Shown here: positions 1 through 64,000 of the stretch, piece by piece
Layout: each line of letters opens with the position of its first letter
Numbering within the stretch: the stretch's first letter is position 1
Assembly (NCBI RefSeq): GCF_002934445.1
Contig: NZ_PTJE01000005.1
Span: 124,001-188,000, forward strand
Direction of reading: 5' to 3'
DNA length: 64,000 bases
Source: Nonlabens xylanidelens
GTDB lineage: Bacteria; Bacteroidota; Bacteroidia; Flavobacteriales; Flavobacteriaceae
The notes under the pieces: generated by a model
The model's input: only the letters and a program-made list of their open reading frames with translations
What the model was told of the DNA's origin: nothing
Databases searched by the model: none
Translations under genes and position numbers: made by a program

Positions 1-524
1 TAGAAAGCATGAATAATATAAAGTTAGGTGATCCAACAGACGAGAACACGCAGTTAGGTCCTATGGCTAGAAAAGACTTGAGAGAGAAAATTCACAATCA
101 AGTTAAAGAAAGTATAGAAAACGGCGCTGAGGTATTGTGCGGTGGTGAAATACCTGAAGGTGATGGATATTATTACCCATCTACAGTTTTAGGAAATGTA
201 AAACCAGGACAACCAGCTTATGATGACGAGCTATTTGGACCTGTAGCTTCATTAATCAAAGCAAAAGACCAAGATGATGCCATGCGCATAGCAAATGACA
301 GTCGTTTTGGACTAGGTGGCGGAATATTCAGTAAAGATGAAGATAAAGCAATAGAGTTAGCTCAAAATCACTTTGACACCGGTATGGTGTTTATCAATTC
401 ATTCGGTATCGCTCAAGTTGATATGCCATTCGGTGGAGTAAAAAATTCAGGTTTCGGTAGAGAACACGGAGGATTCGGTATTAAAGAATTCGTCAATGCA
501 AAAGGAATCAGTATTTTAAAATAA
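1..524 (+). CDS. NAD(P)-dependent aldehyde dehydrogenase, C-terminal part (succinate-semialdehyde dehydrogenase-like)
   Basis: The reading frame is open through the left edge, so this is the C-terminal third of a longer gene; the ATG at position 9 is an internal Met. The visible 170 residues match the end of the aldehyde dehydrogenase superfamily. They include LGDPTDENTQLGPMA, the ELFGPVA segment that follows the catalytic Cys region, and the terminal MPFGGVKNSGFGREHG stretch typical of GabD-type succinate-semialdehyde dehydrogenases. The catalytic Cys and the NAD-binding domain lie outside the window, so substrate is inferred only from overall resemblance. The family oxidises an aldehyde to its acid in the cytoplasm. 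A strong hairpin terminator follows 20 bases after the stop. Confidence 0.85.
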   Translation, partial: ESMNNIKLGDPTDENTQLGPMARKDLREKIHNQVKESIENGAEVLCGGEIPEGDGYYYPSTVLGNVKPGQPAYDDELFGPVASLIKAKDQDDAMRIANDSRFGLGGGIFSKDEDKAIELAQNHFDTGMVFINSFGIAQVDMPFGGVKNSGFGREHGGFGIKEFVNAKGISILK

Positions 525-544
525 TGATTGCACATCAGTAATAG

Positions 545-578
545 AAAAAACCACTGTGAGAGCAGTGGTTTTTTTTTG
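545..578. terminator. Rho-independent terminator after the aldehyde dehydrogenase
   Basis: The stem CCACTG/CAGTGG with a 6-base loop is flanked by a run of A on the left and at least eight T on the right. It can therefore terminate transcripts from both sides and separates two convergent genes. Confidence 0.85.
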
Positions 579-590
579 TGTTTATAATTT

Positions 591-606
591 CGCTTTCGCG
601 AAAGCG
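591..606. repeat. CGCTTTCGCGAAAGCG palindrome, copy 1 (intergenic)
   Basis: Exact 16-bp perfect palindrome in the gap between the terminator and the convergent SDR gene. Confidence 0.9.
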
Positions 607-684
607 TAATCCGGTTATTTTATCACAACCTAATAGATAATTAAAACCATACCAGAAGTCTCTGTGATAATTACATTCCTAACT

Positions 685-1707
685 TTATTTCCAATCGGTT
701 TTCAAATATTTCAAAGCATCTTCCAAAGCTTCTCTTGATGATTTTGGGTTGTAACCTAATTCTTTTCTAGATTTACTAATATCATAATCTTGTTTTAAGC
801 CATAAAACATATCTACGTAATGTCTCATTAGTAAAGGTTCTTTTCCTGTCAACTTACTGCTAAATTCCATTAATCCAGCAACAGAATACAGTAGACATTT
901 TGGTACTTTTTTAGGTGTTTTTAGTTTTAGTTCAGGGTATAATTCTGATGCTATTTTTACTGTTTCTTGCATCGTAGTGTGATGTTCGTTGGATAAAATA
1001 TAACGTTCTCTATTTCTACCTTTTTGCATTGCTTGATAAGCACCAAAAGCAACGTCTTTTACATCCACCCAATTTAAAGTCATGTTTGTATCCACAGGAA
1101 TCTCTCCATTTAAAGCTTGGTGTACTAAATTATTACTATAACTTAATTTATGAGCTTCACTTCCTATCATAGCAGAAGGCAAAATTACAACGGTTCTGAT
1201 TCCGTATTTTTCACTCAATTCTAATGCTAATTTATCTGAATCATTTTTAGAGTTGTAATACCAGTTTCTTCTGTCTTTGTTATATCCATTGTCCACATTT
1301 GCTGGTAATTTTGTAAAATCCAAGCTAGCTACTGAACTTACATAAACAATGTTTTTAACACCACATTCTTTTGCCATTTGAAACACATTTTGTGTTCCTT
1401 GCATGTTGTTATTATAAATTTCCTCTTTTGGATTCTTAGCCCACATACTAAAGTTAGCAGCTACTGCGTATAAGTTGGTAACTCCTTGAAATGCTTTTTT
1501 AAGTGATGTTCTATCCATAAGATCTGCCTGTACCACTTCACAGTCTAACCCATTAAAAGGGTCAGTGTTATTTATGTTTCTTACAGTAGTTCTTACTTTT
1601 TGGTTTTCGGAAAGTAAAAGTCTAATTAGGTTGTTTCCTAAATGTCCATTTCCACCAGTTACTAATGAAATTTCTTCGCTCATAATTCTTGAATTTTGTT
1701 TAAACAA
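685..1707 (-). CDS. NAD-dependent epimerase/dehydratase-type reductase (extended SDR, dihydroflavonol reductase-like)
   Basis: A 340-residue Rossmann protein of the extended short-chain dehydrogenase family. The nucleotide-binding motif VTGGNGHLG is at residues 16-24, the catalytic Ser lies in VSSVA near 125, and the catalytic pair is Y150-x3-K154. Overall it resembles dihydroflavonol 4-reductase and 3-beta-HSD-like enzymes; the substrate cannot be read from sequence. The second Met (residue 9, coordinate 1683) begins SEEISLVTGG and is the more family-like start, so the first eight residues may not be translated. The tetranucleotide CTAG is much rarer here (2 in 1.0 kb) than in core genes of the window, which suggests acquisition. 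The next gene upstream on the same strand is a Crp-family regulator 37 bases away, so the two may be co-transcribed. Confidence 0.85.
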   Translation of the reverse strand: MFKQNSRIMSEEISLVTGGNGHLGNNLIRLLLSENQKVRTTVRNINNTDPFNGLDCEVVQADLMDRTSLKKAFQGVTNLYAVAANFSMWAKNPKEEIYNNNMQGTQNVFQMAKECGVKNIVYVSSVASLDFTKLPANVDNGYNKDRRNWYYNSKNDSDKLALELSEKYGIRTVVILPSAMIGSEAHKLSYSNNLVHQALNGEIPVDTNMTLNWVDVKDVAFGAYQAMQKGRNRERYILSNEHHTTMQETVKIASELYPELKLKTPKKVPKCLLYSVAGLMEFSSKLTGKEPLLMRHYVDMFYGLKQDYDISKSRKELGYNPKSSREALEDALKYLKTDWK

Positions 1708-1744
1708 ATTTCAATACCTCTCATGAGATTAAAAATAACATTTG

Positions 1745-2314
1745 TTAGAAAGTGATTTGTTTTCTAATACGGCTTAAAGATTGAGGTTCCATTCCTAGAA
1801 AAGAAGCGATATTATCAATAGATACATTCAAAGCTAATTTAGGAAACTGATTTACAAATTTTAGATAACGTTCTTTACCAGTTAAGGTTTGAAAATCTTT
1901 AACACGTTCTAATTTGCAACTTAAATGTTCGTTGGTTACTTCTTTGACAAAGATTGCCCAAAAATTTGTTTCCTTTTGTAAAATATCAAAATCAGGTTTC
2001 GATATTTTTAAGACTCTGGACTCGGTAATAGTTTCATAATAATCTAATGACGGTGTTTCTGTCATAAAACTATCTAAAGAGGTGAAAAGATCTTGTTCTG
2101 CTACAAGATGCTGCACAACTAGCTTTCCGTCAATATTTTGATATCCTTTTACAATTCCGGTGTCTAAGAAATAAATATACCGTTCCACTTTTCCTGCCTT
2201 TAATAGATTAGTTTTAGCTGAGACTTCTTCTGAAACAAAATATTTTTTGATTAGATCAATATCTTTTTGAGTTAAAAGAACTCTCGATTGTATGTAATTA
2301 ATTAGATTTTCCAT
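1745..2314 (-). CDS. Crp/Fnr family transcriptional regulator
   Basis: A 189-residue protein of normal family length. It has an N-terminal cyclic-nucleotide-binding-like beta barrel (about residues 20-125, with YIYFLDTGIVKGY and LVAEQDLF) and a short C-terminal helix-turn-helix (about 160-185, SIDNIASFLGMEPQSLSRIRK). Such proteins in Flavobacteria are usually one-component regulators of an adjacent gene, and the SDR reductase lies directly downstream on the same strand. The effector is unknown, and there is no Cys cluster of Fnr type. A nearly identical but truncated copy of its 5' end and leader lies about 1.5 kb away at 3706-3921. Confidence 0.9.
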   Translation of the reverse strand: MENLINYIQSRVLLTQKDIDLIKKYFVSEEVSAKTNLLKAGKVERYIYFLDTGIVKGYQNIDGKLVVQHLVAEQDLFTSLDSFMTETPSLDYYETITESRVLKISKPDFDILQKETNFWAIFVKEVTNEHLSCKLERVKDFQTLTGKERYLKFVNQFPKLALNVSIDNIASFLGMEPQSLSRIRKQITF

Positions 2315-2549
2315 TTTGTTTTGTATTTAATGGCAATAGCACAAGATGAGTGAGTTCAATTTACACTCTCTAAAAAATGACTAGATCACAAATCATACAA
2401 ATATTCCTTCTAGACGATTTTTCAAAAATAAACTAGTCTATAATCTATGCTCCATATTCTTTCTTATCATATCTAGAATCTAATCTCTTGATTCTTGACT
2501 CCCGTCTATTTTGTTATTTGTTTTTCTTCACCTTTTTTTGCCATTATCG

Positions 2550-2608
2550 TTACATAAGGTCGCAAAGGTAGTGGTTAAATAGGCAATTTTTTCTATTATC
2601 TTATGTAA
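2550..2608. promoter_or_regulatory. Widely spaced inverted repeat in the Crp/secreted-protein divergent region
   Basis: TTACATAAG (2550-2558) and CTTATGTAA (2600-2608) form a perfect 9-bp inverted repeat 41 bases apart. Between them, CAAAGGTA (2563-2570) reads as a TACCTTTG -7 box on the minus strand, pointing to the Crp-family gene but about 250 bases from its ATG. This could be an operator pair; no binding evidence is available. Confidence 0.35.
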
Positions 2609-2637
2609 GGTGATAGGAGTTGGACATTATTTGAAAT

Positions 2638-2680
2638 ATACCCTGAAAAGGGTATTTATCATCTTTTGAGAGTAGTTTTG
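2638..2680 (+). promoter_or_regulatory. Candidate operator and -7 box upstream of the small secreted protein
   Basis: ATACCC-tgaaaa-GGGTAT (2638-2655) is a perfect 6-bp inverted repeat of operator size. It lies just before TAGTTTTG (2673-2680), a match to the Bacteroidota -7 box TAnnTTTG. The rest of the 430-base gap 2315-2745 shows no gene. Confidence 0.4.
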
Positions 2681-2745
2681 TATCAGTTTTATATAATTTG
2701 ACTTCAATTTTTTATAATATTGACATTATTAAAAATCTAGTTAAT

Positions 2746-3174
2746 ATGAAGTTTTTTCAAAAATTAAGTTTAGTAGTAGTTACATTTCTGTTGTTAAATT
2801 CATTTACAATTACCGGAGAAGATGTTCTTGTAGGTAAATGGAAAGGAACAGATAAAGGAGAGGTAGGTTATTTTGATTTTACTCCAGATGGATATGTTAC
2901 TTTCGAACTAGGAGGACAAATTATGGGAGGAAAATCCTTTAGTCTTGAAGGGATGACAGCAAAATCGACTTATGTGGTAGATAGAACACAGTATCCTATG
3001 ACTATCGATTTAATTTTTACTGATTTATCTACAGATAGCGAATTAGCGCGTTTATTAGGAATATTTGAGATGAACTCTAAAGATGAAATGCATATTGCTA
3101 TTAATTTTTCAGGAACAATAGAACGCCCTGCAGATTTTAATAACAATGACTTAATCTTACATCGTGTAAAATAA
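2746..3174 (+). CDS. Small secreted lipocalin-like protein
   Basis: A 142-residue protein of unknown function starting at the ATG at 2746. An upstream in-frame TTG at 2698 overlaps the promoter and would put 16 residues before the signal peptide, so I reject it. Residues 1-22 are a hydrophobic Sec signal peptide (LSLVVVTFLLLNSF). The mature part begins VLVGKWKG and has the alternating short strands of small lipocalin-like calycins (GKWKG, YFDFTPDGYVTF). The same GxWK opening occurs in the two lipoproteins at 47.5-48.6 kb. It is divergent from the Crp-family regulator across a gap with inverted repeats, so it is a candidate target of that regulator (inference). Confidence 0.7.
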   Translation: MKFFQKLSLVVVTFLLLNSFTITGEDVLVGKWKGTDKGEVGYFDFTPDGYVTFELGGQIMGGKSFSLEGMTAKSTYVVDRTQYPMTIDLIFTDLSTDSELARLLGIFEMNSKDEMHIAINFSGTIERPADFNNNDLILHRVK

Positions 3175-3272
3175 GATCATTTAATAGCCTATTTGAGAGC
3201 AATTAATTAGATTTTCCACACCTTTCTTTCATACATTTAATAATTTATCGCGGTTATTTGAACTAAAATTAT

Positions 3273-3632
3273 ATGAACGTAGAAGACCTGGTAGGTATTT
3301 ATAATATAAAAGGACACAATCAAGATGTTTCTCAAAGCAGGTATGAAGGGATCTTAGAATTATCGCTGGATCAACATAAGAGAATTATCGCCTCATGGAT
3401 TATTAGCGGCAACCAGCTACAAAAAGGAACTGGCTTCTTTAAAGATAATATTCTAGTGATCAATTTCAATTACCAAAATGAGGAACAGGAAGTTTTTAAA
3501 GGCGTTGTGGTCTACAAATGCCTTTCTAAAGATGTACTCGATGGCTTCTGGTCAGAGAAGCATGGCCACCCTGCATTTTTAGGTCTAGAGCAGGCGTTGA
3601 GAAAAGAAAAGAATAAGTTGCATTTGAACTAG
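3273..3632 (+). CDS. Hypothetical protein, cytoplasmic beta-rich
   Basis: A 119-residue protein with no signal peptide, membrane segment or recognised motif. It begins MNVEDLVGIYNIKG and continues as alternating strands (EGILELSLDQ, RIIASWIISG, ILVINFNY), suggesting a small beta barrel. CTAG frequency is like the native genes. It stands alone, followed after 14 bases by a copy of the dispersed palindrome and then the duplicated Crp fragment. No function can be assigned. Confidence 0.6.
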   Translation: MNVEDLVGIYNIKGHNQDVSQSRYEGILELSLDQHKRIIASWIISGNQLQKGTGFFKDNILVINFNYQNEEQEVFKGVVVYKCLSKDVLDGFWSEKHGHPAFLGLEQALRKEKNKLHLN

Positions 3633-3646
3633 TTGGTTGAGGAGTC

Positions 3647-3662
3647 CGCTTTCGCGAAAGCG
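3647..3662. repeat. CGCTTTCGCGAAAGCG palindrome, copy 2 (intergenic)
   Basis: Exact copy, extended to TCCGC...GCGGA (3645-3664). It lies between the hypothetical gene and the broken end of the Crp duplicate. Confidence 0.9.
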
Positions 3663-3705
3663 GAACACGTATCTGATTTCTCGAAAAAAAATAATGGAAT
3701 ATGTA

Positions 3706-3876
3706 ACCTTTAAAAAGTCTGGTCTCTAAGAAATAGATATACCGTTCCACTTTTCCTGCCTCTAATAGATTAGTTTTAGCTGAGACTTCTTCTGAAACAA
3801 AATATTTTTTGATTAAATCAATATCTTTTTGAGTTAAAAGAACTCTCGATTGTATGTAATTAATTAGATTTTCCAT
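3706..3876 (-). pseudogene. Truncated duplicate of the Crp/Fnr family regulator gene (5' end only)
   Basis: On the minus strand the first 52 or so codons repeat those of the Crp-family gene at 1745-2314, with only a few substitutions (LLKAGK to LLEAGK, FLDT to FLET). Resemblance fades after KGY near codon 57 and the frame then runs into unrelated sequence. The DNA-binding domain is absent, so no functional regulator can be made. The duplicated DNA also includes about 40 bases of leader (to about 3921), but with a 5-base insertion after TTTTGT. Identity by eye is in the high nineties, pointing to a recent duplication followed by deletion. Confidence 0.85.
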
Positions 3877-4148
3877 TTTGTTTTGTAATGGTATTTAACG
3901 GCAATAGCACAAGGTGAGTGAGTCGTTTTAGCCGGTGCATGTAGACCCTTTAGGTAGTTCTTTAAAGAAGTAAAGTTACAGAAATTAACATACATATAAG
4001 TAGCGCTATAATTTCAAATTTATCGATACTAGAAAATTAAAAAAGACTCTAGAATTAATAAATCGATTCTATTGGCCTAGATATGAGTGTATACAATTAA
4101 AAAGAGGTTGCGTTGTTTTCAACTACTTTCTTTGTTACCCACAATTAT

Positions 4149-5012
4149 TTATTTTAATTCACTCGACAATTTATTTATTGATTCAATTACTTTTTTTAGC
4201 TTCAAAGGTGCTTTAGCAAATGAATAATTATTTAATTCATATTGTTCAACCATATTGGTGATAACTAAAGATGTAATTCTTGAGCATAATAATATCACAG
4301 TCGAAAATGAACTTTCGTATTGAGAATTATCATCTATCGCAGATTTTAATTGACGAATGCTTATGTATTCCGAGTGAATATGATTTGAATACAAAGAATG
4401 AGTTCTTGATAAGTTACCAATTTTTATTAATGGATATATTTCGTACAATTTAATTAATCTTGCCAATGATGGATTTATAAATCTTTTTCTTTTAGAAAAA
4501 GGAACTCTTTTGAATTCATCCAACTTTCGAATTTTCCATAATTCTTCAGCCAGTTCATTCCTCATTTTTTTAATTGGATCAAAATCTTTTGGATGCTTTT
4601 TAGTGAGCTCAATTTGTTTCCTCAATCCTTGTATTTTGTATACATATGCTCTTATTTCTTTAGAATATTCAGAGTCAATAAAAAATATGTAGGATAGATT
4701 AATGAATGTTTCAATTTGAAGTCTTGCAATAGAGTAAACTGTAGTTAGGTCATTGATTTTTAGTTTCTTATCTTGAATTTTAATTAATTTCCCATTTGTA
4801 AGGCTTAAAAGTGTCTCATTATGAAATATTATTTGAAATAGCAATTTTTCACAAAGTCCTGCATCCTCAAATTTTATTCTATTATCATATAAATCTTGTG
4901 TGCATTCTGTAAGAAGGGAATTTAATTCAGTAAGAATTGCTTTTTGACTAGACAAAGACAAGTCATTAACTAATATTAAGGCTTCTATGCTTGTTCTTTG
5001 TTGTTCATTCAT
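4149..5012 (-). CDS. Hypothetical protein, largely alpha-helical orphan
   Basis: A 287-residue protein that I do not recognise. It has no signal peptide or clear membrane span. It is predicted helical throughout, with a basic central part (FSKRKRFINPSLARLI) and a HIHSEY motif near residue 213. The His/Glu-containing helical layout recalls DUF5677-type proteins of defence or abiotic-stress islands, but that is only an impression. It is AT-rich and has a single CTAG in 0.86 kb, against about 10 per kb in neighbouring purL, so it looks recently acquired. A -7 box (TATATTTG) lies 28 bases upstream. It sits between the Crp duplication and the purL terminator. Confidence 0.6.
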   Translation of the reverse strand: MNEQQRTSIEALILVNDLSLSSQKAILTELNSLLTECTQDLYDNRIKFEDAGLCEKLLFQIIFHNETLLSLTNGKLIKIQDKKLKINDLTTVYSIARLQIETFINLSYIFFIDSEYSKEIRAYVYKIQGLRKQIELTKKHPKDFDPIKKMRNELAEELWKIRKLDEFKRVPFSKRKRFINPSLARLIKLYEIYPLIKIGNLSRTHSLYSNHIHSEYISIRQLKSAIDDNSQYESSFSTVILLCSRITSLVITNMVEQYELNNYSFAKAPLKLKKVIESINKLSSELK

Positions 5013-5040
5013 AAATATTTGTCAACTAGTTAAATCAACC

Positions 5041-5048
5041 CAAATATA
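5041..5048 (-). promoter_or_regulatory. -7 promoter box of the orphan gene
   Basis: On the minus strand this reads TATATTTG, matching TAnnTTTG, 28 bases before the ATG. No convincing -33 TTG was found. Confidence 0.4.
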
Positions 5049-5060
5049 CTCTTTATCTAA

Positions 5061-5105
5061 AAAGAAAAACGGATAAGCCCTTACTTAAAAGCGACTTATC
5101 CGTTT
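5061..5105 (-). terminator. purL transcription terminator
   Basis: An 11-bp perfect stem AAACGGATAAG/CTTATCCGTTT (5067-5077 and 5095-5105) is followed on the minus strand by a T-rich run. It lies 18 bases after the purL stop. Confidence 0.85.
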
Positions 5106-5123
5106 CTCAAAAAGCTTAAAATA

Positions 5124-8100
5124 TTACTTTTTACCTAACCAAACACGAGCATTTACAAATGCTTCTAACCATGGTGTTACTTCGTCGTTCTTGCGGTCAG
5201 TAGGGTAGTGTGCCCAGTTCCATGAGAATGTAGATCGCTCTAGGTGTGGCATCATGACTAGGTGACGTCCATCTTCACTATTCAACATTGCTGCGTTATA
5301 GTCAGATCCATTAGGGTTTGCTGGATAACCTTCATAAGCATAGGTTGCAGGGATTTGGTAATCGCTGCGGTCTTTAGGTAACTGGAATTTACCTTCTCCG
5401 TGTGCTGCCCATATTCCTAGTTTGCTACCTTCTAGAGATTGTAGCATGATAGAATTGTTTTTGGCAATCTCTACACTTGTAAAGTTACACTCAAACTTAC
5501 CAGAATCATTATGTAACATCTTTGGCTTTACATCGTGATTTGGGTTAATTAATCCTAATTCTACAAATAGCTGGCAACCGTTACAAACACCTATACTCAT
5601 GGTGTCTGGTCTTGCAAAGAAGTTCTTTAAAGCCGTATTTGCTTTTTCATTATATAAGAATGCTCCAGCCCAACCTTTGGCACTTCCTAGTACATCACTG
5701 TTAGAGAATCCACCTACTGCGGCTATAAATTGAACATCTTCTAGCGTTTCACGACCAGCGATGAGGTCTGTCATGTGTACGTCTACAACTTCAAATCCTG
5801 CTAGGTACATGGCACGTGCCATTTCTCTTTCAGAATTACTTCCTTTTTCACGTATTACAGCAGCTTTTACTCGTTTTTGAGGTAATTCTGGTAATTCACC
5901 TGTGAAATGTGTAGGGAATTTAAATTCTAACGGCTGGTTTTTATAGTTTGCAAAACGCTCGTCTGCTTTACCATTAAAAGATTGTTTTCTATCTAATAAG
6001 TGAGAAGTTTGATACCACTCATCTCTCAATGCATTGATATCTAGTTCTAAGTCATTAATCGTTAAAAATGGTTGATCTGTAGCTTCACCTAGGTGATAGT
6101 ATTCAACATCTGCGGCTAGTAAGGCGCTTTCTACAGAGGTGTCTGTTACTTGTAAGATAACACCTGCATTTTCTGCAAATAATACTTTTACAAGATCTTC
6201 ATTTACGTTTTCTAGATCAATGTCCATTCCCACATTTTGAGAAGGGAAACACATTTCTAATAAACTAGTAATAAGTCCACCACTAGCAATATCATGTCCT
6301 GCAAGTACTTTTCCTTCTTTTATTAGATTTTGGATGGTTGTCCACGCTTTCGCGAAAGCGAAACTATCAACAATATCTGGGCACTCTGAACCTATTTTAT
6401 TTTGAGTTTGAGCAAAGCTAGAACCACCTAATTTATGGTCGTCACCACTCAAATTAATGTAATAAATAGGCGCTGAGGTGTTGCGCTGTAAAACAGGCTC
6501 TACTATATTACTGATGTTATCGCAAGAACCTACAGTACTTATAATCACCGTTCCAGGTGCAAGAACATCCATATCTGGATATTTTTGTTTCATAGAAAGA
6601 CTGTCTTTACCTGTAGGAATATTGATGCCTAGGTCTATGGCAAATTTACTTACCGCTTCTACAGCAGCGTATAAACGAGCGTCTTCTCCAGGGTTATTGC
6701 AAGGCCACATCCAGTTGGCACTTAAACTAACACCTTTAAGTCCTTTTTCTAAAGGAGCAAAAACGAGGTTAGTTAGCGACTCTGCAATAGCGTTGCGAGA
6801 ACCAGCCTCTGCATCTATTAATGCAGCAACAGGAGCGTGACCGATAGTGGTTGCTACTCCATTTTTACCGTTATAATCCATGGCCATTACACCTACGTTG
6901 TTTAACGGTAGTTGTAACTCGCCACAGGTCTGTTGTTTTGCAACGCGACCAGTAACGCATCGATCTACTTTATTTGTTAACCAGTCTTTACAGGCTACGG
7001 CTTCTAGCTGTAATACCTGAGAAATGTATTTTTTAATCTCACTTGCGTTATAAGTAACGGCGGCATACTTGCGTTCTATGGTTTTATCGTCCATGATAGT
7101 TTTAGGACTAGAACCGAACATGTCTTCTAGAGCAAGATCCATAGGACTGCGTCCATCTTTCTCGCTGAATGTGAATTTATTATCGCCAGTTACTTTACCG
7201 ACTTTATATAATGGTGAGCGCTCACGAGCTGCTATTTCTTCTAGGATAGGAGTGTCTTTTGCATCCATAACTAGTCCCATACGTTCTTGTGACTCGTTAC
7301 CTATCAACTCTTTACGAGATAGAGTAGGGTCTCCAGAAGGAAGTTTATCGGTATCGATAATACCACCAGTTTCTTCTACCAGTTCTGACAGGCAGTTTAA
7401 GTGTCCACCTGCACCATGATCATGAATAGATTTTATAGGGTTGTGCTCACTTTCTACTAGTCCACGTATGGCATTTGCAGCACGTTTTTGCATTTCTGGA
7501 TTAGAACGTTGCACGGCATTTAATTCTAGACCAGAGTCTAGTGCGCCAGTGTCTGCACTACTTACGGCAGCACCACCCATTCCTATTCTATAATTATCTC
7601 CACCCATAACGATGATGTCATCGCCAGCGTCTGGAGTTTTCTTTAAAGCTTGTTCTTTTTTTCCATAACCTATACCACCAGCTTGCATGATCACTTTATC
7701 AAAACCTAGATTTTGATCACCTTCTTGGTGCTCAAATGTCAATACAGATCCTGTGATTAATGGCTGTCCAAATTTATTTCCAAAATCACTCGCACCGTTG
7801 GATGCTTTGATAAGAATATCCATAGGTGTCTGATACAACCACTTACGTGCGTCAAAACCATTTTCCCATGGGCGTTCTTCATTTAATCTAGAGTAACTAG
7901 TCATGTAAACTGCTGTACCTGCTAGAGGTAGAGAACCCTGTCCACCTGCAAGTCTATCACGTATTTCTCCACCAGATCCTGTTGCAGCACCATTAAATGG
8001 CTCTACGGTAGTAGGGAAGTTGTGAGTTTCTGCCTTAAGAGATATTACAGAATCGAATAAACTCGTCTGATAGACATCTGGCTTGTTTGCTGTTTTAGGG

Positions 8101-8765
8101 GCAAATTGCTCTGCCTTAGGACCTTCTACAAATGCTACGTTATCAGAATAAGCACTTACTATATCGTTAGGGTTTTGTTTTGAAGTTTCCTTAATTAATT
8201 TAAATAAGGAAGTAGGCATCTCCTCACCATCGATAATAAAAGTACCGTTGAATATTTTATGACGACAGTGCTCAGAATTTACTTGTGAGAAACCAAATAC
8301 CTCACTGTCAGTTAATTTACGATCTAGTTTTTCTGAAAGAGCTATTAGATAATCGATTTCATCGTCGCTTAATGAGAGTCCTTCTTGCATATTATACGCA
8401 GCAATGTCATCTATTTCTAGAACACCTTGTGCTTGTACATTTACATCATATTGAGACTGGTCTAGTCCATCAAATTTTTGAAGTAACATTTTATCATAAG
8501 AAGAATCTTCTTCACATTTGTGAAATTCTTCAATACGTAAAATACCCTTAATTTCCATGTTTTGGGTAATTTCTACAGCATTTGTAGACCATGGAGTAAT
8601 GGTAGTCGCACGAGGTCCTGTGAAATGACCAGATAAAGTACTGGCATCTAGTTTAGGAGCATCGGCAAAAAGCCATTGTAATTTAAGATCATCTTCTGCA
8701 GAGATCGGTGCTTGGGTTTGAACTGCGTAAACTGACTTGGACGGATTTCCGTAAAAATGGATCAT
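5124..8765 (-). CDS. purL: Phosphoribosylformylglycinamidine synthase (FGAM synthase, large single-chain form)
   Basis: PurL converts FGAR, glutamine and ATP to FGAM in step four of purine biosynthesis (EC 6.3.5.3). At 1213 residues it is the long form that carries its own glutaminase, slightly shorter than the enterobacterial one. From the N-terminus come the PurS-like region, the linker, two AIRS-type ATP-binding halves (HSEHCRHK; GTGGEIRD-like GSGGEIRD) and a class I glutamine amidotransferase. The amidotransferase nucleophile is Cys1061 in GVCNGCQ, with His1174 and Glu1176 in MPHLERS. A copy of the dispersed palindrome is read in frame near residues 802-807 as FAFAKAW, in a loop/helix before the conserved LAGHDIASGG. 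It is monocistronic, with a -7 box 24 bases upstream and a strong terminator. Confidence 0.97.
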   Translation of the reverse strand: MIHFYGNPSKSVYAVQTQAPISAEDDLKLQWLFADAPKLDASTLSGHFTGPRATTITPWSTNAVEITQNMEIKGILRIEEFHKCEEDSSYDKMLLQKFDGLDQSQYDVNVQAQGVLEIDDIAAYNMQEGLSLSDDEIDYLIALSEKLDRKLTDSEVFGFSQVNSEHCRHKIFNGTFIIDGEEMPTSLFKLIKETSKQNPNDIVSAYSDNVAFVEGPKAEQFAPKTANKPDVYQTSLFDSVISLKAETHNFPTTVEPFNGAATGSGGEIRDRLAGGQGSLPLAGTAVYMTSYSRLNEERPWENGFDARKWLYQTPMDILIKASNGASDFGNKFGQPLITGSVLTFEHQEGDQNLGFDKVIMQAGGIGYGKKEQALKKTPDAGDDIIVMGGDNYRIGMGGAAVSSADTGALDSGLELNAVQRSNPEMQKRAANAIRGLVESEHNPIKSIHDHGAGGHLNCLSELVEETGGIIDTDKLPSGDPTLSRKELIGNESQERMGLVMDAKDTPILEEIAARERSPLYKVGKVTGDNKFTFSEKDGRSPMDLALEDMFGSSPKTIMDDKTIERKYAAVTYNASEIKKYISQVLQLEAVACKDWLTNKVDRCVTGRVAKQQTCGELQLPLNNVGVMAMDYNGKNGVATTIGHAPVAALIDAEAGSRNAIAESLTNLVFAPLEKGLKGVSLSANWMWPCNNPGEDARLYAAVEAVSKFAIDLGINIPTGKDSLSMKQKYPDMDVLAPGTVIISTVGSCDNISNIVEPVLQRNTSAPIYYINLSGDDHKLGGSSFAQTQNKIGSECPDIVDSFAFAKAWTTIQNLIKEGKVLAGHDIASGGLITSLLEMCFPSQNVGMDIDLENVNEDLVKVLFAENAGVILQVTDTSVESALLAADVEYYHLGEATDQPFLTINDLELDINALRDEWYQTSHLLDRKQSFNGKADERFANYKNQPLEFKFPTHFTGELPELPQKRVKAAVIREKGSNSEREMARAMYLAGFEVVDVHMTDLIAGRETLEDVQFIAAVGGFSNSDVLGSAKGWAGAFLYNEKANTALKNFFARPDTMSIGVCNGCQLFVELGLINPNHDVKPKMLHNDSGKFECNFTSVEIAKNNSIMLQSLEGSKLGIWAAHGEGKFQLPKDRSDYQIPATYAYEGYPANPNGSDYNAAMLNSEDGRHLVMMPHLERSTFSWNWAHYPTDRKNDEVTPWLEAFVNARVWLGKK
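6345..6360. repeat. CGCTTTCGCGAAAGCG palindrome, copy 3 (inside purL)
   Basis: Exact copy within the purL coding region, translated in the AFAKA frame (SFAFAKAWTT) around residue 804. The gene remains intact. Confidence 0.92.
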
Positions 8766-8788
8766 TTGAGCGCTTTTTTGGGCTGCTG

Positions 8789-8796
8789 CAAAGATA
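8789..8796 (-). promoter_or_regulatory. purL -7 promoter box
   Basis: On the minus strand this is TATCTTTG, a match to TAnnTTTG, 23 bases before the purL ATG. The -33 element is weak. Confidence 0.55.
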
Positions 8797-8825
8797 CTTT
8801 TTTAGTATGATAATTGTAGCTCTTC

Positions 8826-8841
8826 CGCTTGCGCGAAAACG
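8826..8841. repeat. Decayed copy of the dispersed palindrome
   Basis: CGCTTGCGCGAAAACG differs from the consensus at two positions, one in each arm, so the perfect symmetry is lost. It is intergenic, upstream of purL. Confidence 0.6.
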
Positions 8842-8882
8842 TATTTATTAACGGACTTATTTACAATTTTATGATATTAATT

Positions 8883-10115
8883 TTATCTGATAAATTCGTA
8901 AACATACCCCAATCGCAATTCGGTAAAATCTGCCTGACCATAGTTGGCATTAATATGTGCGCCTATATAGAAATTATGATTTTTAAAATCATTGGTTCCT
9001 AATGGATAATAATTGATACCTACACGAGAATTGATAAGATGCCTCATTTTGTATCTCGTATCTAGATCGGCAAATTGCCATCCATCAGGAAATTCTCTTG
9101 GTGGATTATCCCAACCTTCATTTATAGAATAATCTATTTTATAAGCTGGTTTATAAAGATTTGCACCTATAGCTAGTTCTATGCCTATATAGTTTAATAA
9201 TAATTCTCCTTTAAGATAAACGCCTATGTTAGTTGCATTAGAAAAAGCTTTTCCATTTATATCAGAAAACCGCTGATTTTCTCGTACTAGATATTCATTA
9301 TCATTTATGTAATCGTGATAATGCTGGTAGAATCTGTAAAAAGCTCCTATTCCTAGTTTCCAATTTCTGTTATACGTTTTACCGTATTCAGCACCTACTG
9401 TATAGACTTCTTTCTTACGATTAAAATAAGGAAGATCACTGAAAACTTGAAGTCCTGTACCTTGGTAAACTGATAGATAAGATGTTTTTATACGTGATGA
9501 AGTAGTGGATTCTAGATGTAAGACATCTTCTTTAGGTAGGTAAGTAGCATTTATGGATACTAAGAAGGAATTAAATCCATTATTGGGTAATCTGGTATGA
9601 CCGTTAGAATGATGCACGACACTTAAACCTGTGCTGTAATTCCATTTTTCAGTTTTAAGTAATTGATAATTAAGTTGAGCTCTAAATGTCCAAGTTACAT
9701 CAGTACTTATGGCATGATTTAAAGGATTATCTACGGCATCATATTTCTTTGTAAAGTAAGAAGCCCCTAGACCTAAATAGGTTTTTAATCTGTTATTATT
9801 AAAGCTCTTAAATTTTATAAAAGGCAAAATGGAGTAGGAGCCACCTAGAATTTTATTATTTCCATAATTAGAATAACCTAAGCTTATCCCTGTTTCTGGA
9901 AACTGTAATTTTTGATGCCACTTAATTTCAGGATGGTTTTTCTGTTGTGAAACATGAAACCAAAGTTGAGATTGTAAAGCGCGATTAGGGAACTCTTTAT
10001 TAGAAGGCAGGCTTTGACCCAAAGCGATTTCTCCACCATAAGAATATTTTTGTGCCGTAGTTGAAAAGCAGGAAATACAGAAGATTAAAAATGTAAAACG
10101 TTGTACCAGGCTCAT
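8883..10115 (-). CDS. Acyloxyacyl hydrolase, PagL-like lipid A deacylase (outer-membrane barrel)
   Basis: A 410-residue protein with a Sec signal peptide (residues 1-21, ending TTAQ) followed by amphipathic beta strands and a terminal YVYEFIR strand, as expected for an outer-membrane barrel. The motif HHSNGHTRLPNNGFNS at residues 168-183 matches the PagL active-site segment, in which a His-x-Ser pair (here His168/169 and Ser170) removes the 3-O-linked acyl chain of lipid A. The Glu expected about 12 residues after the Ser in the Pseudomonas enzyme is not at that position, so catalysis may rely on another acid. The protein is about twice the length of PagL; the extra part may be a second set of strands. 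It is monocistronic on the minus strand. Confidence 0.75.
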   Translation of the reverse strand: MSLVQRFTFLIFCISCFSTTAQKYSYGGEIALGQSLPSNKEFPNRALQSQLWFHVSQQKNHPEIKWHQKLQFPETGISLGYSNYGNNKILGGSYSILPFIKFKSFNNNRLKTYLGLGASYFTKKYDAVDNPLNHAISTDVTWTFRAQLNYQLLKTEKWNYSTGLSVVHHSNGHTRLPNNGFNSFLVSINATYLPKEDVLHLESTTSSRIKTSYLSVYQGTGLQVFSDLPYFNRKKEVYTVGAEYGKTYNRNWKLGIGAFYRFYQHYHDYINDNEYLVRENQRFSDINGKAFSNATNIGVYLKGELLLNYIGIELAIGANLYKPAYKIDYSINEGWDNPPREFPDGWQFADLDTRYKMRHLINSRVGINYYPLGTNDFKNHNFYIGAHINANYGQADFTELRLGYVYEFIR

Positions 10116-10171
10116 TAAATTTATTAAAGTCGCTAAAATACATTTTAATAGAATAGGGTAAGTTGAAATTC

Positions 10172-10187
10172 CGCTTTCGCGAAAGCG
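10172..10187. repeat. CGCTTTCGCGAAAGCG palindrome, copy 4 (intergenic)
   Basis: Exact copy between the PagL-like gene and the terminator of the endonuclease gene. Confidence 0.9.
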
Positions 10188-10203
10188 AGATCAAAAGCAA
10201 TCC

Positions 10204-10233
10204 ATAAAAAAAGCCGCTTATTACAGCGGCTTT
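10204..10233 (-). terminator. Terminator of the secreted endonuclease gene
   Basis: The stem AAAGCCGCT/AGCGGCTTT with a 6-base loop is followed on the minus strand by seven T. It lies 25 bases after the stop. Confidence 0.85.
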
Positions 10234-10257
10234 AAAATCTTGTTTCTTCAATAAGTA

Positions 10258-11349
10258 TTAATTCACAATTACTTTAAATGACTTAGATTGATCACCGTTT
10301 CTTAAGCGAACTATAAATATTCCAGTAGAATTGATTCTGAACTGGTTGTTGTCTAGTTGTAGTTTTAACTGTCTTCCAGAAATATCAAAAATAGATATGT
10401 TTTCAATAGCTATTCCTGCATCTTTAATATAAAATGTACCGGTAGATGGGTTAGGATATATAGAGATGTTAGATAAAAGTACGTCTTCATTACTAGCTGT
10501 AGTAGTCCATATCATATTAACATACTGCGGATTATCTACGTATGGATTTCTATTTCCTTGATATACATAAATATCATTATTACGGTCTATTTCTTTCTGA
10601 CTTACAGGATCTGCATTGTGCCATGAAAGTAAAAGATCTACGTACCACTGCTCATAATACTGACCTTGAGAACCATCTCTAGGATCGTTTAATGCTGTAG
10701 GGCTGTCCCAAGTACTATCATCGTATTCATTTTCATATCTAGTAGCAAAATAAAGCAACATTCTAGCGATGTCTCCTTTAAACTCGTCTATAGGTTCAAA
10801 TACAGTAGTGGAAAAACCAGCAGTTGTATTAGGACCTACCTTACTACCATTACGAGATGTAAAGGTTGGACTGTTCACCTCTCCAAAAGGAAAGCTGCTT
10901 CTACGACCATTTACCTGACCATCTGTAGGTATTACATGATGGGCATCGGTACGCATAGGGGTTCTACTATTAAATCTACCTTGTGGGAAAACGTGTTCAC
11001 GATTATAACAAAAACCTTCATTACTACTTACATTACCACATCTATCGGTAAAAGTAAAGTTATAAGGATCTGTCCCTGTAGGATTTTCAGAATACATATC
11101 TACTATGGTAGTAGTCTGGTCAGTTATACCTTCTCCTTGATTAGGATAATAGGTATCGTTATCAGACGTGTCGTATAAATTAAAAAGTGCACTGTAACCT
11201 TGATCTGTATGACCATTTTCTATAATGTTGCGCAACTCAGACTTTAATGGATAGCCGGTAAGGCCACTAGCGCTATTGTAATAACCTGCAGGTATTTGTG
11301 CAAAACCCACTGCAGATAGTAATAGTAATAATAGGGTAAAGTTTTTCAT
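10258..11349 (-). CDS. Secreted endonuclease I with type IX secretion sorting tail
   Basis: A 363-residue exported nuclease. Residues 1-17 are a signal peptide (LLLLLLSAVGFAQ). The endonuclease I (EndA/NucM, His-Me finger) domain spans roughly 30-280, with the signature NREHVFPQ at 116-123 and the following DAHHVIPTDGQVNGRR. The last 75 residues (ISIYPNPSTGTFYI, IFDISGRQL, GIFIVRLRNG) are a type A C-terminal domain that targets proteins to the type IX secretion system. The enzyme is therefore expected outside the cell, cutting nucleic acids to supply nucleotides and phosphate. It is monocistronic with its own terminator. Confidence 0.92.
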   Translation of the reverse strand: MKNFTLLLLLLSAVGFAQIPAGYYNSASGLTGYPLKSELRNIIENGHTDQGYSALFNLYDTSDNDTYYPNQGEGITDQTTTIVDMYSENPTGTDPYNFTFTDRCGNVSSNEGFCYNREHVFPQGRFNSRTPMRTDAHHVIPTDGQVNGRRSSFPFGEVNSPTFTSRNGSKVGPNTTAGFSTTVFEPIDEFKGDIARMLLYFATRYENEYDDSTWDSPTALNDPRDGSQGQYYEQWYVDLLLSWHNADPVSQKEIDRNNDIYVYQGNRNPYVDNPQYVNMIWTTTASNEDVLLSNISIYPNPSTGTFYIKDAGIAIENISIFDISGRQLKLQLDNNQFRINSTGIFIVRLRNGDQSKSFKVIVN

Positions 11350-11409
11350 ATATAAAAATTCTGTACGGTAATAGTATAAGGGGATAACTGTCCTCTACAG
11401 TAAAATAAT

Positions 11410-12618
11410 TTATTTCTTTTTCATTCTAGCCATAAAGAATCCGTCAAAACCGTCTCTATGTGCATAAAGTGTTTGAGAGTCTTCTAGCTCAAAATCTGCA
11501 CCAGCTTCTGACTTTAAGAAAGTGTCTACTTGTACCTCATTTTCTGAAGGGAAAATAGAACAAGTCGCATACACCATAGTACCGCCAGATTTTACCACAC
11601 GGCTATAAGATTGTAAAATCTCTTGCTGTGTCGCTTTAATTTTATCAATAAATTCTGGTTGTAATTTCCATTTTGCATCTGGATTACGTCTTAAAACACC
11701 TAGACCGCTACATGGCGCATCGATAAGAAGACCGTCCATTTTACCAGCTAGTTTCTTAATGGTTTTAGTAGATTCTAATAAACGAGTTTCTATGTTGTGC
11801 ACACCTGCGCGGCGTGTACGTCTTTTAAGTTCATTTAATTTGCTTTGATAGATATCAGTAGCGATAATTTGCCCTTTATTCTCCATCATAGCCGCTAGAT
11901 GAAGTGTTTTACCACCGGCACCTGCACACGCATCCATGATACGCTCACCTGGTTTAGGATCTAAGTAAGATGCTATTAATTGAGAACCAGCATCTTGTAC
12001 TTCAAATAAACCGTCAGTGAATAATTTTGTACGGAAAACGTTTGCTCGCTCATTAAGAATTAAAGCATCAGGAAAACGCTCGTCAGTAGTAGTCATGACT
12101 TCTTCACCTACTAGTTTTTCTTTAAGAGAGGCTACATCAGTTTTAAGAGAGTTTGCTCTCAATACTACAGACGCTTGTTTGTTAAGCGCAGTAATTTCTT
12201 GATCCCATAGACTACCTAATTCTTTTACACCCATTTCATCCATCCAGTCAGGAATAGACTCACGCATCTTGCGATTTTTTCTTACTTCGTCCAGTTTACC
12301 TCTTATACGCCTTACTGGTGTGTTGTAATACTCATCCCATGCAGGAAGATCATAACCTTTTAAAACTATCCAGACACTAGTTAGTCTCCATAGGTCTTCT
12401 TGTTTAAATGGCTCATTTACATTTGCAATAGAAGCGTATAATCTCTTGTATCTTACGATGTCGTAAGTAGTTTCTGCAATGAATCCTCTATCTCTAGAAC
12501 CCCAACGTGTATCACGCTTTAGGATTTTTTGAATAGCTTGGTCAGCATACTTGCCGTCGTTGAATATATTGTGCAAAGCATCTACAGTAGCTTGCACTAA
12601 GTTATGGTGAAATCTCAT
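11410..12618 (-). CDS. RsmB/NOP-family rRNA (cytosine-C5) methyltransferase
   Basis: A 402-residue SAM-dependent RNA m5C methyltransferase. An N-terminal NusB-like helical region (1-140) precedes a Rossmann domain with the SAM motif DACAGAGGKT at 229-238. The two catalytic cysteines are Cys303 in APCSGLG and Cys353 in ATCSIFPSEN; one attacks C6 of the target cytosine and the other releases it. Which rRNA position is modified cannot be read from sequence. The ATG lies only 4 bases after a TACTTTTG -7 box, so the mRNA is probably leaderless or nearly so. Confidence 0.93.
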   Translation of the reverse strand: MRFHHNLVQATVDALHNIFNDGKYADQAIQKILKRDTRWGSRDRGFIAETTYDIVRYKRLYASIANVNEPFKQEDLWRLTSVWIVLKGYDLPAWDEYYNTPVRRIRGKLDEVRKNRKMRESIPDWMDEMGVKELGSLWDQEITALNKQASVVLRANSLKTDVASLKEKLVGEEVMTTTDERFPDALILNERANVFRTKLFTDGLFEVQDAGSQLIASYLDPKPGERIMDACAGAGGKTLHLAAMMENKGQIIATDIYQSKLNELKRRTRRAGVHNIETRLLESTKTIKKLAGKMDGLLIDAPCSGLGVLRRNPDAKWKLQPEFIDKIKATQQEILQSYSRVVKSGGTMVYATCSIFPSENEVQVDTFLKSEAGADFELEDSQTLYAHRDGFDGFFMARMKKK

Positions 12619-12622
12619 TTTG

Positions 12623-12630
12623 CAAAAGTA
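12623..12630 (-). promoter_or_regulatory. -7 box 4 bases from the methyltransferase ATG
   Basis: On the minus strand, TACTTTTG is followed by CAAA and then ATG. The spacing implies a leaderless or ultra-short-leader transcript. Confidence 0.55.
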
Positions 12631-12694
12631 CAGCTATTCCTCAGTAAGTTATAGAATAGGGGCCTGTTTTTTCAATGATTTTTAATTGTTATCT

Positions 12695-12710
12695 CGCTTT
12701 CGCGAAAGCG
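12695..12710. repeat. CGCTTTCGCGAAAGCG palindrome, copy 5 (intergenic)
   Basis: Exact copy in the divergent gap between the rRNA methyltransferase and the propeller lipoprotein. Confidence 0.9.
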
Positions 12711-12755
12711 GAATTTTAAATACCTTATTTATTAATTCTGACTTATTTTTACAAC

Positions 12756-13838
12756 ATGAAAAAATTACTATTTATGGCTTTGATTTTATCGATCACAGCC
12801 TGTAAAAACGATTCCCAAAAGGAAGAAATTAAAGAAGTTAAAACCTTAACACGCACAGATGTAGAACTGCAGTTAGAAACCGTTTCTAATGATTCTATAA
12901 GTGTGAGAGCGCTAGATTATGGAGATGGAGAGTACTGGTTCTCTGGTAGTAATGGGCAGTACGGTAGGATAGATGCTGCTACAAATGTGGTGACAAATTC
13001 TAGGGTTACTTTAAATGAAGATGAGAAAATAGAATTTAGATCCATCGCGGTGACACCACAATACACCTATATATTAAGTGCTGGTAATCCTGCATTAATT
13101 TATAAAATCACTCAAGCAAATGACGAGGTGAAATTAGTTTACACAGAATTTGAAGAGCGTGTTTTTTATGATAGTATGAAATTCTGGAATGATGAAGAAG
13201 GAATAGCCTTTGGTGATGCTACAGAAGACTGTCTGTCGGTTATAAAGACATTTGACGGTGGTGAGACTTGGGCAAAATGTAAATGTACTTATCTACCAGA
13301 ATTTATTAAAGACGAAGCGGCATTTGCAGCAAGTAATTCAAATATCGCTATTTATGAAGATAATGTATGGCTTGCAACTGGTGGTGCAGCAGCACGTATT
13401 TTACACAGTCCAGATAGAGGTTCTACCTGGGAGGAGTATTCTACACCTATGATAGCAGGTAGTGAGATGACAGGTATTTATGCTATAGATTTTATAGATG
13501 CACAACATGGTGTTATGATAGGTGGTGACTGGAATAAGAAAGAAGATAATATGTATAACAAAGCAATTACTCGCGATGGTGGTAAAAGCTGGAAACTTAT
13601 GGACAACGGTAACGGTCCTGGTTATAGTAGTGACATTATTTTTGTTCCAGAAACAGATGGTAAAGAGATTCTTGCAGTAGGTTCTCAAGGAATATGGTGG
13701 AGTGGTACAGAAGGAGATTCTTGGAAAAAACTATCTAACGAAGGCTTCTATACTGTTAAGATGATTAATAAGACTCAAGGCTACCTAGCAGGTAATAATG
13801 AAATAGCTAGTTTTACTCTTTCAGTACCAGCTATATAG
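12756..13838 (+). CDS. Beta-propeller lipoprotein (BNR/YCF48-like repeats)
   Basis: A 360-residue lipoprotein: the signal peptide ends in the lipobox ITAC with Cys16, so it is anchored to a membrane. The mature part has repeated propeller blades marked by KTFDGGETWAKC, SPDRGSTWEEY, TRDGGKSWKL and EGDSWKKL. These are the Asp-box-like (SxDxGxxW) motifs of sialidase/BNR and YCF48 (photosystem II stability factor-like) propellers. The proteins are often labelled oxidoreductases in Flavobacteria, but no catalytic motif is visible and a binding or assembly role is as likely. It is followed by two hairpins. Confidence 0.8.
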   Translation: MKKLLFMALILSITACKNDSQKEEIKEVKTLTRTDVELQLETVSNDSISVRALDYGDGEYWFSGSNGQYGRIDAATNVVTNSRVTLNEDEKIEFRSIAVTPQYTYILSAGNPALIYKITQANDEVKLVYTEFEERVFYDSMKFWNDEEGIAFGDATEDCLSVIKTFDGGETWAKCKCTYLPEFIKDEAAFAASNSNIAIYEDNVWLATGGAAARILHSPDRGSTWEEYSTPMIAGSEMTGIYAIDFIDAQHGVMIGGDWNKKEDNMYNKAITRDGGKSWKLMDNGNGPGYSSDIIFVPETDGKEILAVGSQGIWWSGTEGDSWKKLSNEGFYTVKMINKTQGYLAGNNEIASFTLSVPAI

Positions 13839-13869
13839 TGTCGAGAGACATAATTAATCGATAAAATAC

Positions 13870-13893
13870 ATGTTTTGTGTATTTGCAAAACAT
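13870..13893. repeat. Small inverted repeat after the propeller lipoprotein gene
   Basis: ATGTTTTG and CAAAACAT form a perfect 8-bp inverted repeat with an 8-base loop, 31 bases after the stop and ahead of the main terminator. It may be an extra 3' end structure. Confidence 0.4.
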
Positions 13894-13910
13894 TGTTAAT
13901 GAATCATTTA

Positions 13911-13955
13911 ACTTTTAATCGATAAAAATATCGTTTAAAAGTGTTTTTATTTTTC
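13911..13955 (+). terminator. Terminator of the propeller lipoprotein gene
   Basis: A 14-bp stem (13911-13924 with 13929-13942, one mismatch) and an AAAA loop are followed by a T-rich tail. The remainder of the 312-base gap, 13956-14040, shows no gene. Confidence 0.75.
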
Positions 13956-14055
13956 TTAAACCTAGAAGTATGTACTACTTTTAACACGGTTTAAGTAAAT
14001 AAGCAAGTAGTTATAAAGACAAGTTGTTTATTAAAAATAAAGCGGTGGAGACTGC

Positions 14056-14090
14056 TTAAAAAAGAGAGGAGGAGTCTTCTCTTTTTTTTT
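14056..14090. terminator. Bidirectional terminator before the radical SAM gene end
   Basis: AAAAAAGAGA/TCTCTTTTTT arms around a GGAGGAGTCT loop are flanked by T runs on both strands. It most likely ends the minus-strand radical SAM transcript. Confidence 0.65.
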
Positions 14091-14150
14091 GCACTAAACT
14101 TAAATGATGATTTATTTTCTAATTTATTTTTTGAATAGCCCTCTATAATT

Positions 14151-16352
14151 TTATAAAATTAATAATCCATTGGCTCTCAAAGTTTCTATTTCTTCTCCAT
14201 ACCAGAAAGGCTCAAAGGCATCAAATAAATTTTCATAAGAAGCTTTTACTTGAGAAAACGTTTGTATTTTAAGACTAGGATCCCATAATTCTAGTTGATC
14301 TAGTAGCCAGTTTGCGAGGTCTTCTGGCAGTTCTATATTAAAAGATGTCGATTTATCATGAAATATGAGATCTAGATAAGTAACTTCTATACCTTTTTTT
14401 ACTTTGGTAAAAGAACCTACTAATGGAAAAGTACCTAACCACACTATTTTAGAATTGGACTTCATGGCTTTAAAGTTTTCTTTATTGAGGCAGTCTTCAA
14501 TATAAAAAGGAGCGATAGAAGTACTAGGTATTTTAAAGTCAAACCATTCTTCTAAGGATAGATCAAAACCGATACCGTGCATGTAATTAAATAGCGATTT
14601 CTTTAAACCATCACTAAATTTACTGTGGTCTATACCGGTAGAATCGGCAAATTGCACATCGTTATTTGCAAACGTAATTTCTTTTAAATGTGGTGTTACT
14701 CCATAATCCTGCGTATTCATACCTACGGGACTATGTGCAGTAAGAGCAAACTGATGCCAGAAACCACTTTGAATAATACCTAATTCAAATAACTGTCTAG
14801 TCATTTCTAGACTGTCTACAGTTTCTTGAATAGTTTGTGTAGGATAGCCATACATGAGATAGGAGTGAACCATGATTCCAGAAGCAGTAAAATTTTTAGT
14901 TACTTGGGCTACTTGTTCTACAGTTACACCTTTGTCTATAAGTTTCAATAATCGATCTGAAGCTACTTCTAGACCTCCAGAAACAGCTATACAACCAGAT
15001 GCTTTTAATAAATGACACAGATCTTGAGTAAAGTTTTTCTCAAAACGTATGTTGGTCCACCAGGTTACGGTAAGTTTTCTTTTAAGAATTTCTAACGCTA
15101 CAGATCTCATTAAAGCTGGTGGAGCAGCCTCATCCACAAAATGAAAGCCACGTTCTCCTGTTTGCTCTATTAATTGCTCCATACGATCTACAAGAACGTT
15201 TGCCGCAACCGGTTCATAAAGCGCTATGTAATCTAGTGAGATGTCACAAAACGTGCATTTACCCCAGTAACAACCATGTGCCATCGTCAGTTTATTCCAG
15301 CGTCCATCGCTCCATAAACTGTGCATAGGGTTTGCTACTTCTATTACAGATATATATTTATCTAGTAATAAATCACTGTAATCTGATGTACCTACTTGTA
15401 ACTGTTTATAATCTGCTTGAGTGGTATTATTTTTATAAACTACCACATCGTTTTCAAGAATAAAGGTTCTTTTTAATTCAATTTCTTGACTAGCTTTTGC
15501 AGGATGATTTAATACATAATCAGTTACCAATTCTAGAGGTAACTCACCGTCATCAAGACATATAAAATCTACAAATTCAAAAACACGTGCATCTTTTAAA
15601 GATCTTAATTCTGTATTAGGAAAACCACCACCCATGGCTATTTTAATATGAGGGAAGTGTTTTTTAATATGCTGACAGGATCTTAAACCACTGTATAAAT
15701 TACCAGGAAATGGTATGGAAACTACGACTAGTTTAGGTTGCGTTTCTTTTAATTGCGCGTCTAAAATAGCAACGGTTATCTTATCTATATATGATAAAGG
15801 CTGTTGTAGCGCTTTGTACAGCTGGTCAAAGCTATTGGCACTCATCCCTAAACGCTCTGCATAGCGGCTGAAACCAAAGTTGTCATCTATACATTCTTTT
15901 ATAAAATCAGAAAGGTCTTCTAGATATAAAGTGGCTAGATGTTTTGCCTTGTCCTGTAATCCCATATTACCAAAAGCCCAGTCTAAATCATCAACCTGAT
16001 CAAAACGAGATGCTTGTGGTAAGAAATTATCAAGACATATCTGTCTCGCAAAGGTGTCGTTATTTCCCTGTAAAAAGGAAATAATTTCATCAAGTGGTTG
16101 TAAATAATGATCTTTTAATGCATAAATACGCTGGCTGTTCTCGCTTAGAATATTACCATTATCTATAGCATAATCAAATAATTGCGTCATTCCTTTTTTA
16201 GAAAAAAGCTCTAAAATGACCTCTATTCCTAAATCCATTTGAAATGATGTGATCTCTTTAGTATTTAAAAATCCTTTTATATAAGCCGTTGCTGGATACG
16301 GTGTATTCAGTTGGGTAAAAGGTGGCGTGAAAAGGAGTAGATCTTTTTGCAT
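14151..16352 (-). CDS. B12-binding-domain radical SAM protein of unknown function
   Basis: A 733-residue enzyme. The N-terminal half (about 200-290) resembles a cobalamin-binding Rossmann domain (LVVVSIPFPGNLYSG, IAMGGGFPNTELRS, FVDFICLDDGELPLE). The radical SAM core follows at about 350-560. Its cluster-binding cysteines are Cys361, Cys366 and Cys369 in HGCYWGKCTFCD, i.e. Cx4Cx2C rather than the usual Cx3Cx2C. Further core motifs are GFHFVDEAAPP, SGGLEVASDRLLKLIDKG and HSYLMYGYPTQT. Substrate is unknown; B12 radical SAM enzymes often methylate unactivated carbons or rearrange rings. It is probably monocistronic, with a TAAATTTG -7 box 16 bases upstream. Confidence 0.85.
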   Translation of the reverse strand: MQKDLLLFTPPFTQLNTPYPATAYIKGFLNTKEITSFQMDLGIEVILELFSKKGMTQLFDYAIDNGNILSENSQRIYALKDHYLQPLDEIISFLQGNNDTFARQICLDNFLPQASRFDQVDDLDWAFGNMGLQDKAKHLATLYLEDLSDFIKECIDDNFGFSRYAERLGMSANSFDQLYKALQQPLSYIDKITVAILDAQLKETQPKLVVVSIPFPGNLYSGLRSCQHIKKHFPHIKIAMGGGFPNTELRSLKDARVFEFVDFICLDDGELPLELVTDYVLNHPAKASQEIELKRTFILENDVVVYKNNTTQADYKQLQVGTSDYSDLLLDKYISVIEVANPMHSLWSDGRWNKLTMAHGCYWGKCTFCDISLDYIALYEPVAANVLVDRMEQLIEQTGERGFHFVDEAAPPALMRSVALEILKRKLTVTWWTNIRFEKNFTQDLCHLLKASGCIAVSGGLEVASDRLLKLIDKGVTVEQVAQVTKNFTASGIMVHSYLMYGYPTQTIQETVDSLEMTRQLFELGIIQSGFWHQFALTAHSPVGMNTQDYGVTPHLKEITFANNDVQFADSTGIDHSKFSDGLKKSLFNYMHGIGFDLSLEEWFDFKIPSTSIAPFYIEDCLNKENFKAMKSNSKIVWLGTFPLVGSFTKVKKGIEVTYLDLIFHDKSTSFNIELPEDLANWLLDQLELWDPSLKIQTFSQVKASYENLFDAFEPFWYGEEIETLRANGLLIL

Positions 16353-16368
16353 GGATATTTATGGAATG

Positions 16369-16376
16369 CAAATTTA
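16369..16376 (-). promoter_or_regulatory. -7 promoter box of the radical SAM gene
   Basis: On the minus strand this is TAAATTTG, a match to TAnnTTTG, 16 bases before the ATG. A palindrome copy sits 16 bases further upstream, near the expected -33 position. Confidence 0.45.
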
Positions 16377-16392
16377 AGGTTTGTGTTTGTTC

Positions 16393-16408
16393 CGCTTTCG
16401 CGAAAGCG
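16393..16408. repeat. CGCTTTCGCGAAAGCG palindrome, copy 6 (intergenic)
   Basis: Exact copy between the Dus gene and the radical SAM gene, close to the expected -33 region of the latter. Confidence 0.9.
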
Positions 16409-16435
16409 GAATTCTTATTCTAAAACTTATAAAAG

Positions 16436-17383
16436 TTAAGACACTGTTTTCAGGTTATCATTAACCGCTTGTTGATAGGCGCGAGGGTTATTTGCTTTTT
16501 TAATGGCTTTAAAAGCTTTTTGCGGATTGGGAAATGTCAAAGCCCAATATTCCCAAAAACCTTGCATTTTCATCTTTATAGGTGTTGGACCTTGTAAAAA
16601 GTCATCATATTGCTGGTATATGGTGTCATGGAATTCTCTAAAGATCTCCCAACGATTTTCTGGATATACTTCAGTATCTGCCTTTATCATGCTGGGTAAA
16701 AAAGGATCGGCTATGAGGCCGCGACCTATCATCCAGTGATCTATTTTAGGAAATTGTTTTTGCATCGCTCTAAAACCGGCTACACTAGTTATGTCACCGT
16801 TGTAATACAGTTTGTGTTTTGAGGTGTCCAGACATTTTTGAAACGATTCGAGATCTACACCACCTTTATATAATTGTTTACCTATGCGTGCATGGATGGC
16901 GATGTTCTTAATAGGATATTTTTCTAGAATAGGGAAGGTACCTAAAATTTCTGTAGGTTCTAAATATCCCATTCTCATTTTCATCGAGACTACTACATCT
17001 GTCTCTGCATGAACTCGTTCTAGAATATGATCTATCTTTTCTGGATCACAAATAAGTCCAGATCCCATACCTTTTTTAGTCACCATAGGATAAGGGCAAC
17101 CTAGATTCCAATTTAATTCTTTGTAACCTAATGATCTTATGTACTCTACAGCGATAAGAAACTCGTCTGCACTGTTAGTCATAACCTGTGGTATCAAATC
17201 TGGCACCTCGTTATTTTCTAACTGCAAGTCACGCTGGTATTTACTACTTATAACTGGCTTATTATTAAACCGGATATAAGGAGCATAAAAAGTATCGATA
17301 CCACCAAAGTATTTATGTACCGCATTACGGAATCTAAATTCTGTAAAGCCTTGTAGTGGAGAAGAAAGTAGGGTAAATGACAT
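16436..17383 (-). CDS. tRNA-dihydrouridine synthase
   Basis: A 315-residue FMN-dependent TIM-barrel enzyme that reduces uridine to dihydrouridine in the D-loop of tRNAs. The N-terminal SSPLQGFTEFRFRN matches the family PMxGxTdxxfR. The catalytic Cys96 is in NLGCPYPMVTKKGMGSGLI, which in Dus proteins protonates C5. Further motifs are SMKMRMGY, IHARIGKQLY and the flavin phosphate-binding YNGDITS and MIGRGLIADPF. Its length is typical. The DusA/B/C subtype cannot be decided by eye. TAACTTTG lies 17 bases upstream as a -7 box. Confidence 0.92.
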   Translation of the reverse strand: MSFTLLSSPLQGFTEFRFRNAVHKYFGGIDTFYAPYIRFNNKPVISSKYQRDLQLENNEVPDLIPQVMTNSADEFLIAVEYIRSLGYKELNWNLGCPYPMVTKKGMGSGLICDPEKIDHILERVHAETDVVVSMKMRMGYLEPTEILGTFPILEKYPIKNIAIHARIGKQLYKGGVDLESFQKCLDTSKHKLYYNGDITSVAGFRAMQKQFPKIDHWMIGRGLIADPFLPSMIKADTEVYPENRWEIFREFHDTIYQQYDDFLQGPTPIKMKMQGFWEYWALTFPNPQKAFKAIKKANNPRAYQQAVNDNLKTVS

Positions 17384-17400
17384 GTGTTATAATTGCAGTG

Positions 17401-17408
17401 CAAAGTTA
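17401..17408 (-). promoter_or_regulatory. -7 promoter box of the dus gene
   Basis: On the minus strand this is TAACTTTG, a match to TAnnTTTG, 17 bases before the ATG. Confidence 0.45.
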
Positions 17409-17487
17409 GTGTTTGCGCAAGTAGAAAATATAGCTTTCTACTATTATTAAATCAGCTCGCATTGCACAACTAAGATACTTATGTTAT

Positions 17488-18369
17488 TTATTCCTCTTCG
17501 TCTATTTTGGGTAGGTTGTAGACTAAATCTTCTAGAGCAACCTTTTTTTCTATAATTCCTACTGCGGTAAATTCTTCTATAATCTTATCTACGGTACTTT
17601 CCCATAACTGGTCATCACTAAACTCTGTACGTAACAGCCATTGCTGTACATCACCTACTTGTAGGTCGTAATGTGATGCTATAGTGCGATCTATACTAGG
17701 TATGTGTTTAAAGTCTGATGTGTAGGTATTAATGATGTGAAGCATTTTTGCAAGTGCTTCTTCTTTTTCTGAAATACATTTTTCTGTCGCAGCGATTACA
17801 AAACTAGGCCATGGTGTGGCTATAGTTTCTAGGCGTTTAAAAACACCTTGATCTACTATGGGCTGTGTCATATAACGTTCCCATAGAAATAGTTGCGCTT
17901 TATTTGCACTTAAAGCTTCTACAGCGCCATCTAGTGTATTAATTAATTCAAATTCTATGTCTTCGGTATCCCAACCATGTCTTTTGGCTAGTAGATAACT
18001 CATTAAATGAGAGCCGCTTCCATAGCGACTTATGGCTATTTTACCATCTTCTAGTTGCTCTGTTCTATCTGCTTCTATATTACCAGGTGCATGCACGCCC
18101 CATAGTAGAGGAGAGGATACATATACTTGTAAAATACGCGACTTATTCCCAGCGATAATATCTTTTACGATTCCATCGGTTAGAATACAGGCTACGTCTA
18201 GTTGCTCTTCACGCAATAGTTTGCTCATGCGACCAGTTCCCTCTGGTACGTCTTGCCATTGTAGATCTATTCCCGCTTTCGCAAAAGCGTTATCCTCAAT
18301 TGCTAGGTGCCATGGCAAATTAAAATGCTCTGGTACACCGCCTATTTTTATGGTTATCTTTTTTTCCAT
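17488..18369 (-). CDS. Periplasmic-binding-protein-like domain protein without signal peptide
   Basis: A 293-residue protein with the fold signature of SsuA/THI5/NMT1-type solute-binding proteins: KIGGVPEHFNLPWHLAIED, FAKAGIDLQWQDVPEGTG, LLREEQLDVACILTDG, KIAISRYGSGSHLMSYLLAKRHGW. It starts directly with the first strand, with no signal peptide or lipobox, so it should stay in the cytoplasm. No transporter genes lie nearby. It may be a cytoplasmic sensor or an enzyme built on this fold, as THI5 is. The AFAKA in the N-terminal helix is encoded by a dispersed palindrome copy with one mismatch. It lies 25 bases after ppk1 on the same strand, and a -7 box in that gap could give it its own start. 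Confidence 0.75.
   Translation of the reverse strand: MEKKITIKIGGVPEHFNLPWHLAIEDNAFAKAGIDLQWQDVPEGTGRMSKLLREEQLDVACILTDGIVKDIIAGNKSRILQVYVSSPLLWGVHAPGNIEADRTEQLEDGKIAISRYGSGSHLMSYLLAKRHGWDTEDIEFELINTLDGAVEALSANKAQLFLWERYMTQPIVDQGVFKRLETIATPWPSFVIAATEKCISEKEEALAKMLHIINTYTSDFKHIPSIDRTIASHYDLQVGDVQQWLLRTEFSDDQLWESTVDKIIEEFTAVGIIEKKVALEDLVYNLPKIDEEE
18274..18289. repeat. Dispersed palindrome, copy 7 (one mismatch, coding)
   Basis: CGCTTTCGCAAAAGCG lies within the binding-protein-like gene and is translated in the AFAKA frame (DNAFAKAGID). The single change is synonymous (GCG to GCA equivalent on the coding strand). Confidence 0.8.
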
Positions 18370-18375
18370 AGCTTA

Positions 18376-18383
18376 CAAATATA
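18376..18383 (-). promoter_or_regulatory. -7 box between ppk1 and the binding-protein-like gene
   Basis: On the minus strand, TATATTTG lies 6 bases before the ATG of the binding-protein-like gene. This suggests an internal promoter giving a very short leader. Confidence 0.4.
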
Positions 18384-18394
18384 GCACAGAAGCG

Positions 18395-20446
18395 TTAACT
18401 ATGCTTTTGTTCTAGGTATTTATAAATTTCTTCTTGTGAGCGAATTTTCTTCTCTCCATCCTTGGCTTGCACCATTGGGTTGTTTTCTTGTGGCGTATGT
18501 ATGCGTGCTTTTACATTATCTCTCAATTGAAGGTCTAGAATATCATCGAGCTCTGCATATATATCTGGATCATTGATAGGTGTTAACACTTCTATTCTAC
18601 GATCTAGGTTACGACTCATCCAGTCTGCGCTACCTGTATACATAATAGGATCTCCTGCATTGTGAAATTTATAAATACGACCATGTTCAAGGAATCTGTC
18701 TACTATAGAAGTGATTTCTATATTTTCACTTATACCTTTAAGTTGCGGCACGAGACTAGAGAATCCTCGTACTATAAGACGTATATGTACACCAGCCTGA
18801 CTGGCCTGGTACAATAGATGAATCATGCCACGATCTTCTAGCTGATTCATTTTTGCTGTGATGTAGCCACCTTTACCGTTTTTAGAATGTTCTATTTCTT
18901 GACGTATTAATGATTCAAAAGTACTTCTGGTAGTAAATGGGCTTATAAGCAGGCTACTGGCACGTGGTATAATTAAATCACCTTGCAAGACTTTAAAGGT
19001 TCTTAAAAGGTCTTTAGTTATTTTTTTATCTGCAGTAAATAATCCGTGATCACAATAGTTTTTAGAAGTTTTGGCATTAAAATTACCGGTACCTATGTAA
19101 GCATATCTTTTTTTCTTATCGTTTTCTCTACGTAAGATAAGCAGCACTTTGCTATGTACTTTTATACGTGGATAACTATAAATAACACGAGCGCCGTGTT
19201 TTTCAAATATGCGTCCCCATTTGATATTGTTTTCTTCGTCAAATCTAGCTTTTGCTTCTACAAAAACGGTTACTTTTTTACCGTTTTTAAGTGCTCTTAA
19301 TAATGCATCTGTAAGCGCAGATTCGTTTGCAACGCGATATAAAGATATTTTTATTTCTTCTACTTGCTCATCTTGTGATGCTTGGTCTATAAATCGTTGC
19401 ACATAATCAAAGGACATAAAAGGAAAATGTACGAGCTGATCTTTTTTTGCAATTACTTCAAAGTAAGAACTTTCCTTTTCTAATACTTTATGCTTTATAG
19501 TCTTTAAAGGAGCTGCCTGTAGCTCTTTGTTTTTAGTTGGGTTAGGGAAACCAAAGAAGTCATGGAAGTTATGATACGTACCGCCAGCTACCATATCTAT
19601 TTTACCTAAGCCTAGACTTTTTCTTACGTTTTTCCTAACATCTTTAGGCATGCTCTCATCATAGAGCAATCTAGTAGCTTGTCCTACCTCACGTTGCGAT
19701 AAAGATTTGTGAATCAAGTCTGCCAGAGTTCCATCTATCTCTTGATCTAGATATAATTCTGCATCTCTAGATAGTTTAATAGAGTAGGTATTTGATATTA
19801 TATTTTCAGGGAAAATATCTTCAATATTAGCTTTTATGATATCATCTAAAAAGGTTATAACATGTTGATCACCTTCTTTTTTAAGTTCTATAAAACGACT
19901 AGTTTCTGATGATGGGATATTTACAATACCGTATTTTTTTTCATCCTGAAAGGTTACTAACAAATAGAGGTGTTGGTTTTCTAAAAATATATCACTGGAC
20001 TTTGAAGCCTCTACGATATCGGTATGTAATATCTTTTTGAGATGTGTTTTATAATATTCATTGGCTAGCTGTAGGTGGTTGTTTTTAAGAGTTTTGAGAT
20101 CTAATAAGTGGATGTTGTTATCCTTTAATTCAGGGACTATATGATCAAAGAAAATCGTACCTAACTCTTCTTGTTGAGATTTTACTTTAACCAGTAATTG
20201 CTTTACAAACTTAGAAGGACGTAACGCTAGTTTTTTTCTAATGCTTTTATCAACTCTTTTAAGCTGACGCATTTGAGAAACTCGTACTCTAAAATACTCA
20301 TCTAGATTTGATGAGAAAATAGCGATAAATTTAAGACGCTCATAAAGAGGGTTGCTTTTATCTGCAGCTTCTTGTAGCACGCGGTCATTAAAACTTAACC
20401 AGTTGATGTCTCTATGCTGGTAAGGATATTTTTGATGTTTCTCCAT
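18395..20446 (-). CDS. ppk1: Polyphosphate kinase 1
   Basis: Ppk1 reversibly polymerises the gamma-phosphate of ATP into polyphosphate (EC 2.7.4.1). At 683 residues it has the usual length and four-domain order: N-terminal helical domain (RDINWLSFNDRVLQEA; SSNLDEYFRVR), head domain, and two phospholipase-D-like C-terminal domains. The autophosphorylated histidine is His431 in IKVHSKVLL. The second essential histidine is His588 in EHGRIYKFHN. Other conserved elements are EIKISLYRVA, FVEAKARFDEENNIKWG and GTGNFNAKT. It is divergent from a small lipoprotein gene and is followed on its strand by the binding-protein-like gene. Confidence 0.97.
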   Translation of the reverse strand: MEKHQKYPYQHRDINWLSFNDRVLQEAADKSNPLYERLKFIAIFSSNLDEYFRVRVSQMRQLKRVDKSIRKKLALRPSKFVKQLLVKVKSQQEELGTIFFDHIVPELKDNNIHLLDLKTLKNNHLQLANEYYKTHLKKILHTDIVEASKSSDIFLENQHLYLLVTFQDEKKYGIVNIPSSETSRFIELKKEGDQHVITFLDDIIKANIEDIFPENIISNTYSIKLSRDAELYLDQEIDGTLADLIHKSLSQREVGQATRLLYDESMPKDVRKNVRKSLGLGKIDMVAGGTYHNFHDFFGFPNPTKNKELQAAPLKTIKHKVLEKESSYFEVIAKKDQLVHFPFMSFDYVQRFIDQASQDEQVEEIKISLYRVANESALTDALLRALKNGKKVTVFVEAKARFDEENNIKWGRIFEKHGARVIYSYPRIKVHSKVLLILRRENDKKKRYAYIGTGNFNAKTSKNYCDHGLFTADKKITKDLLRTFKVLQGDLIIPRASSLLISPFTTRSTFESLIRQEIEHSKNGKGGYITAKMNQLEDRGMIHLLYQASQAGVHIRLIVRGFSSLVPQLKGISENIEITSIVDRFLEHGRIYKFHNAGDPIMYTGSADWMSRNLDRRIEVLTPINDPDIYAELDDILDLQLRDNVKARIHTPQENNPMVQAKDGEKKIRSQEEIYKYLEQKHS

Positions 20447-20548
20447 CTGTTAAAATTAAGAGGTTCTAGGAGTTTGTTTTATCAAATTAAGGTTAAAAGT
20501 TCCTAATATGTTGTAGATTTAAAAACCAATCTACAATTCACTTAAACT

Positions 20549-20914
20549 ATGAAAAAGTACTTTCCACTTATTGTCCTTTGTTTTTTGACCATTTCATGTT
20601 CTGATGAGTCCAATGATGATATCCAAGTAGAGAGAAATATGACCTTAAATATAAATGAAGAACATAACGAACTTCTAAGTCTTGAGAGAGATCAAAGAAC
20701 TCATACTATAACGAGACAGGCTAACATATTTGAAACAAGTGAAATTATTCAAACTTTAAATGCCTCAGATGAGGAAATGTCATTCTTTACTTTCAAACCA
20801 CAAGATTCGTTTACAGGCGAGGAAACAGTAATCATTACCACAATTGAAACCTCAAGCGAGAATGTAAATAACAGTCGTAAGATCACTACAACATATAACT
20901 TTACTGTACAGTAA
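20549..20914 (+). CDS. Small lipoprotein of unknown function
   Basis: A 121-residue protein with a lipoprotein signal (MKKYFPLIVLCFLTISC, Cys17). The mature part is acidic and Ser/Thr/Asn-rich, with a strand-rich C-terminus (FFTFKPQDSFTGEETVIITTIE). This resembles a single Ig-like or cadherin-like repeat as seen in Flavobacterial surface lipoproteins. No family is recognised. It converges on the nucleoside phosphorylase gene with only 5 bases between the stops. Confidence 0.65.
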   Translation: MKKYFPLIVLCFLTISCSDESNDDIQVERNMTLNINEEHNELLSLERDQRTHTITRQANIFETSEIIQTLNASDEEMSFFTFKPQDSFTGEETVIITTIETSSENVNNSRKITTTYNFTVQ

Positions 20915-20919
20915 TAGTT

Positions 20920-21786
20920 TTAAGTAACAATAGAATCTAAAGTGAATTTAATTAGTTTCTCTACTAACTCTTTAGGCTTTGTAGAAAACTCACCAGTAGC
21001 TCTATTTGCAAGAATAGCATTTAAAGATACAGCTCTATGACCTAATAACTTTGACATGGCATATATACCAGCGGTTTCCATTTCTAGATTAGTTATTTTA
21101 TGTCCTTCAAAATTGAAGTCTGCAATGTGTTGATTCAAATCATTTTCTGCAGGTTGTAATCTTATTTTACGACTTTGTGGCCCATAAAATCCTACATTAG
21201 TAATGGTATTTCCATTAATCATCTCTACGGTCTGAAATTTCTTTGCAAGGTCTGCATCGCAGTTTACTATGTAAGGGGTAGAATGTAATTTTGATCGTGG
21301 AATTTGTTGGGTAACCGCTTTCGCAAAAGCGAGATCACCACCATCACTTTCATACCAGTGCATTAAACTATCAAAACCTATCCCGCGTTGTGATAATAAA
21401 AAGCTGTCTATGGGAATGTCACTTTGCACCGCTCCACTAGTTCCAACACGTATGATATCTAGAGATTTAAGCTCTTCTTTTACTTCTCTAGTTTTAAAAT
21501 CTACATTTACTAACGCATCTAACTCGTTAAAAACGATGTCTATATTATCCGTTCCTATACCGGTAGAAACCACGCTAATGCGTCTGTTTTTATAAACACC
21601 AGTATGGGTGTGAAACTCGCGTTTTCCTACTTTTAACTCTATAACGTCAAAGTATTTTGAGACTTCACTGACACGCTCTGGATCACCTACTGTGATTACT
21701 GTGTCTGCCAGTTGATGTGGTTTAAGATTTAAGTGATAGATGCTACCATCTGGATTTATGATAAGCTCTGAATTTGCTATAGGCAT
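20920..21786 (-). CDS. Nucleoside phosphorylase (uridine phosphorylase-like)
   Basis: A 288-residue cytoplasmic enzyme of the PNP/UDP family that cleaves nucleosides with phosphate. The phosphate-binding motif GDPERV is near residue 33, RVGTSGAVQ near 112, and the nucleoside-binding NLEMETAGIY near 234. Base specificity (uridine or purine) cannot be settled by eye, although uridine phosphorylase is the closest pattern. A dispersed palindrome copy encodes AFAKA at about residues 152-157, in a surface helix. Its ATG is 1 base downstream of the ridA-like stop, so the two form an operon. Confidence 0.88.
   Translation of the reverse strand: MPIANSELIINPDGSIYHLNLKPHQLADTVITVGDPERVSEVSKYFDVIELKVGKREFHTHTGVYKNRRISVVSTGIGTDNIDIVFNELDALVNVDFKTREVKEELKSLDIIRVGTSGAVQSDIPIDSFLLSQRGIGFDSLMHWYESDGGDLAFAKAVTQQIPRSKLHSTPYIVNCDADLAKKFQTVEMINGNTITNVGFYGPQSRKIRLQPAENDLNQHIADFNFEGHKITNLEMETAGIYAMSKLLGHRAVSLNAILANRATGEFSTKPKELVEKLIKFTLDSIVT
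21316..21331. repeat. Dispersed palindrome, copy 8 (one mismatch, coding)
   Basis: CGCTTTCGCAAAAGCG lies inside the nucleoside phosphorylase gene and is read as AFAKA (GDLAFAKAVTQ). It carries the same single change as copy 7. Confidence 0.8.
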
Positions 21787-21787
21787 A

Positions 21788-22186
21788 TTAAAAATCGTGT
21801 TTTGCGATGAGTGAAATTTCTACATTCACATATTTAGGCAGGTTTGCTACCTCTACAGTTTCTCTAGCAGGAGCTGTTTCTTCTTTAAAGTAACTTCCAT
21901 AAACTTCATTAACCGTAGCAAAGTTGCCCATGTCACTTAAAAAAATACTTGTTTTAAGTACGTTTTCAAAAGTCATGTCTACCTGTTTAAGAAGGCTCTC
22001 TAGGTGCTTCATTACTAGATGTGTCTCTTCTTTAAGGTCGTCTATTTTAAGTTCTCCAGTAGCAGGATCTATCGCAATCTGACCGCTAGTGTATAATGTC
22101 TTTTCAAAATCATTACTGTAATATACAGCCTGATTGTAGGGACCTATAGGCTTAGGAGCAAGGTCTGTGTAGATAATTTTTTTCAT
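21788..22186 (-). CDS. RidA family protein (enamine/imine deaminase)
   Basis: A 132-residue trimeric YjgF/YER057c/UK114 protein that hydrolyses reactive 2-aminoacrylate-type enamines. Family signatures are APKPIGPYNQAV at the N-terminus, LYTSGQIAIDP, and a conserved ETVEVANLPKYVNVEISLIA tail. The carboxylate-binding arginine is in APARETVEV. It is the first gene of a two-gene operon with a nucleoside phosphorylase, 1 base apart. A terminator belonging to the next operon lies upstream. Confidence 0.92.
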   Translation of the reverse strand: MKKIIYTDLAPKPIGPYNQAVYYSNDFEKTLYTSGQIAIDPATGELKIDDLKEETHLVMKHLESLLKQVDMTFENVLKTSIFLSDMGNFATVNEVYGSYFKEETAPARETVEVANLPKYVNVEISLIAKHDF

Positions 22187-22259
22187 GATACTAATTTAAG
22201 ACTTATTAAAGAGCTTCTTGAAACTGTATAATAAGTTTTTATTTAAGAATATGTTAAAT

Positions 22260-22291
22260 GAAAAAGCGCGTTGTGTAAAACAACGCGCTTT
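22260..22291 (-). terminator. Terminator of the cyclophilin-FKBP gene
   Basis: The 12-bp stem AAAGCGCGTTGT/ACAACGCGCTTT with a 5-base loop is followed on the minus strand by five T. Confidence 0.88.
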
Positions 22292-22324
22292 CTATTAAAT
22301 ATGGAACTTTAAGTTCTATATGAT

Positions 22325-23461
22325 TTATTTTGTGATCTTCATTTCAAAAACAAGATCAGTGTTAGGAGGTATAACACCACCAGCGCCACGCTCACCATAA
22401 GCAAGGTCAGATGGTATAAATGCTACTATCTCGTCACCGTAATTCATAGATAACATAGCGTCTTTAAATCCTTGAACCATACCTACAGAAGAACTGTATT
22501 GAACTGGCATAGGGGCATAAGCATTCATTTGTGCTTTTCTCTCGTTTACGTTATCATATTTTTGAGCTATCTCTAATACAGAAGAGTCAAATAAAGTACC
22601 GTCCATAAAGAAACCACTATAATCCATCATTACAGAAACGCCATCAGCTGGTTTTTCACCGCTTCCTACTTTCTTTACATAAACCATTACATCGCTATTA
22701 GGTAATTTAGTAGCTTTAAGTTTTAGAGCAGCAAGGTCAGTTGCTTTAGCCGCTTTATTTGCAGGTGCAGAAGCTTTTCTTTCGGTAGCAATCTTTTCTG
22801 CTTCTTCTCTTTTTGCTTTTGCAGCACTTAATGCGTCTTCAAATGTTTTAACAGCATCCCATTTTCTAGCTTCTTTACCTTTACGGATTATAGATATTTT
22901 TTGCATGATCATATCTTCTACAGGCTTCTGTCCGTTTACTGGAGTAGTAGCAATAGAATCAACAACTTCAAGGCCTTTTACCACTTTACCGAATACGTTA
23001 TAACGCATATCCAGTCCAGGGTTTTCTTTGTGCATGATAAAGAACTGGCTACCGTTAGTATCTGGTCCAGCATTTGCCATAGAAAGGATACCTTTAGAAT
23101 CGTGCTTTAAAGAATCGCTTACTTCTTGATCAAATTTGTAACCTACATCACCACTTCCAGTACCAGTGATATCTCCACCTTGTATCATAAAGTCTTTAAT
23201 TACTCTATGAAAAATAAGACCATCATAAAAAGGTTTACCTTTAAGAGAATCGTTCACTAATGGGTGTTTACCTTCAGCGAGAGCGACAAAGTTAGCACTA
23301 GACACAGGAGCATCCTTGTAATACAATTCTGCAAACATGGTTCCTTTATTCGTTTGAATTTCGGCATATACACCATCCTTAACGTCTGGATATTTGTCTT
23401 CACAAGAAGATGCCATAAATACTAGGGCAAGTATTGCAAGTAGTCCGTGGATTTTTTTCAT
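22325..23461 (-). CDS. Two-domain peptidyl-prolyl isomerase lipoprotein (cyclophilin + FKBP)
   Basis: A 378-residue lipoprotein (lipobox MASSC, Cys20) that fuses two unrelated prolyl isomerases. The cyclophilin domain (about 30-195) has FHRVIKDFMIQGGD, SMANAGPDTNGSQFFI and YNVFGKVVKG. A Lys/Ala-rich helical linker (about 195-250) leads to an FKBP domain (about 255-378: MMDYSGFFMDGTLFDSS, GMVQGFKDAML, YGERGAGGVIPPNTDLVFEMKI). It should assist folding of exported proteins in the periplasm. The gldI-like FKBP lipoprotein and a DHH phosphoesterase lie directly upstream on the same strand. Confidence 0.92.
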   Translation of the reverse strand: MKKIHGLLAILALVFMASSCEDKYPDVKDGVYAEIQTNKGTMFAELYYKDAPVSSANFVALAEGKHPLVNDSLKGKPFYDGLIFHRVIKDFMIQGGDITGTGSGDVGYKFDQEVSDSLKHDSKGILSMANAGPDTNGSQFFIMHKENPGLDMRYNVFGKVVKGLEVVDSIATTPVNGQKPVEDMIMQKISIIRKGKEARKWDAVKTFEDALSAAKAKREEAEKIATERKASAPANKAAKATDLAALKLKATKLPNSDVMVYVKKVGSGEKPADGVSVMMDYSGFFMDGTLFDSSVLEIAQKYDNVNERKAQMNAYAPMPVQYSSSVGMVQGFKDAMLSMNYGDEIVAFIPSDLAYGERGAGGVIPPNTDLVFEMKITK

Positions 23462-23500
23462 TTTACTAATTTATTTTTTGTTTAAAATTATTTTGGATTT

Positions 23501-23516
23501 TGCTTTCGCGAAAGCG
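23501..23516. repeat. Dispersed palindrome, copy 9 (one mismatch, intergenic)
   Basis: TGCTTTCGCGAAAGCG differs from the consensus only at the first base. It lies between gldI and the cyclophilin-FKBP gene. Confidence 0.8.
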
Positions 23517-23533
23517 GAACACTTATCCCACTT

Positions 23534-24100
23534 TTAGTTTTCTACATTTATACCTAATAATCTTACACGACTTTTAAAAGGTGTGTTGGGTCCTATTAGA
23601 TTTTGGTCTCCATAATAGCCATAAGCTGCATAAGATGGGAAAAATACGATCATCTCCTCATTGGTTTGCATTAACTTTAACGCTTCTCTCATACCTCTAA
23701 AAACACCATATTCTTGCTCTAGGCTCTTTGTGATAGGAGATAGGTCTTCTTTATTATAAATAACCTCTCCATTTAAAGAGGTAACATCATATTCAAAAGT
23801 AACTCGATCACCGAATTTAGGCTGGATACCGCTTACAGAATCTTTTTTAGTAAACATGTAATAAAACCCAGTTGAACCGCGCTCAAACTGTTGATCTAAA
23901 TCCTTAATAATGGTTTCTATCGCCTCCTCTTCGGCAGCGTATAGTTTTTTATTAATTTCAATAGATTCTTGTATGGTAGAACTAGTCGTGTTAGTAATAG
24001 GTTTTCTAGGTTCTACTTTTTTACTACAACCGTAAAAAGAAACTAGAATAACAACTACTAAAACCGTTTTATATAACCACTTCATGGAGCTCTTTTTCAT
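23534..24100 (-). CDS. gldI: Gliding motility-associated FKBP-type prolyl isomerase lipoprotein
   Basis: A 188-residue lipoprotein (signal peptide with SFYGC, Cys25) whose C-terminal half is an FKBP domain (FGDRVTFEYDVTSLNGEVI, GVFRGMREALKLMQTNEEMIVFFPSYAAYGYYGD, IGPNTPFKSRVRLLGI). Small size, lipid anchor and position after a DHH phosphoesterase match GldI, which in Flavobacterium is needed for gliding and type IX secretion, probably by folding other Gld proteins. The assignment rests on size and context rather than on a GldI-only motif. Its start overlaps the upstream gene by about 30 bases; a second Met five codons later also overlaps it. Confidence 0.8.
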   Translation of the reverse strand: MKKSSMKWLYKTVLVVVILVSFYGCSKKVEPRKPITNTTSSTIQESIEINKKLYAAEEEAIETIIKDLDQQFERGSTGFYYMFTKKDSVSGIQPKFGDRVTFEYDVTSLNGEVIYNKEDLSPITKSLEQEYGVFRGMREALKLMQTNEEMIVFFPSYAAYGYYGDQNLIGPNTPFKSRVRLLGINVEN

Positions 24101-25094
24101 AAGAGGGCAAGATACTAATTAATTTTTTCACTGTATCGTCCATAGAAAGATCAGATTTACCACCGGCTGCATTTTTGTGGCCGCCACCTTCCCAGTTATC
24201 TCGTGCTAGTTGATTCACATCAAAGTCCCCCTTAGATCTTAATGATGTTTTAATGATAGACTCGCTTTTTTTCTCGATTAATATTTGTGCAAATACAATA
24301 CCGTCTAGACTTAATGCATAGTTTACAAAACCTTCTGTATCACCTTTTTTAAAGTTATTGTCATCCAGTTCTTTTTGAGTAAGAGTGATAAAAGCAGTGC
24401 GGTATTTTTCTAAAATAACCATGTTATTAAGTGCAACACCTAGCAACTTCATTCTAGAAGGTGTGTTTACATCATGAATCTTGCGATTTATACCTTCACT
24501 ATTAGCACCTTTATCTACCAGATTTGCAGCAACACGTAGGGTAGTAGAAGTGGTAGAACGGTATTTAAAACTACCAGTATCTGTTAATATACCTGTGTAC
24601 ATAGCAGTAGCCATGGCAGGAGTTATTTTTTCAGTGTCGCCTAGCATTTCTAGAAAGTGATAAATCATCTCGCAGGTAGAACTCATAGCTGTGTCACTAT
24701 ACATATAGGTAGCAAAATCATCTGGTTGCTGGTGATGGTCTATCATAACAAAGGTAGATTTTACCTCGCTAAGAATAGTTTCCATATTTCCTGCGCGGTG
24801 AAAAGCGTTGTGATCTAGGTTAAAAATAAGATCGGCTTCATTGATAAGAGCATCTGCTTTTTTACTTTCTTGTTCGTAATTGACAAATAAATCACTGTAA
24901 TCCATCCATTTTAAGAAGGTAGGAAAATCGTTAGGACTTATCATAGTTACCTTGTGACCTAGCTGGATTAAATAACCGTAAAGCGCAGTTACAGAACCTA
25001 CAGCGTCACCATCTGGATTTTTATGTGGTACAATAACAATATTTCTAGGAGAGGAAAGCTCTTTTTTCAGGCCTTCAATTTGATCTTTATTCAT
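24069..25094 (-). CDS. DHH/DHHA1 phosphoesterase (NrnA-like oligoribonuclease/pAp phosphatase)
   Basis: A 341-residue cytoplasmic enzyme. The DHH domain has the metal ligands of PHKNPDGDAVGS (His24, Asp28, Asp30), NLDHNAFHR and the name-giving DHH at 119-121. The DHHA1 domain ends with GGGHKNAAGG near residue 307, which binds RNA. NrnA proteins degrade nanoRNAs and dephosphorylate 3'-phosphoadenosine 5'-phosphate (pAp). Length and motifs fit NrnA. It is first in an operon with gldI; the 3' end overlaps gldI. A TACTTTTG -7 box lies 7 bases before the ATG. Confidence 0.88.
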   Translation of the reverse strand: MNKDQIEGLKKELSSPRNIVIVPHKNPDGDAVGSVTALYGYLIQLGHKVTMISPNDFPTFLKWMDYSDLFVNYEQESKKADALINEADLIFNLDHNAFHRAGNMETILSEVKSTFVMIDHHQQPDDFATYMYSDTAMSSTCEMIYHFLEMLGDTEKITPAMATAMYTGILTDTGSFKYRSTTSTTLRVAANLVDKGANSEGINRKIHDVNTPSRMKLLGVALNNMVILEKYRTAFITLTQKELDDNNFKKGDTEGFVNYALSLDGIVFAQILIEKKSESIIKTSLRSKGDFDVNQLARDNWEGGGHKNAAGGKSDLSMDDTVKKLISILPSYEKELHEVVI

Positions 25095-25101
25095 AGGGTA
25101 A

Positions 25102-25109
25102 CAAAAGTA
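25102..25109 (-). promoter_or_regulatory. -7 box of the DHH phosphoesterase/gldI operon
   Basis: On the minus strand this is TACTTTTG, followed by 7 bases and then ATG, which again implies a very short leader. Confidence 0.5.
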
Positions 25110-25201
25110 AAGTTTTCTCAGGCTTTAACAAGTATAATGGTCATTAAGCTAGAGGACAGTTTTATTTTTTATTTAGGAGGTATAATTTTATGTCAAAGTA
25201 T

Positions 25202-25209
25202 TACTTTTG
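25202..25209 (+). promoter_or_regulatory. ndk -7 promoter box
   Basis: TACTTTTG lies 24 bases before the ndk ATG. A TTG within this box could be mistaken for an upstream start codon. Confidence 0.5.
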
Positions 25210-25233
25210 CAGCGCATTTTAAAAAATATAAAA

Positions 25234-25653
25234 ATGGCTACTAATAGAACATTTACAATGATTAAGCCTGATGGCGTTGAAGACGGTCACACAGGTGCTA
25301 TACTTGATAAGATTACAGCAAGCGGTTTTAGAATCGTTGCTTTGAAAAAAACTCAAATGACTGTTGCAGATGCACAGGCGTTTTATGAAGTACACAGTGA
25401 GCGTCCATTTTATGGTGAATTAGTAGAATTCATGAGCCGTGGTCCTATAGTAGCTGCAGTTCTTGAAAAAGAAAACGCTGTTGCAGATTTCCGTACTTTA
25501 ATAGGTGCTACAAATCCTGCTGATGCTGCCGAAGGTACTATTAGAAAGATGTTTGCAAAGAGTATGGGTGAAAACGCTGTTCACGGTAGTGATAGTGATG
25601 AGAACGCTGCTATAGAAAGTGCATTCCACTTCTCTGGTCGTGAAATGTTCTAA
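25234..25653 (+). CDS. ndk: Nucleoside diphosphate kinase
   Basis: Ndk exchanges phosphates between nucleoside tri- and diphosphates through a phosphohistidine (EC 2.7.4.6). The 139-residue chain has the normal length, with FTMIKPDGV at the start and the active-site His117 in NAVHGSDS. I chose the ATG at 25234, giving [13 protein letters not shown]. An in-frame TTG at 25207 lies inside the -7 box and cannot be transcribed as a leader. It is monocistronic with a terminator. Confidence 0.96.
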
Positions 25654-25696
25654 GAAACAGACTCTTTATAGTAGTTTACTACTTTAAATTATATAG

Positions 25697-25727
25697 AAAA
25701 GCCACTTCATAAGAAGTGGCTTTTTTT
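25697..25727 (+). terminator. ndk terminator
   Basis: The stem GCCACTTC/GAAGTGGC with a 4-base loop is flanked by AAAA on the left and seven T on the right. Confidence 0.9.
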
Positions 25728-25742
25728 GTTGGTTGTTTTTAT

Positions 25743-25758
25743 CGCTTTCGCGAAAGCG
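25743..25758. repeat. CGCTTTCGCGAAAGCG palindrome, copy 10 (intergenic)
   Basis: Exact copy between the convergent ndk and maf genes. Confidence 0.9.
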
Positions 25759-25764
25759 AAACAA

Positions 25765-26346
25765 TTAAAATTCTTTTAAAAATTTATACACTTTAGGTAA
25801 TGGCAATCCCATGACGTTATAATAGCAACCTTCTAAACGTGTGACGGCTGCATACCCTAACCAGTCTTGTACACCATAGGCGCCAGCTTTATCAAAGGGT
25901 TTGTAATTAGTAACGTAGTAGTCTATTTCTTCTTCACTAAGAGGTGCAAAATGTACCTTAGTAACATCATTAATAACATGCTGACGTTGCGATGTTGTAA
26001 AGCAAACAGATGTGTAAACTTCATGAAAATCCCCACTCATAGAGTTTAACATCTCTCTAGCATGTGTAGCACTTTTAGGCTTTTCTAATGGAGCGTCATT
26101 AAACCATACTATGGTGTCACTAGTTATTAATAGTTCGTTTTCCTTTAAATCATTCTTAAAGGCGCTAGCTTTTAGAATAGAAAGGTAGTCTGTGATTTCA
26201 TGACCTTTTAAACGGTCACTGTAAACCTCGTCTACAGGTCTGGTTTTTATTTTAAAATCTAGATCTAAACCTTTTAAAAGCTCTTGTCTACGTGGTGATT
26301 GAGACGCGAGAATGATCTCTGTATCTTTAAATTTATTTGCTAGCAT
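25765..26346 (-). CDS. Maf-family nucleoside triphosphate pyrophosphatase
   Basis: A 193-residue protein with the Maf signature ASQSPRRQELLKGL near the N-terminus, a central SDTIVWFND with the catalytic Asp, KPKSATHAREMLNSMSG, and FDKAGAYGVQDW. Maf proteins hydrolyse dTTP/UTP or modified nucleotides to monophosphates and pyrophosphate; the exact preference is not visible. It is the last gene of an operon with DUF2520, KdsC-like and UbiA-like genes, with 5 bases to the upstream gene. Confidence 0.92.
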   Translation of the reverse strand: MLANKFKDTEIILASQSPRRQELLKGLDLDFKIKTRPVDEVYSDRLKGHEITDYLSILKASAFKNDLKENELLITSDTIVWFNDAPLEKPKSATHAREMLNSMSGDFHEVYTSVCFTTSQRQHVINDVTKVHFAPLSEEEIDYYVTNYKPFDKAGAYGVQDWLGYAAVTRLEGCYYNVMGLPLPKVYKFLKEF

Positions 26347-26351
26347 AGCTG

Positions 26352-27272
26352 TTAATTGAAGTAATAATTGATTCTAAAAATTCCTATAGATAGTATTCCT
26401 AATAGTAAAACTACCTTGAGTATAGTAGACAGTATATGAAATTCTCTTTGAGACGCAGCTGTCCATAATTTGATCATGACATACATTAACGGTCCCATGA
26501 TTAAGAATATGAAATAATAGGTAGCAATTTCATTTAAGTAAATATATTCATAAACGTACCAGCCTAATAGAACTAGAATAGCTATTATAAAAATAGAAGT
26601 AAACCTTGCTGCACGAGTTCTACCTAGAGCAATGGCCAGAGTGTTTCTACCACCAGCTTTATCACCATTTACATCTTCACAATCCTTAACCCATTCTCTA
26701 ACTAGATTGATTAAAAATGCCATTAAGGCAAATTCTAATAATCGTGCCATGATAAATCTAAAAGCAACTTGTGTCTCTGGAGTGATGACAGGAAACATTT
26801 CAAATACTCCAGTGATTAATAGGACCAATGCAACTAATATAGAGATGATAATATTACCTACTAGTAGAATAGATTTAAGCGAGCTCGCATAAAGGTAAAG
26901 TACAAAAGCCACTGCAATAAATACACTAGAAAGCACAGGTTTCCCTAAACTGTTTGATAAAACAAATCCACAAATGACAGCAGTTATGGTAAGAGTAAAG
27001 TATAAATTATAAGCACTCTTTTCTGAGATGCTCTTTGTTACTAGTAGCTTTTCTGGTTTATTGACTCTGTCTATTTCTACGTCATGAATATCATTAATGA
27101 CATTGCCACTTGCGGTGAGTAGGGCAGTCGCTGCTATTAATAGAAGCAATTGCCACCAGTTTAAAGCAGGTACCACATTAGATGGTATAAGCATGCCGTA
27201 TATAATGACTAGTTGCGGTATAATAGTCATTAATACGTTGGGCCAGCGTATAATTTTAAGGAAAACAGTCAT
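26352..27272 (-). CDS. UbiA-family prenyltransferase (geranylgeranylglycerol-phosphate geranylgeranyltransferase-like)
   Basis: A 306-residue integral membrane protein with about eight or nine hydrophobic helices. The two Asp-rich motifs that bind prenyl diphosphate and Mg are NDIHDVEIDRVNKP (near residues 60-73) and KDCEDVNGDKAGG (near 190-202). It resembles the archaeal-type DGGGP synthase branch of UbiA more than MenA, so the acceptor may be a prenylglycerol phosphate; menaquinone synthesis is the alternative. It lies in an operon with a KdsC-like phosphatase and Maf, 5 bases before maf. Confidence 0.82.
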   Translation of the reverse strand: MTVFLKIIRWPNVLMTIIPQLVIIYGMLIPSNVVPALNWWQLLLLIAATALLTASGNVINDIHDVEIDRVNKPEKLLVTKSISEKSAYNLYFTLTITAVICGFVLSNSLGKPVLSSVFIAVAFVLYLYASSLKSILLVGNIIISILVALVLLITGVFEMFPVITPETQVAFRFIMARLLEFALMAFLINLVREWVKDCEDVNGDKAGGRNTLAIALGRTRAARFTSIFIIAILVLLGWYVYEYIYLNEIATYYFIFLIMGPLMYVMIKLWTAASQREFHILSTILKVVLLLGILSIGIFRINYYFN

Positions 27273-27315
27273 TTTAAATAGAAGGAAAATTTTAAAGCTA
27301 TTGAGGTAAAACTAA

Positions 27316-27341
27316 GTGATTCCGCTCTATAGCGGAATCAC
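27316..27341. repeat. Hairpin GTGATTCCGCT-n4-AGCGGAATCAC, shortened relative of the dispersed palindrome
   Basis: A perfect 11-bp inverted repeat around CTAT. Its inner TTCCGCT/AGCGGAA arms equal the outer arms of the dispersed palindrome, but the TTCGCGAA centre is missing. It lies between the KdsC-like and UbiA-like genes of one operon, where it could act as an RNA-stabilising or attenuating hairpin. There is no T run. Confidence 0.65.
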
Positions 27342-27388
27342 GATGTCAACTTATGTATTTGTGTCTGATCTCTTAAAGTCCAAGATCA

Positions 27389-27922
27389 TTAAGTAGATTT
27401 AACGCTTTTACCATCTTGTACGTTCCATTTACCTTGTACTTTCATGACTTGTTCTATGATGTCACGTACACAACTATCGCCACCATTTTTATGAGATATA
27501 TATTGACTTACCGCTTTTACTTCAGGAATTGCGTCTTGTGGACAACAGCCCACACCAGCAAATTCTAGTGCTGGAACATCGGGCATGTCGTCACCCATGT
27601 AGACTATGTTTTCAGGCTTTAAATTATGTTTTGCAACATATTCGTGCATTTGCACCATCTTATCACTGGCATTTAGAAAAACGTCTGTAACGCCTAGACC
27701 TACTAGTCTAGATTTTACACCTTCATTTCTACCGCCTGTAATAATACATACGTTAAATCCATTATTAAGAGCTGTTTTCATGGCATAGCCATCTCTTGCA
27801 TTCATGGTACGTAAAAGTTCTCCAGATTCAGAAATAAGCATGCGACCATCGGTAAGGACGCCGTCTACGTCTAGAATAAAAGTTGTGATATCGTGTAGTA
27901 ATTCTTTATAGCTAGTTGCCAT
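27389..27922 (-). CDS. KdsC-like HAD phosphatase (Kdo-8-phosphate phosphatase family)
   Basis: A 177-residue type C0 HAD phosphatase with no cap domain. The nucleophile motif is FILDVDGVLTDG, motif II lies in CIITGGRN, and motif IV is GDDMPDVPALEFAG. These match KdsC, which makes Kdo for lipopolysaccharide by dephosphorylating Kdo 8-phosphate. I start at the Met at 27922 (MATSYKELL), which overlaps the upstream DUF2520 gene by 11 bases. A longer frame to 27979 adds residues unlike the family. It is co-transcribed with the UbiA-like and Maf genes downstream. Confidence 0.85.
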   Translation of the reverse strand: MATSYKELLHDITTFILDVDGVLTDGRMLISESGELLRTMNARDGYAMKTALNNGFNVCIITGGRNEGVKSRLVGLGVTDVFLNASDKMVQMHEYVAKHNLKPENIVYMGDDMPDVPALEFAGVGCCPQDAIPEVKAVSQYISHKNGGDSCVRDIIEQVMKVQGKWNVQDGKSVKST

Positions 27923-28670
27923 GTGTTTTTTGTATGGAGTTAGTAATAGATCGGTACATATCGCGATCTTCATTATCAAGCATTTCTAAATGCTTTTCTA
28001 TAGTTTTTATGTCGTTTCTCATCGCTGGACCAGTCTGTGCCTTTTGAGGAGATAAATCTATTGCTTTAGCAAGTGTTTCTTGCATTAACGCGTTAAGCAA
28101 TTGTGTGTCTATCGCGGCATCTTGCATTATTTGGTCAGCCTTAGTATAACAGTGATTTACAAAGTTATTCATGTAAACAGCCGCTAGATGGAGCTTTTTA
28201 CGTTGATTAGAATTGATTTGTTCTCGCTTTCGCGAAAGCGTAACAGCCACCTGCTCTAACACATTATTTACAGCCTCACTGCTAGATTCTAAACATAAAG
28301 TAATGTCTTCAAAGTTAGGTTTTCTGGTCTTACTAAAGCTTTGTGGCATATAAAAAACGCCGTGATGTTCATGTTTTTCTAAGGCTGTAATGGATACACT
28401 ACCGCTGGTATGAGCTACAATAGCTTGTGAAGTAGGTAATAGGTTTGCTGTTTTATTTACGGCATCATCTGGTACTGCGAGTATAATAAGATCGCAAGCG
28501 GGCAAATTTTCTATTTGAGAAAGTAAAGGGGCTTTTATATCTGATAGCTTTTTTTGAGCTCTATTATAATATCCTACAAGAGAAATTTTATTTGATAAAG
28601 TAGCTTTTTCAAAGGCATGACATAAGTGCATTCCTACATTACCGGTTCCTATAATAATAATCTTAATCAT
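27912..28670 (-). CDS. Rossmann-like/DUF2520 domain protein
   Basis: A 252-residue protein. The N-terminal Rossmann domain has the NAD(P)-binding IIIIGTGNVGMHL and LIILAVPDDAV. The C-terminal helical DUF2520 domain includes KKLHLAAVYMNNFVNH. The layout resembles F420-dependent NADP reductases and pyrroline-carboxylate-reductase-like dehydrogenases; the substrate is unknown. A dispersed palindrome copy is read here in the LSRKR frame (VTLSRKREQIN, about residues 145-149), adding a basic patch just before DUF2520. It is the first gene of the four-gene operon, divergent from ccsBA. Confidence 0.85.
   Translation of the reverse strand: MIKIIIIGTGNVGMHLCHAFEKATLSNKISLVGYYNRAQKKLSDIKAPLLSQIENLPACDLIILAVPDDAVNKTANLLPTSQAIVAHTSGSVSITALEKHEHHGVFYMPQSFSKTRKPNFEDITLCLESSSEAVNNVLEQVAVTLSRKREQINSNQRKKLHLAAVYMNNFVNHCYTKADQIMQDAAIDTQLLNALMQETLAKAIDLSPQKAQTGPAMRNDIKTIEKHLEMLDNEDRDMYRSITNSIQKTHGN
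28225..28240. repeat. CGCTTTCGCGAAAGCG palindrome, copy 11 (inside DUF2520 gene)
   Basis: Exact copy translated in the LSRKR frame, one of only two coding copies that use this frame. Confidence 0.9.
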
Positions 28671-28730
28671 AATGTAAAAATACGTACTTCAAAGCGACTC
28701 ACAATACATGGTGTTGCGGCTTTTGTGAAG

Positions 28731-28738
28731 TATCTTTG
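28731..28738 (+). promoter_or_regulatory. -7 promoter box of the ccsBA gene
   Basis: TATCTTTG, a match to TAnnTTTG, lies 19 bases before the ATG. Confidence 0.5.
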
Positions 28739-28757
28739 CAGCCTGTAAAAAAGTCCT

Positions 28758-31700
28758 ATGAAAGATAGATTAATTGCCTTGCTTTTTGGTACTCGTACAA
28801 TGACATTTTTGCTGCTAGCATTTGCAGCAAGTATGGCAGCGGGAACGCTTATAGAAAACTCCTATGATACTCCTACTTCTAAGCTTTGGGTATATAATAC
28901 ATGGTGGTTTTCATTAATCATGTTCTGGTTAATGCTCAATTTTATAGGGAACATAAAACGTTATGATTTATTACAGTGGAAAAAGTGGGCGACGCTTACT
29001 TTACACTTGTCATGGGTTCTTATTATTATAGGAGCAGGAATAACACGTTATATCTCTTTTGAGGGTATGATGTTGATACGTGAAGGGCAAACTGCAAATA
29101 CTTTTTTAAGCGACGAGACTTATTTCAGTGCTATAATTCAAGGTGACGATGAAAACGGTAACCCTATGCAACGTAGTGTAAAGGAAGGTTTATTAGTCTC
29201 GCAATATGATTATAAGACTTCTAGGGATTTTGATTTTTATGACAAGAATGTAAAAGTAACTATAGACAGCATGATTTATGATGCTGTAGAAGGTTTAAAA
29301 CCTGGAGATGAAAATAGCGATCGTTATTTAAAGATCGTAGAAGCTGGTGAGGGAACGAGACATGATCATTTAATTAAGGATGGAGAAGAAGCGAGTATTC
29401 ACAATGTGCTCTTCGGTGTGAATATAGATCCTGTGGTAGCTGCTCAAAAAGGTCTTATTAATATCACAGAAAACTGGAACGGTTATACGATACAGACACC
29501 ATATGCTGGAAATTACTTGCGCATGGCAGACCAGCTAGAAGGAGAAGTTTTTGGAGATTCTATACAAGAATTAAAATTAAGATCATTGTATTCTCTTGCT
29601 GGAATGCAATTTGTGATTCCTGAGCCTGTTACCCAAGGTGAGGTAGGAATAATTAAAAGCCCTGAACCTACTAAGGCAAAGGCACACGGTATTCTCGCTA
29701 CGGTAACTAGTGGTGAAGAATCTCAAAAAATAGAATTATTAGGCGGTAAAGGGATTATATCAAATTTTAAAGACATCGATATTAATGGCCTTAAGTTATA
29801 TTTAAAGTATGGCTCTATTGCGAGAGAATTACCTTTTAGTATACAATTAAATGATTTTATAGCTAGTAAACAACCAGGAACAGAAAAGTCGTACTCTGCT
29901 TTTGCAAGTGAAGTTACTGTTATAGATTCTATGGGTAAAACACCAGAACGCATTTATATGAATCACGTATTAGACAAAGAAGGTTATCGTTTTTTTCAAG
30001 CAAGTTTTGATCCAGATGAATTAGGTACACACTTATCTGTTAATCACGATTTCTGGGGTAAAACGATTACCTACATAGGTTACTTTTTACTTTATTTAGG
30101 TCTTATGGCATTGCTATTTGATCCTAATACCAGATTTGGTGAGTTAAGAAGATTAATTAACCGTGTTAAAAAACGCAAGGCAAAACAGCTAGTAATGATT
30201 GCGATGTTGTTTTCTATAAGTATAGCTGGTGCGCAAGTGCAAGAAGAAGATCATACTGGGCATAATCATGCTGCAGGAGAACATTCTACAGCTATAGATA
30301 GTAGAGAAGGTGTAAGTACAAATCAAGATGAGGCTGTTGTAGATACAACTGCACCAGATATAGATCTTGCAGATACTAAATTACCACCTATACCATTAAA
30401 ACTAGCAGATAGTATTATAGTGGCTAATATGGTACCACTTGTACAAGCAGAACGTTTCGGTAGAATAGTAGTACAGGATAACGGTCGTATGAAGCCTATG
30501 TCTACACTTTCTAGTGAGATATTGCGTAGACTGTCAGAAAGAGATTATTATGAAGCCAAAGTAGGTGATAGTGTTGTAAGGTTAACACCAGAGCAAACGA
30601 TGATAAGCATGATTCAAAATAGAGATCTATGGTTTGATGTGCCACTTATTAAATTGAATTATAAGAATGATTCTTTAAAAACTATTATAGGAGTAGATAA
30701 AAGTACCAGTTATGCTCGTGGTATGGACTTTATAAGAAGAAAAGACAGTACAATAGGTAGCTATAAAATAAGCCCTTATCTAGACGAAGCAAATGCAGCG
30801 GACGTGAAGTCGAGCATACATCAAGGTTTTATAGATATTAATTACTCTGTAGGTTTGCTAGATCAGGTACTAACAGGTTCGATATTCAAGATCTTCCCTA
30901 AAAAAGGAGCTGAGAATAATACTTGGTATTCTGCTCCAGATATAGAAAAGGCTGCTTATACAGAAGAACGTGATCATAACTTTGTTAGAGACTTCTTTCC
31001 TGCTTATAATGCTTTATTACATCAAGGAAATGCTACTGGTGACTATGTAAATGCAAATGCAGCATTGAACAGTTTATTTGAATTTCAACGTTATCATGGT
31101 GCTGATATAATTCCTAGTGAAGATAAAATTGAAGCAGAGATTCTTTACAACAAGTACAACGTTTTTAAGAGCTTGTATAAATGGTATGCATGGTTCGGTG
31201 TGATGATGTTGATTCTTTTAATAGTAGAGATTATCAAACCGATGAAAGAAATAAGATGGACTATTGAGTTTCATAAATGGGTCATCTTTGGATTATTCTT
31301 AGTACATACTGCTGCGTTAATCATGAGATGGTACTTAAGTGGTCATGCACCATGGTCCAATGCTTATGAATCGTTGATTTATGTGGCGTGGGCAACGATG
31401 CTCTTTGGACTCATGTTCGGTAGAAAGAGTCATATGACTATTGCTAGTACCGCATTTGTAGTAGCTATAATACTATGGGTAGCACAGTTAAACTGGTTAG
31501 ACCCATCGATAGGTAATTTACAGCCTGTTCTCGATTCTTACTGGTTAATGATACATGTATCTATAATTGTAGGTAGTTATGGACCGTTTGCACTAGGAAT
31601 GATTTTGGGTCTAGTGACTATGATTCTTATGATATTCTCTACAGAGAAGAATAAGAAAATTATGGATCTTAATATTAAGGAGCTTACTTATATCAATGAA

Positions 31701-32090
31701 ATTTCACTTACCGTAGGATTAATAATGCTTACCATAGGTAACTTCTTAGGAGGTATGTGGGCAAATGAATCTTGGGGACGTTACTGGGGCTGGGACCCTA
31801 AGGAAACTTGGGCATTGATAACTATATTTATTTATGCTTTTGTATTGCACTTAAGACTTGTTCCAGGTTTAAAAAGTAGATGGACGTTTAGTTTATGGTC
31901 AGTACTAGCATTTATAAGTGTATTGATAACATATTTTGGAGTAAATTTCTACTTATCAGGGCTACATAGTTATGCAAGTGGAGATCAAATCATCTCTTAT
32001 CAATTTGCAATGATATCGTTATCAGTGATTTTTGTTATAGCAGCTATTGCTAGATACAGAGAGAATAAAATTTACGGTAAAAAGAAATAG
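28758..32090 (+). CDS. Fused cytochrome c biogenesis protein (ResB/CcsB + CcsA)
   Basis: A 1110-residue membrane protein for system II heme delivery and attachment to apocytochrome c. The N-terminal ResB-like part (1-470) has three early membrane helices, a long periplasmic domain and a fourth helix near 440. A His-rich stretch (EEDHTGHNHAAGEH, about 502-515) follows a signal-like helix and may bind metal or heme. The C-terminal part (about 800-1110) has some eight helices and the CcsA WWD motif WGRYWGWDPKETW near residues 1005-1017, with flanking histidines for heme. Fusion of the two subunits is usual in Bacteroidota. It is monocistronic with a bidirectional terminator. Confidence 0.93.
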   Translation: MKDRLIALLFGTRTMTFLLLAFAASMAAGTLIENSYDTPTSKLWVYNTWWFSLIMFWLMLNFIGNIKRYDLLQWKKWATLTLHLSWVLIIIGAGITRYISFEGMMLIREGQTANTFLSDETYFSAIIQGDDENGNPMQRSVKEGLLVSQYDYKTSRDFDFYDKNVKVTIDSMIYDAVEGLKPGDENSDRYLKIVEAGEGTRHDHLIKDGEEASIHNVLFGVNIDPVVAAQKGLINITENWNGYTIQTPYAGNYLRMADQLEGEVFGDSIQELKLRSLYSLAGMQFVIPEPVTQGEVGIIKSPEPTKAKAHGILATVTSGEESQKIELLGGKGIISNFKDIDINGLKLYLKYGSIARELPFSIQLNDFIASKQPGTEKSYSAFASEVTVIDSMGKTPERIYMNHVLDKEGYRFFQASFDPDELGTHLSVNHDFWGKTITYIGYFLLYLGLMALLFDPNTRFGELRRLINRVKKRKAKQLVMIAMLFSISIAGAQVQEEDHTGHNHAAGEHSTAIDSREGVSTNQDEAVVDTTAPDIDLADTKLPPIPLKLADSIIVANMVPLVQAERFGRIVVQDNGRMKPMSTLSSEILRRLSERDYYEAKVGDSVVRLTPEQTMISMIQNRDLWFDVPLIKLNYKNDSLKTIIGVDKSTSYARGMDFIRRKDSTIGSYKISPYLDEANAADVKSSIHQGFIDINYSVGLLDQVLTGSIFKIFPKKGAENNTWYSAPDIEKAAYTEERDHNFVRDFFPAYNALLHQGNATGDYVNANAALNSLFEFQRYHGADIIPSEDKIEAEILYNKYNVFKSLYKWYAWFGVMMLILLIVEIIKPMKEIRWTIEFHKWVIFGLFLVHTAALIMRWYLSGHAPWSNAYESLIYVAWATMLFGLMFGRKSHMTIASTAFVVAIILWVAQLNWLDPSIGNLQPVLDSYWLMIHVSIIVGSYGPFALGMILGLVTMILMIFSTEKNKKIMDLNIKELTYINEISLTVGLIMLTIGNFLGGMWANESWGRYWGWDPKETWALITIFIYAFVLHLRLVPGLKSRWTFSLWSVLAFISVLITYFGVNFYLSGLHSYASGDQIISYQFAMISLSVIFVIAAIARYRENKIYGKKK

Positions 32091-32112
32091 TAGTACAACT
32101 GCCGTTTTCATT

Positions 32113-32157
32113 AAAGCTCTATACAGAATTACTTATTTGTATAGAGCTTTAATTTTT
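32113..32157. terminator. Bidirectional terminator between ccsBA and the convergent membrane gene
   Basis: The 12-bp stem AAAGCTCTATAC/GTATAGAGCTTT is followed by a T run on the plus strand. The loop holds the stop codon of the minus-strand gene, and the right arm is part of its coding sequence. Confidence 0.8.
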
Positions 32158-32851
32158 TGATAGAATCTTTGCTCATGCTATAGTTTGCTATTGCTTTAAT
32201 TATCATACCGCAACCTACTATAATTGCACCATAAAATATTAATGAAATATTATTACTAGCTAGAGTAGTAGATATACCTATTACAGCTAATAGCAAACCT
32301 AATAAGATCATTATATTTCTCCTAGATTTCATCTTTTTAAGGATCGAGTCTAATACTTCTATAACTTTAGCTTTGTAAGAAAGAGGAATTTGAAGATCAC
32401 GATCATAAACACCTGCATATAGTGCTAGAAACTCTTCTTTAGAAAACTTATCTGTATTATGATGCTCATCTTTATTCTTTAAAAAGACATCAATTATAGA
32501 GGTGAATTGATTAAGTAAATCTTCATCATTTAAATGAAGTTGTTTTCTTGAGGTTTCTAAGCTGTGCTTTTTCTGTTGTTCAAAAGTAGATTCTTCTCTC
32601 AGTCTAGCTTGCTCGTCTGCATAGAGTTCGTCTAGGAGAGAGCTTTTCTCATCAACAGATTTGTGTTTAGGCGCATTGTCATACTCTCTTATTTCTTTCC
32701 ATTGATTTACATCTATGGATCGTTTTTCTAAGGTAATTTGTGCAGCATTCCAGGCGACAGGAGTATATTTTTCTTTATCTATAGTAAGAATATGAATCAA
32801 TTCTCGATCAGAAAAATCGGCATATAGTTTAAGAAGTTGCTCTTGATTCAT
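32129..32851 (-). CDS. Membrane protein with an N-terminal EL-xx-I/EL-xxR module
   Basis: A 240-residue protein without a known family. Residues 5-55 (FSDRELIHIL, YTPVAWNAAQITLEKRSI) form a short helical module that also opens the 131-residue protein at 36517-36912 and that I have seen repeatedly in Bacteroidota membrane proteins. A charged, coiled-coil-like middle (60-175) leads to two C-terminal membrane helices (about 180-200 and 205-225) and a basic tail. The protein is probably anchored in the inner membrane with most of it in the cytoplasm. Function is unknown. Its last codons form one arm of the shared terminator. Confidence 0.65.
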   Translation of the reverse strand: MNQEQLLKLYADFSDRELIHILTIDKEKYTPVAWNAAQITLEKRSIDVNQWKEIREYDNAPKHKSVDEKSSLLDELYADEQARLREESTFEQQKKHSLETSRKQLHLNDEDLLNQFTSIIDVFLKNKDEHHNTDKFSKEEFLALYAGVYDRDLQIPLSYKAKVIEVLDSILKKMKSRRNIMILLGLLLAVIGISTTLASNNISLIFYGAIIVGCGMIIKAIANYSMSKDSIKKLKLYTNK

Positions 32852-32880
32852 TTAATTATTATGCTGATAGTTAGATCTCT

Positions 32881-33378
32881 TTAGTCTTTAAATGAATTCC
32901 TGTAAGCTTCTTTCTCACGTTGTGTTTTACGTTGTATCTGGAAACCTTTTAAGAATTTACGTAAATACTGATCATTTAAATATTTGAATTTAGGATGTGT
33001 TCTTTTTCTGAAGAAGGCACTCAATTCTGTTTCACTTATCACAACATCTGCCTTTTTCCAGATATAGAGTAATTCTTTAGATGTAAAATTAAAGGCAATT
33101 TTAAGTTTACGTAGGATAATGGTATTATCTAGTTCTGTCTCTGCGACAGGAATTTGACCATCTTTTTTACCTCTATGGTTAACTATAAGTCCATTAAGAA
33201 AAACAGCTAGATTTTCATCTACGACTACATCAAAGTCTTCATCTTCTTCTTTTTTGAGCCAGTTGCTTATTTCTGCTCTAGAAACAGGTTCACCACCTTT
33301 GGCATATATATCTATCATCGCATCATCACTCAAGTTTAGAGTAAATCTCAATCTTCTTAATATATCGTTGTTATCCAT
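32881..33378 (-). CDS. DUF1456 (YehS-like) family protein
   Basis: A 165-residue cytoplasmic protein made of two similar repeats: NNDILRRLRFTLNLSDDAMIDIY with ISNWLKKEE, and NTIILRKLKIAFNFTSKELLYIW with LSAFFRKRTHP. This is the DUF1456 architecture of E. coli YehS; no biochemical role is established. A basic tail ends the protein. It carries its own -7 box 30 bases upstream and lies 29 bases before the membrane protein gene, so the two may be co-transcribed. Confidence 0.85.
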   Translation of the reverse strand: MDNNDILRRLRFTLNLSDDAMIDIYAKGGEPVSRAEISNWLKKEEDEDFDVVVDENLAVFLNGLIVNHRGKKDGQIPVAETELDNTIILRKLKIAFNFTSKELLYIWKKADVVISETELSAFFRKRTHPKFKYLNDQYLRKFLKGFQIQRKTQREKEAYRNSFKD

Positions 33379-33408
33379 TTCTTTTATTTATAGACTAGTT
33401 TAAGGCTA

Positions 33409-33416
33409 CAAAGGTA
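33409..33416 (-). promoter_or_regulatory. -7 promoter box of the DUF1456 gene
   Basis: On the minus strand this is TACCTTTG, a match to TAnnTTTG, 30 bases before the ATG. Confidence 0.45.
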
Positions 33417-33454
33417 CGATTATGATTGCCTTTAAGAATATTTTATTGGGTTTG

Positions 33455-33474
33455 TTCCACTTTTGCGTAAGCAG
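33455..33474. repeat. Strongly decayed copy of the dispersed palindrome
   Basis: TTCCACTTTTGCGTAAGCAG is recognisable as the extended palindrome with several substitutions in both arms. It is intergenic. Confidence 0.4.
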
Positions 33475-33499
33475 AAATCAATTAATAATGTTTTTACTT

Positions 33500-34003
33500 T
33501 TATAATTTAATACCAAATCTAGAGAGCATCTTCTTTTCAAATTTCCAGAAAAAGTCAAATTGACCAAATAACCAGCCCATTGCTACTAATAAAATTTGAT
33601 AAATAGGGAAGAGTATAAGTATACGCAACGGCCAGAATAGCCATCCAGACATAGATTCTCTGCTCAAGCCTATGTATTCCATAAATGGGCCTGATAAACG
33701 TGCAGATAAGGAACCAGTGATGGCAAATACTATAAACATGGCAATTAATTCCCATCTATATGTAACTTCCCATCTGGTTTTTAATTTTGAAAACAACCAC
33801 ATGGTTATTTTGTAAAATATATAGGCTAGAATTAAAGTCACGATTATGGTAAAAGCATACTCGTAGGTAATGTCTTCAAATGTGGTAGGTAAAATGCGCA
33901 CGGCTATAAAATAACCACATGCTAGTAAACCTATTATTCCTAAAAGGATGTAAATGAATTGCCAGTTTTGGGTAATCTCCCAATTCTTTTTTAGTTTTTG
34001 CAT
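33500..34003 (-). CDS. Four-helix membrane protein with internal duplication
   Basis: A 167-residue inner-membrane protein with four hydrophobic helices. It is an internal tandem repeat: LKKNWEITQNWQFIYILLGIIG at residue 3 and LKTRWEVTYRWELIAMFIVFAITG at residue 73 share the pattern LKxxWExTxxWxxI, each followed by a second helix. Related Flavobacterial proteins are filed as DUF6787, or misnamed prolipoprotein diacylglyceryl transferase; no catalytic motif of the latter is visible. A TATTTTTG -7 box ends 4 bases before the ATG, so it can be transcribed apart from the lipoprotein gene 14 bases upstream. Confidence 0.72.
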   Translation of the reverse strand: MQKLKKNWEITQNWQFIYILLGIIGLLACGYFIAVRILPTTFEDITYEYAFTIIVTLILAYIFYKITMWLFSKLKTRWEVTYRWELIAMFIVFAITGSLSARLSGPFMEYIGLSRESMSGWLFWPLRILILFPIYQILLVAMGWLFGQFDFFWKFEKKMLSRFGIKL

Positions 34004-34007
34004 ATTG

Positions 34008-34015
34008 CAAAAATA
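34008..34015 (-). promoter_or_regulatory. -7 box 4 bases from the four-helix protein ATG
   Basis: On the minus strand, TATTTTTG is followed by CAAT and then ATG. It lies within the 14-base gap after the lipoprotein stop and predicts a leaderless transcript. Confidence 0.45.
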
Positions 34016-34017
34016 AG

Positions 34018-34431
34018 TTACTTCAACTTCTGATTATATTTTTGTTCAAAGAAAAGGAAGTAGTTGTACAGTAAATAATTCACCTCATAGCCATAATCTG
34101 TTCTACGATTGTAATCTATGGCAAATGGGTAAAGATGACGGCCATATTTTATAGGGTTTCTAGATCTAATATTATAAGTAGTAACTTTAAAAGCATTACT
34201 TATTTCCATAGCAGATTGAGAATAATAACCTCTAGGTGGTTGTGTACCTAACCAAGAATTAAATCCAGGTTCAAAAATTATAATCTCGTATTCTAGACTA
34301 TCGTTTACGATACGTATTGTGTCGTTTTTTACAGAACTATTAGAAGTTAGTTTTTTATTTTTTCCTGTATCCATGGTGCTGCATCCTACGATAGCTACTA
34401 TCACAAAAATGCTGTATATAAATGTTTTCAT
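34018..34431 (-). CDS. Small lipoprotein (DUF6146-like)
   Basis: A 137-residue lipoprotein (signal peptide with lipobox IVGC, Cys17). The conserved body DSLEYEIIIFEPGFNSWLGTQPPRGYYSQ and YEVNYLLYNYFLFFEQKYNQKL recalls a Flavobacteriaceae-specific family (DUF6146, from memory). Aromatic-rich with no enzyme motif. It lies 14 bases before the four-helix membrane protein on the same strand, so a shared envelope role is possible. Confidence 0.7.
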   Translation of the reverse strand: MKTFIYSIFVIVAIVGCSTMDTGKNKKLTSNSSVKNDTIRIVNDSLEYEIIIFEPGFNSWLGTQPPRGYYSQSAMEISNAFKVTTYNIRSRNPIKYGRHLYPFAIDYNRRTDYGYEVNYLLYNYFLFFEQKYNQKLK

Positions 34432-34525
34432 AGGATAAAAATAGAGTGCTTGTTTCCTTAAATGAAGTAAGAATGAGTTAACGATGCAACTCGTTGAGTA
34501 AACAAGTACTTACTACATTAAAGGT

Positions 34526-34560
34526 ACAAAAAAAGCGATCACTAAAGGAGTGATCGCTTT
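34526..34560 (-). terminator. Terminator of the DUF937 gene
   Basis: The 12-bp stem AAAGCGATCACT/AGTGATCGCTTT with a 5-base loop is followed by seven T on the minus strand. Confidence 0.88.
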
Positions 34561-34584
34561 TATAATAATAAAGAGTTGGGATTG

Positions 34585-35241
34585 TTATTTGAATAAACCT
34601 CCTAAAATACCACCTATACCGCCACTTTGTTTTTTATCACCACCTAGAACCATTCCAGCAACGTCGTCTATAATGCTACCATCACCGTCTGCATCTAGAA
34701 TTTTTTCAATAAAGCTTTGTTCTCCTGCTGCAGCACCAGACTGACCACCTAGAACAGAACCTATAAGGTCACCTATACCATTAGATCCAGAAGCAGTTGT
34801 TTGAGATTGATTTTGTTTTGCAAGTACACCCATAACTACAGGAGCAGCCATTTTAATAATTTGACTTACAGATCCCATGTCCATACCACTAGTTTGTGAT
34901 AACGCACTTTCTACCTGAGTTTGTTTTGAACCTAAAACATGATTTAATATTCCAGCACCATCAGACTCTAATTGCTCTGGGCTACCTGCACCATCACCAA
35001 AAATACCACCCAACATATCCATTACACCACCACCGCTATGACGTGGGTCGTTTAATGCATTGTTAAGAGATTCTGCACCTTCAGGAGTAGCTGCATTACG
35101 TTGCATAGCTCCTAAAATAAGAGGCATTGCTTGAGATAATAGACCAGAAGTTTGGTCTGCTGATTGTCCTGTTTTTTGAGAAAGTCCTTGGATTAAAGTT
35201 TTTCCAGTATCAGATTGTAGTAAGTCTAGTATTGATGACAT
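34585..35241 (-). CDS. DUF937 domain protein
   Basis: A 218-residue Gly/Ser/Gln-rich protein. The N-terminal 120 residues match DUF937 (LDLLQSDTGKTLIQGLSQKTG, LLSQAMPLILGAMQRN, LNHVLGSKQTQVESALSQTSGM). The C-terminal part repeats GIGDLIGSVLGG and GGIGGILGGLFK around DADGDGSIID, which looks like an EF-hand/dockerin calcium loop. There is no signal peptide. E. coli YidB shares DUF937, but its function is unknown. It is monocistronic with a strong terminator. Confidence 0.85.
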   Translation of the reverse strand: MSSILDLLQSDTGKTLIQGLSQKTGQSADQTSGLLSQAMPLILGAMQRNAATPEGAESLNNALNDPRHSGGGVMDMLGGIFGDGAGSPEQLESDGAGILNHVLGSKQTQVESALSQTSGMDMGSVSQIIKMAAPVVMGVLAKQNQSQTTASGSNGIGDLIGSVLGGQSGAAAGEQSFIEKILDADGDGSIIDDVAGMVLGGDKKQSGGIGGILGGLFK

Positions 35242-35318
35242 AAGTAGTTGTTTATTTTAATTACAGCACAATTTACATAATTTTATTGGTAGTATTAAAA
35301 AAGGCTAGATTTTAGTTT

Positions 35319-35334
35319 CGCTTTCGCGAAAGCG
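35319..35334. repeat. CGCTTTCGCGAAAGCG palindrome, copy 12 (intergenic)
   Basis: Exact copy between the serine hydrolase and DUF937 genes. Confidence 0.9.
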
Positions 35335-35360
35335 CAATTATTACCGACCAATAACCTTAA

Positions 35361-36446
35361 TTAATCGGTATAATACATTTTTATGGATTCTGTCATTTTG
35401 CGATTTCTGAGTACGGCACGATCAAAATCATGCATAGACATGGTTAGTTTTTTACGTTCTTGAGCATTTAAGTCATTAAAGAAATAAGCCATCTCTGTAG
35501 TGTTACCCTTTTTATCTGTCGCATAGAGTGACATATTCATTATAAATAAGGTAGAGCCACCCTTGCTACCTAAATGCTCATAATACTCCTTAGTAGAATT
35601 ATAGACCATACTAGTTTCTATAATATCATCTAGGATAACTTGTGTAGTTGTATCGAAGTAGGTTTTAGAATTGAGCTTTTTCATTATAGAGATATAGTCA
35701 CTCACACTGCCGGCGGGCAACCTGTCGGACCATATACGTTGTATCGCTTCATTTAAATCCAGTTTTTGATTTCTATATTCAGTATCTTTCTTCAACTTTT
35801 CATGAATACGAAGAGAATGAATGGTGTATTCATTCATGGATAACGAGTTTACTTTTTTTACAACAGCATCAGTTTCTAGATCAGGAAATAAATCTGTAGT
35901 AATAAATAAGGAGGAAACAAAAGGATAAATCTCTGTATGGTCTTTTAATTCTAGCTTTTCTAATTGCTTATTAATATTTACCAGACCAAGCTTTTCCATT
36001 AACCATTCAGAATTTGCATTAGAGCTGTATTGCATCATCCCTTTGGCTATGTGTTGTAAAGGAATGCTATCTCCATATTCTAGAGTTTCATCACTGTCTG
36101 ACCACTTTTCATGAGCACCGCCGTCTGTGTTAGGAACATAGTAATTAAGAAGATCACTTTTCAATATTTTTTCTTGAGCATCTATGGTTCCATTAGAAGC
36201 TTGCTCTGCAAATTCAATAGCAATAATAAATTTTACCGTACTAGCCAGAGGCATTTTCTTGTGTATGTTGCGCTGTGCGATAACGGTATCGTTGCGCACT
36301 AGCATAAAGGCCGCTTTATCTGGATGGTTTAAGGCAAACGTTGCTACATGATCATCTTCAGGAAAAAAGGAGTAAATAGCATATCCACCTGCGGCAATGG
36401 CTATTATAAGAATGAAGACCATTCCTAATATTATCTTTTTAAGCAT
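35361..36446 (-). CDS. Membrane-anchored serine hydrolase (class A beta-lactamase-like)
   Basis: A 361-residue protein with one N-terminal membrane anchor (residues 5-27). It has the three active-site motifs of the penicillin-binding-protein/beta-lactamase superfamily: Ser69-x-x-Lys72 in LASTVKFI, Ser141-x-Asn143 in QYSSNANSEW, and KGG in LGSKGGSTL near residue 290 in place of KTG. The class A Glu166-containing omega loop is not evident, so I would not call it a resistance enzyme. A peptidase or esterase acting in the periplasm is equally possible. It is monocistronic. Confidence 0.8.
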   Translation of the reverse strand: MLKKIILGMVFILIIAIAAGGYAIYSFFPEDDHVATFALNHPDKAAFMLVRNDTVIAQRNIHKKMPLASTVKFIIAIEFAEQASNGTIDAQEKILKSDLLNYYVPNTDGGAHEKWSDSDETLEYGDSIPLQHIAKGMMQYSSNANSEWLMEKLGLVNINKQLEKLELKDHTEIYPFVSSLFITTDLFPDLETDAVVKKVNSLSMNEYTIHSLRIHEKLKKDTEYRNQKLDLNEAIQRIWSDRLPAGSVSDYISIMKKLNSKTYFDTTTQVILDDIIETSMVYNSTKEYYEHLGSKGGSTLFIMNMSLYATDKKGNTTEMAYFFNDLNAQERKKLTMSMHDFDRAVLRNRKMTESIKMYYTD

Positions 36447-36516
36447 CTTATTTAGTTTTGGGTATGCTTATGTGACGAGTATTGGGGTATAATTGTTACA
36501 TAAATTTTAATTAAAA

Positions 36517-36912
36517 CTAGAAGTAACTGGCTATTTTTATAAAGGTTAGAATTAAAATACTCAACAGTAATAAGAAAATTCTAAAGTTCTTTTGCTGCCT
36601 AGCCTTACGATCAAATCCATCTTTTTTTAATTCCCATGAAAAAATAATTTCTATGAGTGTCAATGTCGGTGAAAATATAAAATCAAATATATTATAGCTT
36701 TCTTTTTCTTTTTTTAGAGCTTTAATTTTTTCTTTTTTTGATTCTAAGTAAGTAGCCATCTCGATTTTTCTAGATGGAATTTTTCTAGATTTCAGTTCGA
36801 TAATTGATAGGTTTACAGCGTCAGTTGTCCATTTTTGAGGTGCACCAACTATTTGCAATAGCTCTTGGTCTGTTCTACTTTTTATAGGTGGTATAAAATG
36901 GTCTTCTAACAT
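36517..36912 (-). CDS. Small membrane protein sharing an N-terminal module with the 240-residue protein
   Basis: A 131-residue protein. Residues 10-48 (SRTDQELLQIV, WTTDAVNLSIIELKSRKI) repeat the xDxELxxI...A...xxELxxRxI pattern of the gene at 32129-32851. A basic helical middle is followed by one or two hydrophobic segments (FIFSPTLTLIEIIFSW near 80 and IFLLLLSILILTFIKIA at the C-terminus). No family or function is known. It lies between the serine hydrolase and the decayed pirin gene. Confidence 0.6.
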   Translation of the reverse strand: MLEDHFIPPIKSRTDQELLQIVGAPQKWTTDAVNLSIIELKSRKIPSRKIEMATYLESKKEKIKALKKEKESYNIFDFIFSPTLTLIEIIFSWELKKDGFDRKARQQKNFRIFLLLLSILILTFIKIASYF

Positions 36913-36961
36913 TTATGAGTGAAATTGAGAAAAATCTATGTACAATAATAAAATGATAATT

Positions 36962-37162
36962 TTATTTCATAGGCACTTCCATTAATAAAACTTCAACATT
37001 GTCTGACATGGACTTCATGTTAAATGATGGTGTATCCCAAATTTCAAAACCATCTTGACTACTTAATTCTTGATCATTTGCAAAACTAAATTTTTTATAA
37101 CTGATTAACTAGCATTGATTTGCATGACCACGAGAATCTGCTTTATATAGTATTGTTTTAAT
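36962..37162 (-). pseudogene. Remnant of a pirin family (YhaK-like bicupin) gene
   Basis: In a single minus-strand frame the DNA reads IKTILYKADSRGHANQC-stop-LISYKKFSFAND and then QELSSQDGFEIWDTPSFN to VEVLLMEVPMK-stop. The first part is the conserved pirin N-terminus (usually MKTxLYKADxRGHANHGWLxSYHTFSFAxY) with the start ATG changed to ATT and the Trp codon changed to TAG. The second part matches a pirin C-terminus (xEVLLxEVPM). About 160 central residues, including the metal-binding cupin histidines, are missing in frame. It is too short and interrupted to be a gene. The rest of the gap 36913-37265 holds only the serA terminator. Confidence 0.8.
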
Positions 37163-37208
37163 AGCTGCAAATTTATTGTAGGTACTAGTATTGTTGTGTT
37201 AATAGAAT

Positions 37209-37246
37209 CAAAAAAACCGCAATCGATAAGATTGCGGTTTTTTTTT
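37209..37246 (-). terminator. serA terminator
   Basis: The 11-bp stem AAACCGCAATC/GATTGCGGTTT with a 5-base loop is followed by seven T on the minus strand. Confidence 0.9.
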
Positions 37247-37265
37247 AATGAATATCTAGAACGTA

Positions 37266-38219
37266 TTACCCTAATATCTCAATAATCTGATCAGCCAGCT
37301 CAGTTCCTATACGGTCCTGTGCTTCATTAGTTGCAGCGCCTATATGTGGACTTAATGAAAGTTTATCATTCATTAACAAGACTATTTCTGGTTGTGGTTC
37401 TTTTTCAAAAACATCTAGTGCAGCAAAAGAAATATGCTCTGTCTCTAGCGCATTTACTAGAGCAACCTCGTCTAAAACACCTCCACGAGCAGCATTAACT
37501 ATAGCAGCTCCTTGTTTCATTTGTGCTAATTCTTCTGCGCCTATCACATAATTCTCTTGTGCAGGAACATGAATAGTAACGAAGTCTGCAGTTTTAAGTA
37601 ATTCTTCTTTTTCTACAAGAGGAATTTCTACTTGTACTGTCTGTCCATCAAAAAGATCCCAAGATACAGTAGGAGCCTTATCGGCAAAACTATCATGAGC
37701 AACTACTTTCATACCTACACCTGCTGCAATTTTTGCAACTTCTTGCCCTATGCGACCTATACCTATAATTCCTAAAGTTTTACCACGTAATTCAGAACCT
37801 TTTGCATATGCTTTCTTTAAACCTTTGAAGTTACTATCTCCTTCTAGGGGCATGTTTCTGTTTGCGTCATATAAGAACCTTACACCACCGTAAAGGTGAC
37901 CAAAAACTAACTCGGCCACACTGGCGCTACTTGCCGCAGGAGTGTTAATTACTTTAAGTCCTTTTTCACGTGCATAAGCCACATCTATATTATCCATACC
38001 AACACCACCGCGTCCTATAATCTTAAGACTTGGGCAGTTGTCAATTAACTCTTTACGAGCCGTAGTTGCAGATCTTACTAAAAGTACTGCTACTTCATTT
38101 TTATTTATATATTCTTCTAATTGTCCTTGTGCGACATTAGTAGTAATTACCTCGTGACCAGCTGCGGTTAATTTATCAATTCCGCTTTGTGAGACACCGT
38201 CGTTTGCTAGTATTTTCAT
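37266..38219 (-). CDS. serA: D-3-phosphoglycerate dehydrogenase, short form
   Basis: SerA oxidises 3-phosphoglycerate in the first step of serine synthesis (EC 1.1.1.95). The 317-residue chain has only the substrate- and NAD-binding domains. The N-terminal LVRSATTARKELID and GRGGVGMDNID are characteristic. The Rossmann motif is GIIGIGRIGQE near 148, the catalytic Arg lies in NAARGGVLDE, and the catalytic His in SPHIGAAT. There is no C-terminal ACT domain, so serine feedback as in E. coli is not expected. It lies downstream of serC on the same strand, after a 156-base gap with an inverted repeat. Confidence 0.92.
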   Translation of the reverse strand: MKILANDGVSQSGIDKLTAAGHEVITTNVAQGQLEEYINKNEVAVLLVRSATTARKELIDNCPSLKIIGRGGVGMDNIDVAYAREKGLKVINTPAASSASVAELVFGHLYGGVRFLYDANRNMPLEGDSNFKGLKKAYAKGSELRGKTLGIIGIGRIGQEVAKIAAGVGMKVVAHDSFADKAPTVSWDLFDGQTVQVEIPLVEKEELLKTADFVTIHVPAQENYVIGAEELAQMKQGAAIVNAARGGVLDEVALVNALETEHISFAALDVFEKEPQPEIVLLMNDKLSLSPHIGAATNEAQDRIGTELADQIIEILG

Positions 38220-38242
38220 TTTAGTTTCTTTTGTTTCCGTTT

Positions 38243-38336
38243 CCTAACCTTAAAAGGGTGCAGAAACAGTTGACTTATTATATTAAACTTTGAGTCAAAT
38301 TTAAGTTCTAATGAAATCTCACCCTTTAGGGTTGGA
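38243..38336. promoter_or_regulatory. Long-range inverted repeat between serC and serA
   Basis: CCTAACCTTAAAAGGGTG (38243-38260) pairs with CACCCTTTAGGGTTGG (38320-38335) with small bulges, about 60 bases apart. Each arm is itself nearly palindromic. It may be an intercistronic RNA structure controlling the serC/serA ratio; there is no T run. Confidence 0.35.
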
Positions 38337-38375
38337 GAAAAGATTTCGTTATTAAAAATCTATGATTATTAATTC

Positions 38376-39437
38376 TTAAGCATTTTTTTCTAACTGCTGC
38401 ATTACATCTACAAGAGTTTGTACGCTCTCTAGAGTTAATGCGTTATACATGCTTGCACGATAACCACCTACAGATCTATGACCGTTTAAACCATTGATTC
38501 CTGCTTCTTTCCACATAGCATCAAATGCTGCAGTGTGTGCGCTATCATTTAAAACAAATGTAGCATTCATAGCAGATCTGTCTTCTTTCTCTTTTACAAA
38601 ACCATTGAACAACTCATTGCGATCTATTTCATTATAGATTAATGCGGCTTTCTGGTTATTTAATTTTTCTATAGCATCTATACCGCCATTTTCTTTTAAC
38701 CATTCTAGTGTAAGCATACTTACATAAATAGGAAATACTGGTGGAGTATTGAACATAGAATCTTTTGAGATATGTGTTCTATAGTCTAACATAGAAGGTA
38801 TTTGTCTAGAGACTTTACCTAAAATATCTTCTTTTACAACGATTAAAGTAGTTCCTGCTGGACCCATATTTTTTTGAGCACCTGCATAAATCAAATCGTA
38901 TTTTTCAAAATCACGTTGTCTTGAAAATATATCACTACTCATATCACAAATTAATGGAACAGACACATCTGGAGTGTACTGCATTTGAGTACCAAAAATG
39001 GTATTATTAGTCTGAAAATGGAAATAATCCACATCTTCAGGGATTACATAACCTTTAGGAATGTGATTATAATTATCTGCTTTTGAAGAAGCTACTTCTA
39101 TAACCTCACCAAACATTTTAGCTTCTTTAATAGCCTTATCTGCCCAAGTACCAGTGTTTAAGTAAGCTGCTTTTTTCTCTAAAAGGTTATAAGCAACCAT
39201 TAAAAACTGCATACTTGCTCCACCACCTAAGAATAATGCTTTATAACCTTTGCCAGTTAAACCTAAGTGTTCCAGCGCTAGGGATTGAGCTTTTTCCATG
39301 ACCGAAACAAAATCCTTACTACGGTGGGAAATTTCTAGGATACTTAAATCGTTGAAATTAAGAACAGCTGCCGCTGCTTTTTTAAAAACTTCTTGTGGCA
39401 GTATGCATGGTCCTGCGCTAAAATTGTGCTTAAGCAT
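38376..39437 (-). CDS. serC: Phosphoserine aminotransferase
   Basis: SerC converts 3-phosphohydroxypyruvate to phosphoserine using glutamate and PLP (EC 2.6.1.52). At 353 residues it has the family's usual length. It begins NFSAGPCILPQEV, has the phosphate-binding LGGGASMQF near 70, and the PLP-binding lysine lies in YAGAQKNMGPAG near 190. It also has HRSVGGYRASMYNA near the C-terminus. It lies upstream of serA on the same strand, and with it covers two of the three serine-pathway steps. Confidence 0.95.
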   Translation of the reverse strand: MLKHNFSAGPCILPQEVFKKAAAAVLNFNDLSILEISHRSKDFVSVMEKAQSLALEHLGLTGKGYKALFLGGGASMQFLMVAYNLLEKKAAYLNTGTWADKAIKEAKMFGEVIEVASSKADNYNHIPKGYVIPEDVDYFHFQTNNTIFGTQMQYTPDVSVPLICDMSSDIFSRQRDFEKYDLIYAGAQKNMGPAGTTLIVVKEDILGKVSRQIPSMLDYRTHISKDSMFNTPPVFPIYVSMLTLEWLKENGGIDAIEKLNNQKAALIYNEIDRNELFNGFVKEKEDRSAMNATFVLNDSAHTAAFDAMWKEAGINGLNGHRSVGGYRASMYNALTLESVQTLVDVMQQLEKNA

Positions 39438-39512
39438 TGTGTGTCATCTTTTGAATGAATTACAAAAATGCAAAATAGAACGCCAAATTATGTTATATAA
39501 TCGATAAGGTTT

Positions 39513-40631
39513 TTAAGATAATGTCAACAAAAAATGAATCGTATCCACACCGTCTGCATAGTCTTGTAATCCAGGTGTTTGTGTAGAACCGAATTCTACT
39601 ATCTGTGGTGCAGTCAGTTCTCCTAACGAATTACTTACAGTACTGGCTGCTGGTCCAGATGCTACAACGCATTGTAACTTATCTGCATTTTCTTGAAACT
39701 CTGTCGCTAGGTCTTCTAAATTATCGTAATAACTATAGCCTAAACTAGCAATAGGAGAGGAGTAGCTGTCATTTTCTTCTTTGATTAATAAGAACTCGTT
39801 ATCTAATAAATCAAACTCGCTCATTAAATAAACGGCTTTGTTATAGTCGTAGTTATTTAGGTATTTTTCATTTTTAATAAGTTCTTTTCTAACGAACATG
39901 CCATTAAAAAACAGATCAAAATTATATCCTTTGGGCACTTTTAAATGACTCACACTTCTGCAACCTAGACCAAAATAAAGAAACACATCTTTACTAAGCG
40001 CTTCCATTTGTTCTAGTGTTTCATTTCCTGTTAAAACGGCAACACTATTTCTATTTTTACGTATGATATTAGGCTTTTTACCAAAATAATGTTCAAAGTA
40101 TCGAGCTGTATTATTACTTCCGGTAGCGATTACCGCGTCATAATTTTCTAATTTACCGTTTGCATAAGAGTAAGATGTAGCCAGTTCTGGACAGTAAGAA
40201 GTTGCTATTTCTAGTAATAAAGGAGTGAGTACGTCATCATTGCTAGAATTTTTAATCATCGCATGATGTCCTGAAATAATGACACATAAAACATCATGAA
40301 AACCTACTAGTGGTAAGTTACCAGCCGTAATAAGTGCTACATTTTTAGAGCTTATTTTTTCTAGCTCATAGGCTTGTGTCCAGTTAGTTAGATTCTCTAC
40401 GGTTAAGGCATTTGCCCATTCCTGAATGGAAAAATGTAAAGTGTCTTCTGTAAACCATGAGTTCTTACGTTCTGCTAGTTCCAGTCTTTGTTTTATGATA
40501 TCTTGCCAGCTTGCACCTGAGTCTGTGAGAGACTCTAGGGTACCTTTTAGGTAAGAAGATAGTTGGGATCCCGCTTTCGCGAAAGCGGAAATACGATCAT
40601 TTAACGTGGTATTTATTGACAATGTGTTCAC
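39513..40631 (-). CDS. LuxC-like acyl-CoA reductase
   Basis: A 372-residue protein of the aldehyde-dehydrogenase-like acyl-CoA reductase family (LuxC). It reduces acyl-CoA or acyl thioesters to aldehydes with NADPH. The acyl-accepting Cys224 is in YFGLGCRSVSHL. The nucleotide-binding part includes NVALITAGNLPLVGFHDVL and ATGSNNTARYF. The start is a GTG at 40631. A dispersed palindrome copy encodes AFAKA at residues 16-20 in the first helix. It is divergent from a ferredoxin gene with overlapping promoters. No lux genes are present, so the role is more likely fatty aldehyde or alcohol metabolism. Confidence 0.82.
   Translation of the reverse strand: MNTLSINTTLNDRISAFAKAGSQLSSYLKGTLESLTDSGASWQDIIKQRLELAERKNSWFTEDTLHFSIQEWANALTVENLTNWTQAYELEKISSKNVALITAGNLPLVGFHDVLCVIISGHHAMIKNSSNDDVLTPLLLEIATSYCPELATSYSYANGKLENYDAVIATGSNNTARYFEHYFGKKPNIIRKNRNSVAVLTGNETLEQMEALSKDVFLYFGLGCRSVSHLKVPKGYNFDLFFNGMFVRKELIKNEKYLNNYDYNKAVYLMSEFDLLDNEFLLIKEENDSYSSPIASLGYSYYDNLEDLATEFQENADKLQCVVASGPAASTVSNSLGELTAPQIVEFGSTQTPGLQDYADGVDTIHFLLTLS
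40572..40587. repeat. CGCTTTCGCGAAAGCG palindrome, copy 13 (inside acyl-CoA reductase gene)
   Basis: Exact copy translated as AFAKA at residues 16-20 (ISAFAKAGSQL). Confidence 0.92.
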
Positions 40632-40646
40632 AAGGCACTATTTTTG
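40616..40646 (+). promoter_or_regulatory. Ferredoxin gene promoter
   Basis: TTG (40616-40618), a 20-base spacer and TATTTTTG (40639-40646) match the Bacteroidota promoter well. It is the best-formed promoter I found in the window, 20 bases before the ATG. Confidence 0.6.
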
Positions 40647-40648
40647 CA

Positions 40649-40656
40649 CAAAAGTA
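40649..40656 (-). promoter_or_regulatory. -7 box of the acyl-CoA reductase gene
   Basis: On the minus strand this is TACTTTTG, 17 bases before the GTG start. It lies two bases from the -7 box of the divergent ferredoxin promoter, so the two promoters must compete for polymerase. Confidence 0.5.
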
Positions 40657-40666
40657 AAGAAAAGCT

Positions 40667-41017
40667 ATGGCAATCATCATAACAGACGAATGTATTAATT
40701 GTGGAGCGTGTGAACCTGAGTGTCCTAACACGGCAATTTATGAAGCAGCAGATGACTGGCGCTATGCAGATGGTACAGATTTAGATGGAAATGTTGTTTT
40801 ACCTAACGGTAAAGAAGTCGATTCTAATGAGACGCAAGAACCAGTAAGTGACGAGTTTTATTATATAGTCCCAGATAAATGTACCGAGTGTGTAGGTTTT
40901 CATGAAGAGCCACAATGTGCTGCGGTATGTCCGGTAGATTGTTGTGTGCCAGATGATGACGTCGTAGAGACTAAAGAAGTGCTGTTAGAAAAGCAGGCTT
41001 TTATGCACAAAGACTAA
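40667..41017 (+). CDS. 4Fe-4S dicluster ferredoxin
   Basis: A 116-residue electron carrier. Cluster one is bound by [13 protein letters not shown] near the N-terminus. Cluster two is bound by [23 protein letters not shown], with the widened spacing typical of Alvin-type bacterial 2[4Fe-4S] ferredoxins. A 30-residue acidic insertion ([22 protein letters not shown]) lies between them. It is divergently transcribed from the LuxC-like reductase, with the promoters back to back. It is monocistronic with a terminator-like hairpin. Confidence 0.93.
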
Positions 41018-41047
41018 GTTATATTTCAAACTATAATTACAATTTTT

Positions 41048-41083
41048 AAAACTCTCAAGAGCCATCGCTTTTGGGAGTTTTTT
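41048..41083 (+). terminator. Ferredoxin gene terminator
   Basis: The stem AAAACTC(TC)/(GG)GAGTTTT with a long loop is followed by a T run 30 bases after the stop. The loop is longer than usual. Confidence 0.6.
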
Positions 41084-41142
41084 GTATTTATGATTTTATG
41101 GAGCAACTGGTTATTAGTTATATTAGCTTAAAATTTATAGCC

Positions 41143-41859
41143 ATGAAATATCTTTTCTCACTTTTATTTATAGGAGCTTTTTTTAATGGAGTTGCGCAAG
41201 AAATTACAGGACAGCAACTACTGGATAAAGCAATCAAAGTTCATGACCCTAGTGGAAACTGGAATAGTTTTAAAGGAAATTTACAGGTTACGATGTCTAC
41301 GCCAGATAAACCAGCTCGTGTGAGTGATATTTTAATAGACTTACCTGCTCAAAAATTTAGTGTAGCCGCAACTCGTGATAGTGTCATAACTATTTATGCG
41401 GTAGATAAAGAAAATACCTCAGTAGATAAAAAGGATTTGAGATCTCCTGAAACTAAAGCGGTGAGTACTGATAAAGACAATGAAAGAGCTGTTTTTATGA
41501 AAAACTATTATACCTATTTGTACGGTTTACCGATGAAATTAAAGGATGAAGGAACTCATATAGATCCTAAAGTAGAACGTAAAACCTTTAAAGGCAAAGA
41601 ATACTTAGTAGTAAAAGCTTCTTATAATGAAGCGGTAGGAAGCGATGTGTGGTTCTTTTATTTTGATCCAATTTCTTATAAAATGGAAATCTATCAATTT
41701 TTTAGAACAAATGAAAAAGGTAATATAAAACCTGATTCTGGAGAGTACATTTTATTATCTGATAGCCATTTAATCAATGGAATACACATGCCTAAAGTAC
41801 GTAAATGGTATTATAACAAAGATGATAAATTTCTAGGCGCAGACGTGATTACAAAATAA
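41143..41859 (+). CDS. Secreted protein of a Flavobacterial family (DUF6503-like)
   Basis: A 238-residue exported protein; the start is the ATG at 41143, directly before a signal peptide (MKYLFSLLFIGAFFNGVAQ). A longer frame from 41071 overlaps the preceding terminator. The mature part starts EITGQQLLDKAIKVHDPSGNW and continues as alternating strands (KGNLQVTMSTP, VWFFYFDPISYKMEIYQFF), like the outer-membrane lipoprotein carrier LolA fold. The family is known to me only as DUF6503, and no function is known. Confidence 0.72.
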   Translation: MKYLFSLLFIGAFFNGVAQEITGQQLLDKAIKVHDPSGNWNSFKGNLQVTMSTPDKPARVSDILIDLPAQKFSVAATRDSVITIYAVDKENTSVDKKDLRSPETKAVSTDKDNERAVFMKNYYTYLYGLPMKLKDEGTHIDPKVERKTFKGKEYLVVKASYNEAVGSDVWFFYFDPISYKMEIYQFFRTNEKGNIKPDSGEYILLSDSHLINGIHMPKVRKWYYNKDDKFLGADVITK

Positions 41860-41927
41860 TTGTACTTTTCTTTATAATGATAAGCAACCTTTTTTAAAAT
41901 TCTACATCTATCTATAAACCAACCTAG

Positions 41928-42638
41928 ATGAAGAAGTTACTTTTTCTGTTACTACCCATTCTTTTAATTTCTTGCGAGGCCAGACTAGACGACGATAAGC
42001 GTGCATTTTTTAAAACTAGAATAGTTGATTCTAGTGGTTTGCCACTTGTCAACGCATCGGTAGAGGTAACGACTTATAGATCTTATGATTTCTTCTCAAT
42101 TAACGGACAGAATCTAACAAAAACTTCAGAGCCTGACAGAGATTTTTTATTAGGTAAAGGAACAACCGATGAGAATGGAGCCGTTTCTTTTACCATGTTG
42201 TTTGATACTGCCTATAGATATTATGTTCATATAAAAGGAGTTGATGATTCTAGTAAAATACTAGCTGTAGCAAGTGATAGTTTTAATCAAGATCTTACTC
42301 TAGATATTCCATCAATTACTATGACAGATATGGCAAATGTGGAATTAGAGTTTATAAATACATCAGGTACTACAACTGTCTATGATGTAACCATTAATTA
42401 TTTTGCGATTTATTGTGACGAATTGTACGAGAATAACTCTTTTGTAAGAGATGAAAATTGTGAGTTTGAAGATGAGATCATCGATTTGGTAAATCAAACA
42501 ACAGATGATGGTTTATTTGAATTTAGAGCCTTTTATCCATCTGTTATAGATGTGAATTATAGAGATGCTGCCGGAAACGAAGTAAATGAACAATTTACCA
42601 TTAACAATCCTACAGAGCGTTATGAGATTAATTACTAG
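41928..42638 (+). CDS. Lipoprotein with a carboxypeptidase-regulatory-like domain
   Basis: A 236-residue lipoprotein (LLLPILLISC, Cys16). The mature N-terminus FKTRIVDSSGLPLVNASVEVTTY, followed by GTTDENGAVSFTML, is the pattern of a small Ig-like CarboxypepD-regulatory domain (xVxDxxGxPLxxAxVxV). The C-terminal half is acidic with a Cys pair around YCDELYENNSFVRDENC. The stop overlaps the next gene's ATG by 17 bases, so it is probably coupled to the downstream barrel protein. Confidence 0.7.
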   Translation: MKKLLFLLLPILLISCEARLDDDKRAFFKTRIVDSSGLPLVNASVEVTTYRSYDFFSINGQNLTKTSEPDRDFLLGKGTTDENGAVSFTMLFDTAYRYYVHIKGVDDSSKILAVASDSFNQDLTLDIPSITMTDMANVELEFINTSGTTTVYDVTINYFAIYCDELYENNSFVRDENCEFEDEIIDLVNQTTDDGLFEFRAFYPSVIDVNYRDAAGNEVNEQFTINNPTERYEINY

Positions 42639-43413
42639 AAAAATACTTATAATAGCAACTGTTTTATCAGGTTATTATTCTTATAGTCAAGAAAATACAA
42701 CAGAAAAGTCTCATAGCTTACCAGATCGTGTTTTTGCAGTAGATTTTTATTTGCAACGTGCTTTGCCTAGCGGCGATAACTTCATAGGTAACGGATTATC
42801 TGACGGTACTGGCTACGGAATAAGAATGCAATTTGACATTTATAAAAACATTTATGTAGGAGGTGCACTGAGTCAAGACTTTTTCAGTGTAAAAAATACA
42901 GATGTGATAGGAGAGTTTAATAGAGCTACTAAGTTCAATGCTTATCTGTTTCTAGGTTATGATTATCAATTAAATGACGACTGGAATATCACTGCAGATC
43001 TAGGTTATGGATACAGTCAAAATAAGAATAGACAAAGTACAGAACAAGGTGGTGGTAAATTTAGAGATACTGGAAATGTATTTAGAATAACGACTAGCAT
43101 AGAATACAATTTGTCTAGTGCTACATCCATATATTTAAGTCCCAGTTATGAATCTATCTCCTATAATATAAATAGTGCTCCTGCATTAGGAGATACTTTT
43201 GATAAAGGTAAATTTATAAATCTAGCTTTAGGTATCCGTTTTAACGTTAGAGATTATAGAAATGTACCTCTTAAAGATGCCGATAATCAAGAGCTTATTG
43301 ATTTGCAAAATAGAGATCGTGATGATTTAAGTATTTCAGAGAAAAGAAAACTTTATTTTTTAAAGAAAAAAGAAGCTAGAAGATTGCGACGTGAGAGAAG
43401 AAGGAGTAAGTAA
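42622..43413 (+). CDS. Outer-membrane beta-barrel protein
   Basis: A 263-residue protein starting at the ATG at 42622 (MRLITRKILIIATVLSGYYSYSQ), which places the signal peptide at the N-terminus; an earlier in-frame ATG adds 12 residues without purpose. The mature part consists of amphipathic strands (RVFAVDFYLQRALPSGDNF, YNLSSATSIYLSPSYESISY, INLALGIRFNVRDY) of an 8-strand-like barrel. It ends in a very basic tail (KKKEARRLRRERRRSK), which is unusual for a barrel and would protrude into the periplasm. It is coupled to the upstream lipoprotein. Confidence 0.72.
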   Translation: MRLITRKILIIATVLSGYYSYSQENTTEKSHSLPDRVFAVDFYLQRALPSGDNFIGNGLSDGTGYGIRMQFDIYKNIYVGGALSQDFFSVKNTDVIGEFNRATKFNAYLFLGYDYQLNDDWNITADLGYGYSQNKNRQSTEQGGGKFRDTGNVFRITTSIEYNLSSATSIYLSPSYESISYNINSAPALGDTFDKGKFINLALGIRFNVRDYRNVPLKDADNQELIDLQNRDRDDLSISEKRKLYFLKKKEARRLRRERRRSK

Positions 43414-43418
43414 ACTAC

Positions 43419-44033
43419 TTAATCAGTTAACCGCTCAAACTCATAAACAGTATCAGAGCTAGATCCGGCACTCATTATAAAAATGGATCCATGAGATTCT
43501 GAAGATCTCTGAACCAGTAAGTGATTATCGTTACTTAAACCTATTCTTACTTGTGATTTTGAATAGGTGTAAAAGATGAATGGCACGCCTTTTCTTTTTA
43601 TATTTTTATTATCCAAATATAGAAATCCATCTTTTACGGTATAAGGAATGGTAGCGGTAAATTGAGATGCTTTGTTATGGTAATCAGTGATCTGCAAGAC
43701 CTGATCTTTTGTATTTACTTCTACATGAACTGTAATATCTCTAATTTGTTCTATTAGATCCAAAGCATTTAAAGGTTTATTATCTAATGGTTGATTAAGC
43801 AACATCTTATCTAGCGTATGCTGTAATCTATTAACTTTTACTACGGATAATTTCCCATATCTAAAATTATATTTCTTCTCCGGATTGCATTTATAGATTC
43901 CAGATATACTGTTTGCGGTATTATCAGTTACTTCTTTTATGTTCCTTTTAAGTTTTGCGCTATTTATTCCAGCAGCAAAACTACTTACTAAAAGGTATAA
44001 TATAACAAGTCGTAATAGGATTATAATTCTCAT
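43419..44033 (-). CDS. Secreted protein of unknown function
   Basis: A 204-residue protein with a signal peptide (IIILLRLVILYLLVSSFAAG). No known domain is recognised. It contains strands such as DITVHVEVNTKDQVLQITDY and VPFIFYTYSKSQVRIGLSN. Its stop is 5 bases from the convergent barrel gene's stop. An imperfect palindrome TTTGTGATTATCGCAAA lies upstream at 44110-44126. Confidence 0.6.
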   Translation of the reverse strand: MRIIILLRLVILYLLVSSFAAGINSAKLKRNIKEVTDNTANSISGIYKCNPEKKYNFRYGKLSVVKVNRLQHTLDKMLLNQPLDNKPLNALDLIEQIRDITVHVEVNTKDQVLQITDYHNKASQFTATIPYTVKDGFLYLDNKNIKRKGVPFIFYTYSKSQVRIGLSNDNHLLVQRSSESHGSIFIMSAGSSSDTVYEFERLTD

Positions 44034-44129
44034 AATACTGATTTATAGTACAATATTAGGATCATTTGCAATAACAAACTTGTGATAACTACCAACTAAG
44101 GATAAGATGTTTGTGATTATCGCAAATTA

Positions 44130-45254
44130 CTATTTTCTCAACACAAACTCCACACGTCTATTTTTTGCTTGCGCATCTTCTGGCTCGTTAGGATCGATGG
44201 GTTGTGATTCTCCATAGCCTCTGTAGTTGATTCTATCTTTTGATATTCCTTTATTGATGAGATAGTTTGCAACACTTTTTGCTCTGTCTTCAGATAGTTT
44301 TTGATTGTATGCAGCGTTTCCTAAATAGTCGGTATGACCGTTTATAGTCACTTTTAAATCAAGATGTGATTTCAAATAAGTTACTAGTTCATCTAGTTCT
44401 TGAGTAGTTTTCTCAATCAATGTTGCTTTATCAAAATCAAAAAGCACTGATTTTAAGGTGTAGATGGAATTGAGTTTAAAGGTATTCTCAACTTTTATTT
44501 CCTCTTCTATTTCTTCTATACTTACGTCATCTATATAATAATAAGATGAAGGTCCTTCAACTCTTGATCTAGTCAGTTTATATTTAGTTTCTAGATTGCT
44601 TTTAAAGTTACCTATAGTAAAATATTTTTCTGTTCCATTTGCTATGAATTCAGTTTCAACTAAGGTCCAGTTTTTAGAATCTTTGAAAGTTTCTACCGTT
44701 GATAAGTCTACTAGGTAAGAAAAATCATCTTTTTTCTTTTGTTCATTAAAGTCAATATTATTTACACTGTTTTTGGTTTCTGTAATTGTTAATCCATCAA
44801 AATTTTTATAGGTAGTAAAGTTTTCTCGATTTGAGTTAAATAAGACCCCTATAGAGTTTGTGCTTAGTCCTGACTTTTCTGCGAGTGAGATAAAAAACTT
44901 TATTTTGTAATTTTGACCTTCGATTAATTTTTTTTGCAAAGAACCAGTGATATATTCTCTATAATTTTGGTGGTTTAATAAAATTATACCTGCATAGCTA
45001 TTTCCTTCTTTTGCTTTTTGCCATCCGTTAACGTTATTAGGCACGCCAGCAGGACTAAATTTATTACATGACGAATAGAAGTCTGGAGTTGCTAGGGTAG
45101 GAACTATCCAATCTTTTACATTACCATTAAATTGGGAGTAATCATCTGGACATTTTTCAAACTCCTCAAAACTTCCATTTAAAACAAGGTTTTGTGAGAA
45201 GCAAATGTTAGTTATCAAAAAAACAAATAGGACAGATGCGAGGTTAGATTTCAA
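44130..45254 (-). CDS. OmpA family outer-membrane protein
   Basis: A 374-residue protein with a C-terminal OmpA/MotB peptidoglycan-binding domain (TINGHTDYLGNAAYNQKLSEDRAKSVANYL, INYRGYGESQP, NRRVEFVLRK). The N-terminal part (NLVLNGSFEEFEKCPDD to YYIDDVSIEEI) resembles a carbohydrate-binding-like jelly roll. I place the start at the TTG at 45254, giving a clean signal peptide (MKSNLASVLFVFLITNICFSQ). The longer frame to an ATG at 45386 would be read through the mutB terminator hairpin and has no signal peptide at its front. It anchors the outer membrane to the cell wall. Confidence 0.82.
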   Translation of the reverse strand: MKSNLASVLFVFLITNICFSQNLVLNGSFEEFEKCPDDYSQFNGNVKDWIVPTLATPDFYSSCNKFSPAGVPNNVNGWQKAKEGNSYAGIILLNHQNYREYITGSLQKKLIEGQNYKIKFFISLAEKSGLSTNSIGVLFNSNRENFTTYKNFDGLTITETKNSVNNIDFNEQKKKDDFSYLVDLSTVETFKDSKNWTLVETEFIANGTEKYFTIGNFKSNLETKYKLTRSRVEGPSSYYYIDDVSIEEIEEEIKVENTFKLNSIYTLKSVLFDFDKATLIEKTTQELDELVTYLKSHLDLKVTINGHTDYLGNAAYNQKLSEDRAKSVANYLINKGISKDRINYRGYGESQPIDPNEPEDAQAKNRRVEFVLRK

Positions 45255-45356
45255 GAGATAAAGGTTGGTTACTTTTATAAAGTGGATTTTGAAAAAATAT
45301 TGTTTAAAGCTATTATTTAATATCCAGAATTTAATAATGCTTGTTATATCAATCCA

Positions 45357-45383
45357 AAAAGCCAAGCATAACACCTGGCTTTT
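45357..45383 (-). terminator. Terminator of the mutA-mutB operon
   Basis: The stem AAAAGCCA/TGGCTTTT with an 11-base loop continues into a T-rich run on the minus strand, 55 bases after the mutB stop. It overlaps the apparent 5' extension of the OmpA gene. Confidence 0.75.
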
Positions 45384-45437
45384 CAATAATTTGATGATCT
45401 ATTGGTCTAAAAATTTCAATGTTGTTTTTTATGAGAA

Positions 45438-47564
45438 TTATTCTTCTGGCATCAATAATCCTAAAATATCAATTGCTGCCTCACTAATTTTAGTTCCAGG
45501 GCCGAAGACTGCGGCTACTCCAGCATCAAAGAGAAACTGATAATCTTTTCTCGGTATAACGCCACCAACTACTATCATGATGTCCTCACGGCCATATTTA
45601 TTAAGCTCTTCCATTACTTGCGGCACAAGTGTTTTGTGACCTGCTGCAAGAGAAGAAACACCCAAAACGTGTACATCGTTTTCTACGGCTTGTTTAGCTG
45701 CTTCTGCTGGTGTTTGAAACAATGGACCTATATCTACGTCAAAACCTACATCTGCATAACCAGTAGCGACTACTTTGGCGCCTCGATCGTGTCCGTCTTG
45801 TCCCATTTTTGCGATCATTATTCTAGGTCTACGTCCTTCGATTTTGGCAAATTGGTCTGCTAGTTGTTGCGCTTTCGCGAAAGCGGAATCATTCATAATC
45901 TCTTTCTTATATACTCCTTGTACACTTTTTATAGTCGCTCTATAACGACCGTAAACCTCTTCTAAAGCATCTGAAATTTCGCCTAGTGTAGCTCGTTCTC
46001 TTGCCGCATTTACAGCAAGTTCTAGTAAATTACCTTCTTTAGTTCTAGCGCAATTTGTCAGCGCTTTTAAAGCTTTTTCTACTTTTTGAGTGTCTCTCGT
46101 GGCTTTAATATCGGTTAACCTATCGATTTGCTCAATACGTACTGCGGCGTTATCTACCTCTAGAGTGTCTATGTTATCCTCGTCTGGGCTAGGATATTTA
46201 TTCACTCCTACAATGGTATCTATTCCAGAATCTATACGTGCTTGTTTCTTTGCAGCGGCTTCTTCTATGCGCATTTTAGGAATTCCTGCCTCTATGGCTT
46301 TGGTCATTCCACCTAGTTCTTCTACTTCTTCAATAAGTTCCCAAGCCTTATCAGCAATTTGATCTGTAAGGGATTCTACATAATAAGAACCTGCCCATGG
46401 ATCTACGGTTTTTGTAATACCAGTTTCTTCTTGTAAAAATAACTGTGTATTTCTAGCTATACGTGCACTGAAATCCGTAGGTAAAGCAATTGCCTCATCG
46501 AGTGCATTAGTATGTAAACTTTGTGTACCACCGAATGCGGCTGCACTAGCCTCAATAGCAGTTCTAGCCACGTTGTTAAATGGATCTTGCTCTGTAAGTG
46601 ACCAACCAGATGTCTGACAGTGTGTTCTTAATGCAAGAGATTTGGCATTTTTAGGCTTAAATTGTTTGATCATTTTTGCCCAAAGCATACGTGCTGCACG
46701 CATTTTGGCAATTTCCATGAAATGATTCATTCCTATTGCCCAAAAGAAAGATAGGCGAGGAGCAAAGGTATCGATGTCCATTCCTGCAGCTAGTCCTTTG
46801 CGTACATATTCTAGACCATCTGCAAGTGTGTAGGCTAGTTCTATATCACTAGTCGCGCCTGCTTCATACATGTGGTAACCAGATATAGAAATCGAGTTGA
46901 ACTTAGGCATGTGTTTACTTGTGTACTCAAAAATATCTGAGATAATTTGCATACTAGGAGTAGGCGGATAGATATAGGTGTTACGTACCATGAATTCTTT
47001 AAGAATATCATTTTGTATCGTACCACTCAACAGTTTTTGATCCACACCTTGTTCCATTGCTGCAACTATGTAGAATGCCATGATAGGTAAAACCGCACCA
47101 TTCATGGTCATAGAAACCGACATTTTATCTAGCGGAATAGAGTCAAAAAGGATTTTCATATCCTCAACACTATCTATGGCAACACCTGCTTTTCCTACAT
47201 CACCTACCACACGATCGTGGTCACTGTCATAACCTCTATGCGTTGCCAGGTCAAAGGCTACAGAAAGTCCTTTCTGTCCAGCAGCGAGATTACGTTTATA
47301 AAAAGCATTAGATTCTGTCGCACTAGAAAAACCTGCATACTGTCTTACTGTCCAAGGTCTACGCACGTACATAGTAGAATAAGGTCCACGCAAGTTGGGT
47401 GCTATACCAGCTACAAAATCGAGATGTTCCAGATTTTCAACATCTTCTTTTGTGTATTCTTTTTTTATAGAAATCCCTTCAGATGTTTCATAAACAGCGG
47501 TTTCTGATCGCTTAGTATGAAAATCGTAGTTAGGTTTTATGTTGGAGATGTCTTTTCTACTCAT
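45438..47564 (-). CDS. mutB: Methylmalonyl-CoA mutase, large (catalytic) subunit
   Basis: The enzyme interconverts succinyl-CoA and methylmalonyl-CoA with adenosylcobalamin (EC 5.4.99.2). The 708-residue subunit has the TIM-barrel catalytic domain ([58 protein letters not shown]). It also has the C-terminal B12 domain with the axial ligand His592 in [10 protein letters not shown] and [13 protein letters not shown] dispersed palindrome copy encodes AFAKA at about residues 560-565, in the linker before the B12 domain. Its ATG overlaps the upstream lipoprotein stop by 8 bases (ATGAGTAG). Last gene of the operon. Confidence 0.96.
45870..45885. repeat. CGCTTTCGCGAAAGCG palindrome, copy 14 (inside mutB)
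   Basis: Exact copy translated as SAFAKAQQL in the linker between the catalytic and B12 domains. Confidence 0.92.
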
Positions 47565-48021
47565 TTCGTATTTTTTCTAATTCAACTTTTGAAAAATCAA
47601 ATAATTCTCTATTTTTTTTAGCTAAAATTAATTCTGAAGGAATCATGTCTTTAGATTTGTAAAATCTTAGCATATTTCCTTCGACTCGATAAAAGCTAGC
47701 ATTTAAATTCGTAAAAGATTCTTTTTGAATTAGTGAACCATCACTTTCAAATTCCCACTCTAAATTATAATAAAAAATATCATCTAACATTTGTGAATCA
47801 AATGCAGAAGGTGAATTATTTAAGGTTATGTTTTTTACCTTCCATTTACCAATGATAGTATTCGAGTCCAATTTTGAAGAGCATGAAGTACATAGGAAAC
47901 AAAAAATCAAAGCCGTTTTCAATAGGGTAGAGTTAATTCTACTCTTAGGGAAATATTTATTCATAGGTGCGGACTTAAGTCCGCACCTATGAATAAATGA
48001 TGTAAGCTCGATTTTATTCAT
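47557..48021 (-). CDS. Small lipoprotein between mutA and mutB (second of pair)
   Basis: A 154-residue protein with a lipoprotein signal (IFCFLCTSC). The mature part begins with an [12 protein letters not shown] strand as in lipocalin-like proteins. The first 19 residues, with HRCGLKSAP, and the n-region of the signal ([10 protein letters not shown]) are encoded by a composite palindromic repeat. A second ATG at 47964, at the edge of that palindrome, gives [15 protein letters not shown] and may be the true start. The upstream ATG overlaps the previous gene (ATGAATAA). It overlaps mutB by 8 bases. CTAG occurs once in the 1 kb pair. It is a paralogue of the preceding lipoprotein. Confidence 0.65.
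47921..47998. repeat. Composite palindromic element A (44-bp perfect palindrome plus second hairpin)
   Basis: Positions 47955-47998 form a perfect 44-bp palindrome centred on GCGGACTTAAGTCCGC. Next to it, 47921-47950 is an AATTAA-centred imperfect inverted repeat. Both parts have counterparts in element B, 0.5 kb away. It is read through as the start of a lipoprotein gene. Confidence 0.85.
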
Positions 48022-48562
48022 TTTTGAGTCTTATCAAAGTTACTTGCGCATTTTCTTGTTTTCCATCACTTATGGATTGCAGCGTCATGTTATCTTTATC
48101 TATTTCTATAATTTGAAACTTTACCAATGGTTTCATATCTTGATTAGAATTAGGGTTTCTTAGGAAAAGTTGTAGCTCTTTATCTTTACTAATATTATAA
48201 AATCTGGCTTGTGGCCAGGTTCTGAATTCGCTTGAAATGGTCAATTCTCTTTTTAGTTGAAATTGATACACATCTGTTTCATGGAAATGAGTTTTTATGA
48301 GTCCTTCATTTCCTCTTCTTGGAATGTTTATGATGCCTTCTTGAGAGTCCACATGTATAATGCTGGTTACTTTCCAGTTACCAATAAGTGTTTCGTCGGG
48401 ACTTTGAGGGTTACAAGAAGTCATTATCAAAAACATAAAAAGAAACACTATGTTCCAAAGGGCAGCATTAATTCTCCCTTTTGGAAATAAAAAATCACAG
48501 GTATCTATAGGTGCGGACTTAAGTCCGCATCTGTGAATACATATTTGTGAGTTAAAAGACAT
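48014..48562 (-). CDS. Small lipoprotein between mutA and mutB (first of pair)
   Basis: A 182-residue protein with a lipoprotein signal ending LIMTSC (Cys at about 50) after an unusually long N-terminal extension. The mature domain opens LIGNWKVTSIIHV, like its downstream neighbour. The extension ([21 protein letters not shown]) is encoded by palindromic element B. The ATG shares its first base with the mutA stop (TAATG), which supports this start through translational coupling. No later ATG precedes the signal, except within its hydrophobic core. Function is unknown; its place inside a mutase operon suggests insertion rather than a role in the enzyme. Confidence 0.65.
   Translation of the reverse strand: MSFNSQICIHRCGLKSAPIDTCDFLFPKGRINAALWNIVFLFMFLIMTSCNPQSPDETLIGNWKVTSIIHVDSQEGIINIPRRGNEGLIKTHFHETDVYQFQLKRELTISSEFRTWPQARFYNISKDKELQLFLRNPNSNQDMKPLVKFQIIEIDKDNMTLQSISDGKQENAQVTLIRLKNE
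48453..48537. repeat. Composite palindromic element B (imperfect copy of A)
   Basis: GTGCGGACTTAAGTCCGCAT (48511-48530) is the core, with arms that pair further through G-T wobbles. The second hairpin, TTCCAAAGGG with CCCTTTTGGAA (48453-48486), is centred on the same ATTAATT as in element A. The order and spacing match A. Confidence 0.8.
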
Positions 48563-49941
48563 TACAACTTCTTGATTTCACTCTTTTCCAGCTCTTCTGT
48601 AATTCTTTTGGTAACGATAGGTTGGATCAATGTTTTACGAGGCTCAATTTTTCTAAAAGGTAATATTTCGTACTCTTTTTGTAAAGGTAATGCCGCATTA
48701 GGATGCTTATTTGCTCCTATAAGAACACGTTTTCCTGTATTGAAATCTTCTTGCTCTTGTTGTGCACTTTCCTTGATCTTACGCTGTATAGTGCCATCAA
48801 AAAGGGACTGTGTAAAACCACCTGCGTTCTCTATATCTTTAAAAATGTCAAGTGCTTTTTCTACCAGTTGCTTGGTAATGGTATCAATGTAGTAAGAACC
48901 GTCAGCTGCATTTCCTATTTGATTAAGATAAGCCTCATCTTTTAGAATTCTCAACTGATTGCGTGCTATGCGATCTCCAAATTCATTTTCTTTGTTAAAA
49001 AATGTATCATATGGAATGTTGCATAAAGTGTCTGCACCACCTAAAATTGCGCTCATACACTCGGTAGTTGTGCGCAGCATGTTCACATTATAATCCATTA
49101 AGGATTTATTGCGCAGGCTAGGAGTTGCCGTAATATAACAACCTAAATCGATTGCGTAAACATCTCCCAAAGTTTTGGTTAAAATGCGATAGGCACGATA
49201 TTTTGCGATCTCAAAAAAGTAATTGCTACCTATAACCGTGTCTATGTTGATTCTTTTTCCCGCTTTCGCGAAAGCGGATAGCGTACCACCTTCATTTAAA
49301 TGATTTAAATACTCGTTAAGATGAGCTGTAAAATAAGCTAGTTCTTGAGTAATGGTAGCACCAGCTTGTTGATAGGTAGATGTGTTAATAGTGATATTTG
49401 AGAAATAGCCATCAAACTTATCAAGAAATGAATCTAAGTTTTTATAATCATGATTTTTATTCTTAAACCAGTTTCCATCACTCGCTAATTGATGAATGAT
49501 ATCTATGTGAACATAAGCATGCGGTGCAATTTGATGAATGGATTTTATATAATCCAGGTCAAAAAATTGAGTGTGAATCTGTACACCTACTTTAGGTAGA
49601 TCTTTAAACAATAGAGTAGGATCTATGCTAGGATTAGGAATGATAAATATAATTCCTTCACCACCACGATTTAATATATCTAGAGCTTTTTTATTTGCAG
49701 CTGCAGCATTACCAGCATATACTTTTTGAGATATATACCAGTCATTAGTCTGTGTAGAACGATTAGTGATATTAATATCTGGCGCACTCTCGCTATGATA
49801 AAAAGGCTTTATATGAATACCTTCTCTGGTAGCGGTAATAAGAGTTTCATTATAGTCTGCACCTTTAAGGTCCATCTGGATTTTCTGTTTCCACTGTGCT
49901 TCAGAAACAGCATCAAAATCTTTAAAAAGTTCTTTACTCAT
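48562..49941 (-). CDS. mutA: Methylmalonyl-CoA mutase, small subunit
   Basis: A 459-residue partner of MutB. It has the mutase barrel fold (YNETLITATREGIHIKPFYH, SNYFFEIAKYRAYRIL, GGADTLCNIPYD, RIARNQLRILKDEAYLNQIGNAADGSYYID) but lacks the B12-binding domain, as usual for small subunits. It begins with the start overlapping the ftsB-like gene by 8 bases. A dispersed palindrome copy is read as SAFAKAGKRINID near residue 224. It is separated from mutB by two small lipoprotein genes, unlike the usual direct mutA-mutB order. Confidence 0.93.
   Translation of the reverse strand: MSKELFKDFDAVSEAQWKQKIQMDLKGADYNETLITATREGIHIKPFYHSESAPDINITNRSTQTNDWYISQKVYAGNAAAANKKALDILNRGGEGIIFIIPNPSIDPTLLFKDLPKVGVQIHTQFFDLDYIKSIHQIAPHAYVHIDIIHQLASDGNWFKNKNHDYKNLDSFLDKFDGYFSNITINTSTYQQAGATITQELAYFTAHLNEYLNHLNEGGTLSAFAKAGKRINIDTVIGSNYFFEIAKYRAYRILTKTLGDVYAIDLGCYITATPSLRNKSLMDYNVNMLRTTTECMSAILGGADTLCNIPYDTFFNKENEFGDRIARNQLRILKDEAYLNQIGNAADGSYYIDTITKQLVEKALDIFKDIENAGGFTQSLFDGTIQRKIKESAQQEQEDFNTGKRVLIGANKHPNAALPLQKEYEILPFRKIEPRKTLIQPIVTKRITEELEKSEIKKL
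49261..49276. repeat. CGCTTTCGCGAAAGCG palindrome, copy 15 (inside mutA)
   Basis: Exact copy translated as AFAKA just before the conserved INIDTVIGSNYFF segment. Confidence 0.92.
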
Positions 49942-50269
49942 TTTCTTCAGTTTTTACAGAATCTGCGTGTTGAATGATGAATACTTCTTCATTTTCGCGC
50001 TTCATTAAATAACGTTCTCTAGCATATTTTTCTAGCCCCAAGCTATCTTGTAGTGAAGCTATTTTTGCCTTATCACGAGCAATACCTTTCCTATAGAAAT
50101 CGGCATTTTCTTGTTTTTCGGCAAGTTGCTTGTCTATCTCTCTATGAGATGTCATCCATGCATTTGCATCTAGAAAACATATCCAGATGGCAAAGAAGAT
50201 GGTGATGAGTGTGTATTTATTACTAAAAAACCTCCACCACGGATTAGCTTTTAATTTTTTTAATCCCAT
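49934..50269 (-). CDS. FtsB/DivIC-family septum protein
   Basis: A 111-residue bitopic protein: a short basic cytoplasmic N-terminus, one membrane helix (about residues 19-37, LITIFFAIWICFLDANAW) and a periplasmic coiled coil (REIDKQLAEKQENADFYRKGIARDKAKIASLQ). It then has LGLEKYARERYLMKRENEEVFII, the conserved end of the FtsB/DivIC family. Such proteins bridge FtsL and FtsQ in the divisome. It sits between udk and mutA in one operon; spacing to udk is 18 bases and it overlaps mutA. Confidence 0.88.
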   Translation of the reverse strand: MGLKKLKANPWWRFFSNKYTLITIFFAIWICFLDANAWMTSHREIDKQLAEKQENADFYRKGIARDKAKIASLQDSLGLEKYARERYLMKRENEEVFIIQHADSVKTEENE

Positions 50270-50287
50270 AAGTGGAAATTTAAGAAA

Positions 50288-50896
50288 TTATCCTAGCTTT
50301 TGATCGATAATAGTACGCAAGATTTTAACACCTACGGTATTAAATCTATTTGTAGGTATAATCACGTCTGCATAGGCTTTAGTGATTTCTATAAACTGTT
50401 GGTGCATAGGTTTTAACGTCGTTTGGTAACGTTCTAAGACTTCATTAAGATCACGACCACGGTCTGCAATATCACGTTTTAATCTTCTAATCAATCGCTC
50501 ATCGCTATCACAGTCTATGTATACTTTTATATCAAATAACTTGCGTATGCGCGGCATGGTAAGTATAAGAATACCTTCTACGATAACTACTTTACTAGGT
50601 GCTGTTTTTATGGTCTCACCAGTACGATTGTGCTCCACAAAGCTATAAACTGGTTGGTCTATAGTATTACCTTTTTTTAATTCTAGCAGGTGTTTTTCTA
50701 AAAGATCAAAGTCTATGCTTTCTGGATGATCAAAGTTGATTTGTGTGCGTTCTTCATATGTAAGATCGCTAGTATCTTTATAATAAGAATCTTGAGATAT
50801 TACGGTTACTTCGTGATCAGGGTATTCATGTACCATTTGTTCTACCACTGTAGTTTTACCGCTACCTGTTCCACCGGCAATTCCTAATATAAGCAT
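50288..50896 (-). CDS. udk: Uridine kinase
   Basis: Udk phosphorylates uridine and cytidine to UMP and CMP (EC 2.7.1.48). From the ATG at 50896 the chain is 202 residues and opens MLILGIAGGTGSGKTT, with the P-loop at residues 8-15. Other family marks are SQDSYYKD, INFDHPESIDFD, PVYSFVEHNRTGET and VIVEGILIL. An upstream ATG at 50917 lies in the TACTTTTG -7 box and is rejected. First gene of the operon udk, ftsB-like, mutA, two lipoproteins, mutB. Confidence 0.95.
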   Translation of the reverse strand: MLILGIAGGTGSGKTTVVEQMVHEYPDHEVTVISQDSYYKDTSDLTYEERTQINFDHPESIDFDLLEKHLLELKKGNTIDQPVYSFVEHNRTGETIKTAPSKVVIVEGILILTMPRIRKLFDIKVYIDCDSDERLIRRLKRDIADRGRDLNEVLERYQTTLKPMHQQFIEITKAYADVIIPTNRFNTVGVKILRTIIDQKLG

Positions 50897-50913
50897 GAGA
50901 TATTTTTGTTTTT

Positions 50914-50921
50914 GCAAAAGT
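50914..50921 (-). promoter_or_regulatory. -7 promoter box of the udk-mutB operon
   Basis: On the minus strand this is TACTTTTG, 17 bases before the udk ATG. It fixes the udk start downstream of it. Confidence 0.55.
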
Positions 50922-51068
50922 ACGGATTTAGGTTTGAGTTTCTAGCTTTTGATTTGTGCAGCTGTTGTTTTAGTTTCTTCTTTATGATCTATACTAAATG
51001 GAAAGTAATTGAATAGCACAGGTATAATTTATATTAGGTATTTCTAACTTTACAAAAAAAAAGAATTC

Positions 51069-51734
51069 ATGAAAATGCAAATGGAGTCCACATGGAAAGA
51101 GGTATTGCTAGACGATTTAAGTCAACCTTATTATGAAGAATTGAAAAGCTTTGTTAGTGAGGCTTATAAGCGATATACTTGCTACCCACCAGAGGACAAA
51201 ATTTTTGCCGCTCTTAATCGTACTCCGTTTGATAAGATAAAAGTGGTTATCATAGGTCAAGACCCATATCATGGTGCTGGACAAGGAAATGGTCTTTGCT
51301 TTTCAGTTTCTGATGGGGTAAAACACCCACCTAGTTTGATCAATATTTTTAAGGAAATAGCAACAGATTTAGATAAGCCATATCCAGATTCTGGTAATCT
51401 AGAACACTGGGCAGATCAAGGTGTGTTGCTTTTAAATGCAGTGCTTACTGTAGAAGAAGGTAAGGCTGGAAGCCACCAAAAAAAGGGTTGGGAGAAATTT
51501 ACAGATGCTATTATTAAAAAAATATCTCAAGAACGTAAAGATGTCGTGTTTCTATTATGGGGTGGATTTGCTAAAGGAAAAGCAAAACTCATAGATAAGA
51601 ATGCGCATCTTATACTAGAAAGCGGTCATCCATCACCGTTAAGTGCAAACCGTGGGTACTGGTTTGGGAATAGACACTTTTCAAAGACTAATGAATATTT
51701 AAAAGAAAAAGGAATGGAACCAATTATATGGTAA
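51069..51734 (+). CDS. ung: Uracil-DNA glycosylase, family 1
   Basis: Ung removes uracil from DNA (EC 3.2.2.27). The 221-residue chain has the water-activating motif GQDPYHG with Asp65, the uracil-stacking region GNGLCFSV, LLLNAVLTV, and the DNA-intercalating loop GHPSPLSANRG with the catalytic His. The first Met gives MKMQMESTWKEVL; the third Met is an alternative start four codons later. It is monocistronic. In the gap to the next gene, a weak hairpin at 51777-51815 and a better one at 51853-51899 can end it. Confidence 0.96.
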   Translation: MKMQMESTWKEVLLDDLSQPYYEELKSFVSEAYKRYTCYPPEDKIFAALNRTPFDKIKVVIIGQDPYHGAGQGNGLCFSVSDGVKHPPSLINIFKEIATDLDKPYPDSGNLEHWADQGVLLLNAVLTVEEGKAGSHQKKGWEKFTDAIIKKISQERKDVVFLLWGGFAKGKAKLIDKNAHLILESGHPSPLSANRGYWFGNRHFSKTNEYLKEKGMEPIIW

Positions 51735-51852
51735 AATCTTGTGCCCTAATTAATAGTAAATAGACTTTTATAAAGATCTTGTCCTACAGCTAGGAGAAAC
51801 CACTATACAAGTTTTTAATAGACTACTTTTATCCTCATACATACGACTGAAT

Positions 51853-51899
51853 AACAAAGTAATTTTTTACTCTTTTAATATGAGTTTCTTTGTTTTTTT
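51853..51899 (+). terminator. Possible terminator downstream of ung
   Basis: AACAAAG pairs with CTTTGTT, with an inner ACTC/GAGT helix, and is followed by T6. It ends only 34 bases before the next ATG, so it could instead act on that leader. Confidence 0.5.
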
Positions 51900-51933
51900 A
51901 ATGGTGTAAAACTTTAAAAATCAAAACTATATA

Positions 51934-53001
51934 ATGATTAAAGATATTCAATTAAACAAGCCAGAAGCTATAGATGTAACAGAAAGACCTGCATTTTATA
52001 ATGCAGATTCTAATCTAGTTACTACCATGAACAACTTAGAAGAAGGCAAAGTAGTTTTAATAAGGTCATTTTATAGTAACGGTTTACATTTACTTAAGGA
52101 ATTGCATACGCATCTTAAAAAGAAGTTACCTAATAAAACATACCAAGAACAGCAAGTATATCGCGATACCTATCGCAAATTATCTAACCTTATTTTATTA
52201 GAAATAGTAGATAATAAGTTAGAAGTTGCAAAGGCGCCATCCATAGGTTGGTTAGAAAAACTGTACCCTGAGATTCAAAATTTTCATCTTACTTTACCAC
52301 AAGTTCAAGGACTTAACAGTTCATGGCAGTGGTATAAAAAAGGAATTTCTATACCTGTATTGCGCAACAAAATACATCCTTTTTATGGTGTTTATTTTCC
52401 AACAAGATTTGAGCATCTAGAAGTTTTTGATAATTACTTAAAACGTTATGAAGGTCCTAAAAAAGCTGCTATGGATGTAGGAGTAGGCTCTGGAGTTTTA
52501 TCACTACAAATGGTAAAGCACGGTTTTCAAAAAGTATATGGTACAGATGTTAATCCTAACGCTATAGTAGGTCTTACGGAGTTTATGGGAGAGACTAAAC
52601 TATCACGTAAGATAGAATTAGACTACGCACCGCTTTTTGGTAAATTTGATACACCTGTAGAACTTATTGTTTTTAATCCGCCGTGGTTACCGGCAGATAA
52701 AGATGTCGATGGTATAGATGAAGCTATTTATTATCCTGAAGAAATGTTTCCAGCGTTTTTTGAGGCTGCAAAAGAACGTCTATTACCTGATGGTAAATTG
52801 GTTATTATATTTTCTAACCTGGCTCAAATTACTAATGTTACAACCGAGCAGCCTATAGAGAATGAAATAGCAAATAAAGATAGATTTGAACTAGAGAGAA
52901 CTTTTAAAAAGAGAGTTAACTCTGCGTCAGAAAAAACAAAACGTAATCCACACTGGAGAGATTTAGAAGAAGTAGAGCTTTGGGAGCTGAAGCTTAAATA
53001 G
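51934..53001 (+). CDS. Class I SAM-dependent methyltransferase (HemK/PrmC-like NPPW motif)
   Basis: A 355-residue protein. The N-terminal 175 residues are a family-specific domain. The Rossmann methyltransferase part starts near 185 with AAMDVGVGSGVLSLQM (SAM motif I), VYGTDVNPNA (motif II) and FNPPWLP (motif IV). The NPPW/Y motif is used by enzymes that methylate planar amide or amino nitrogens (glutamine in release factors, adenine in DNA, guanine in RNA). Its specific substrate is not visible. It is monocistronic. Confidence 0.82.
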   Translation: MIKDIQLNKPEAIDVTERPAFYNADSNLVTTMNNLEEGKVVLIRSFYSNGLHLLKELHTHLKKKLPNKTYQEQQVYRDTYRKLSNLILLEIVDNKLEVAKAPSIGWLEKLYPEIQNFHLTLPQVQGLNSSWQWYKKGISIPVLRNKIHPFYGVYFPTRFEHLEVFDNYLKRYEGPKKAAMDVGVGSGVLSLQMVKHGFQKVYGTDVNPNAIVGLTEFMGETKLSRKIELDYAPLFGKFDTPVELIVFNPPWLPADKDVDGIDEAIYYPEEMFPAFFEAAKERLLPDGKLVIIFSNLAQITNVTTEQPIENEIANKDRFELERTFKKRVNSASEKTKRNPHWRDLEEVELWELKLK

Positions 53002-53020
53002 ATTCTCCAATTTTAAAAGG

Positions 53021-53236
53021 CTATTTAATCTTGCGTTGTTCATCTTCAGTGCGAGTAAAATACCAATAGATTACATAAAATATACTAAAAACGCCTGCTA
53101 TAAATGCCCATAGTAGGCTTCTATTTCTGGTCCAAGAACAAACAACTGCCATAGAAGAGAAAATGGCTGTACCTGTAGATATTCCTGTAGAATAATTAGT
53201 TGAAATAGCTTCATGTAGGGTAGTTAGTAATATCAT
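53021..53236 (-). CDS. Small membrane protein
   Basis: A 71-residue protein with two hydrophobic segments (TAIFSSMAVVCSW near 25-35 and LLWAFIAGVFSIFYVIYWYF near 41-60) and a charged tail (TRTEDEQRKIK). It resembles the short phospholipase_D-nuclease-like membrane proteins found singly in Bacteroidota, but no motif is decisive. It is convergent with the methyltransferase gene. Confidence 0.6.
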   Translation of the reverse strand: MILLTTLHEAISTNYSTGISTGTAIFSSMAVVCSWTRNRSLLWAFIAGVFSIFYVIYWYFTRTEDEQRKIK

Positions 53237-53322
53237 AGTGTTAGTTTGTAATAATCATTAAATATAAAATTGTATTTATTATAAATAACTATTAAAATTC
53301 TAATGTAAAATAATTGCATAAA

Positions 53323-53350
53323 AAAAGCACCACAATAAAGTGGTGCTTTT
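53323..53350 (-). terminator. rpoD terminator
   Basis: The 11-bp stem AAAAGCACCAC/GTGGTGCTTTT with a 6-base loop is followed on the minus strand by T. It lies 24 bases after the stop. Confidence 0.88.
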
Positions 53351-53373
53351 GATACTTATTTTAAGATAGAGGA

Positions 53374-54237
53374 CTATCCTAAATATGATTTAAGGATCTT
53401 ACTTCTTGAATTCTGACGTAATCTTTTGATACCTTTTTCTTTAATCTGGCGCACGCGCTCACGAGTTAAATCAAAAGTTTCACCGATTTCTTCCAGACTC
53501 ATAGGTTGTTGATTACCGATACCGAAGTAAAGAGAAATCACGTCTGCTTCTTTTTGAGAAAGAGTTTCTAACGCACGAGTAATCTCTAGAGTAAGAGATT
53601 CATGCATTAATTCTCTATCAGGGTTAGGCGACTCACCACTACGTACAACGTCGTAAAGGTTAGAAGTTTCACCTTCTTTAAGAGGCGCATCCATCGATAC
53701 GTGACGACCTGCATTCTTAAGAGATTGTTTCACATCACTTACCGTCATGTCCAGTTCTTTTGCAAGTTCTTCTGGAGATGGAGGACGCTCATGCAATTGC
53801 TCAAGATGAGAAAAAGCCTTATTAATCTTGTTAATGGATCCAATCTTATTTAATGGAAGACGCACGATACGTGACTGCTCTGCTAGTGCTTGTAAGATGG
53901 ACTGTCTAATCCACCATACCGCGTAGGAGATGAATTTAAAACCACGAGTCTCATCAAATCTTTTTGCAGCCTTTACGAGTCCGGCATTACCTTCATTAAT
54001 AAGATCTGGAAGCTTAAGCCCTTGATTTTGATACTGTTTTGCAACAGAAACCACAAAACGTAAATTTGCAGTGGTCAACTTCTCAAGAGCTCTCTGATCA
54101 CCTTTCTTAATGCGCTGTGCTAGTTCTACTTCTTCCTCTGCAGTGATTAGATCAATTTTAGAGATATCTTGTAGGTACTTATCAAGCGATTTTGATTCAC
54201 GGTTTGTAACCTGTTTGGTGATTTTGAGTTGTCTCAT
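53374..54237 (-). CDS. rpoD: Primary RNA polymerase sigma factor (sigma-70/RpoD)
   Basis: A 287-residue primary sigma factor of the short Bacteroidota type without region 1.1. Region 1.2 ([26 protein letters not shown]) is followed by region 2 with the core-binding and -10-recognition helices ([55 protein letters not shown]). Region 3 lies near 130-190. Region 4 has [27 protein letters not shown]. It should recognise the TTG-n20-TAnnTTTG promoters seen throughout this window. It is monocistronic, with a 329-base upstream gap. Confidence 0.95.
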
Positions 54238-54396
54238 TTAGATAATAAAGATTAAAAAATTAATGACCTGACAGCTTTTGTCAGATGTTAATAGTATAGC
54301 AAAAATCATACCAAAAGCGTTTTTTATGACACCTTATCAGGCTAGTAATACTGTGACTTGTGCTACAATTTATTAGTCGTTACAAGTACATTTTTG

Positions 54397-54460
54397 TTAC
54401 ACTATTTATAGCTAGCTAGTAGTAAAATGTTGGGTTAATTGATCTTACTACTAGTGTAAT
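54397..54460. promoter_or_regulatory. Structured intergenic region between rpoD and the DUF2490 gene
   Basis: TTACTACTAGTGTAA (54445-54459) pairs with CTAGTAGTAA (54416-54425) and, across a bulge, with TTACACT (54398-54404). The result is a long two-part hairpin. An AAGGAGGTG purine run follows. A small CTGACA/TGTCAG hairpin lies at 54268-54284. Nothing else is recognised in the gap 54238-54566. Confidence 0.4.
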
Positions 54461-54566
54461 AAGGAGGTGTGGAGATAAGTTGTTTAAAAAATAAAGTATA
54501 CTATTTGTTAAAATAGTCGTGATTTAATAAGTAAAATTATATTTTGTCCTAACTCAAAAAACTTTT

Positions 54567-55250
54567 ATGAAATTATCACACGTCATTCTATTTTTTATTT
54601 TGTCATGTTTTTACTGTCAGTCACAGATAGTAGTTAGTGAAACCGGTTTATGGTCGCAGTACATTTATAAAAAAGCATTTAATGAAAAGTGGGCTATAGC
54701 TGGTGATTTTCAATACCGCACTTATGAAGTAGGTAACGATTTCCAGCAGTTTATCGCTCGAGCAGCAATTTCTTATCAGCCTGAAAACACGGCGATAGAT
54801 TTTCAAGCTGGTTATGGTTATTTTACAGGACAACCATTTGGCATAAGCGATACTTCTACGACAGAGCATAGATTACATCAAGATCTTTGGTTTTCTAGTA
54901 AGGTAAGTAACCGTTTTGAACTTAAACATCGCTTGAGAATAGAAGAACGTTTCATTGAAAATCAAGATTTTAGATCAAGATTGCGTTATACTTTATTTCT
55001 TAATGTTCCACTTAATAATAAAACCATAGTTGACAACACCTTTTACGTTGCCTTATGGAATGAGATTTTCATTAATGGACAGACAGATACCGGTACTGGA
55101 ACTGTAGAATATTTTGATAGAAACTGGGCATTTGCTGGTTTGGGTTATAAATTAAACTCAGCTCTTAAATTTCAAGCAGGATATATGCGAGAAGTAACGC
55201 CAGGAATAAGTAAGGGACAGGTAGTTCTTACTGTATTTCATAGTTTGTAA
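54567..55250 (+). CDS. DUF2490 outer-membrane-type protein
   Basis: A 227-residue protein with a signal peptide (VILFFILSCFYCQSQ) and repeated amphipathic strands (WAIAGDFQYRTYE, FELKHRLRIEERFI, LRYTLFLNVPL, FAGLGYKLNSALKFQAGYMRE). This is the DUF2490 pattern, likely an outer-membrane barrel. Typical features seen are the HRLHQDLW and HRLRIEERF segments. Function is unknown. It has a long leader that contains the structured region upstream. Confidence 0.82.
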   Translation: MKLSHVILFFILSCFYCQSQIVVSETGLWSQYIYKKAFNEKWAIAGDFQYRTYEVGNDFQQFIARAAISYQPENTAIDFQAGYGYFTGQPFGISDTSTTEHRLHQDLWFSSKVSNRFELKHRLRIEERFIENQDFRSRLRYTLFLNVPLNNKTIVDNTFYVALWNEIFINGQTDTGTGTVEYFDRNWAFAGLGYKLNSALKFQAGYMREVTPGISKGQVVLTVFHSL

Positions 55251-55276
55251 TATATGGTTATTAGTAATAGGTGTTC

Positions 55277-55292
55277 CGCTTTCGCGAAAGCG
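55277..55292. repeat. CGCTTTCGCGAAAGCG palindrome, copy 16 (intergenic)
   Basis: Exact copy, extended to TTCCGC...GCGGAA, between convergent genes. It may double as a terminator hairpin, but no T run follows. Confidence 0.9.
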
Positions 55293-55331
55293 GAATTAAC
55301 AACATTCCAGTGCTTAAATTAAGTATTCTAA

Positions 55332-55763
55332 CTAGTTCAAATACTTACATATATGTATGACGTTGAACATAAATATAGAGCAGAATAGAATTACACGCAC
55401 CCAGTTGTATTTAACAAGTTTAGTCTGGATATCACGATCTGTACTGTCGAGATCTATTTTTTCATGAAGAGAAATAAATACCAGCATAGTTAACAGCCAG
55501 TTGGTGGCTATTAACAATAAATCTATGATCTCAAAGAGGGAATAAGTCTGTTGAGTGACCATTATATAAACAGATAAGCCTAGTTGGGCAACCATTAAAG
55601 GAGCAACAATAGAAGTGATTTTACGAGTATATAAAGGATGCCATACAGATAGTTTCTCGCTTGTGTAGTGTAAAAAACTAGGGTAAATAATGATCTGTAC
55701 CATCCAGATAAGTACGACTAGACCAAAATCTATCAGTAATTTAGTGAGAATTATAGCATTCAT
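55332..55763 (-). CDS. Four-helix membrane protein, last gene of a membrane cassette
   Basis: A 143-residue inner-membrane protein with four hydrophobic helices (near residues 8-28, 53-70, 80-98 and 122-140). A recognisable feature is the QIIIYPSFLHYTSEKLSVWHPLYTRKI loop. No family is named from memory. Its ATG overlaps the DoxX-like stop by 4 bases (ATGA), so it is translated together with the two upstream membrane proteins. Confidence 0.65.
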   Translation of the reverse strand: MNAIILTKLLIDFGLVVLIWMVQIIIYPSFLHYTSEKLSVWHPLYTRKITSIVAPLMVAQLGLSVYIMVTQQTYSLFEIIDLLLIATNWLLTMLVFISLHEKIDLDSTDRDIQTKLVKYNWVRVILFCSIFMFNVIHICKYLN

Positions 55764-56140
55764 ATTTTAGTAATTTTATAGGCCCAATAAATTAGAATAG
55801 GGTGAATGATTAGTAATCTAGACCAGCCTATCCATGAAGGTATGCATAAATCTCCAGCACAACTGCCATTAAGTAAAAAGTAAACGTGTGAAATAATGAA
55901 GGCTAGTAGCATAGCGATAGTTAAATAACCTGCCATTTTTCTAGTTTTAAAAAACACCGCCATGGAAGCCACTATTAATTCTGCAATACCTGCTATGTAG
56001 TTAATAAGCAATTTATTACCTAGCCAGTCAGGAATGACCTCTAGGTAGATATCTGGCTTTATAAAATGCATGATTCCTGCAACTAGATAAACAGCTATAA
56101 ATGTAAACAGTGATAGTTTATGTATTATTTGAGTTGCCAT
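55760..56140 (-). CDS. DoxX-like membrane protein
   Basis: A 126-residue protein with four membrane helices and the DoxX-like signature LVAGIMHFIKPDIYLEVIPDWLG and YIAGIAELIVA. Members range from quinol oxidase subunits to stress membrane proteins, and no catalytic residue is seen. It lies between two other small membrane proteins, overlapping one by 16 bases and the other by 4. Confidence 0.78.
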   Translation of the reverse strand: MATQIIHKLSLFTFIAVYLVAGIMHFIKPDIYLEVIPDWLGNKLLINYIAGIAELIVASMAVFFKTRKMAGYLTIAMLLAFIISHVYFLLNGSCAGDLCIPSWIGWSRLLIIHPILIYWAYKITKI

Positions 56141-56508
56141 TTATAATCGGTATGAACTCTTTTAAGTATTAGGAAGAATGGTATCCACCATATAAAATCG
56201 TTAGTTATTAAGGTGTAAATAAACTCAAATGGTACAATGTCTTGCGCATAATTAAATATAAACCCTAACGGGCCAAATATTTTACCTAAGAATCCTACAG
56301 CTACTATAGGCCAGTGTTTCATAGGGTTATAACTAGCCCACCAGTAACCTAGTCCATAAACACCTATTACCATTCCCATGCCTTGCCACACCATAGGATG
56401 ATTAAGCGGTTCCATACCTACTATTTCAAAGAAATGATTTGGGAATAATATAACCCAAGCTCCCCAAATAAGATTATAAACGGCAGCAAGTTTTAAGGTA
56501 AATTTCAT
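56125..56508 (-). CDS. Small membrane protein, first gene of the cassette
   Basis: A 127-residue inner-membrane protein with four hydrophobic segments (LKLAAVYNLIWGAWVILF, MVWQGMGMVIGVYGLGYWWA, IVAVGFLGKIFGPLGFIF, FIWWIPFFLILK). Related proteins in databases are sometimes named alkyl hydroperoxide reductase, but no redox Cys is present, so that name is not supported. Start of a three-gene overlapping unit. Confidence 0.65.
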   Translation of the reverse strand: MKFTLKLAAVYNLIWGAWVILFPNHFFEIVGMEPLNHPMVWQGMGMVIGVYGLGYWWASYNPMKHWPIVAVGFLGKIFGPLGFIFNYAQDIVPFEFIYTLITNDFIWWIPFFLILKRVHTDYKWQLK

Positions 56509-56627
56509 TTGTTCTTTATGTGGTAAGTCTGCAGTGATAGGATATCATTACAAACATTTTCTATCTATTAGAAATAGATTATTTAAAGAAACTTACCTAT
56601 AAATAAATGGATGATTAAAAGTATGTT

Positions 56628-57746
56628 TTACAAATTTTTACGATAGGTTCTTCTTCTTTTATGAAGAATAGGATTATAGTTTTTCCAAGATGCTTGGACC
56701 GCCATGTTATCTTCTAACTCTGGATTAGTCTCACATTTTGAAATACCATAATTCATGAAGTTCTGAGTGATGTTTCTAAACATCATCGCCGTAACTCCTT
56801 TACCTTGATATTCTGGATCGATACCTATTAGATAGAATGCCGCCTCTGTATTTTTCTTTTTAGCTTTTAATAAATGTAAAAAACCAAATGGGAATAATTT
56901 TCCATTTGCTTTTTGAAGTGCCTTAGAAAAAGAAGGCATCGTTATGGCAAATCCTACTAGCTTATCATCCTGATCTGTTACTAATTCTATGAAATCAGGA
57001 TTTATAAAGGGTAAGTATTTATCTTTATAGAGCTCTATTTGATACTGTTGTATAGGTACAAATGTTACGAGGTTACTGTATGTTTTATTAAGTAAATCAA
57101 ACATCGCGTCTACATAGGGTAAAATCTCTTTAGTTGTTTTAAAACGTAAAGATTTAAGATCATATTTACGAGCGATAATATCTGCAAAGCGGTTTATTTT
57201 ATCGGGAATAGGGTTGGGTGGTTTAAATTTAAATTCCACCCATTCGGCAGCTTTTTCATAACCTAATTGTTCTAGATGTTCCATGTAATAAGAGTGGTTG
57301 TACCAGGTAATCATTGTACTCACCTCATCAAAACCTTTGATAAGCATTCCAGCCTTATCCATATTAGAAAAGCCTACAGGACCTTCTGTAAATTCTAATT
57401 TTTGTTCTCTACCTAACTCGTCTACTTTATTAAGAAGCGCTCTAGTAACTTCTATGTCGTCTATCATGTCCAGCCATCCAAAACGCATTTTAGATTTTTT
57501 CTGTTCATTAATTTCTATATGATTAATTAATGCTGCAACGCGACCTACGATTTTATGGTCTTTATAAGCTAGAAACATCCAGCACTCTGCATTTTTGAAA
57601 ACCTGATTTTTATCACGATCAAAAATATCAATTTCGTCTTTTATAATAGGTGGGACAAAATAGGCATTGTCCTTATAAAGGTCCAGTGGAAATTGGACAA
57701 ACTTTTTTATGTCTTTCTTAGACTCAATTTTACGTACTTCAATCAT
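56628..57746 (-). CDS. GNAT-family N-acetyltransferase-like protein
   Basis: A 372-residue protein. The N-terminal 150 residues (FVQFPLDLYKDNAYFVPPI, EGPVGFSNMDKAGML) are a family-specific domain. The C-terminal half is a GNAT fold, with the acetyl-CoA-binding loop GIDPEYQGKGVTAMMFRNI near residue 308 and a final CETNPELEDNMAVQASWKNY. Substrate is unknown. It lies 3 bases after the barrel protein gene on the same strand, so the two form an operon. Confidence 0.85.
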   Translation of the reverse strand: MIEVRKIESKKDIKKFVQFPLDLYKDNAYFVPPIIKDEIDIFDRDKNQVFKNAECWMFLAYKDHKIVGRVAALINHIEINEQKKSKMRFGWLDMIDDIEVTRALLNKVDELGREQKLEFTEGPVGFSNMDKAGMLIKGFDEVSTMITWYNHSYYMEHLEQLGYEKAAEWVEFKFKPPNPIPDKINRFADIIARKYDLKSLRFKTTKEILPYVDAMFDLLNKTYSNLVTFVPIQQYQIELYKDKYLPFINPDFIELVTDQDDKLVGFAITMPSFSKALQKANGKLFPFGFLHLLKAKKKNTEAAFYLIGIDPEYQGKGVTAMMFRNITQNFMNYGISKCETNPELEDNMAVQASWKNYNPILHKRRRTYRKNL

Positions 57747-57749
57747 AAT

Positions 57750-58730
57750 TTATATTCCGCCTTCTTCTTCAAGATTGAGCTTATTCTTCTTTTTACCTTT
57801 TTTATTTTTCTTACCGCTACCTTGACCATTTGAAGTCTGCTTGATAGGAGAGTCCTTGTGAAAATCAAGTCGGTAAGACATTCCTACATTTACTTGAAAG
57901 ACACTAGGTGTATCCTTAAAGTTCAACGTACCACTAGCATCTATTTGCCAGTCTTTGTTTACTAAATAAGCAACACCACCACGCGCTAGATCATCACTAT
58001 AAAAGTCAGATTTGATCCCTTGATATTCTGCAAAGATCGCCCATTTATTATTTACACTGTGCGTCATGGTTAAGAACAACTGATAAGAAGGGAAGTCGGT
58101 ACTTATTCTATCTGCTACTATATTAGTTACAAATACCCAACGACCCCAGTTATTTTGAGTTATTAATTCTATTCTAGGTGATACAGTAGGGTCATTAGGC
58201 GGGACTAATGGGTTAGTAGTACTACCAAAATTTAAATTTGCTCCTGCATAAATAGATACAGCAGGAATAAGGTCTTTCCAGTTCAGTCTATTGTTTGCTT
58301 TCCAGCTTAATAAATTCACTTTTTTTTCACCAAAGAATTTAAGCGGATCAAAAACAAGGTATTTAGCACCTAACGTACTTCTAGAAAAATTAGAAAATGA
58401 GGTTTCTGAAGATACAGAACCATTAAAATCTGTTTGATCTACTGTCGCATAATTACCTATGTAAGAAAACTCAAGACGTTCAAGAAAAGCCCCATAGCGC
58501 AATTGAAAATTTGCTCCTATATGATCTCGGTCATAACGCTGTAAATCATGTTCTTCTGTTCTATAATATAAAGAGCCTTCAACTTGTGCAACACCTTTAC
58601 CTACCGCAAATGCTCCCTGCGATCTTCCAGGACTATTTGTGTTTATTGTTTCTGTATATTGAGCATTTGCAAATTGAGTTGTAACAAAAAGCAATATGAG
58701 TAGACCAATACTTTTAAATGTGTGATTCAT
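57750..58730 (-). CDS. Outer-membrane transporter-like barrel (phenol MetA-type)
   Basis: A 326-residue protein with a signal peptide (LLILLFVTTQFANAQ) and repeating strands (LERLEFSYIGNYA, WVFVTNIVADRI, YQLFLTMTHSVNNKWAIFAEYQGI, VFQVNVGMSYRLDF). This is the layout of the MetA-pathway phenol degradation barrel family, commonly labelled transporter. It ends in an unusual low-complexity Lys/Gly tail (GSGKKNKKGKKKNK) followed by an acidic stretch. Co-transcribed with the GNAT gene. Confidence 0.75.
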   Translation of the reverse strand: MNHTFKSIGLLILLFVTTQFANAQYTETINTNSPGRSQGAFAVGKGVAQVEGSLYYRTEEHDLQRYDRDHIGANFQLRYGAFLERLEFSYIGNYATVDQTDFNGSVSSETSFSNFSRSTLGAKYLVFDPLKFFGEKKVNLLSWKANNRLNWKDLIPAVSIYAGANLNFGSTTNPLVPPNDPTVSPRIELITQNNWGRWVFVTNIVADRISTDFPSYQLFLTMTHSVNNKWAIFAEYQGIKSDFYSDDLARGGVAYLVNKDWQIDASGTLNFKDTPSVFQVNVGMSYRLDFHKDSPIKQTSNGQGSGKKNKKGKKKNKLNLEEEGGI

Positions 58731-58813
58731 ATATCATTATTCTAGATCAAATTTAATATTTCTTATAGAGTATCATGGATTAGACATATTATTTTTACAT
58801 AAAAGATTATCAT

Positions 58814-59083
58814 TTGGAATTTTTACAGACAGTATTAATCATATTAATAGTTCTAGTTGCCATAAGGTTATTATGGAAAGCATTTGGGAAAACGGTGCTT
58901 AAATGGCTAGGAATGAAAGCGATGCAGCGCGTTCAAAAGAGTTTTGAAAAACGTACTGGGTTCAATACGGGACAGAATCCTTTTCAGACGCAACAATCAA
59001 CTTCTACTCAAAAATCAACACCGTTAAAATCAAATGAAAAGAAAAAGGTAGGTGAGTACATCGACTTTGAGGAAATTGATTAA
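58814..59083 (+). CDS. DUF4834 family small membrane protein
   Basis: An 89-residue protein with one N-terminal membrane helix (LQTVLIILIVLVAIRLLW), a basic segment (KTVLKWLGMKAMQRVQKSFEKR), a Gln/Thr/Ser-rich linker and the conserved tail GEYIDFEEID. This matches the Bacteroidota family DUF4834. The start is a TTG at 58814; no ATG is available upstream of the helix. It lies 29 bases before the YfhO gene, so is probably its operon partner. Confidence 0.75.
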   Translation: MEFLQTVLIILIVLVAIRLLWKAFGKTVLKWLGMKAMQRVQKSFEKRTGFNTGQNPFQTQQSTSTQKSTPLKSNEKKKVGEYIDFEEID

Positions 59084-59112
59084 TTTTCCTAATTCATTTA
59101 TTTAACGTCTTC

Positions 59113-61581
59113 ATGAAGTTTGATTTTAAGAAATTATTGCCACATCTAGCTGTATTTGTGGTGTTTATTATTGCTGCACTTGCATATTTCCATCCTGTTT
59201 TAAGTGGTAAAAAAGTGTATCAAAACGACATAGTTCAGTATAAAGGTAACGCTAGGCAGCTTATCGATCATCGAGCAGAGACTGGTGAAGAGCTTTATTG
59301 GACAGATGCTGTTTTTGGCGGGATGCCTACTTATCAGTTAGGAGCGCGTTATGATTATGATTTTATCGATAGTCTAGATAGAACGATAAGATTCCTACCT
59401 CGCCCAGCAGATTATCTGTTTTTATACTTTGCGTCCTTTTATGTGCTTATGCTAGTAATGCGTGTAGATTGGAAAATAGGATTACTGGGAGCGCTTGCTT
59501 TTGGTTTTTCCACATACCTCATCATTATTCTCGGTGTAGGACATAATGCAAAAGCACATGCAATAGCATATTTCCCGCTAGTGCTAAGTGGAATTATTTT
59601 AGTTTTTCAAAAACGTTACCTATTAGGTTTCATAGTTACCGCACTGGCTATGGCTCTAGAATTACAGGCTAACCATCCACAAATGACTTATTATTTGTTA
59701 CTAGCCGTAATAATTCTAGGTATCGCATATTTTATAGATGCAATTAATAAAAAAGTAGTGCCTCATTACTTTAAATCCATAGGTATTATGACCGCAGCTG
59801 TAGTTCTTGCACTGGGAACAAATGCTGGTAATTTACTTGCTACAAGTGAATATTCAAAAGAAAGTACTCGTGGAGCTTCAAATATTACGGTTAACGCTCA
59901 AGGCGAAAACGTGGAAGTTAAAGAAGGTCTGGACTATGATTATATCACCGATTACAGTTATGGACTGTCAGAAAGTTTTAACCTTATTCTGCCTCGTTTT
60001 GCAGGTGGTGGTAGTGGTGATGCTTATGAAGAAGATAGCAATAGCCGTCAACAGTTATTAAAAATAGATCCGTCTTCATTAAATGAAGAAGAAATGGGAT
60101 ACTTAAATCAGTTGGTATCTTTAAGTCAGCGCAAGTACTGGGGTGACCAGGCAATTGTAGAAGCTCCTGCCTATCTAGGTGTTAGCGTTGTTTTTCTTGC
60201 TTTACTTTCTTTATTTTTAATAAAAGGAAGATTAAAATGGTGGACACTTACCGCTATTGTTCTAACCTTACTACTTTCTTATGGTAAGAATTTAAGTTGG
60301 CTTACAGAGTTTTTTATCGATTACGTTCCATTTTACAATAAATTTAGAGCCGTTACATCTATTCAAGTAATTATAGAAATGTGCGTACCTATTCTAGCAG
60401 CTATAGGGTTGTGGCAATTCTTTAATGAGAAGACTGCTATTGATAAAAAACGCAAAGCTTTACTTTATGCAGGAGGTGGCTTTGCAGGTGTATTAGTTGT
60501 TATCGCTTTGTTAGGTTCTTTCTTATTTAACCTTACAGGACCTTATGACGAGTATTTACTAGATTTCCCACAATTAGGTGCTCGATATGTAGACGCTTTA
60601 AAAGCAGACCGTTTTGCTATGATCCAAAGCGATGCTTTAAAAGCATTACTTTATGTAGGTATTATTTGTGGTGCTTTATATTTATTACTGTCTGATAAAA
60701 TAAAAGAAACCGTTGTATTAGTAATTTGTGGTGTGGTTATATTATTTGACCTGATCAGTTTTGATACACAATATGTAAATGATGATGATTATGTGTCTGC
60801 TAGAGAGTATGCTTTACCTTTCTTAAAGACAGAGGCAGACGATTTAGTCCTTAAGGATAAATCACATTTTAGAGTTTACGACCAGTTAGCAGATCCTGTT
60901 AATAGTGGTAGGGCAGCTTACTTTCACAATGCAATGGGTGGATATCATGGAGCAAAACCTCGCAGATTTCAAGATCTGATAAATTTTTATTTTGCCGGTC
61001 AGGAAGGAATTACTCGCGAGCAACTAGAAATCCTGGGTATGTTTAATACAAAGTATATTCTAGGCCAAAACGCAAATGGTACCGTAGCTCAACAAAATCC
61101 TATTTTATCAGGTAATGCATGGTTTGTTACAGATGTTAAAGTCGTAAAAGATCAAAATCAAGAGATCTTATCTATTAAAGAATTAAATGCAGATTCTCTT
61201 GCAATAATTACTGCAGATCAAAAAGAACTAATAGGACTTAAAACTATAAGTAAAGATTCTACAGCATCTATAGAATTAACAAATTATAAAACTGAAGAGC
61301 TTACTTACACTAGTACGAACACTCAGGCTGGTCTTGCTGTGTTTTCAGAGATGTATTACCCTCATGGCTGGATAGCGACTATAGATGGAAAAGAAGCACC
61401 TATTGCACGTGTTAACTATGCATTGAGAGGACTGTCAGTTCCTGCAGGACAACATGAGATAGTTTTCAAGTTTGTACCTAGTGTAGTTAAAACAGGATCT
61501 ACCATTATGTTGATCAGTAATATTCTATTATTACTCGTTATCTTAGGTGGATTATTTATCGCCTTAAAAAAGAAAATTTAA
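59113..61581 (+). CDS. YfhO-family membrane protein (GT-C-like)
   Basis: An 822-residue polytopic membrane protein with about twelve helices in the first 560 residues. A C-terminal soluble periplasmic domain (about 560-795) and a last helix follow. The first periplasmic loop carries the acidic YQNDIVQYKG, and FGGMPTYQLG follows, as in YfhO and other GT-C glycosyltransferase-like proteins that use polyprenyl-linked sugars. YfhO of Gram-positives glycosylates lipoteichoic acid. Here a role in surface glycan or lipoprotein glycosylation is inferred from the downstream glycosyltransferase and flippase. Confidence 0.88.
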   Translation: MKFDFKKLLPHLAVFVVFIIAALAYFHPVLSGKKVYQNDIVQYKGNARQLIDHRAETGEELYWTDAVFGGMPTYQLGARYDYDFIDSLDRTIRFLPRPADYLFLYFASFYVLMLVMRVDWKIGLLGALAFGFSTYLIIILGVGHNAKAHAIAYFPLVLSGIILVFQKRYLLGFIVTALAMALELQANHPQMTYYLLLAVIILGIAYFIDAINKKVVPHYFKSIGIMTAAVVLALGTNAGNLLATSEYSKESTRGASNITVNAQGENVEVKEGLDYDYITDYSYGLSESFNLILPRFAGGGSGDAYEEDSNSRQQLLKIDPSSLNEEEMGYLNQLVSLSQRKYWGDQAIVEAPAYLGVSVVFLALLSLFLIKGRLKWWTLTAIVLTLLLSYGKNLSWLTEFFIDYVPFYNKFRAVTSIQVIIEMCVPILAAIGLWQFFNEKTAIDKKRKALLYAGGGFAGVLVVIALLGSFLFNLTGPYDEYLLDFPQLGARYVDALKADRFAMIQSDALKALLYVGIICGALYLLLSDKIKETVVLVICGVVILFDLISFDTQYVNDDDYVSAREYALPFLKTEADDLVLKDKSHFRVYDQLADPVNSGRAAYFHNAMGGYHGAKPRRFQDLINFYFAGQEGITREQLEILGMFNTKYILGQNANGTVAQQNPILSGNAWFVTDVKVVKDQNQEILSIKELNADSLAIITADQKELIGLKTISKDSTASIELTNYKTEELTYTSTNTQAGLAVFSEMYYPHGWIATIDGKEAPIARVNYALRGLSVPAGQHEIVFKFVPSVVKTGSTIMLISNILLLLVILGGLFIALKKKI

Positions 61582-61585
61582 GTTG

Positions 61586-62881
61586 TTGAAAAAGCCTGTA
61601 TTGATTATAAGTTATTACTGGCCTCCAGCAGGTGGACCAGGTGTGCAACGATGGTTAAAGTTTGCAAAATACCTACCTGAAAATGGGTATGACGTAACCG
61701 TTGTTGTTCCTGAAAATCCAGATTATCCTGTCTTGGACACTTCTCTTATGGAAGAAGTTCCTAAATCTATTCATCTCATAAAGGTTAAAATTAAAGAGCC
61801 TAGTAGGATGGCAGGTAAGCTTTCGCGAAAGCGTACTAAAAACCTACAACGCGGTATTTTAAAGAAAGACGCTGGCATTTTAGAACGTGCTATGGTGTGG
61901 ATGCGTGGTAATTTATTTGTTCCAGATGCACGAGTAGGATGGAAACACCGTGTTCTAAAAGATATAGAGCCTTATTTAACAAATAATCCTACAGCTACTG
62001 TTATTACTACAGGACCGCCGCATTCTGTGCATTTAATAGGTTTAGAATTAAAGTCTCTTGTGCCTTCTGTAAAATGGCTGGCAGACTTCCGTGATCCATG
62101 GACCACTATAGGTTATCATAAAGATCTTAAATTAGGTAAACGTGCACAAAAACGTCATGTAGATTTAGAAAAAGAGGTGTTAAACACTGCAGATTTATTA
62201 ATAGTAACTAGCCCGCATACAGGTAAAGAATTTAAAAGTAAAACATCACGACCTATACAGTTGATTACAAACGGATTTGATATCTTACCTAATATGCAGA
62301 TGCGACAGCCAGAAGGTAAATTTGTACTATCTCACATAGGTACTTTATTATCAGATCGCAATCCGCAATTATTATGGGAATCATTACAGGAATTATGTAA
62401 AGAATCAACCGATTTTGCTGCAGATTTTCAATTACAATTGGCTGGTAATATAAGTGATGAAATTCTAGAGAGCCTTACTTATTTTAAATTAGATACTTAT
62501 GTAGATAATAAAGGTTATGTGTCTCATGAAGAGTCTGTTGCGCTTATGTTTAAAGCTCAAGCCTTGTTGCTTATAGAAATAAACTCTGAAGAGACTAAAG
62601 CGATTTTACCAGGTAAGATATTTGAATATTTTGCGAGTCGCAGACCTATCATTGCAATAGGACCTAAAGAGGCAGATATAGAGCTGTTAATAACAGATAC
62701 ACATTCTGGGGAATTCTTTAATTACCAGCAAAAAACGGCTCTTAAGAAACACATTATCCATCTATATGATCTCTATAAAAAGGGAACTAATGATGGAAAC
62801 TCTAACGATTTAATAGATCGATATAAAAGATCTTATTTAACTAAAATCCTTGCTAAAACCATAGACTACGTATGGGAATAG
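61586..62881 (+). CDS. Glycosyltransferase (GT4-like, GT-B fold)
   Basis: A 431-residue cytoplasmic enzyme. The N-terminal acceptor domain opens VLIISYYWPPAGGPGVQRWLKF, and the C-terminal donor domain has LSHIGTLLSDRNPQLLWESL and KIFEYFASRRPIIAIGPKEADIE. The start is a TTG: two in a row at 61583 and 61586, with MKKPVLIISYYW from the second preferred. A dispersed palindrome copy with one mismatch gives KLSRKRTKN at about residues 78-83, adding a basic loop. Its start is 4 bases after YfhO and its end overlaps the flippase gene by 10 bases, so the three are one operon. Confidence 0.88.
   Translation: MKKPVLIISYYWPPAGGPGVQRWLKFAKYLPENGYDVTVVVPENPDYPVLDTSLMEEVPKSIHLIKVKIKEPSRMAGKLSRKRTKNLQRGILKKDAGILERAMVWMRGNLFVPDARVGWKHRVLKDIEPYLTNNPTATVITTGPPHSVHLIGLELKSLVPSVKWLADFRDPWTTIGYHKDLKLGKRAQKRHVDLEKEVLNTADLLIVTSPHTGKEFKSKTSRPIQLITNGFDILPNMQMRQPEGKFVLSHIGTLLSDRNPQLLWESLQELCKESTDFAADFQLQLAGNISDEILESLTYFKLDTYVDNKGYVSHEESVALMFKAQALLLIEINSEETKAILPGKIFEYFASRRPIIAIGPKEADIELLITDTHSGEFFNYQQKTALKKHIIHLYDLYKKGTNDGNSNDLIDRYKRSYLTKILAKTIDYVWE
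61818..61833. repeat. Dispersed palindrome, copy 17 (one mismatch, coding)
   Basis: AGCTTTCGCGAAAGCG lies inside the glycosyltransferase gene and is read in the LSRKR frame. Confidence 0.82.
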
Positions 62882-64000
62882 TCATTAAACAGTCAGGATG
62901 GAATCTCGTTATAACAGGCTTAGGCTTCGTGTTAGGTGCTTTGAATGTTTTAATTCTAGCACAGGTATATCTCTCTGACGATTATTATGGATTATGGAAT
63001 TATGTACTGTCCTCGGCATTTTTGTATTTTCCATTAATGTCATTTGGTATTCATAATACCATTGTAAAATATTATTCTAGCTATTCTACAAAGCAGGAGC
63101 GCGATGCCTTTTTAACGCAAATGCTGTTGTGGCCATTATTTATCATTGTACCTGTTTTAGTTCTTATTTATATAGCGCAAGAACCTATTGCAACATTTAT
63201 TTCTGACAAAAACATCATTACCGGTAAATACTTGTGGTGCATACCGTTAGTGTCTATTTTTCAAGCTTATTTTGAGATCTTTTATGCTTGGGTAAAAGTA
63301 CATATGAAGACTGTGACAGGTAATTTTCTCAAAGAAGTATTCTATCGTGCTGCGGCTACGGTAACACTCTTATTACTCGCTACAGATGTCATTAATCAGC
63401 ATCAGTTTATTTATAGTCTTGTTGTTATATATGCGTTGCGAGCGTTGTTAATGAAGATCATTGCGCTTAAAACCTATATGCCTCATTTTAGATTAAGTAA
63501 AATAGTCAATAGAGTTCAAGTTTTAAATTACTGTATTTATATGATTATCGCAGGTTCTATATCTACGGCTTTAATAGATCTAGATAAATTTATGCTGAAT
63601 CAATATGTTGCTATTGATAAAATAGGGTTTTACGGTATAGCCGTTTTTATTGCTACGGTAATAGCTGTCCCAGCTCGTGGTATGGCGCAAATTACACATC
63701 CATTAACGGCAGGACATTTTAATAGAAATGAAATGAATCAAGTGCAAACTCTTTATAAAAGAAGTTCACTTAACCTGACCATTATAGCAGGATTTCTATT
63801 AGTGATTATAACATGTAATCTTAATGAGTTTTATGAGTTAATGCAGCCAGAAACACGTGTTGCCATTCCAGTTGTTTTTTTAATTGCGATAACAAAGTTT
63901 TCTGAAAATGTTTTAGGTAGTAATAATGCGATTCTTTATAACAGTGACTTGTATAAAGTGACGCTTTGGATGGGACTGGTGTTAACCTTTGTGGCGATAG
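62872..64000 (+). CDS. Polysaccharide flippase (Wzx/MATE-like), 5' part
   Basis: The frame opens at the ATG at 62872, overlapping the glycosyltransferase stop by 10 bases, and is still open at the right edge after 376 codons. The N-terminus IKQSGWNLVITGLGFVLGALNVLILAQVYLSDDYYGLWNYVLSSAFL and repeated hydrophobic helices (FLYFPLMSFGIHNTIVKYY, YCIYMIIAGSISTALIDLDKFMLN) match the Wzx branch of the MOP superfamily. These flip lipid-linked oligosaccharide repeats across the inner membrane. With YfhO and the GT4 enzyme it marks the start of a surface-polysaccharide cluster. Confidence 0.88.
   Translation, partial: MGIVIKQSGWNLVITGLGFVLGALNVLILAQVYLSDDYYGLWNYVLSSAFLYFPLMSFGIHNTIVKYYSSYSTKQERDAFLTQMLLWPLFIIVPVLVLIYIAQEPIATFISDKNIITGKYLWCIPLVSIFQAYFEIFYAWVKVHMKTVTGNFLKEVFYRAAATVTLLLLATDVINQHQFIYSLVVIYALRALLMKIIALKTYMPHFRLSKIVNRVQVLNYCIYMIIAGSISTALIDLDKFMLNQYVAIDKIGFYGIAVFIATVIAVPARGMAQITHPLTAGHFNRNEMNQVQTLYKRSSLNLTIIAGFLLVIITCNLNEFYELMQPETRVAIPVVFLIAITKFSENVLGSNNAILYNSDLYKVTLWMGLVLTFVAI

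What the first reader, a model, noticed from the sequence alone, without database searches (positions are those of the whole stretch)
591..61833. A 16-bp perfect palindrome, CGCTTTCGCGAAAGCG, is scattered through the whole window
I find 13 exact copies (591, 3647, 6345, 10172, 12695, 16393, 25743, 28225, 35319, 40572, 45870, 49261, 55277) and 4 with one mismatch (18274, 21316, 23501, 61818), plus decayed versions at 8826, 27316 and 33455. A 16-mer should not occur by chance in 64 kb. The arms often extend to TTCCGC...GCGGAA. Spacing is about one per 4 kb with no clustering, unlike terminators, uptake sequences in tandem or CRISPR. The pattern recalls HIP1 of cyanobacteria, DNA uptake sequences, or an architecture/replication-guiding site. 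Its role is unknown to me.
Basis: seen in the sequence. Interest (0 to 1): 0.8.

Follow-up and report, generated by a model that had tools for sequence, protein, structure and literature searches.

The report
Evenly spaced genome-wide DNA watermark palindrome
A marine bacterium and its relatives have the same 16-letter palindrome written into the chromosome hundreds of times at even distances, between and inside genes, apparently as a mark by which some still unknown protein recognises the cell's own DNA.

Summary
Confirmed, and larger than reported. The window (taken as Nonlabens, Flavobacteriaceae) has 13 exact copies, 4 with one mismatch, 1 with two. The genome has 579 exact copies in 3.28 Mb; Markov models of order 1-5 expect under one. 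All 23 Nonlabens and 18 Dokdonia genomes searched and one further genus carry hundreds; nearly all other family members drawn have 0-4.

The unit is about 50 bp: a 14-16 bp core with 17-bp degenerate arms that do not covary, so it looks like a dimer-bound duplex site, not a hairpin. Copies are evenly spaced (0 of 95 gaps under 1,250 bp in 400 kb) and indifferent to gene orientation. In three genes checked they align without gaps to relatives lacking them, and codons inside sites are frozen. Two Nonlabens phages lack it; copies in three non-carrier genomes are more often mutated.

It works like a DNA uptake/self-recognition sequence kept by biased recombination (0.42). It is not filed as one: it is palindromic, and only 4 of 15 carriers have a detectable type IV pilus platform gene. 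Main rival: a chromosome-organising site (0.33). The reading protein is unknown.

The parts
591..606 (.). exact copy, intergenic (convergent genes)
3647..3662 (.). exact copy, intergenic (convergent)
6345..6360 (.). exact copy inside FGAR-amidotransferase (purL-type) gene 5124-8765(-), read as AFAKA; exact in relative G002
8826..8841 (.). two-mismatch copy, between ORFs; also degenerate in G002
10172..10187 (.). exact copy, intergenic (co-directional)
12695..12710 (.). exact copy, intergenic (divergent)
16393..16408 (.). exact copy, intergenic (co-directional)
18274..18289 (.). one-mismatch copy inside gene 17488-18369(-), read as AFAKA
21316..21331 (.). one-mismatch copy inside gene 20920-21786(-), read as AFAKA
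23501..23516 (.). one-mismatch copy, intergenic (co-directional)
25743..25758 (.). exact copy, intergenic (convergent)
28225..28240 (.). exact copy inside DUF2520-type gene 27912-28670(-), read as LSRKR; exact in G002; no gap relative to 12 genomes of other genera
35319..35334 (.). exact copy, intergenic (co-directional); exact in G002
40572..40587 (.). exact copy inside gene 39513-40631(-), read as AFAKA; exact in G002
45870..45885 (.). exact copy inside methylmalonyl-CoA mutase gene 45438-47564(-), read as AFAKA; same site exact in 7 of 11 Nonlabens (own included) and in Dokdonia G242
49261..49276 (.). exact copy inside a second mutase-family gene 48562-49941(-), read as AFAKA; G002 has a changed copy
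55277..55292 (.). exact copy, intergenic (convergent); exact in G002
61818..61833 (.). one-mismatch copy inside ORF 61583-62881(+), read as LSRKR

Best explanation
The element is a two-fold symmetric, about 50-bp recognition site (14-16 bp core plus 17-bp arms) for a dimeric double-strand DNA-binding protein. It works like a DNA uptake/self-recognition sequence: DNA bearing a site is preferentially taken up or recombined, so sites created by point mutation spread by biased transfer (molecular drive) until the cell's own DNA carries one every few kb. Shown: genome-wide over-representation, concentration in three genera, alignment without gaps to relatives lacking the site in three genes, codon freezing in two genes, even spacing, indifference to gene orientation, absence from two Nonlabens phages, and a larger share of mutated copies in three genomes that are not carriers. 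The machinery would have to be something other than a conserved type IV pilus.
For: Excess: 579 exact copies, Markov expectation at most 0.44. Concentration: 23/23 Nonlabens, 18/18 Dokdonia, one single-genome genus. Even spacing: in 400 kb, 0 of 95 gaps under 1,250 bp between copies with up to one mismatch, 26.7 expected and minimum 15 in 5,000 simulations, CV 0.47 against 1.03; E. coli Chi treated the same way is random (CV 1.02, 19 of 67). Copies in all three codon frames: 30 AFAKA, 16 RFRES, 11 LSRKR of 57. No gap against relatives lacking the site, as published for Haemophilus USS, which evolve by point mutation (PMC7811141, section read). Frozen codons: DnaE 6 of 6 identical against 11.8% of amino-acid-invariant columns. 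Sharp core: 75 exact, 21 one-mismatch, 6 two-mismatch in 400 kb; for kingDUS allowing one mismatch adds 21% (PMC3630211, passage). Two Nonlabens phages: 0 copies at up to 3 mismatches (one at 4) against 18 expected at up to 2; 0 in an NRPS stretch. Non-carriers: 12 of 25 copies exact in the G112 block, 13 of 29 in G322, 11 of 26 in G087, against 75 of 102 at home, p 0.018, 0.006, 0.004 (partly shared sites, so not independent). ComEC-family protein in all 15 carriers tested. Dialect: base next to the core mostly C/T in three Nonlabens, A in one Dokdonia genome.
Against: T2SSF, the platform protein of type IV pili/type II secretion, is found in only 2 of 8 Nonlabens, 2 of 6 Dokdonia and 0 of 1 of the third genus; where present it lies in site-poorer stretches in the three carriers looked at (G000 5 exact copies in 46.8 kb, G004 3 in 60 kb, G337 0 in 20 kb). 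Published uptake sequences are not palindromes and were judged not as even as expected of chromosome-compacting sequences (PMC1939737, passages), so the strong evenness here also favours the rival. Some phages with integrase or structural genes carry it near host density (4 exact in 18.5 kb held, 6 in 27.9 kb). Spacing is less strict elsewhere: 4 of 100 gaps under 1,250 bp in G002, 3 of 28 in G242. Competence of Nonlabens or Dokdonia was not tested, and the listings showed no report of it.
Confidence: 0.42

Rival explanations
1. Binding site of an unidentified dimeric nucleoid-organising or chromosome-maintenance protein, placed every few kb and kept by selection on spacing.
For: Two-fold symmetry with about 4.4 bits in each 17-bp arm, alike in genic and intergenic copies, arms not covarying; even spacing; uniform along a one-contig chromosome, 20 samples with mean 3.6 and variance 2.8; 11 of 15 carriers lack the T4P/T2SS platform protein; some phages and an imported block carry it near host density.
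Against: Known site-specific organisers have far fewer sites and a ter bias (Noc about 70, SlmA 24-52; PMC4726725, passages); no gradient seen here. No ParB-family protein associated with the sites: one in 14 of 15 carriers, two in G014, 1-3 in the 17 others; ParB helix-turn-helix region alike in 5 carriers and 2 non-carriers. Copy number varies between congeners (355, 422 and 737 exact in 3.7-3.9 Mb genomes).
Confidence: 0.33
2. Recombination or repair hotspot (Chi-like), made bidirectional by its palindromy.
For: Density close to E. coli Chi (68 in 250 kb); absent from two phages.
Against: Chi sites are 5-8 bases (recalled); E. coli Chi is randomly spaced while this is even; a 50-bp symmetric footprint does not suit a reader of one unwound strand (inference).
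Confidence: 0.09
3. REP/MITE-like mobile palindrome spread by a transposase.
For: High copy number and palindromy; one copy (G014) lies in a stretch absent or different in the 17 other sequences.
Against: No gap against relatives lacking the site in three genes; even spacing; arms do not covary. RAYT genes were not searched for.
Confidence: 0.04
4. Transcription terminator, RNA element or transcription-factor site.
For: About five-fold enriched between genes per base in 400 kb; in the window alone 4 of 17 copies fall in 1.6 kb of convergent gaps.
Against: In the 400-kb sample the same density per base in divergent (14 in 11.7 kb), convergent (8 in 7.1 kb) and co-directional (25 in 21.2 kb) gaps, and 49 of 96 copies inside genes; no T-run after the palindrome, the 3' arm is A/C-rich and G-poor; no Rfam match at gathering score in the window.
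Confidence: 0.04

Closest known systems
Haemophilus USS / Neisseria DUS (DNA uptake sequences)
   Same: Very many near-exact copies, relatively even distribution, inside and between genes, point-mutation origin, fewer in new DNA, clade dialects (PMC7811141 one section and passages; PMC3630211 and PMC1939737 passages).
   Different: This site is a 14-16 bp palindrome with symmetric arms; most carriers lack a detectable T4P platform gene; uptake preference untested.
HIP1 (GCGATCGC) of cyanobacteria
   Same: A palindrome over-represented across a clade's genomes, role unsettled (PMC4390886, passages).
   Different: Different and twice as long sequence; HIP1 is linked there to DNA methyltransferases, which were not tested here.
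Noc (NBS), SlmA (SBS) and MatP sites
   Same: Palindromic chromosomal protein sites; the centre TTTC..GAAA resembles NBS and parS (motifs recalled).
   Different: Far more copies, no gradient seen, no site-associated ParB-family protein.
Chi sites
   Same: Similar density; absent from two phages.
   Different: Short and directional (recalled); randomly spaced in the E. coli sample.

Membership tests
DNA uptake sequence (DUS/USS) | Strong genome-wide over-representation of a near-exact motif | tested here: met
DNA uptake sequence (DUS/USS) | Copies arise by point mutation, not insertion | tested here: met
   three genes, no gap; one exception, a G014 copy in a stretch absent or different in the others
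DNA uptake sequence (DUS/USS) | Relatively even spacing | tested here: met
   stricter than published opinion on DUES suggests
DNA uptake sequence (DUS/USS) | Under-represented in newly acquired DNA | tested here: met
   but some phages and an imported block carry near host density
DNA uptake sequence (DUS/USS) | Carriers have the type IV pilus uptake machine | tested here: not met
   T2SSF in 4 of 15 carriers; only this one pilus family was searched
DNA uptake sequence (DUS/USS) | Non-palindromic motif (monomeric pilin receptor recalled) | tested here: not met
   PMC1939737 passage
DNA uptake sequence (DUS/USS) | Motif raises uptake or transformation | not testable with these tools
   needs an uptake assay
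HIP1 | Sequence GCGATCGC | tested here: not met
HIP1 | Overlap with sites of orphan DNA methyltransferases | not tested
   no methylome; no methyltransferase search of carrier genomes
Noc / ParB-type site | Dedicated ParB-family reader in carriers | tested here: not met
Noc / SlmA / MatP site | Biased along the ori-ter axis | tested here: inconclusive
   no gradient in 20 samples; the terminus was not mapped
REP / RAYT element | Inserted element | tested here: not met
   apart from one G014 copy
REP / RAYT element | Associated RAYT transposase | not tested
   family not searched
Chi site | Short directional motif (recalled) | tested here: not met

The most novel reading that the evidence does not exclude
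A dedicated chromosome-wide anchoring system of Bacteroidota: an unknown dimeric protein binds hundreds of evenly spaced 50-bp sites (579 exact cores in this genome), far more than the site-specific nucleoid proteins compared here, and because about half of the sampled copies lie in genes the site has reshaped many proteins from the DNA level.
Probability: 0.33. Interest if true: 0.88.

Novelty: new variant of a known kind. Interest (0 to 1): 0.74.

Why it matters
If it is an uptake-type mark it would be, to my knowledge (recalled), the first such DNA-sequence mark outside Neisseriaceae and Pasteurellaceae and the first palindromic one, and would imply an unknown DNA-recognition machine in Bacteroidota; self-preferring uptake is reported for Riemerella, and the passages I saw name no receptor (PMC7965970). 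If it is structural, it would have many more sites than the organisers compared here. It may be useful now: copies left in metal-efflux and conjugation-type genes of other genera may mark DNA that passed through Nonlabens or Dokdonia.

Tried and rejected
Hairpin/cruciform: symmetric arm positions pair about as often as independent arms would. Terminator, RNA element, promoter site. Insertion element: no gap in outgroups in three genes, apart from one G014 copy. ParB paralogue or altered ParB; no canonical parS was found in any DNA held then, near parB of non-carriers either, so nothing is concluded from parS. Chi-like. Ori/ter site. Dialects elsewhere: 16 samples of 20 kb from 16 other genera showed no repeated palindrome at the threshold used, though some showed other repeats; two further samples, G044 and G046, were only 1.3 and 2.5 kb and were not analysed.

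Led nowhere: blastn with a 42-base site consensus in the phage and plasmid collections gave only chance-level matches. Papers: the 16-mer and four shorter or overlapping strings occur in 0 papers; the rows listed by context searches showed nothing on it. Absence from print is claimed only for these searches. No call gave a search for the reading protein itself.

Slips: I first called the 708-aa gene recG in my notes; it is methylmalonyl-CoA mutase. The alignment mixed strands; only same-strand rows were used. One search stopped on a division error and its remainder was run.

Limits: gene calls are a simple longest-ORF caller, so genic/intergenic counts are approximate. Own-genome statistics rest on 400 kb of contig 1 plus the window. 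One search used only the first 100 listed copies of G349 and G226. Viral contigs were found because they carry the motif, so they say nothing about average phages; 7 of the 41 stretches have GC above 0.5 and one copy each and may be unrelated. Of 9 viral loci looked at, proteins of 7 were scanned. 'Lytic' for P12024S/L is recalled; their annotation lists no integrase. In the mutase, taking only the eight genomes with an exact copy biases the 5 of 5 figure.

Full report
WHAT IS THERE. The palindrome CGCTTTCGCGAAAGCG occurs 13 times exactly in the window, 4 times with one mismatch and once with two, at the stated positions; 100 shuffles gave none. The genome holds 579 exact copies in 3.28 Mb, reversed-pattern control 0; Markov models of order 1-5 expect 0.00005 to 0.44. 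The nearest of 17 named records is an uncultured Nonlabens (92.2% over the methylmalonyl-CoA mutase gene), so the host is taken as Nonlabens.

WHO CARRIES IT. All 22 other genomes of the genus have 180-737 exact copies; the 16 genomes of other genera in that call have none. Of 299 family genomes 38 have any copy: 3 of the own genus, G242 (630; Dokdonia sinensis by its contig length), G226 (153), genus g91 (12 and 13) and one g66 genome (11); the other 30 have 1-4. With the 14-base core GCTTTCGCGAAAGC, 18 of 18 genomes of G242's genus have 369-905 and G226 has 408. In a two-protein tree of 16 genomes Dokdonia and G226 are sisters (support 100); the split of non-carriers from Nonlabens plus these two has only 61, so one origin is compatible but not proven.

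ANATOMY. Pooling 213 exact Nonlabens copies, each 17-bp arm carries about 4.4 bits: T is strongest at -2, -3, -6, -9 and -12, and C is at 2-8% at every position from -3 to -17 except -13 (15%). The profile is alike inside and between genes and similar in one Dokdonia genome, and symmetric arm positions pair about as often as independence predicts. This points to two half-sites read separately on duplex DNA, most simply by a dimer (inference). The core is sharp: 75 exact, 21 one-mismatch, 6 two-mismatch and 2 three-mismatch copies in 400 kb. The base next to the core is mostly C/T in three Nonlabens and A in the Dokdonia.

PLACEMENT. In 400 kb (96 copies with at most one mismatch) 49 lie in genes and 47 between; per base, divergent, convergent and co-directional gaps hold the same density. 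In the window alone convergent gaps are richer (4 copies in 1.6 kb). Spacing is strikingly even: 0 of 95 gaps under 1,250 bp, simulated mean 26.7 and minimum 15 with genic/intergenic shares kept; with two-mismatch copies included, 1 of 101. It is less strict elsewhere: 4 of 100 gaps under 1,250 in G002, 0 of 32 in G004, 3 of 28 in G242; among the first 100 copies, 4 gaps under 1,000 against 22.7 in G349 and 0 against 12.5 in G226. E. coli Chi in 250 kb is random. In G002, one contig of 3.9 Mb, 20 evenly spaced samples (72 exact copies) show no gradient and a variance (2.8) below the mean (3.6).

HOW COPIES ARISE AND PERSIST. Inside genes the motif is read as AFAKA (30), RFRES (16) or LSRKR (11 of 57, window plus 400 kb). 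In a DNA polymerase III alpha-type gene all 6 Nonlabens have RFRES with the exact DNA and 10 genomes of other genera align there without a gap; in a DUF2520-type gene 4 of 6 Nonlabens have an exact and 1 a one-mismatch copy, again without a gap in 12 others, while the sixth (G014) lacks it but has another exact copy in a stretch absent or different in the others. In methylmalonyl-CoA mutase the site is exact in 7 of 11 Nonlabens (two more with one mismatch, two with two) and in G242, and the three genomes lacking it show no gap. Site codons are identical in 6 of 6 columns in the polymerase against 11.8% of amino-acid-invariant columns; in the mutase 3 of 4 against 5.8% over 11 Nonlabens, and 5 of 5 against 7.8% over the eight genomes chosen for an exact copy.

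SELF AND FOREIGN. Two Nonlabens phages, 71 kb together, have no copy up to 3 mismatches and one at 4, against 18 expected at up to 2. A 20-kb stretch of G002 with NRPS genes has none. In G112, 25 of 26 matches (up to 2 mismatches; reversed-pattern control 1) lie in one 78-kb block with RND efflux, heavy-metal P-type ATPase and restriction-modification-type genes among 6 proteins scanned. Exact copies are 12 of 25 there, 13 of 29 in G322 and 11 of 26 in G087, against 75 of 102 at home (p 0.018, 0.006, 0.004; partly shared sites, so not independent), as expected if copies decay where nothing maintains them; they may also have been imperfect on arrival. In other genera, 7 site-bearing proteins scanned were efflux pumps, an outer-membrane efflux protein, a P-type ATPase, two DUF4138 proteins (conjugation-type, recalled) and a FUR-family protein. 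Against a simple self/foreign split, 41 viral stretches contain the motif; some belong to phages with structural genes, one with an integrase (4 exact copies in 18.5 kb held), one with Mu-type transposition genes (1 exact in 12.2 kb).

MECHANISM. The pattern matches what is published for uptake sequences: point-mutation origin, scarcity in new segments, relatively even distribution (PMC7811141, one section and passages), and dialects that follow phylogeny (PMC3630211, passages). A ComEC-family protein is in 31 of 32 genomes, including all 15 carriers, so it does not discriminate. Against this, the T2SSF platform is in 4 of 15 carriers and 2 of 17 others and lies in site-poorer stretches. Riemerella shows self-preferring uptake (PMC7965970, passages and one section), so Flavobacteriales may use an unknown machine; that is inference. 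A cytoplasmic organiser explains symmetry, evenness and site-bearing phages at least as well; its difficulty is the number of sites compared with Noc and SlmA (PMC4726725, passages). No site-associated ParB-family protein was found. I therefore commit to 'works like an uptake/self-recognition sequence' at 0.42, architecture at 0.33, and do not file it as a member because two usual features of the family were tested and not met.

Noticed in passing
window 27316-27339: A different short inverted repeat, TTCCGCT...AGCGGAA with another centre, shares only the arms with the main palindrome.
   Followed up: partly
L029, L031, L033, L036, L038, L039, L040: RND pump and outer-membrane efflux genes in several genera share the same in-gene sites; AFAKA falls near the end of the N-terminal signal-like stretch of the 405-aa protein.
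   Followed up: partly
L101, L118, L086, L111, L090, L094: Phage contigs with the motif, some at shared spacings; integrase in L086, Mu-type transposition genes in L090; they probably infect carriers.
   Followed up: partly
G112 contig 3, 32-110 kb (L273-L277): A sharply bounded 78-kb imported block with 25 sites in a genome that otherwise has one weak match.
   Followed up: partly
L143 (G002 195-215 kb): NRPS genes with no site in 20 kb.
   Followed up: partly
L242-L244 (G000), L251-L253 (G004), L254 (G337): Type IV pilus/type II secretion-like platform genes lie in site-poorer stretches, which may mean recent acquisition.
   Followed up: partly
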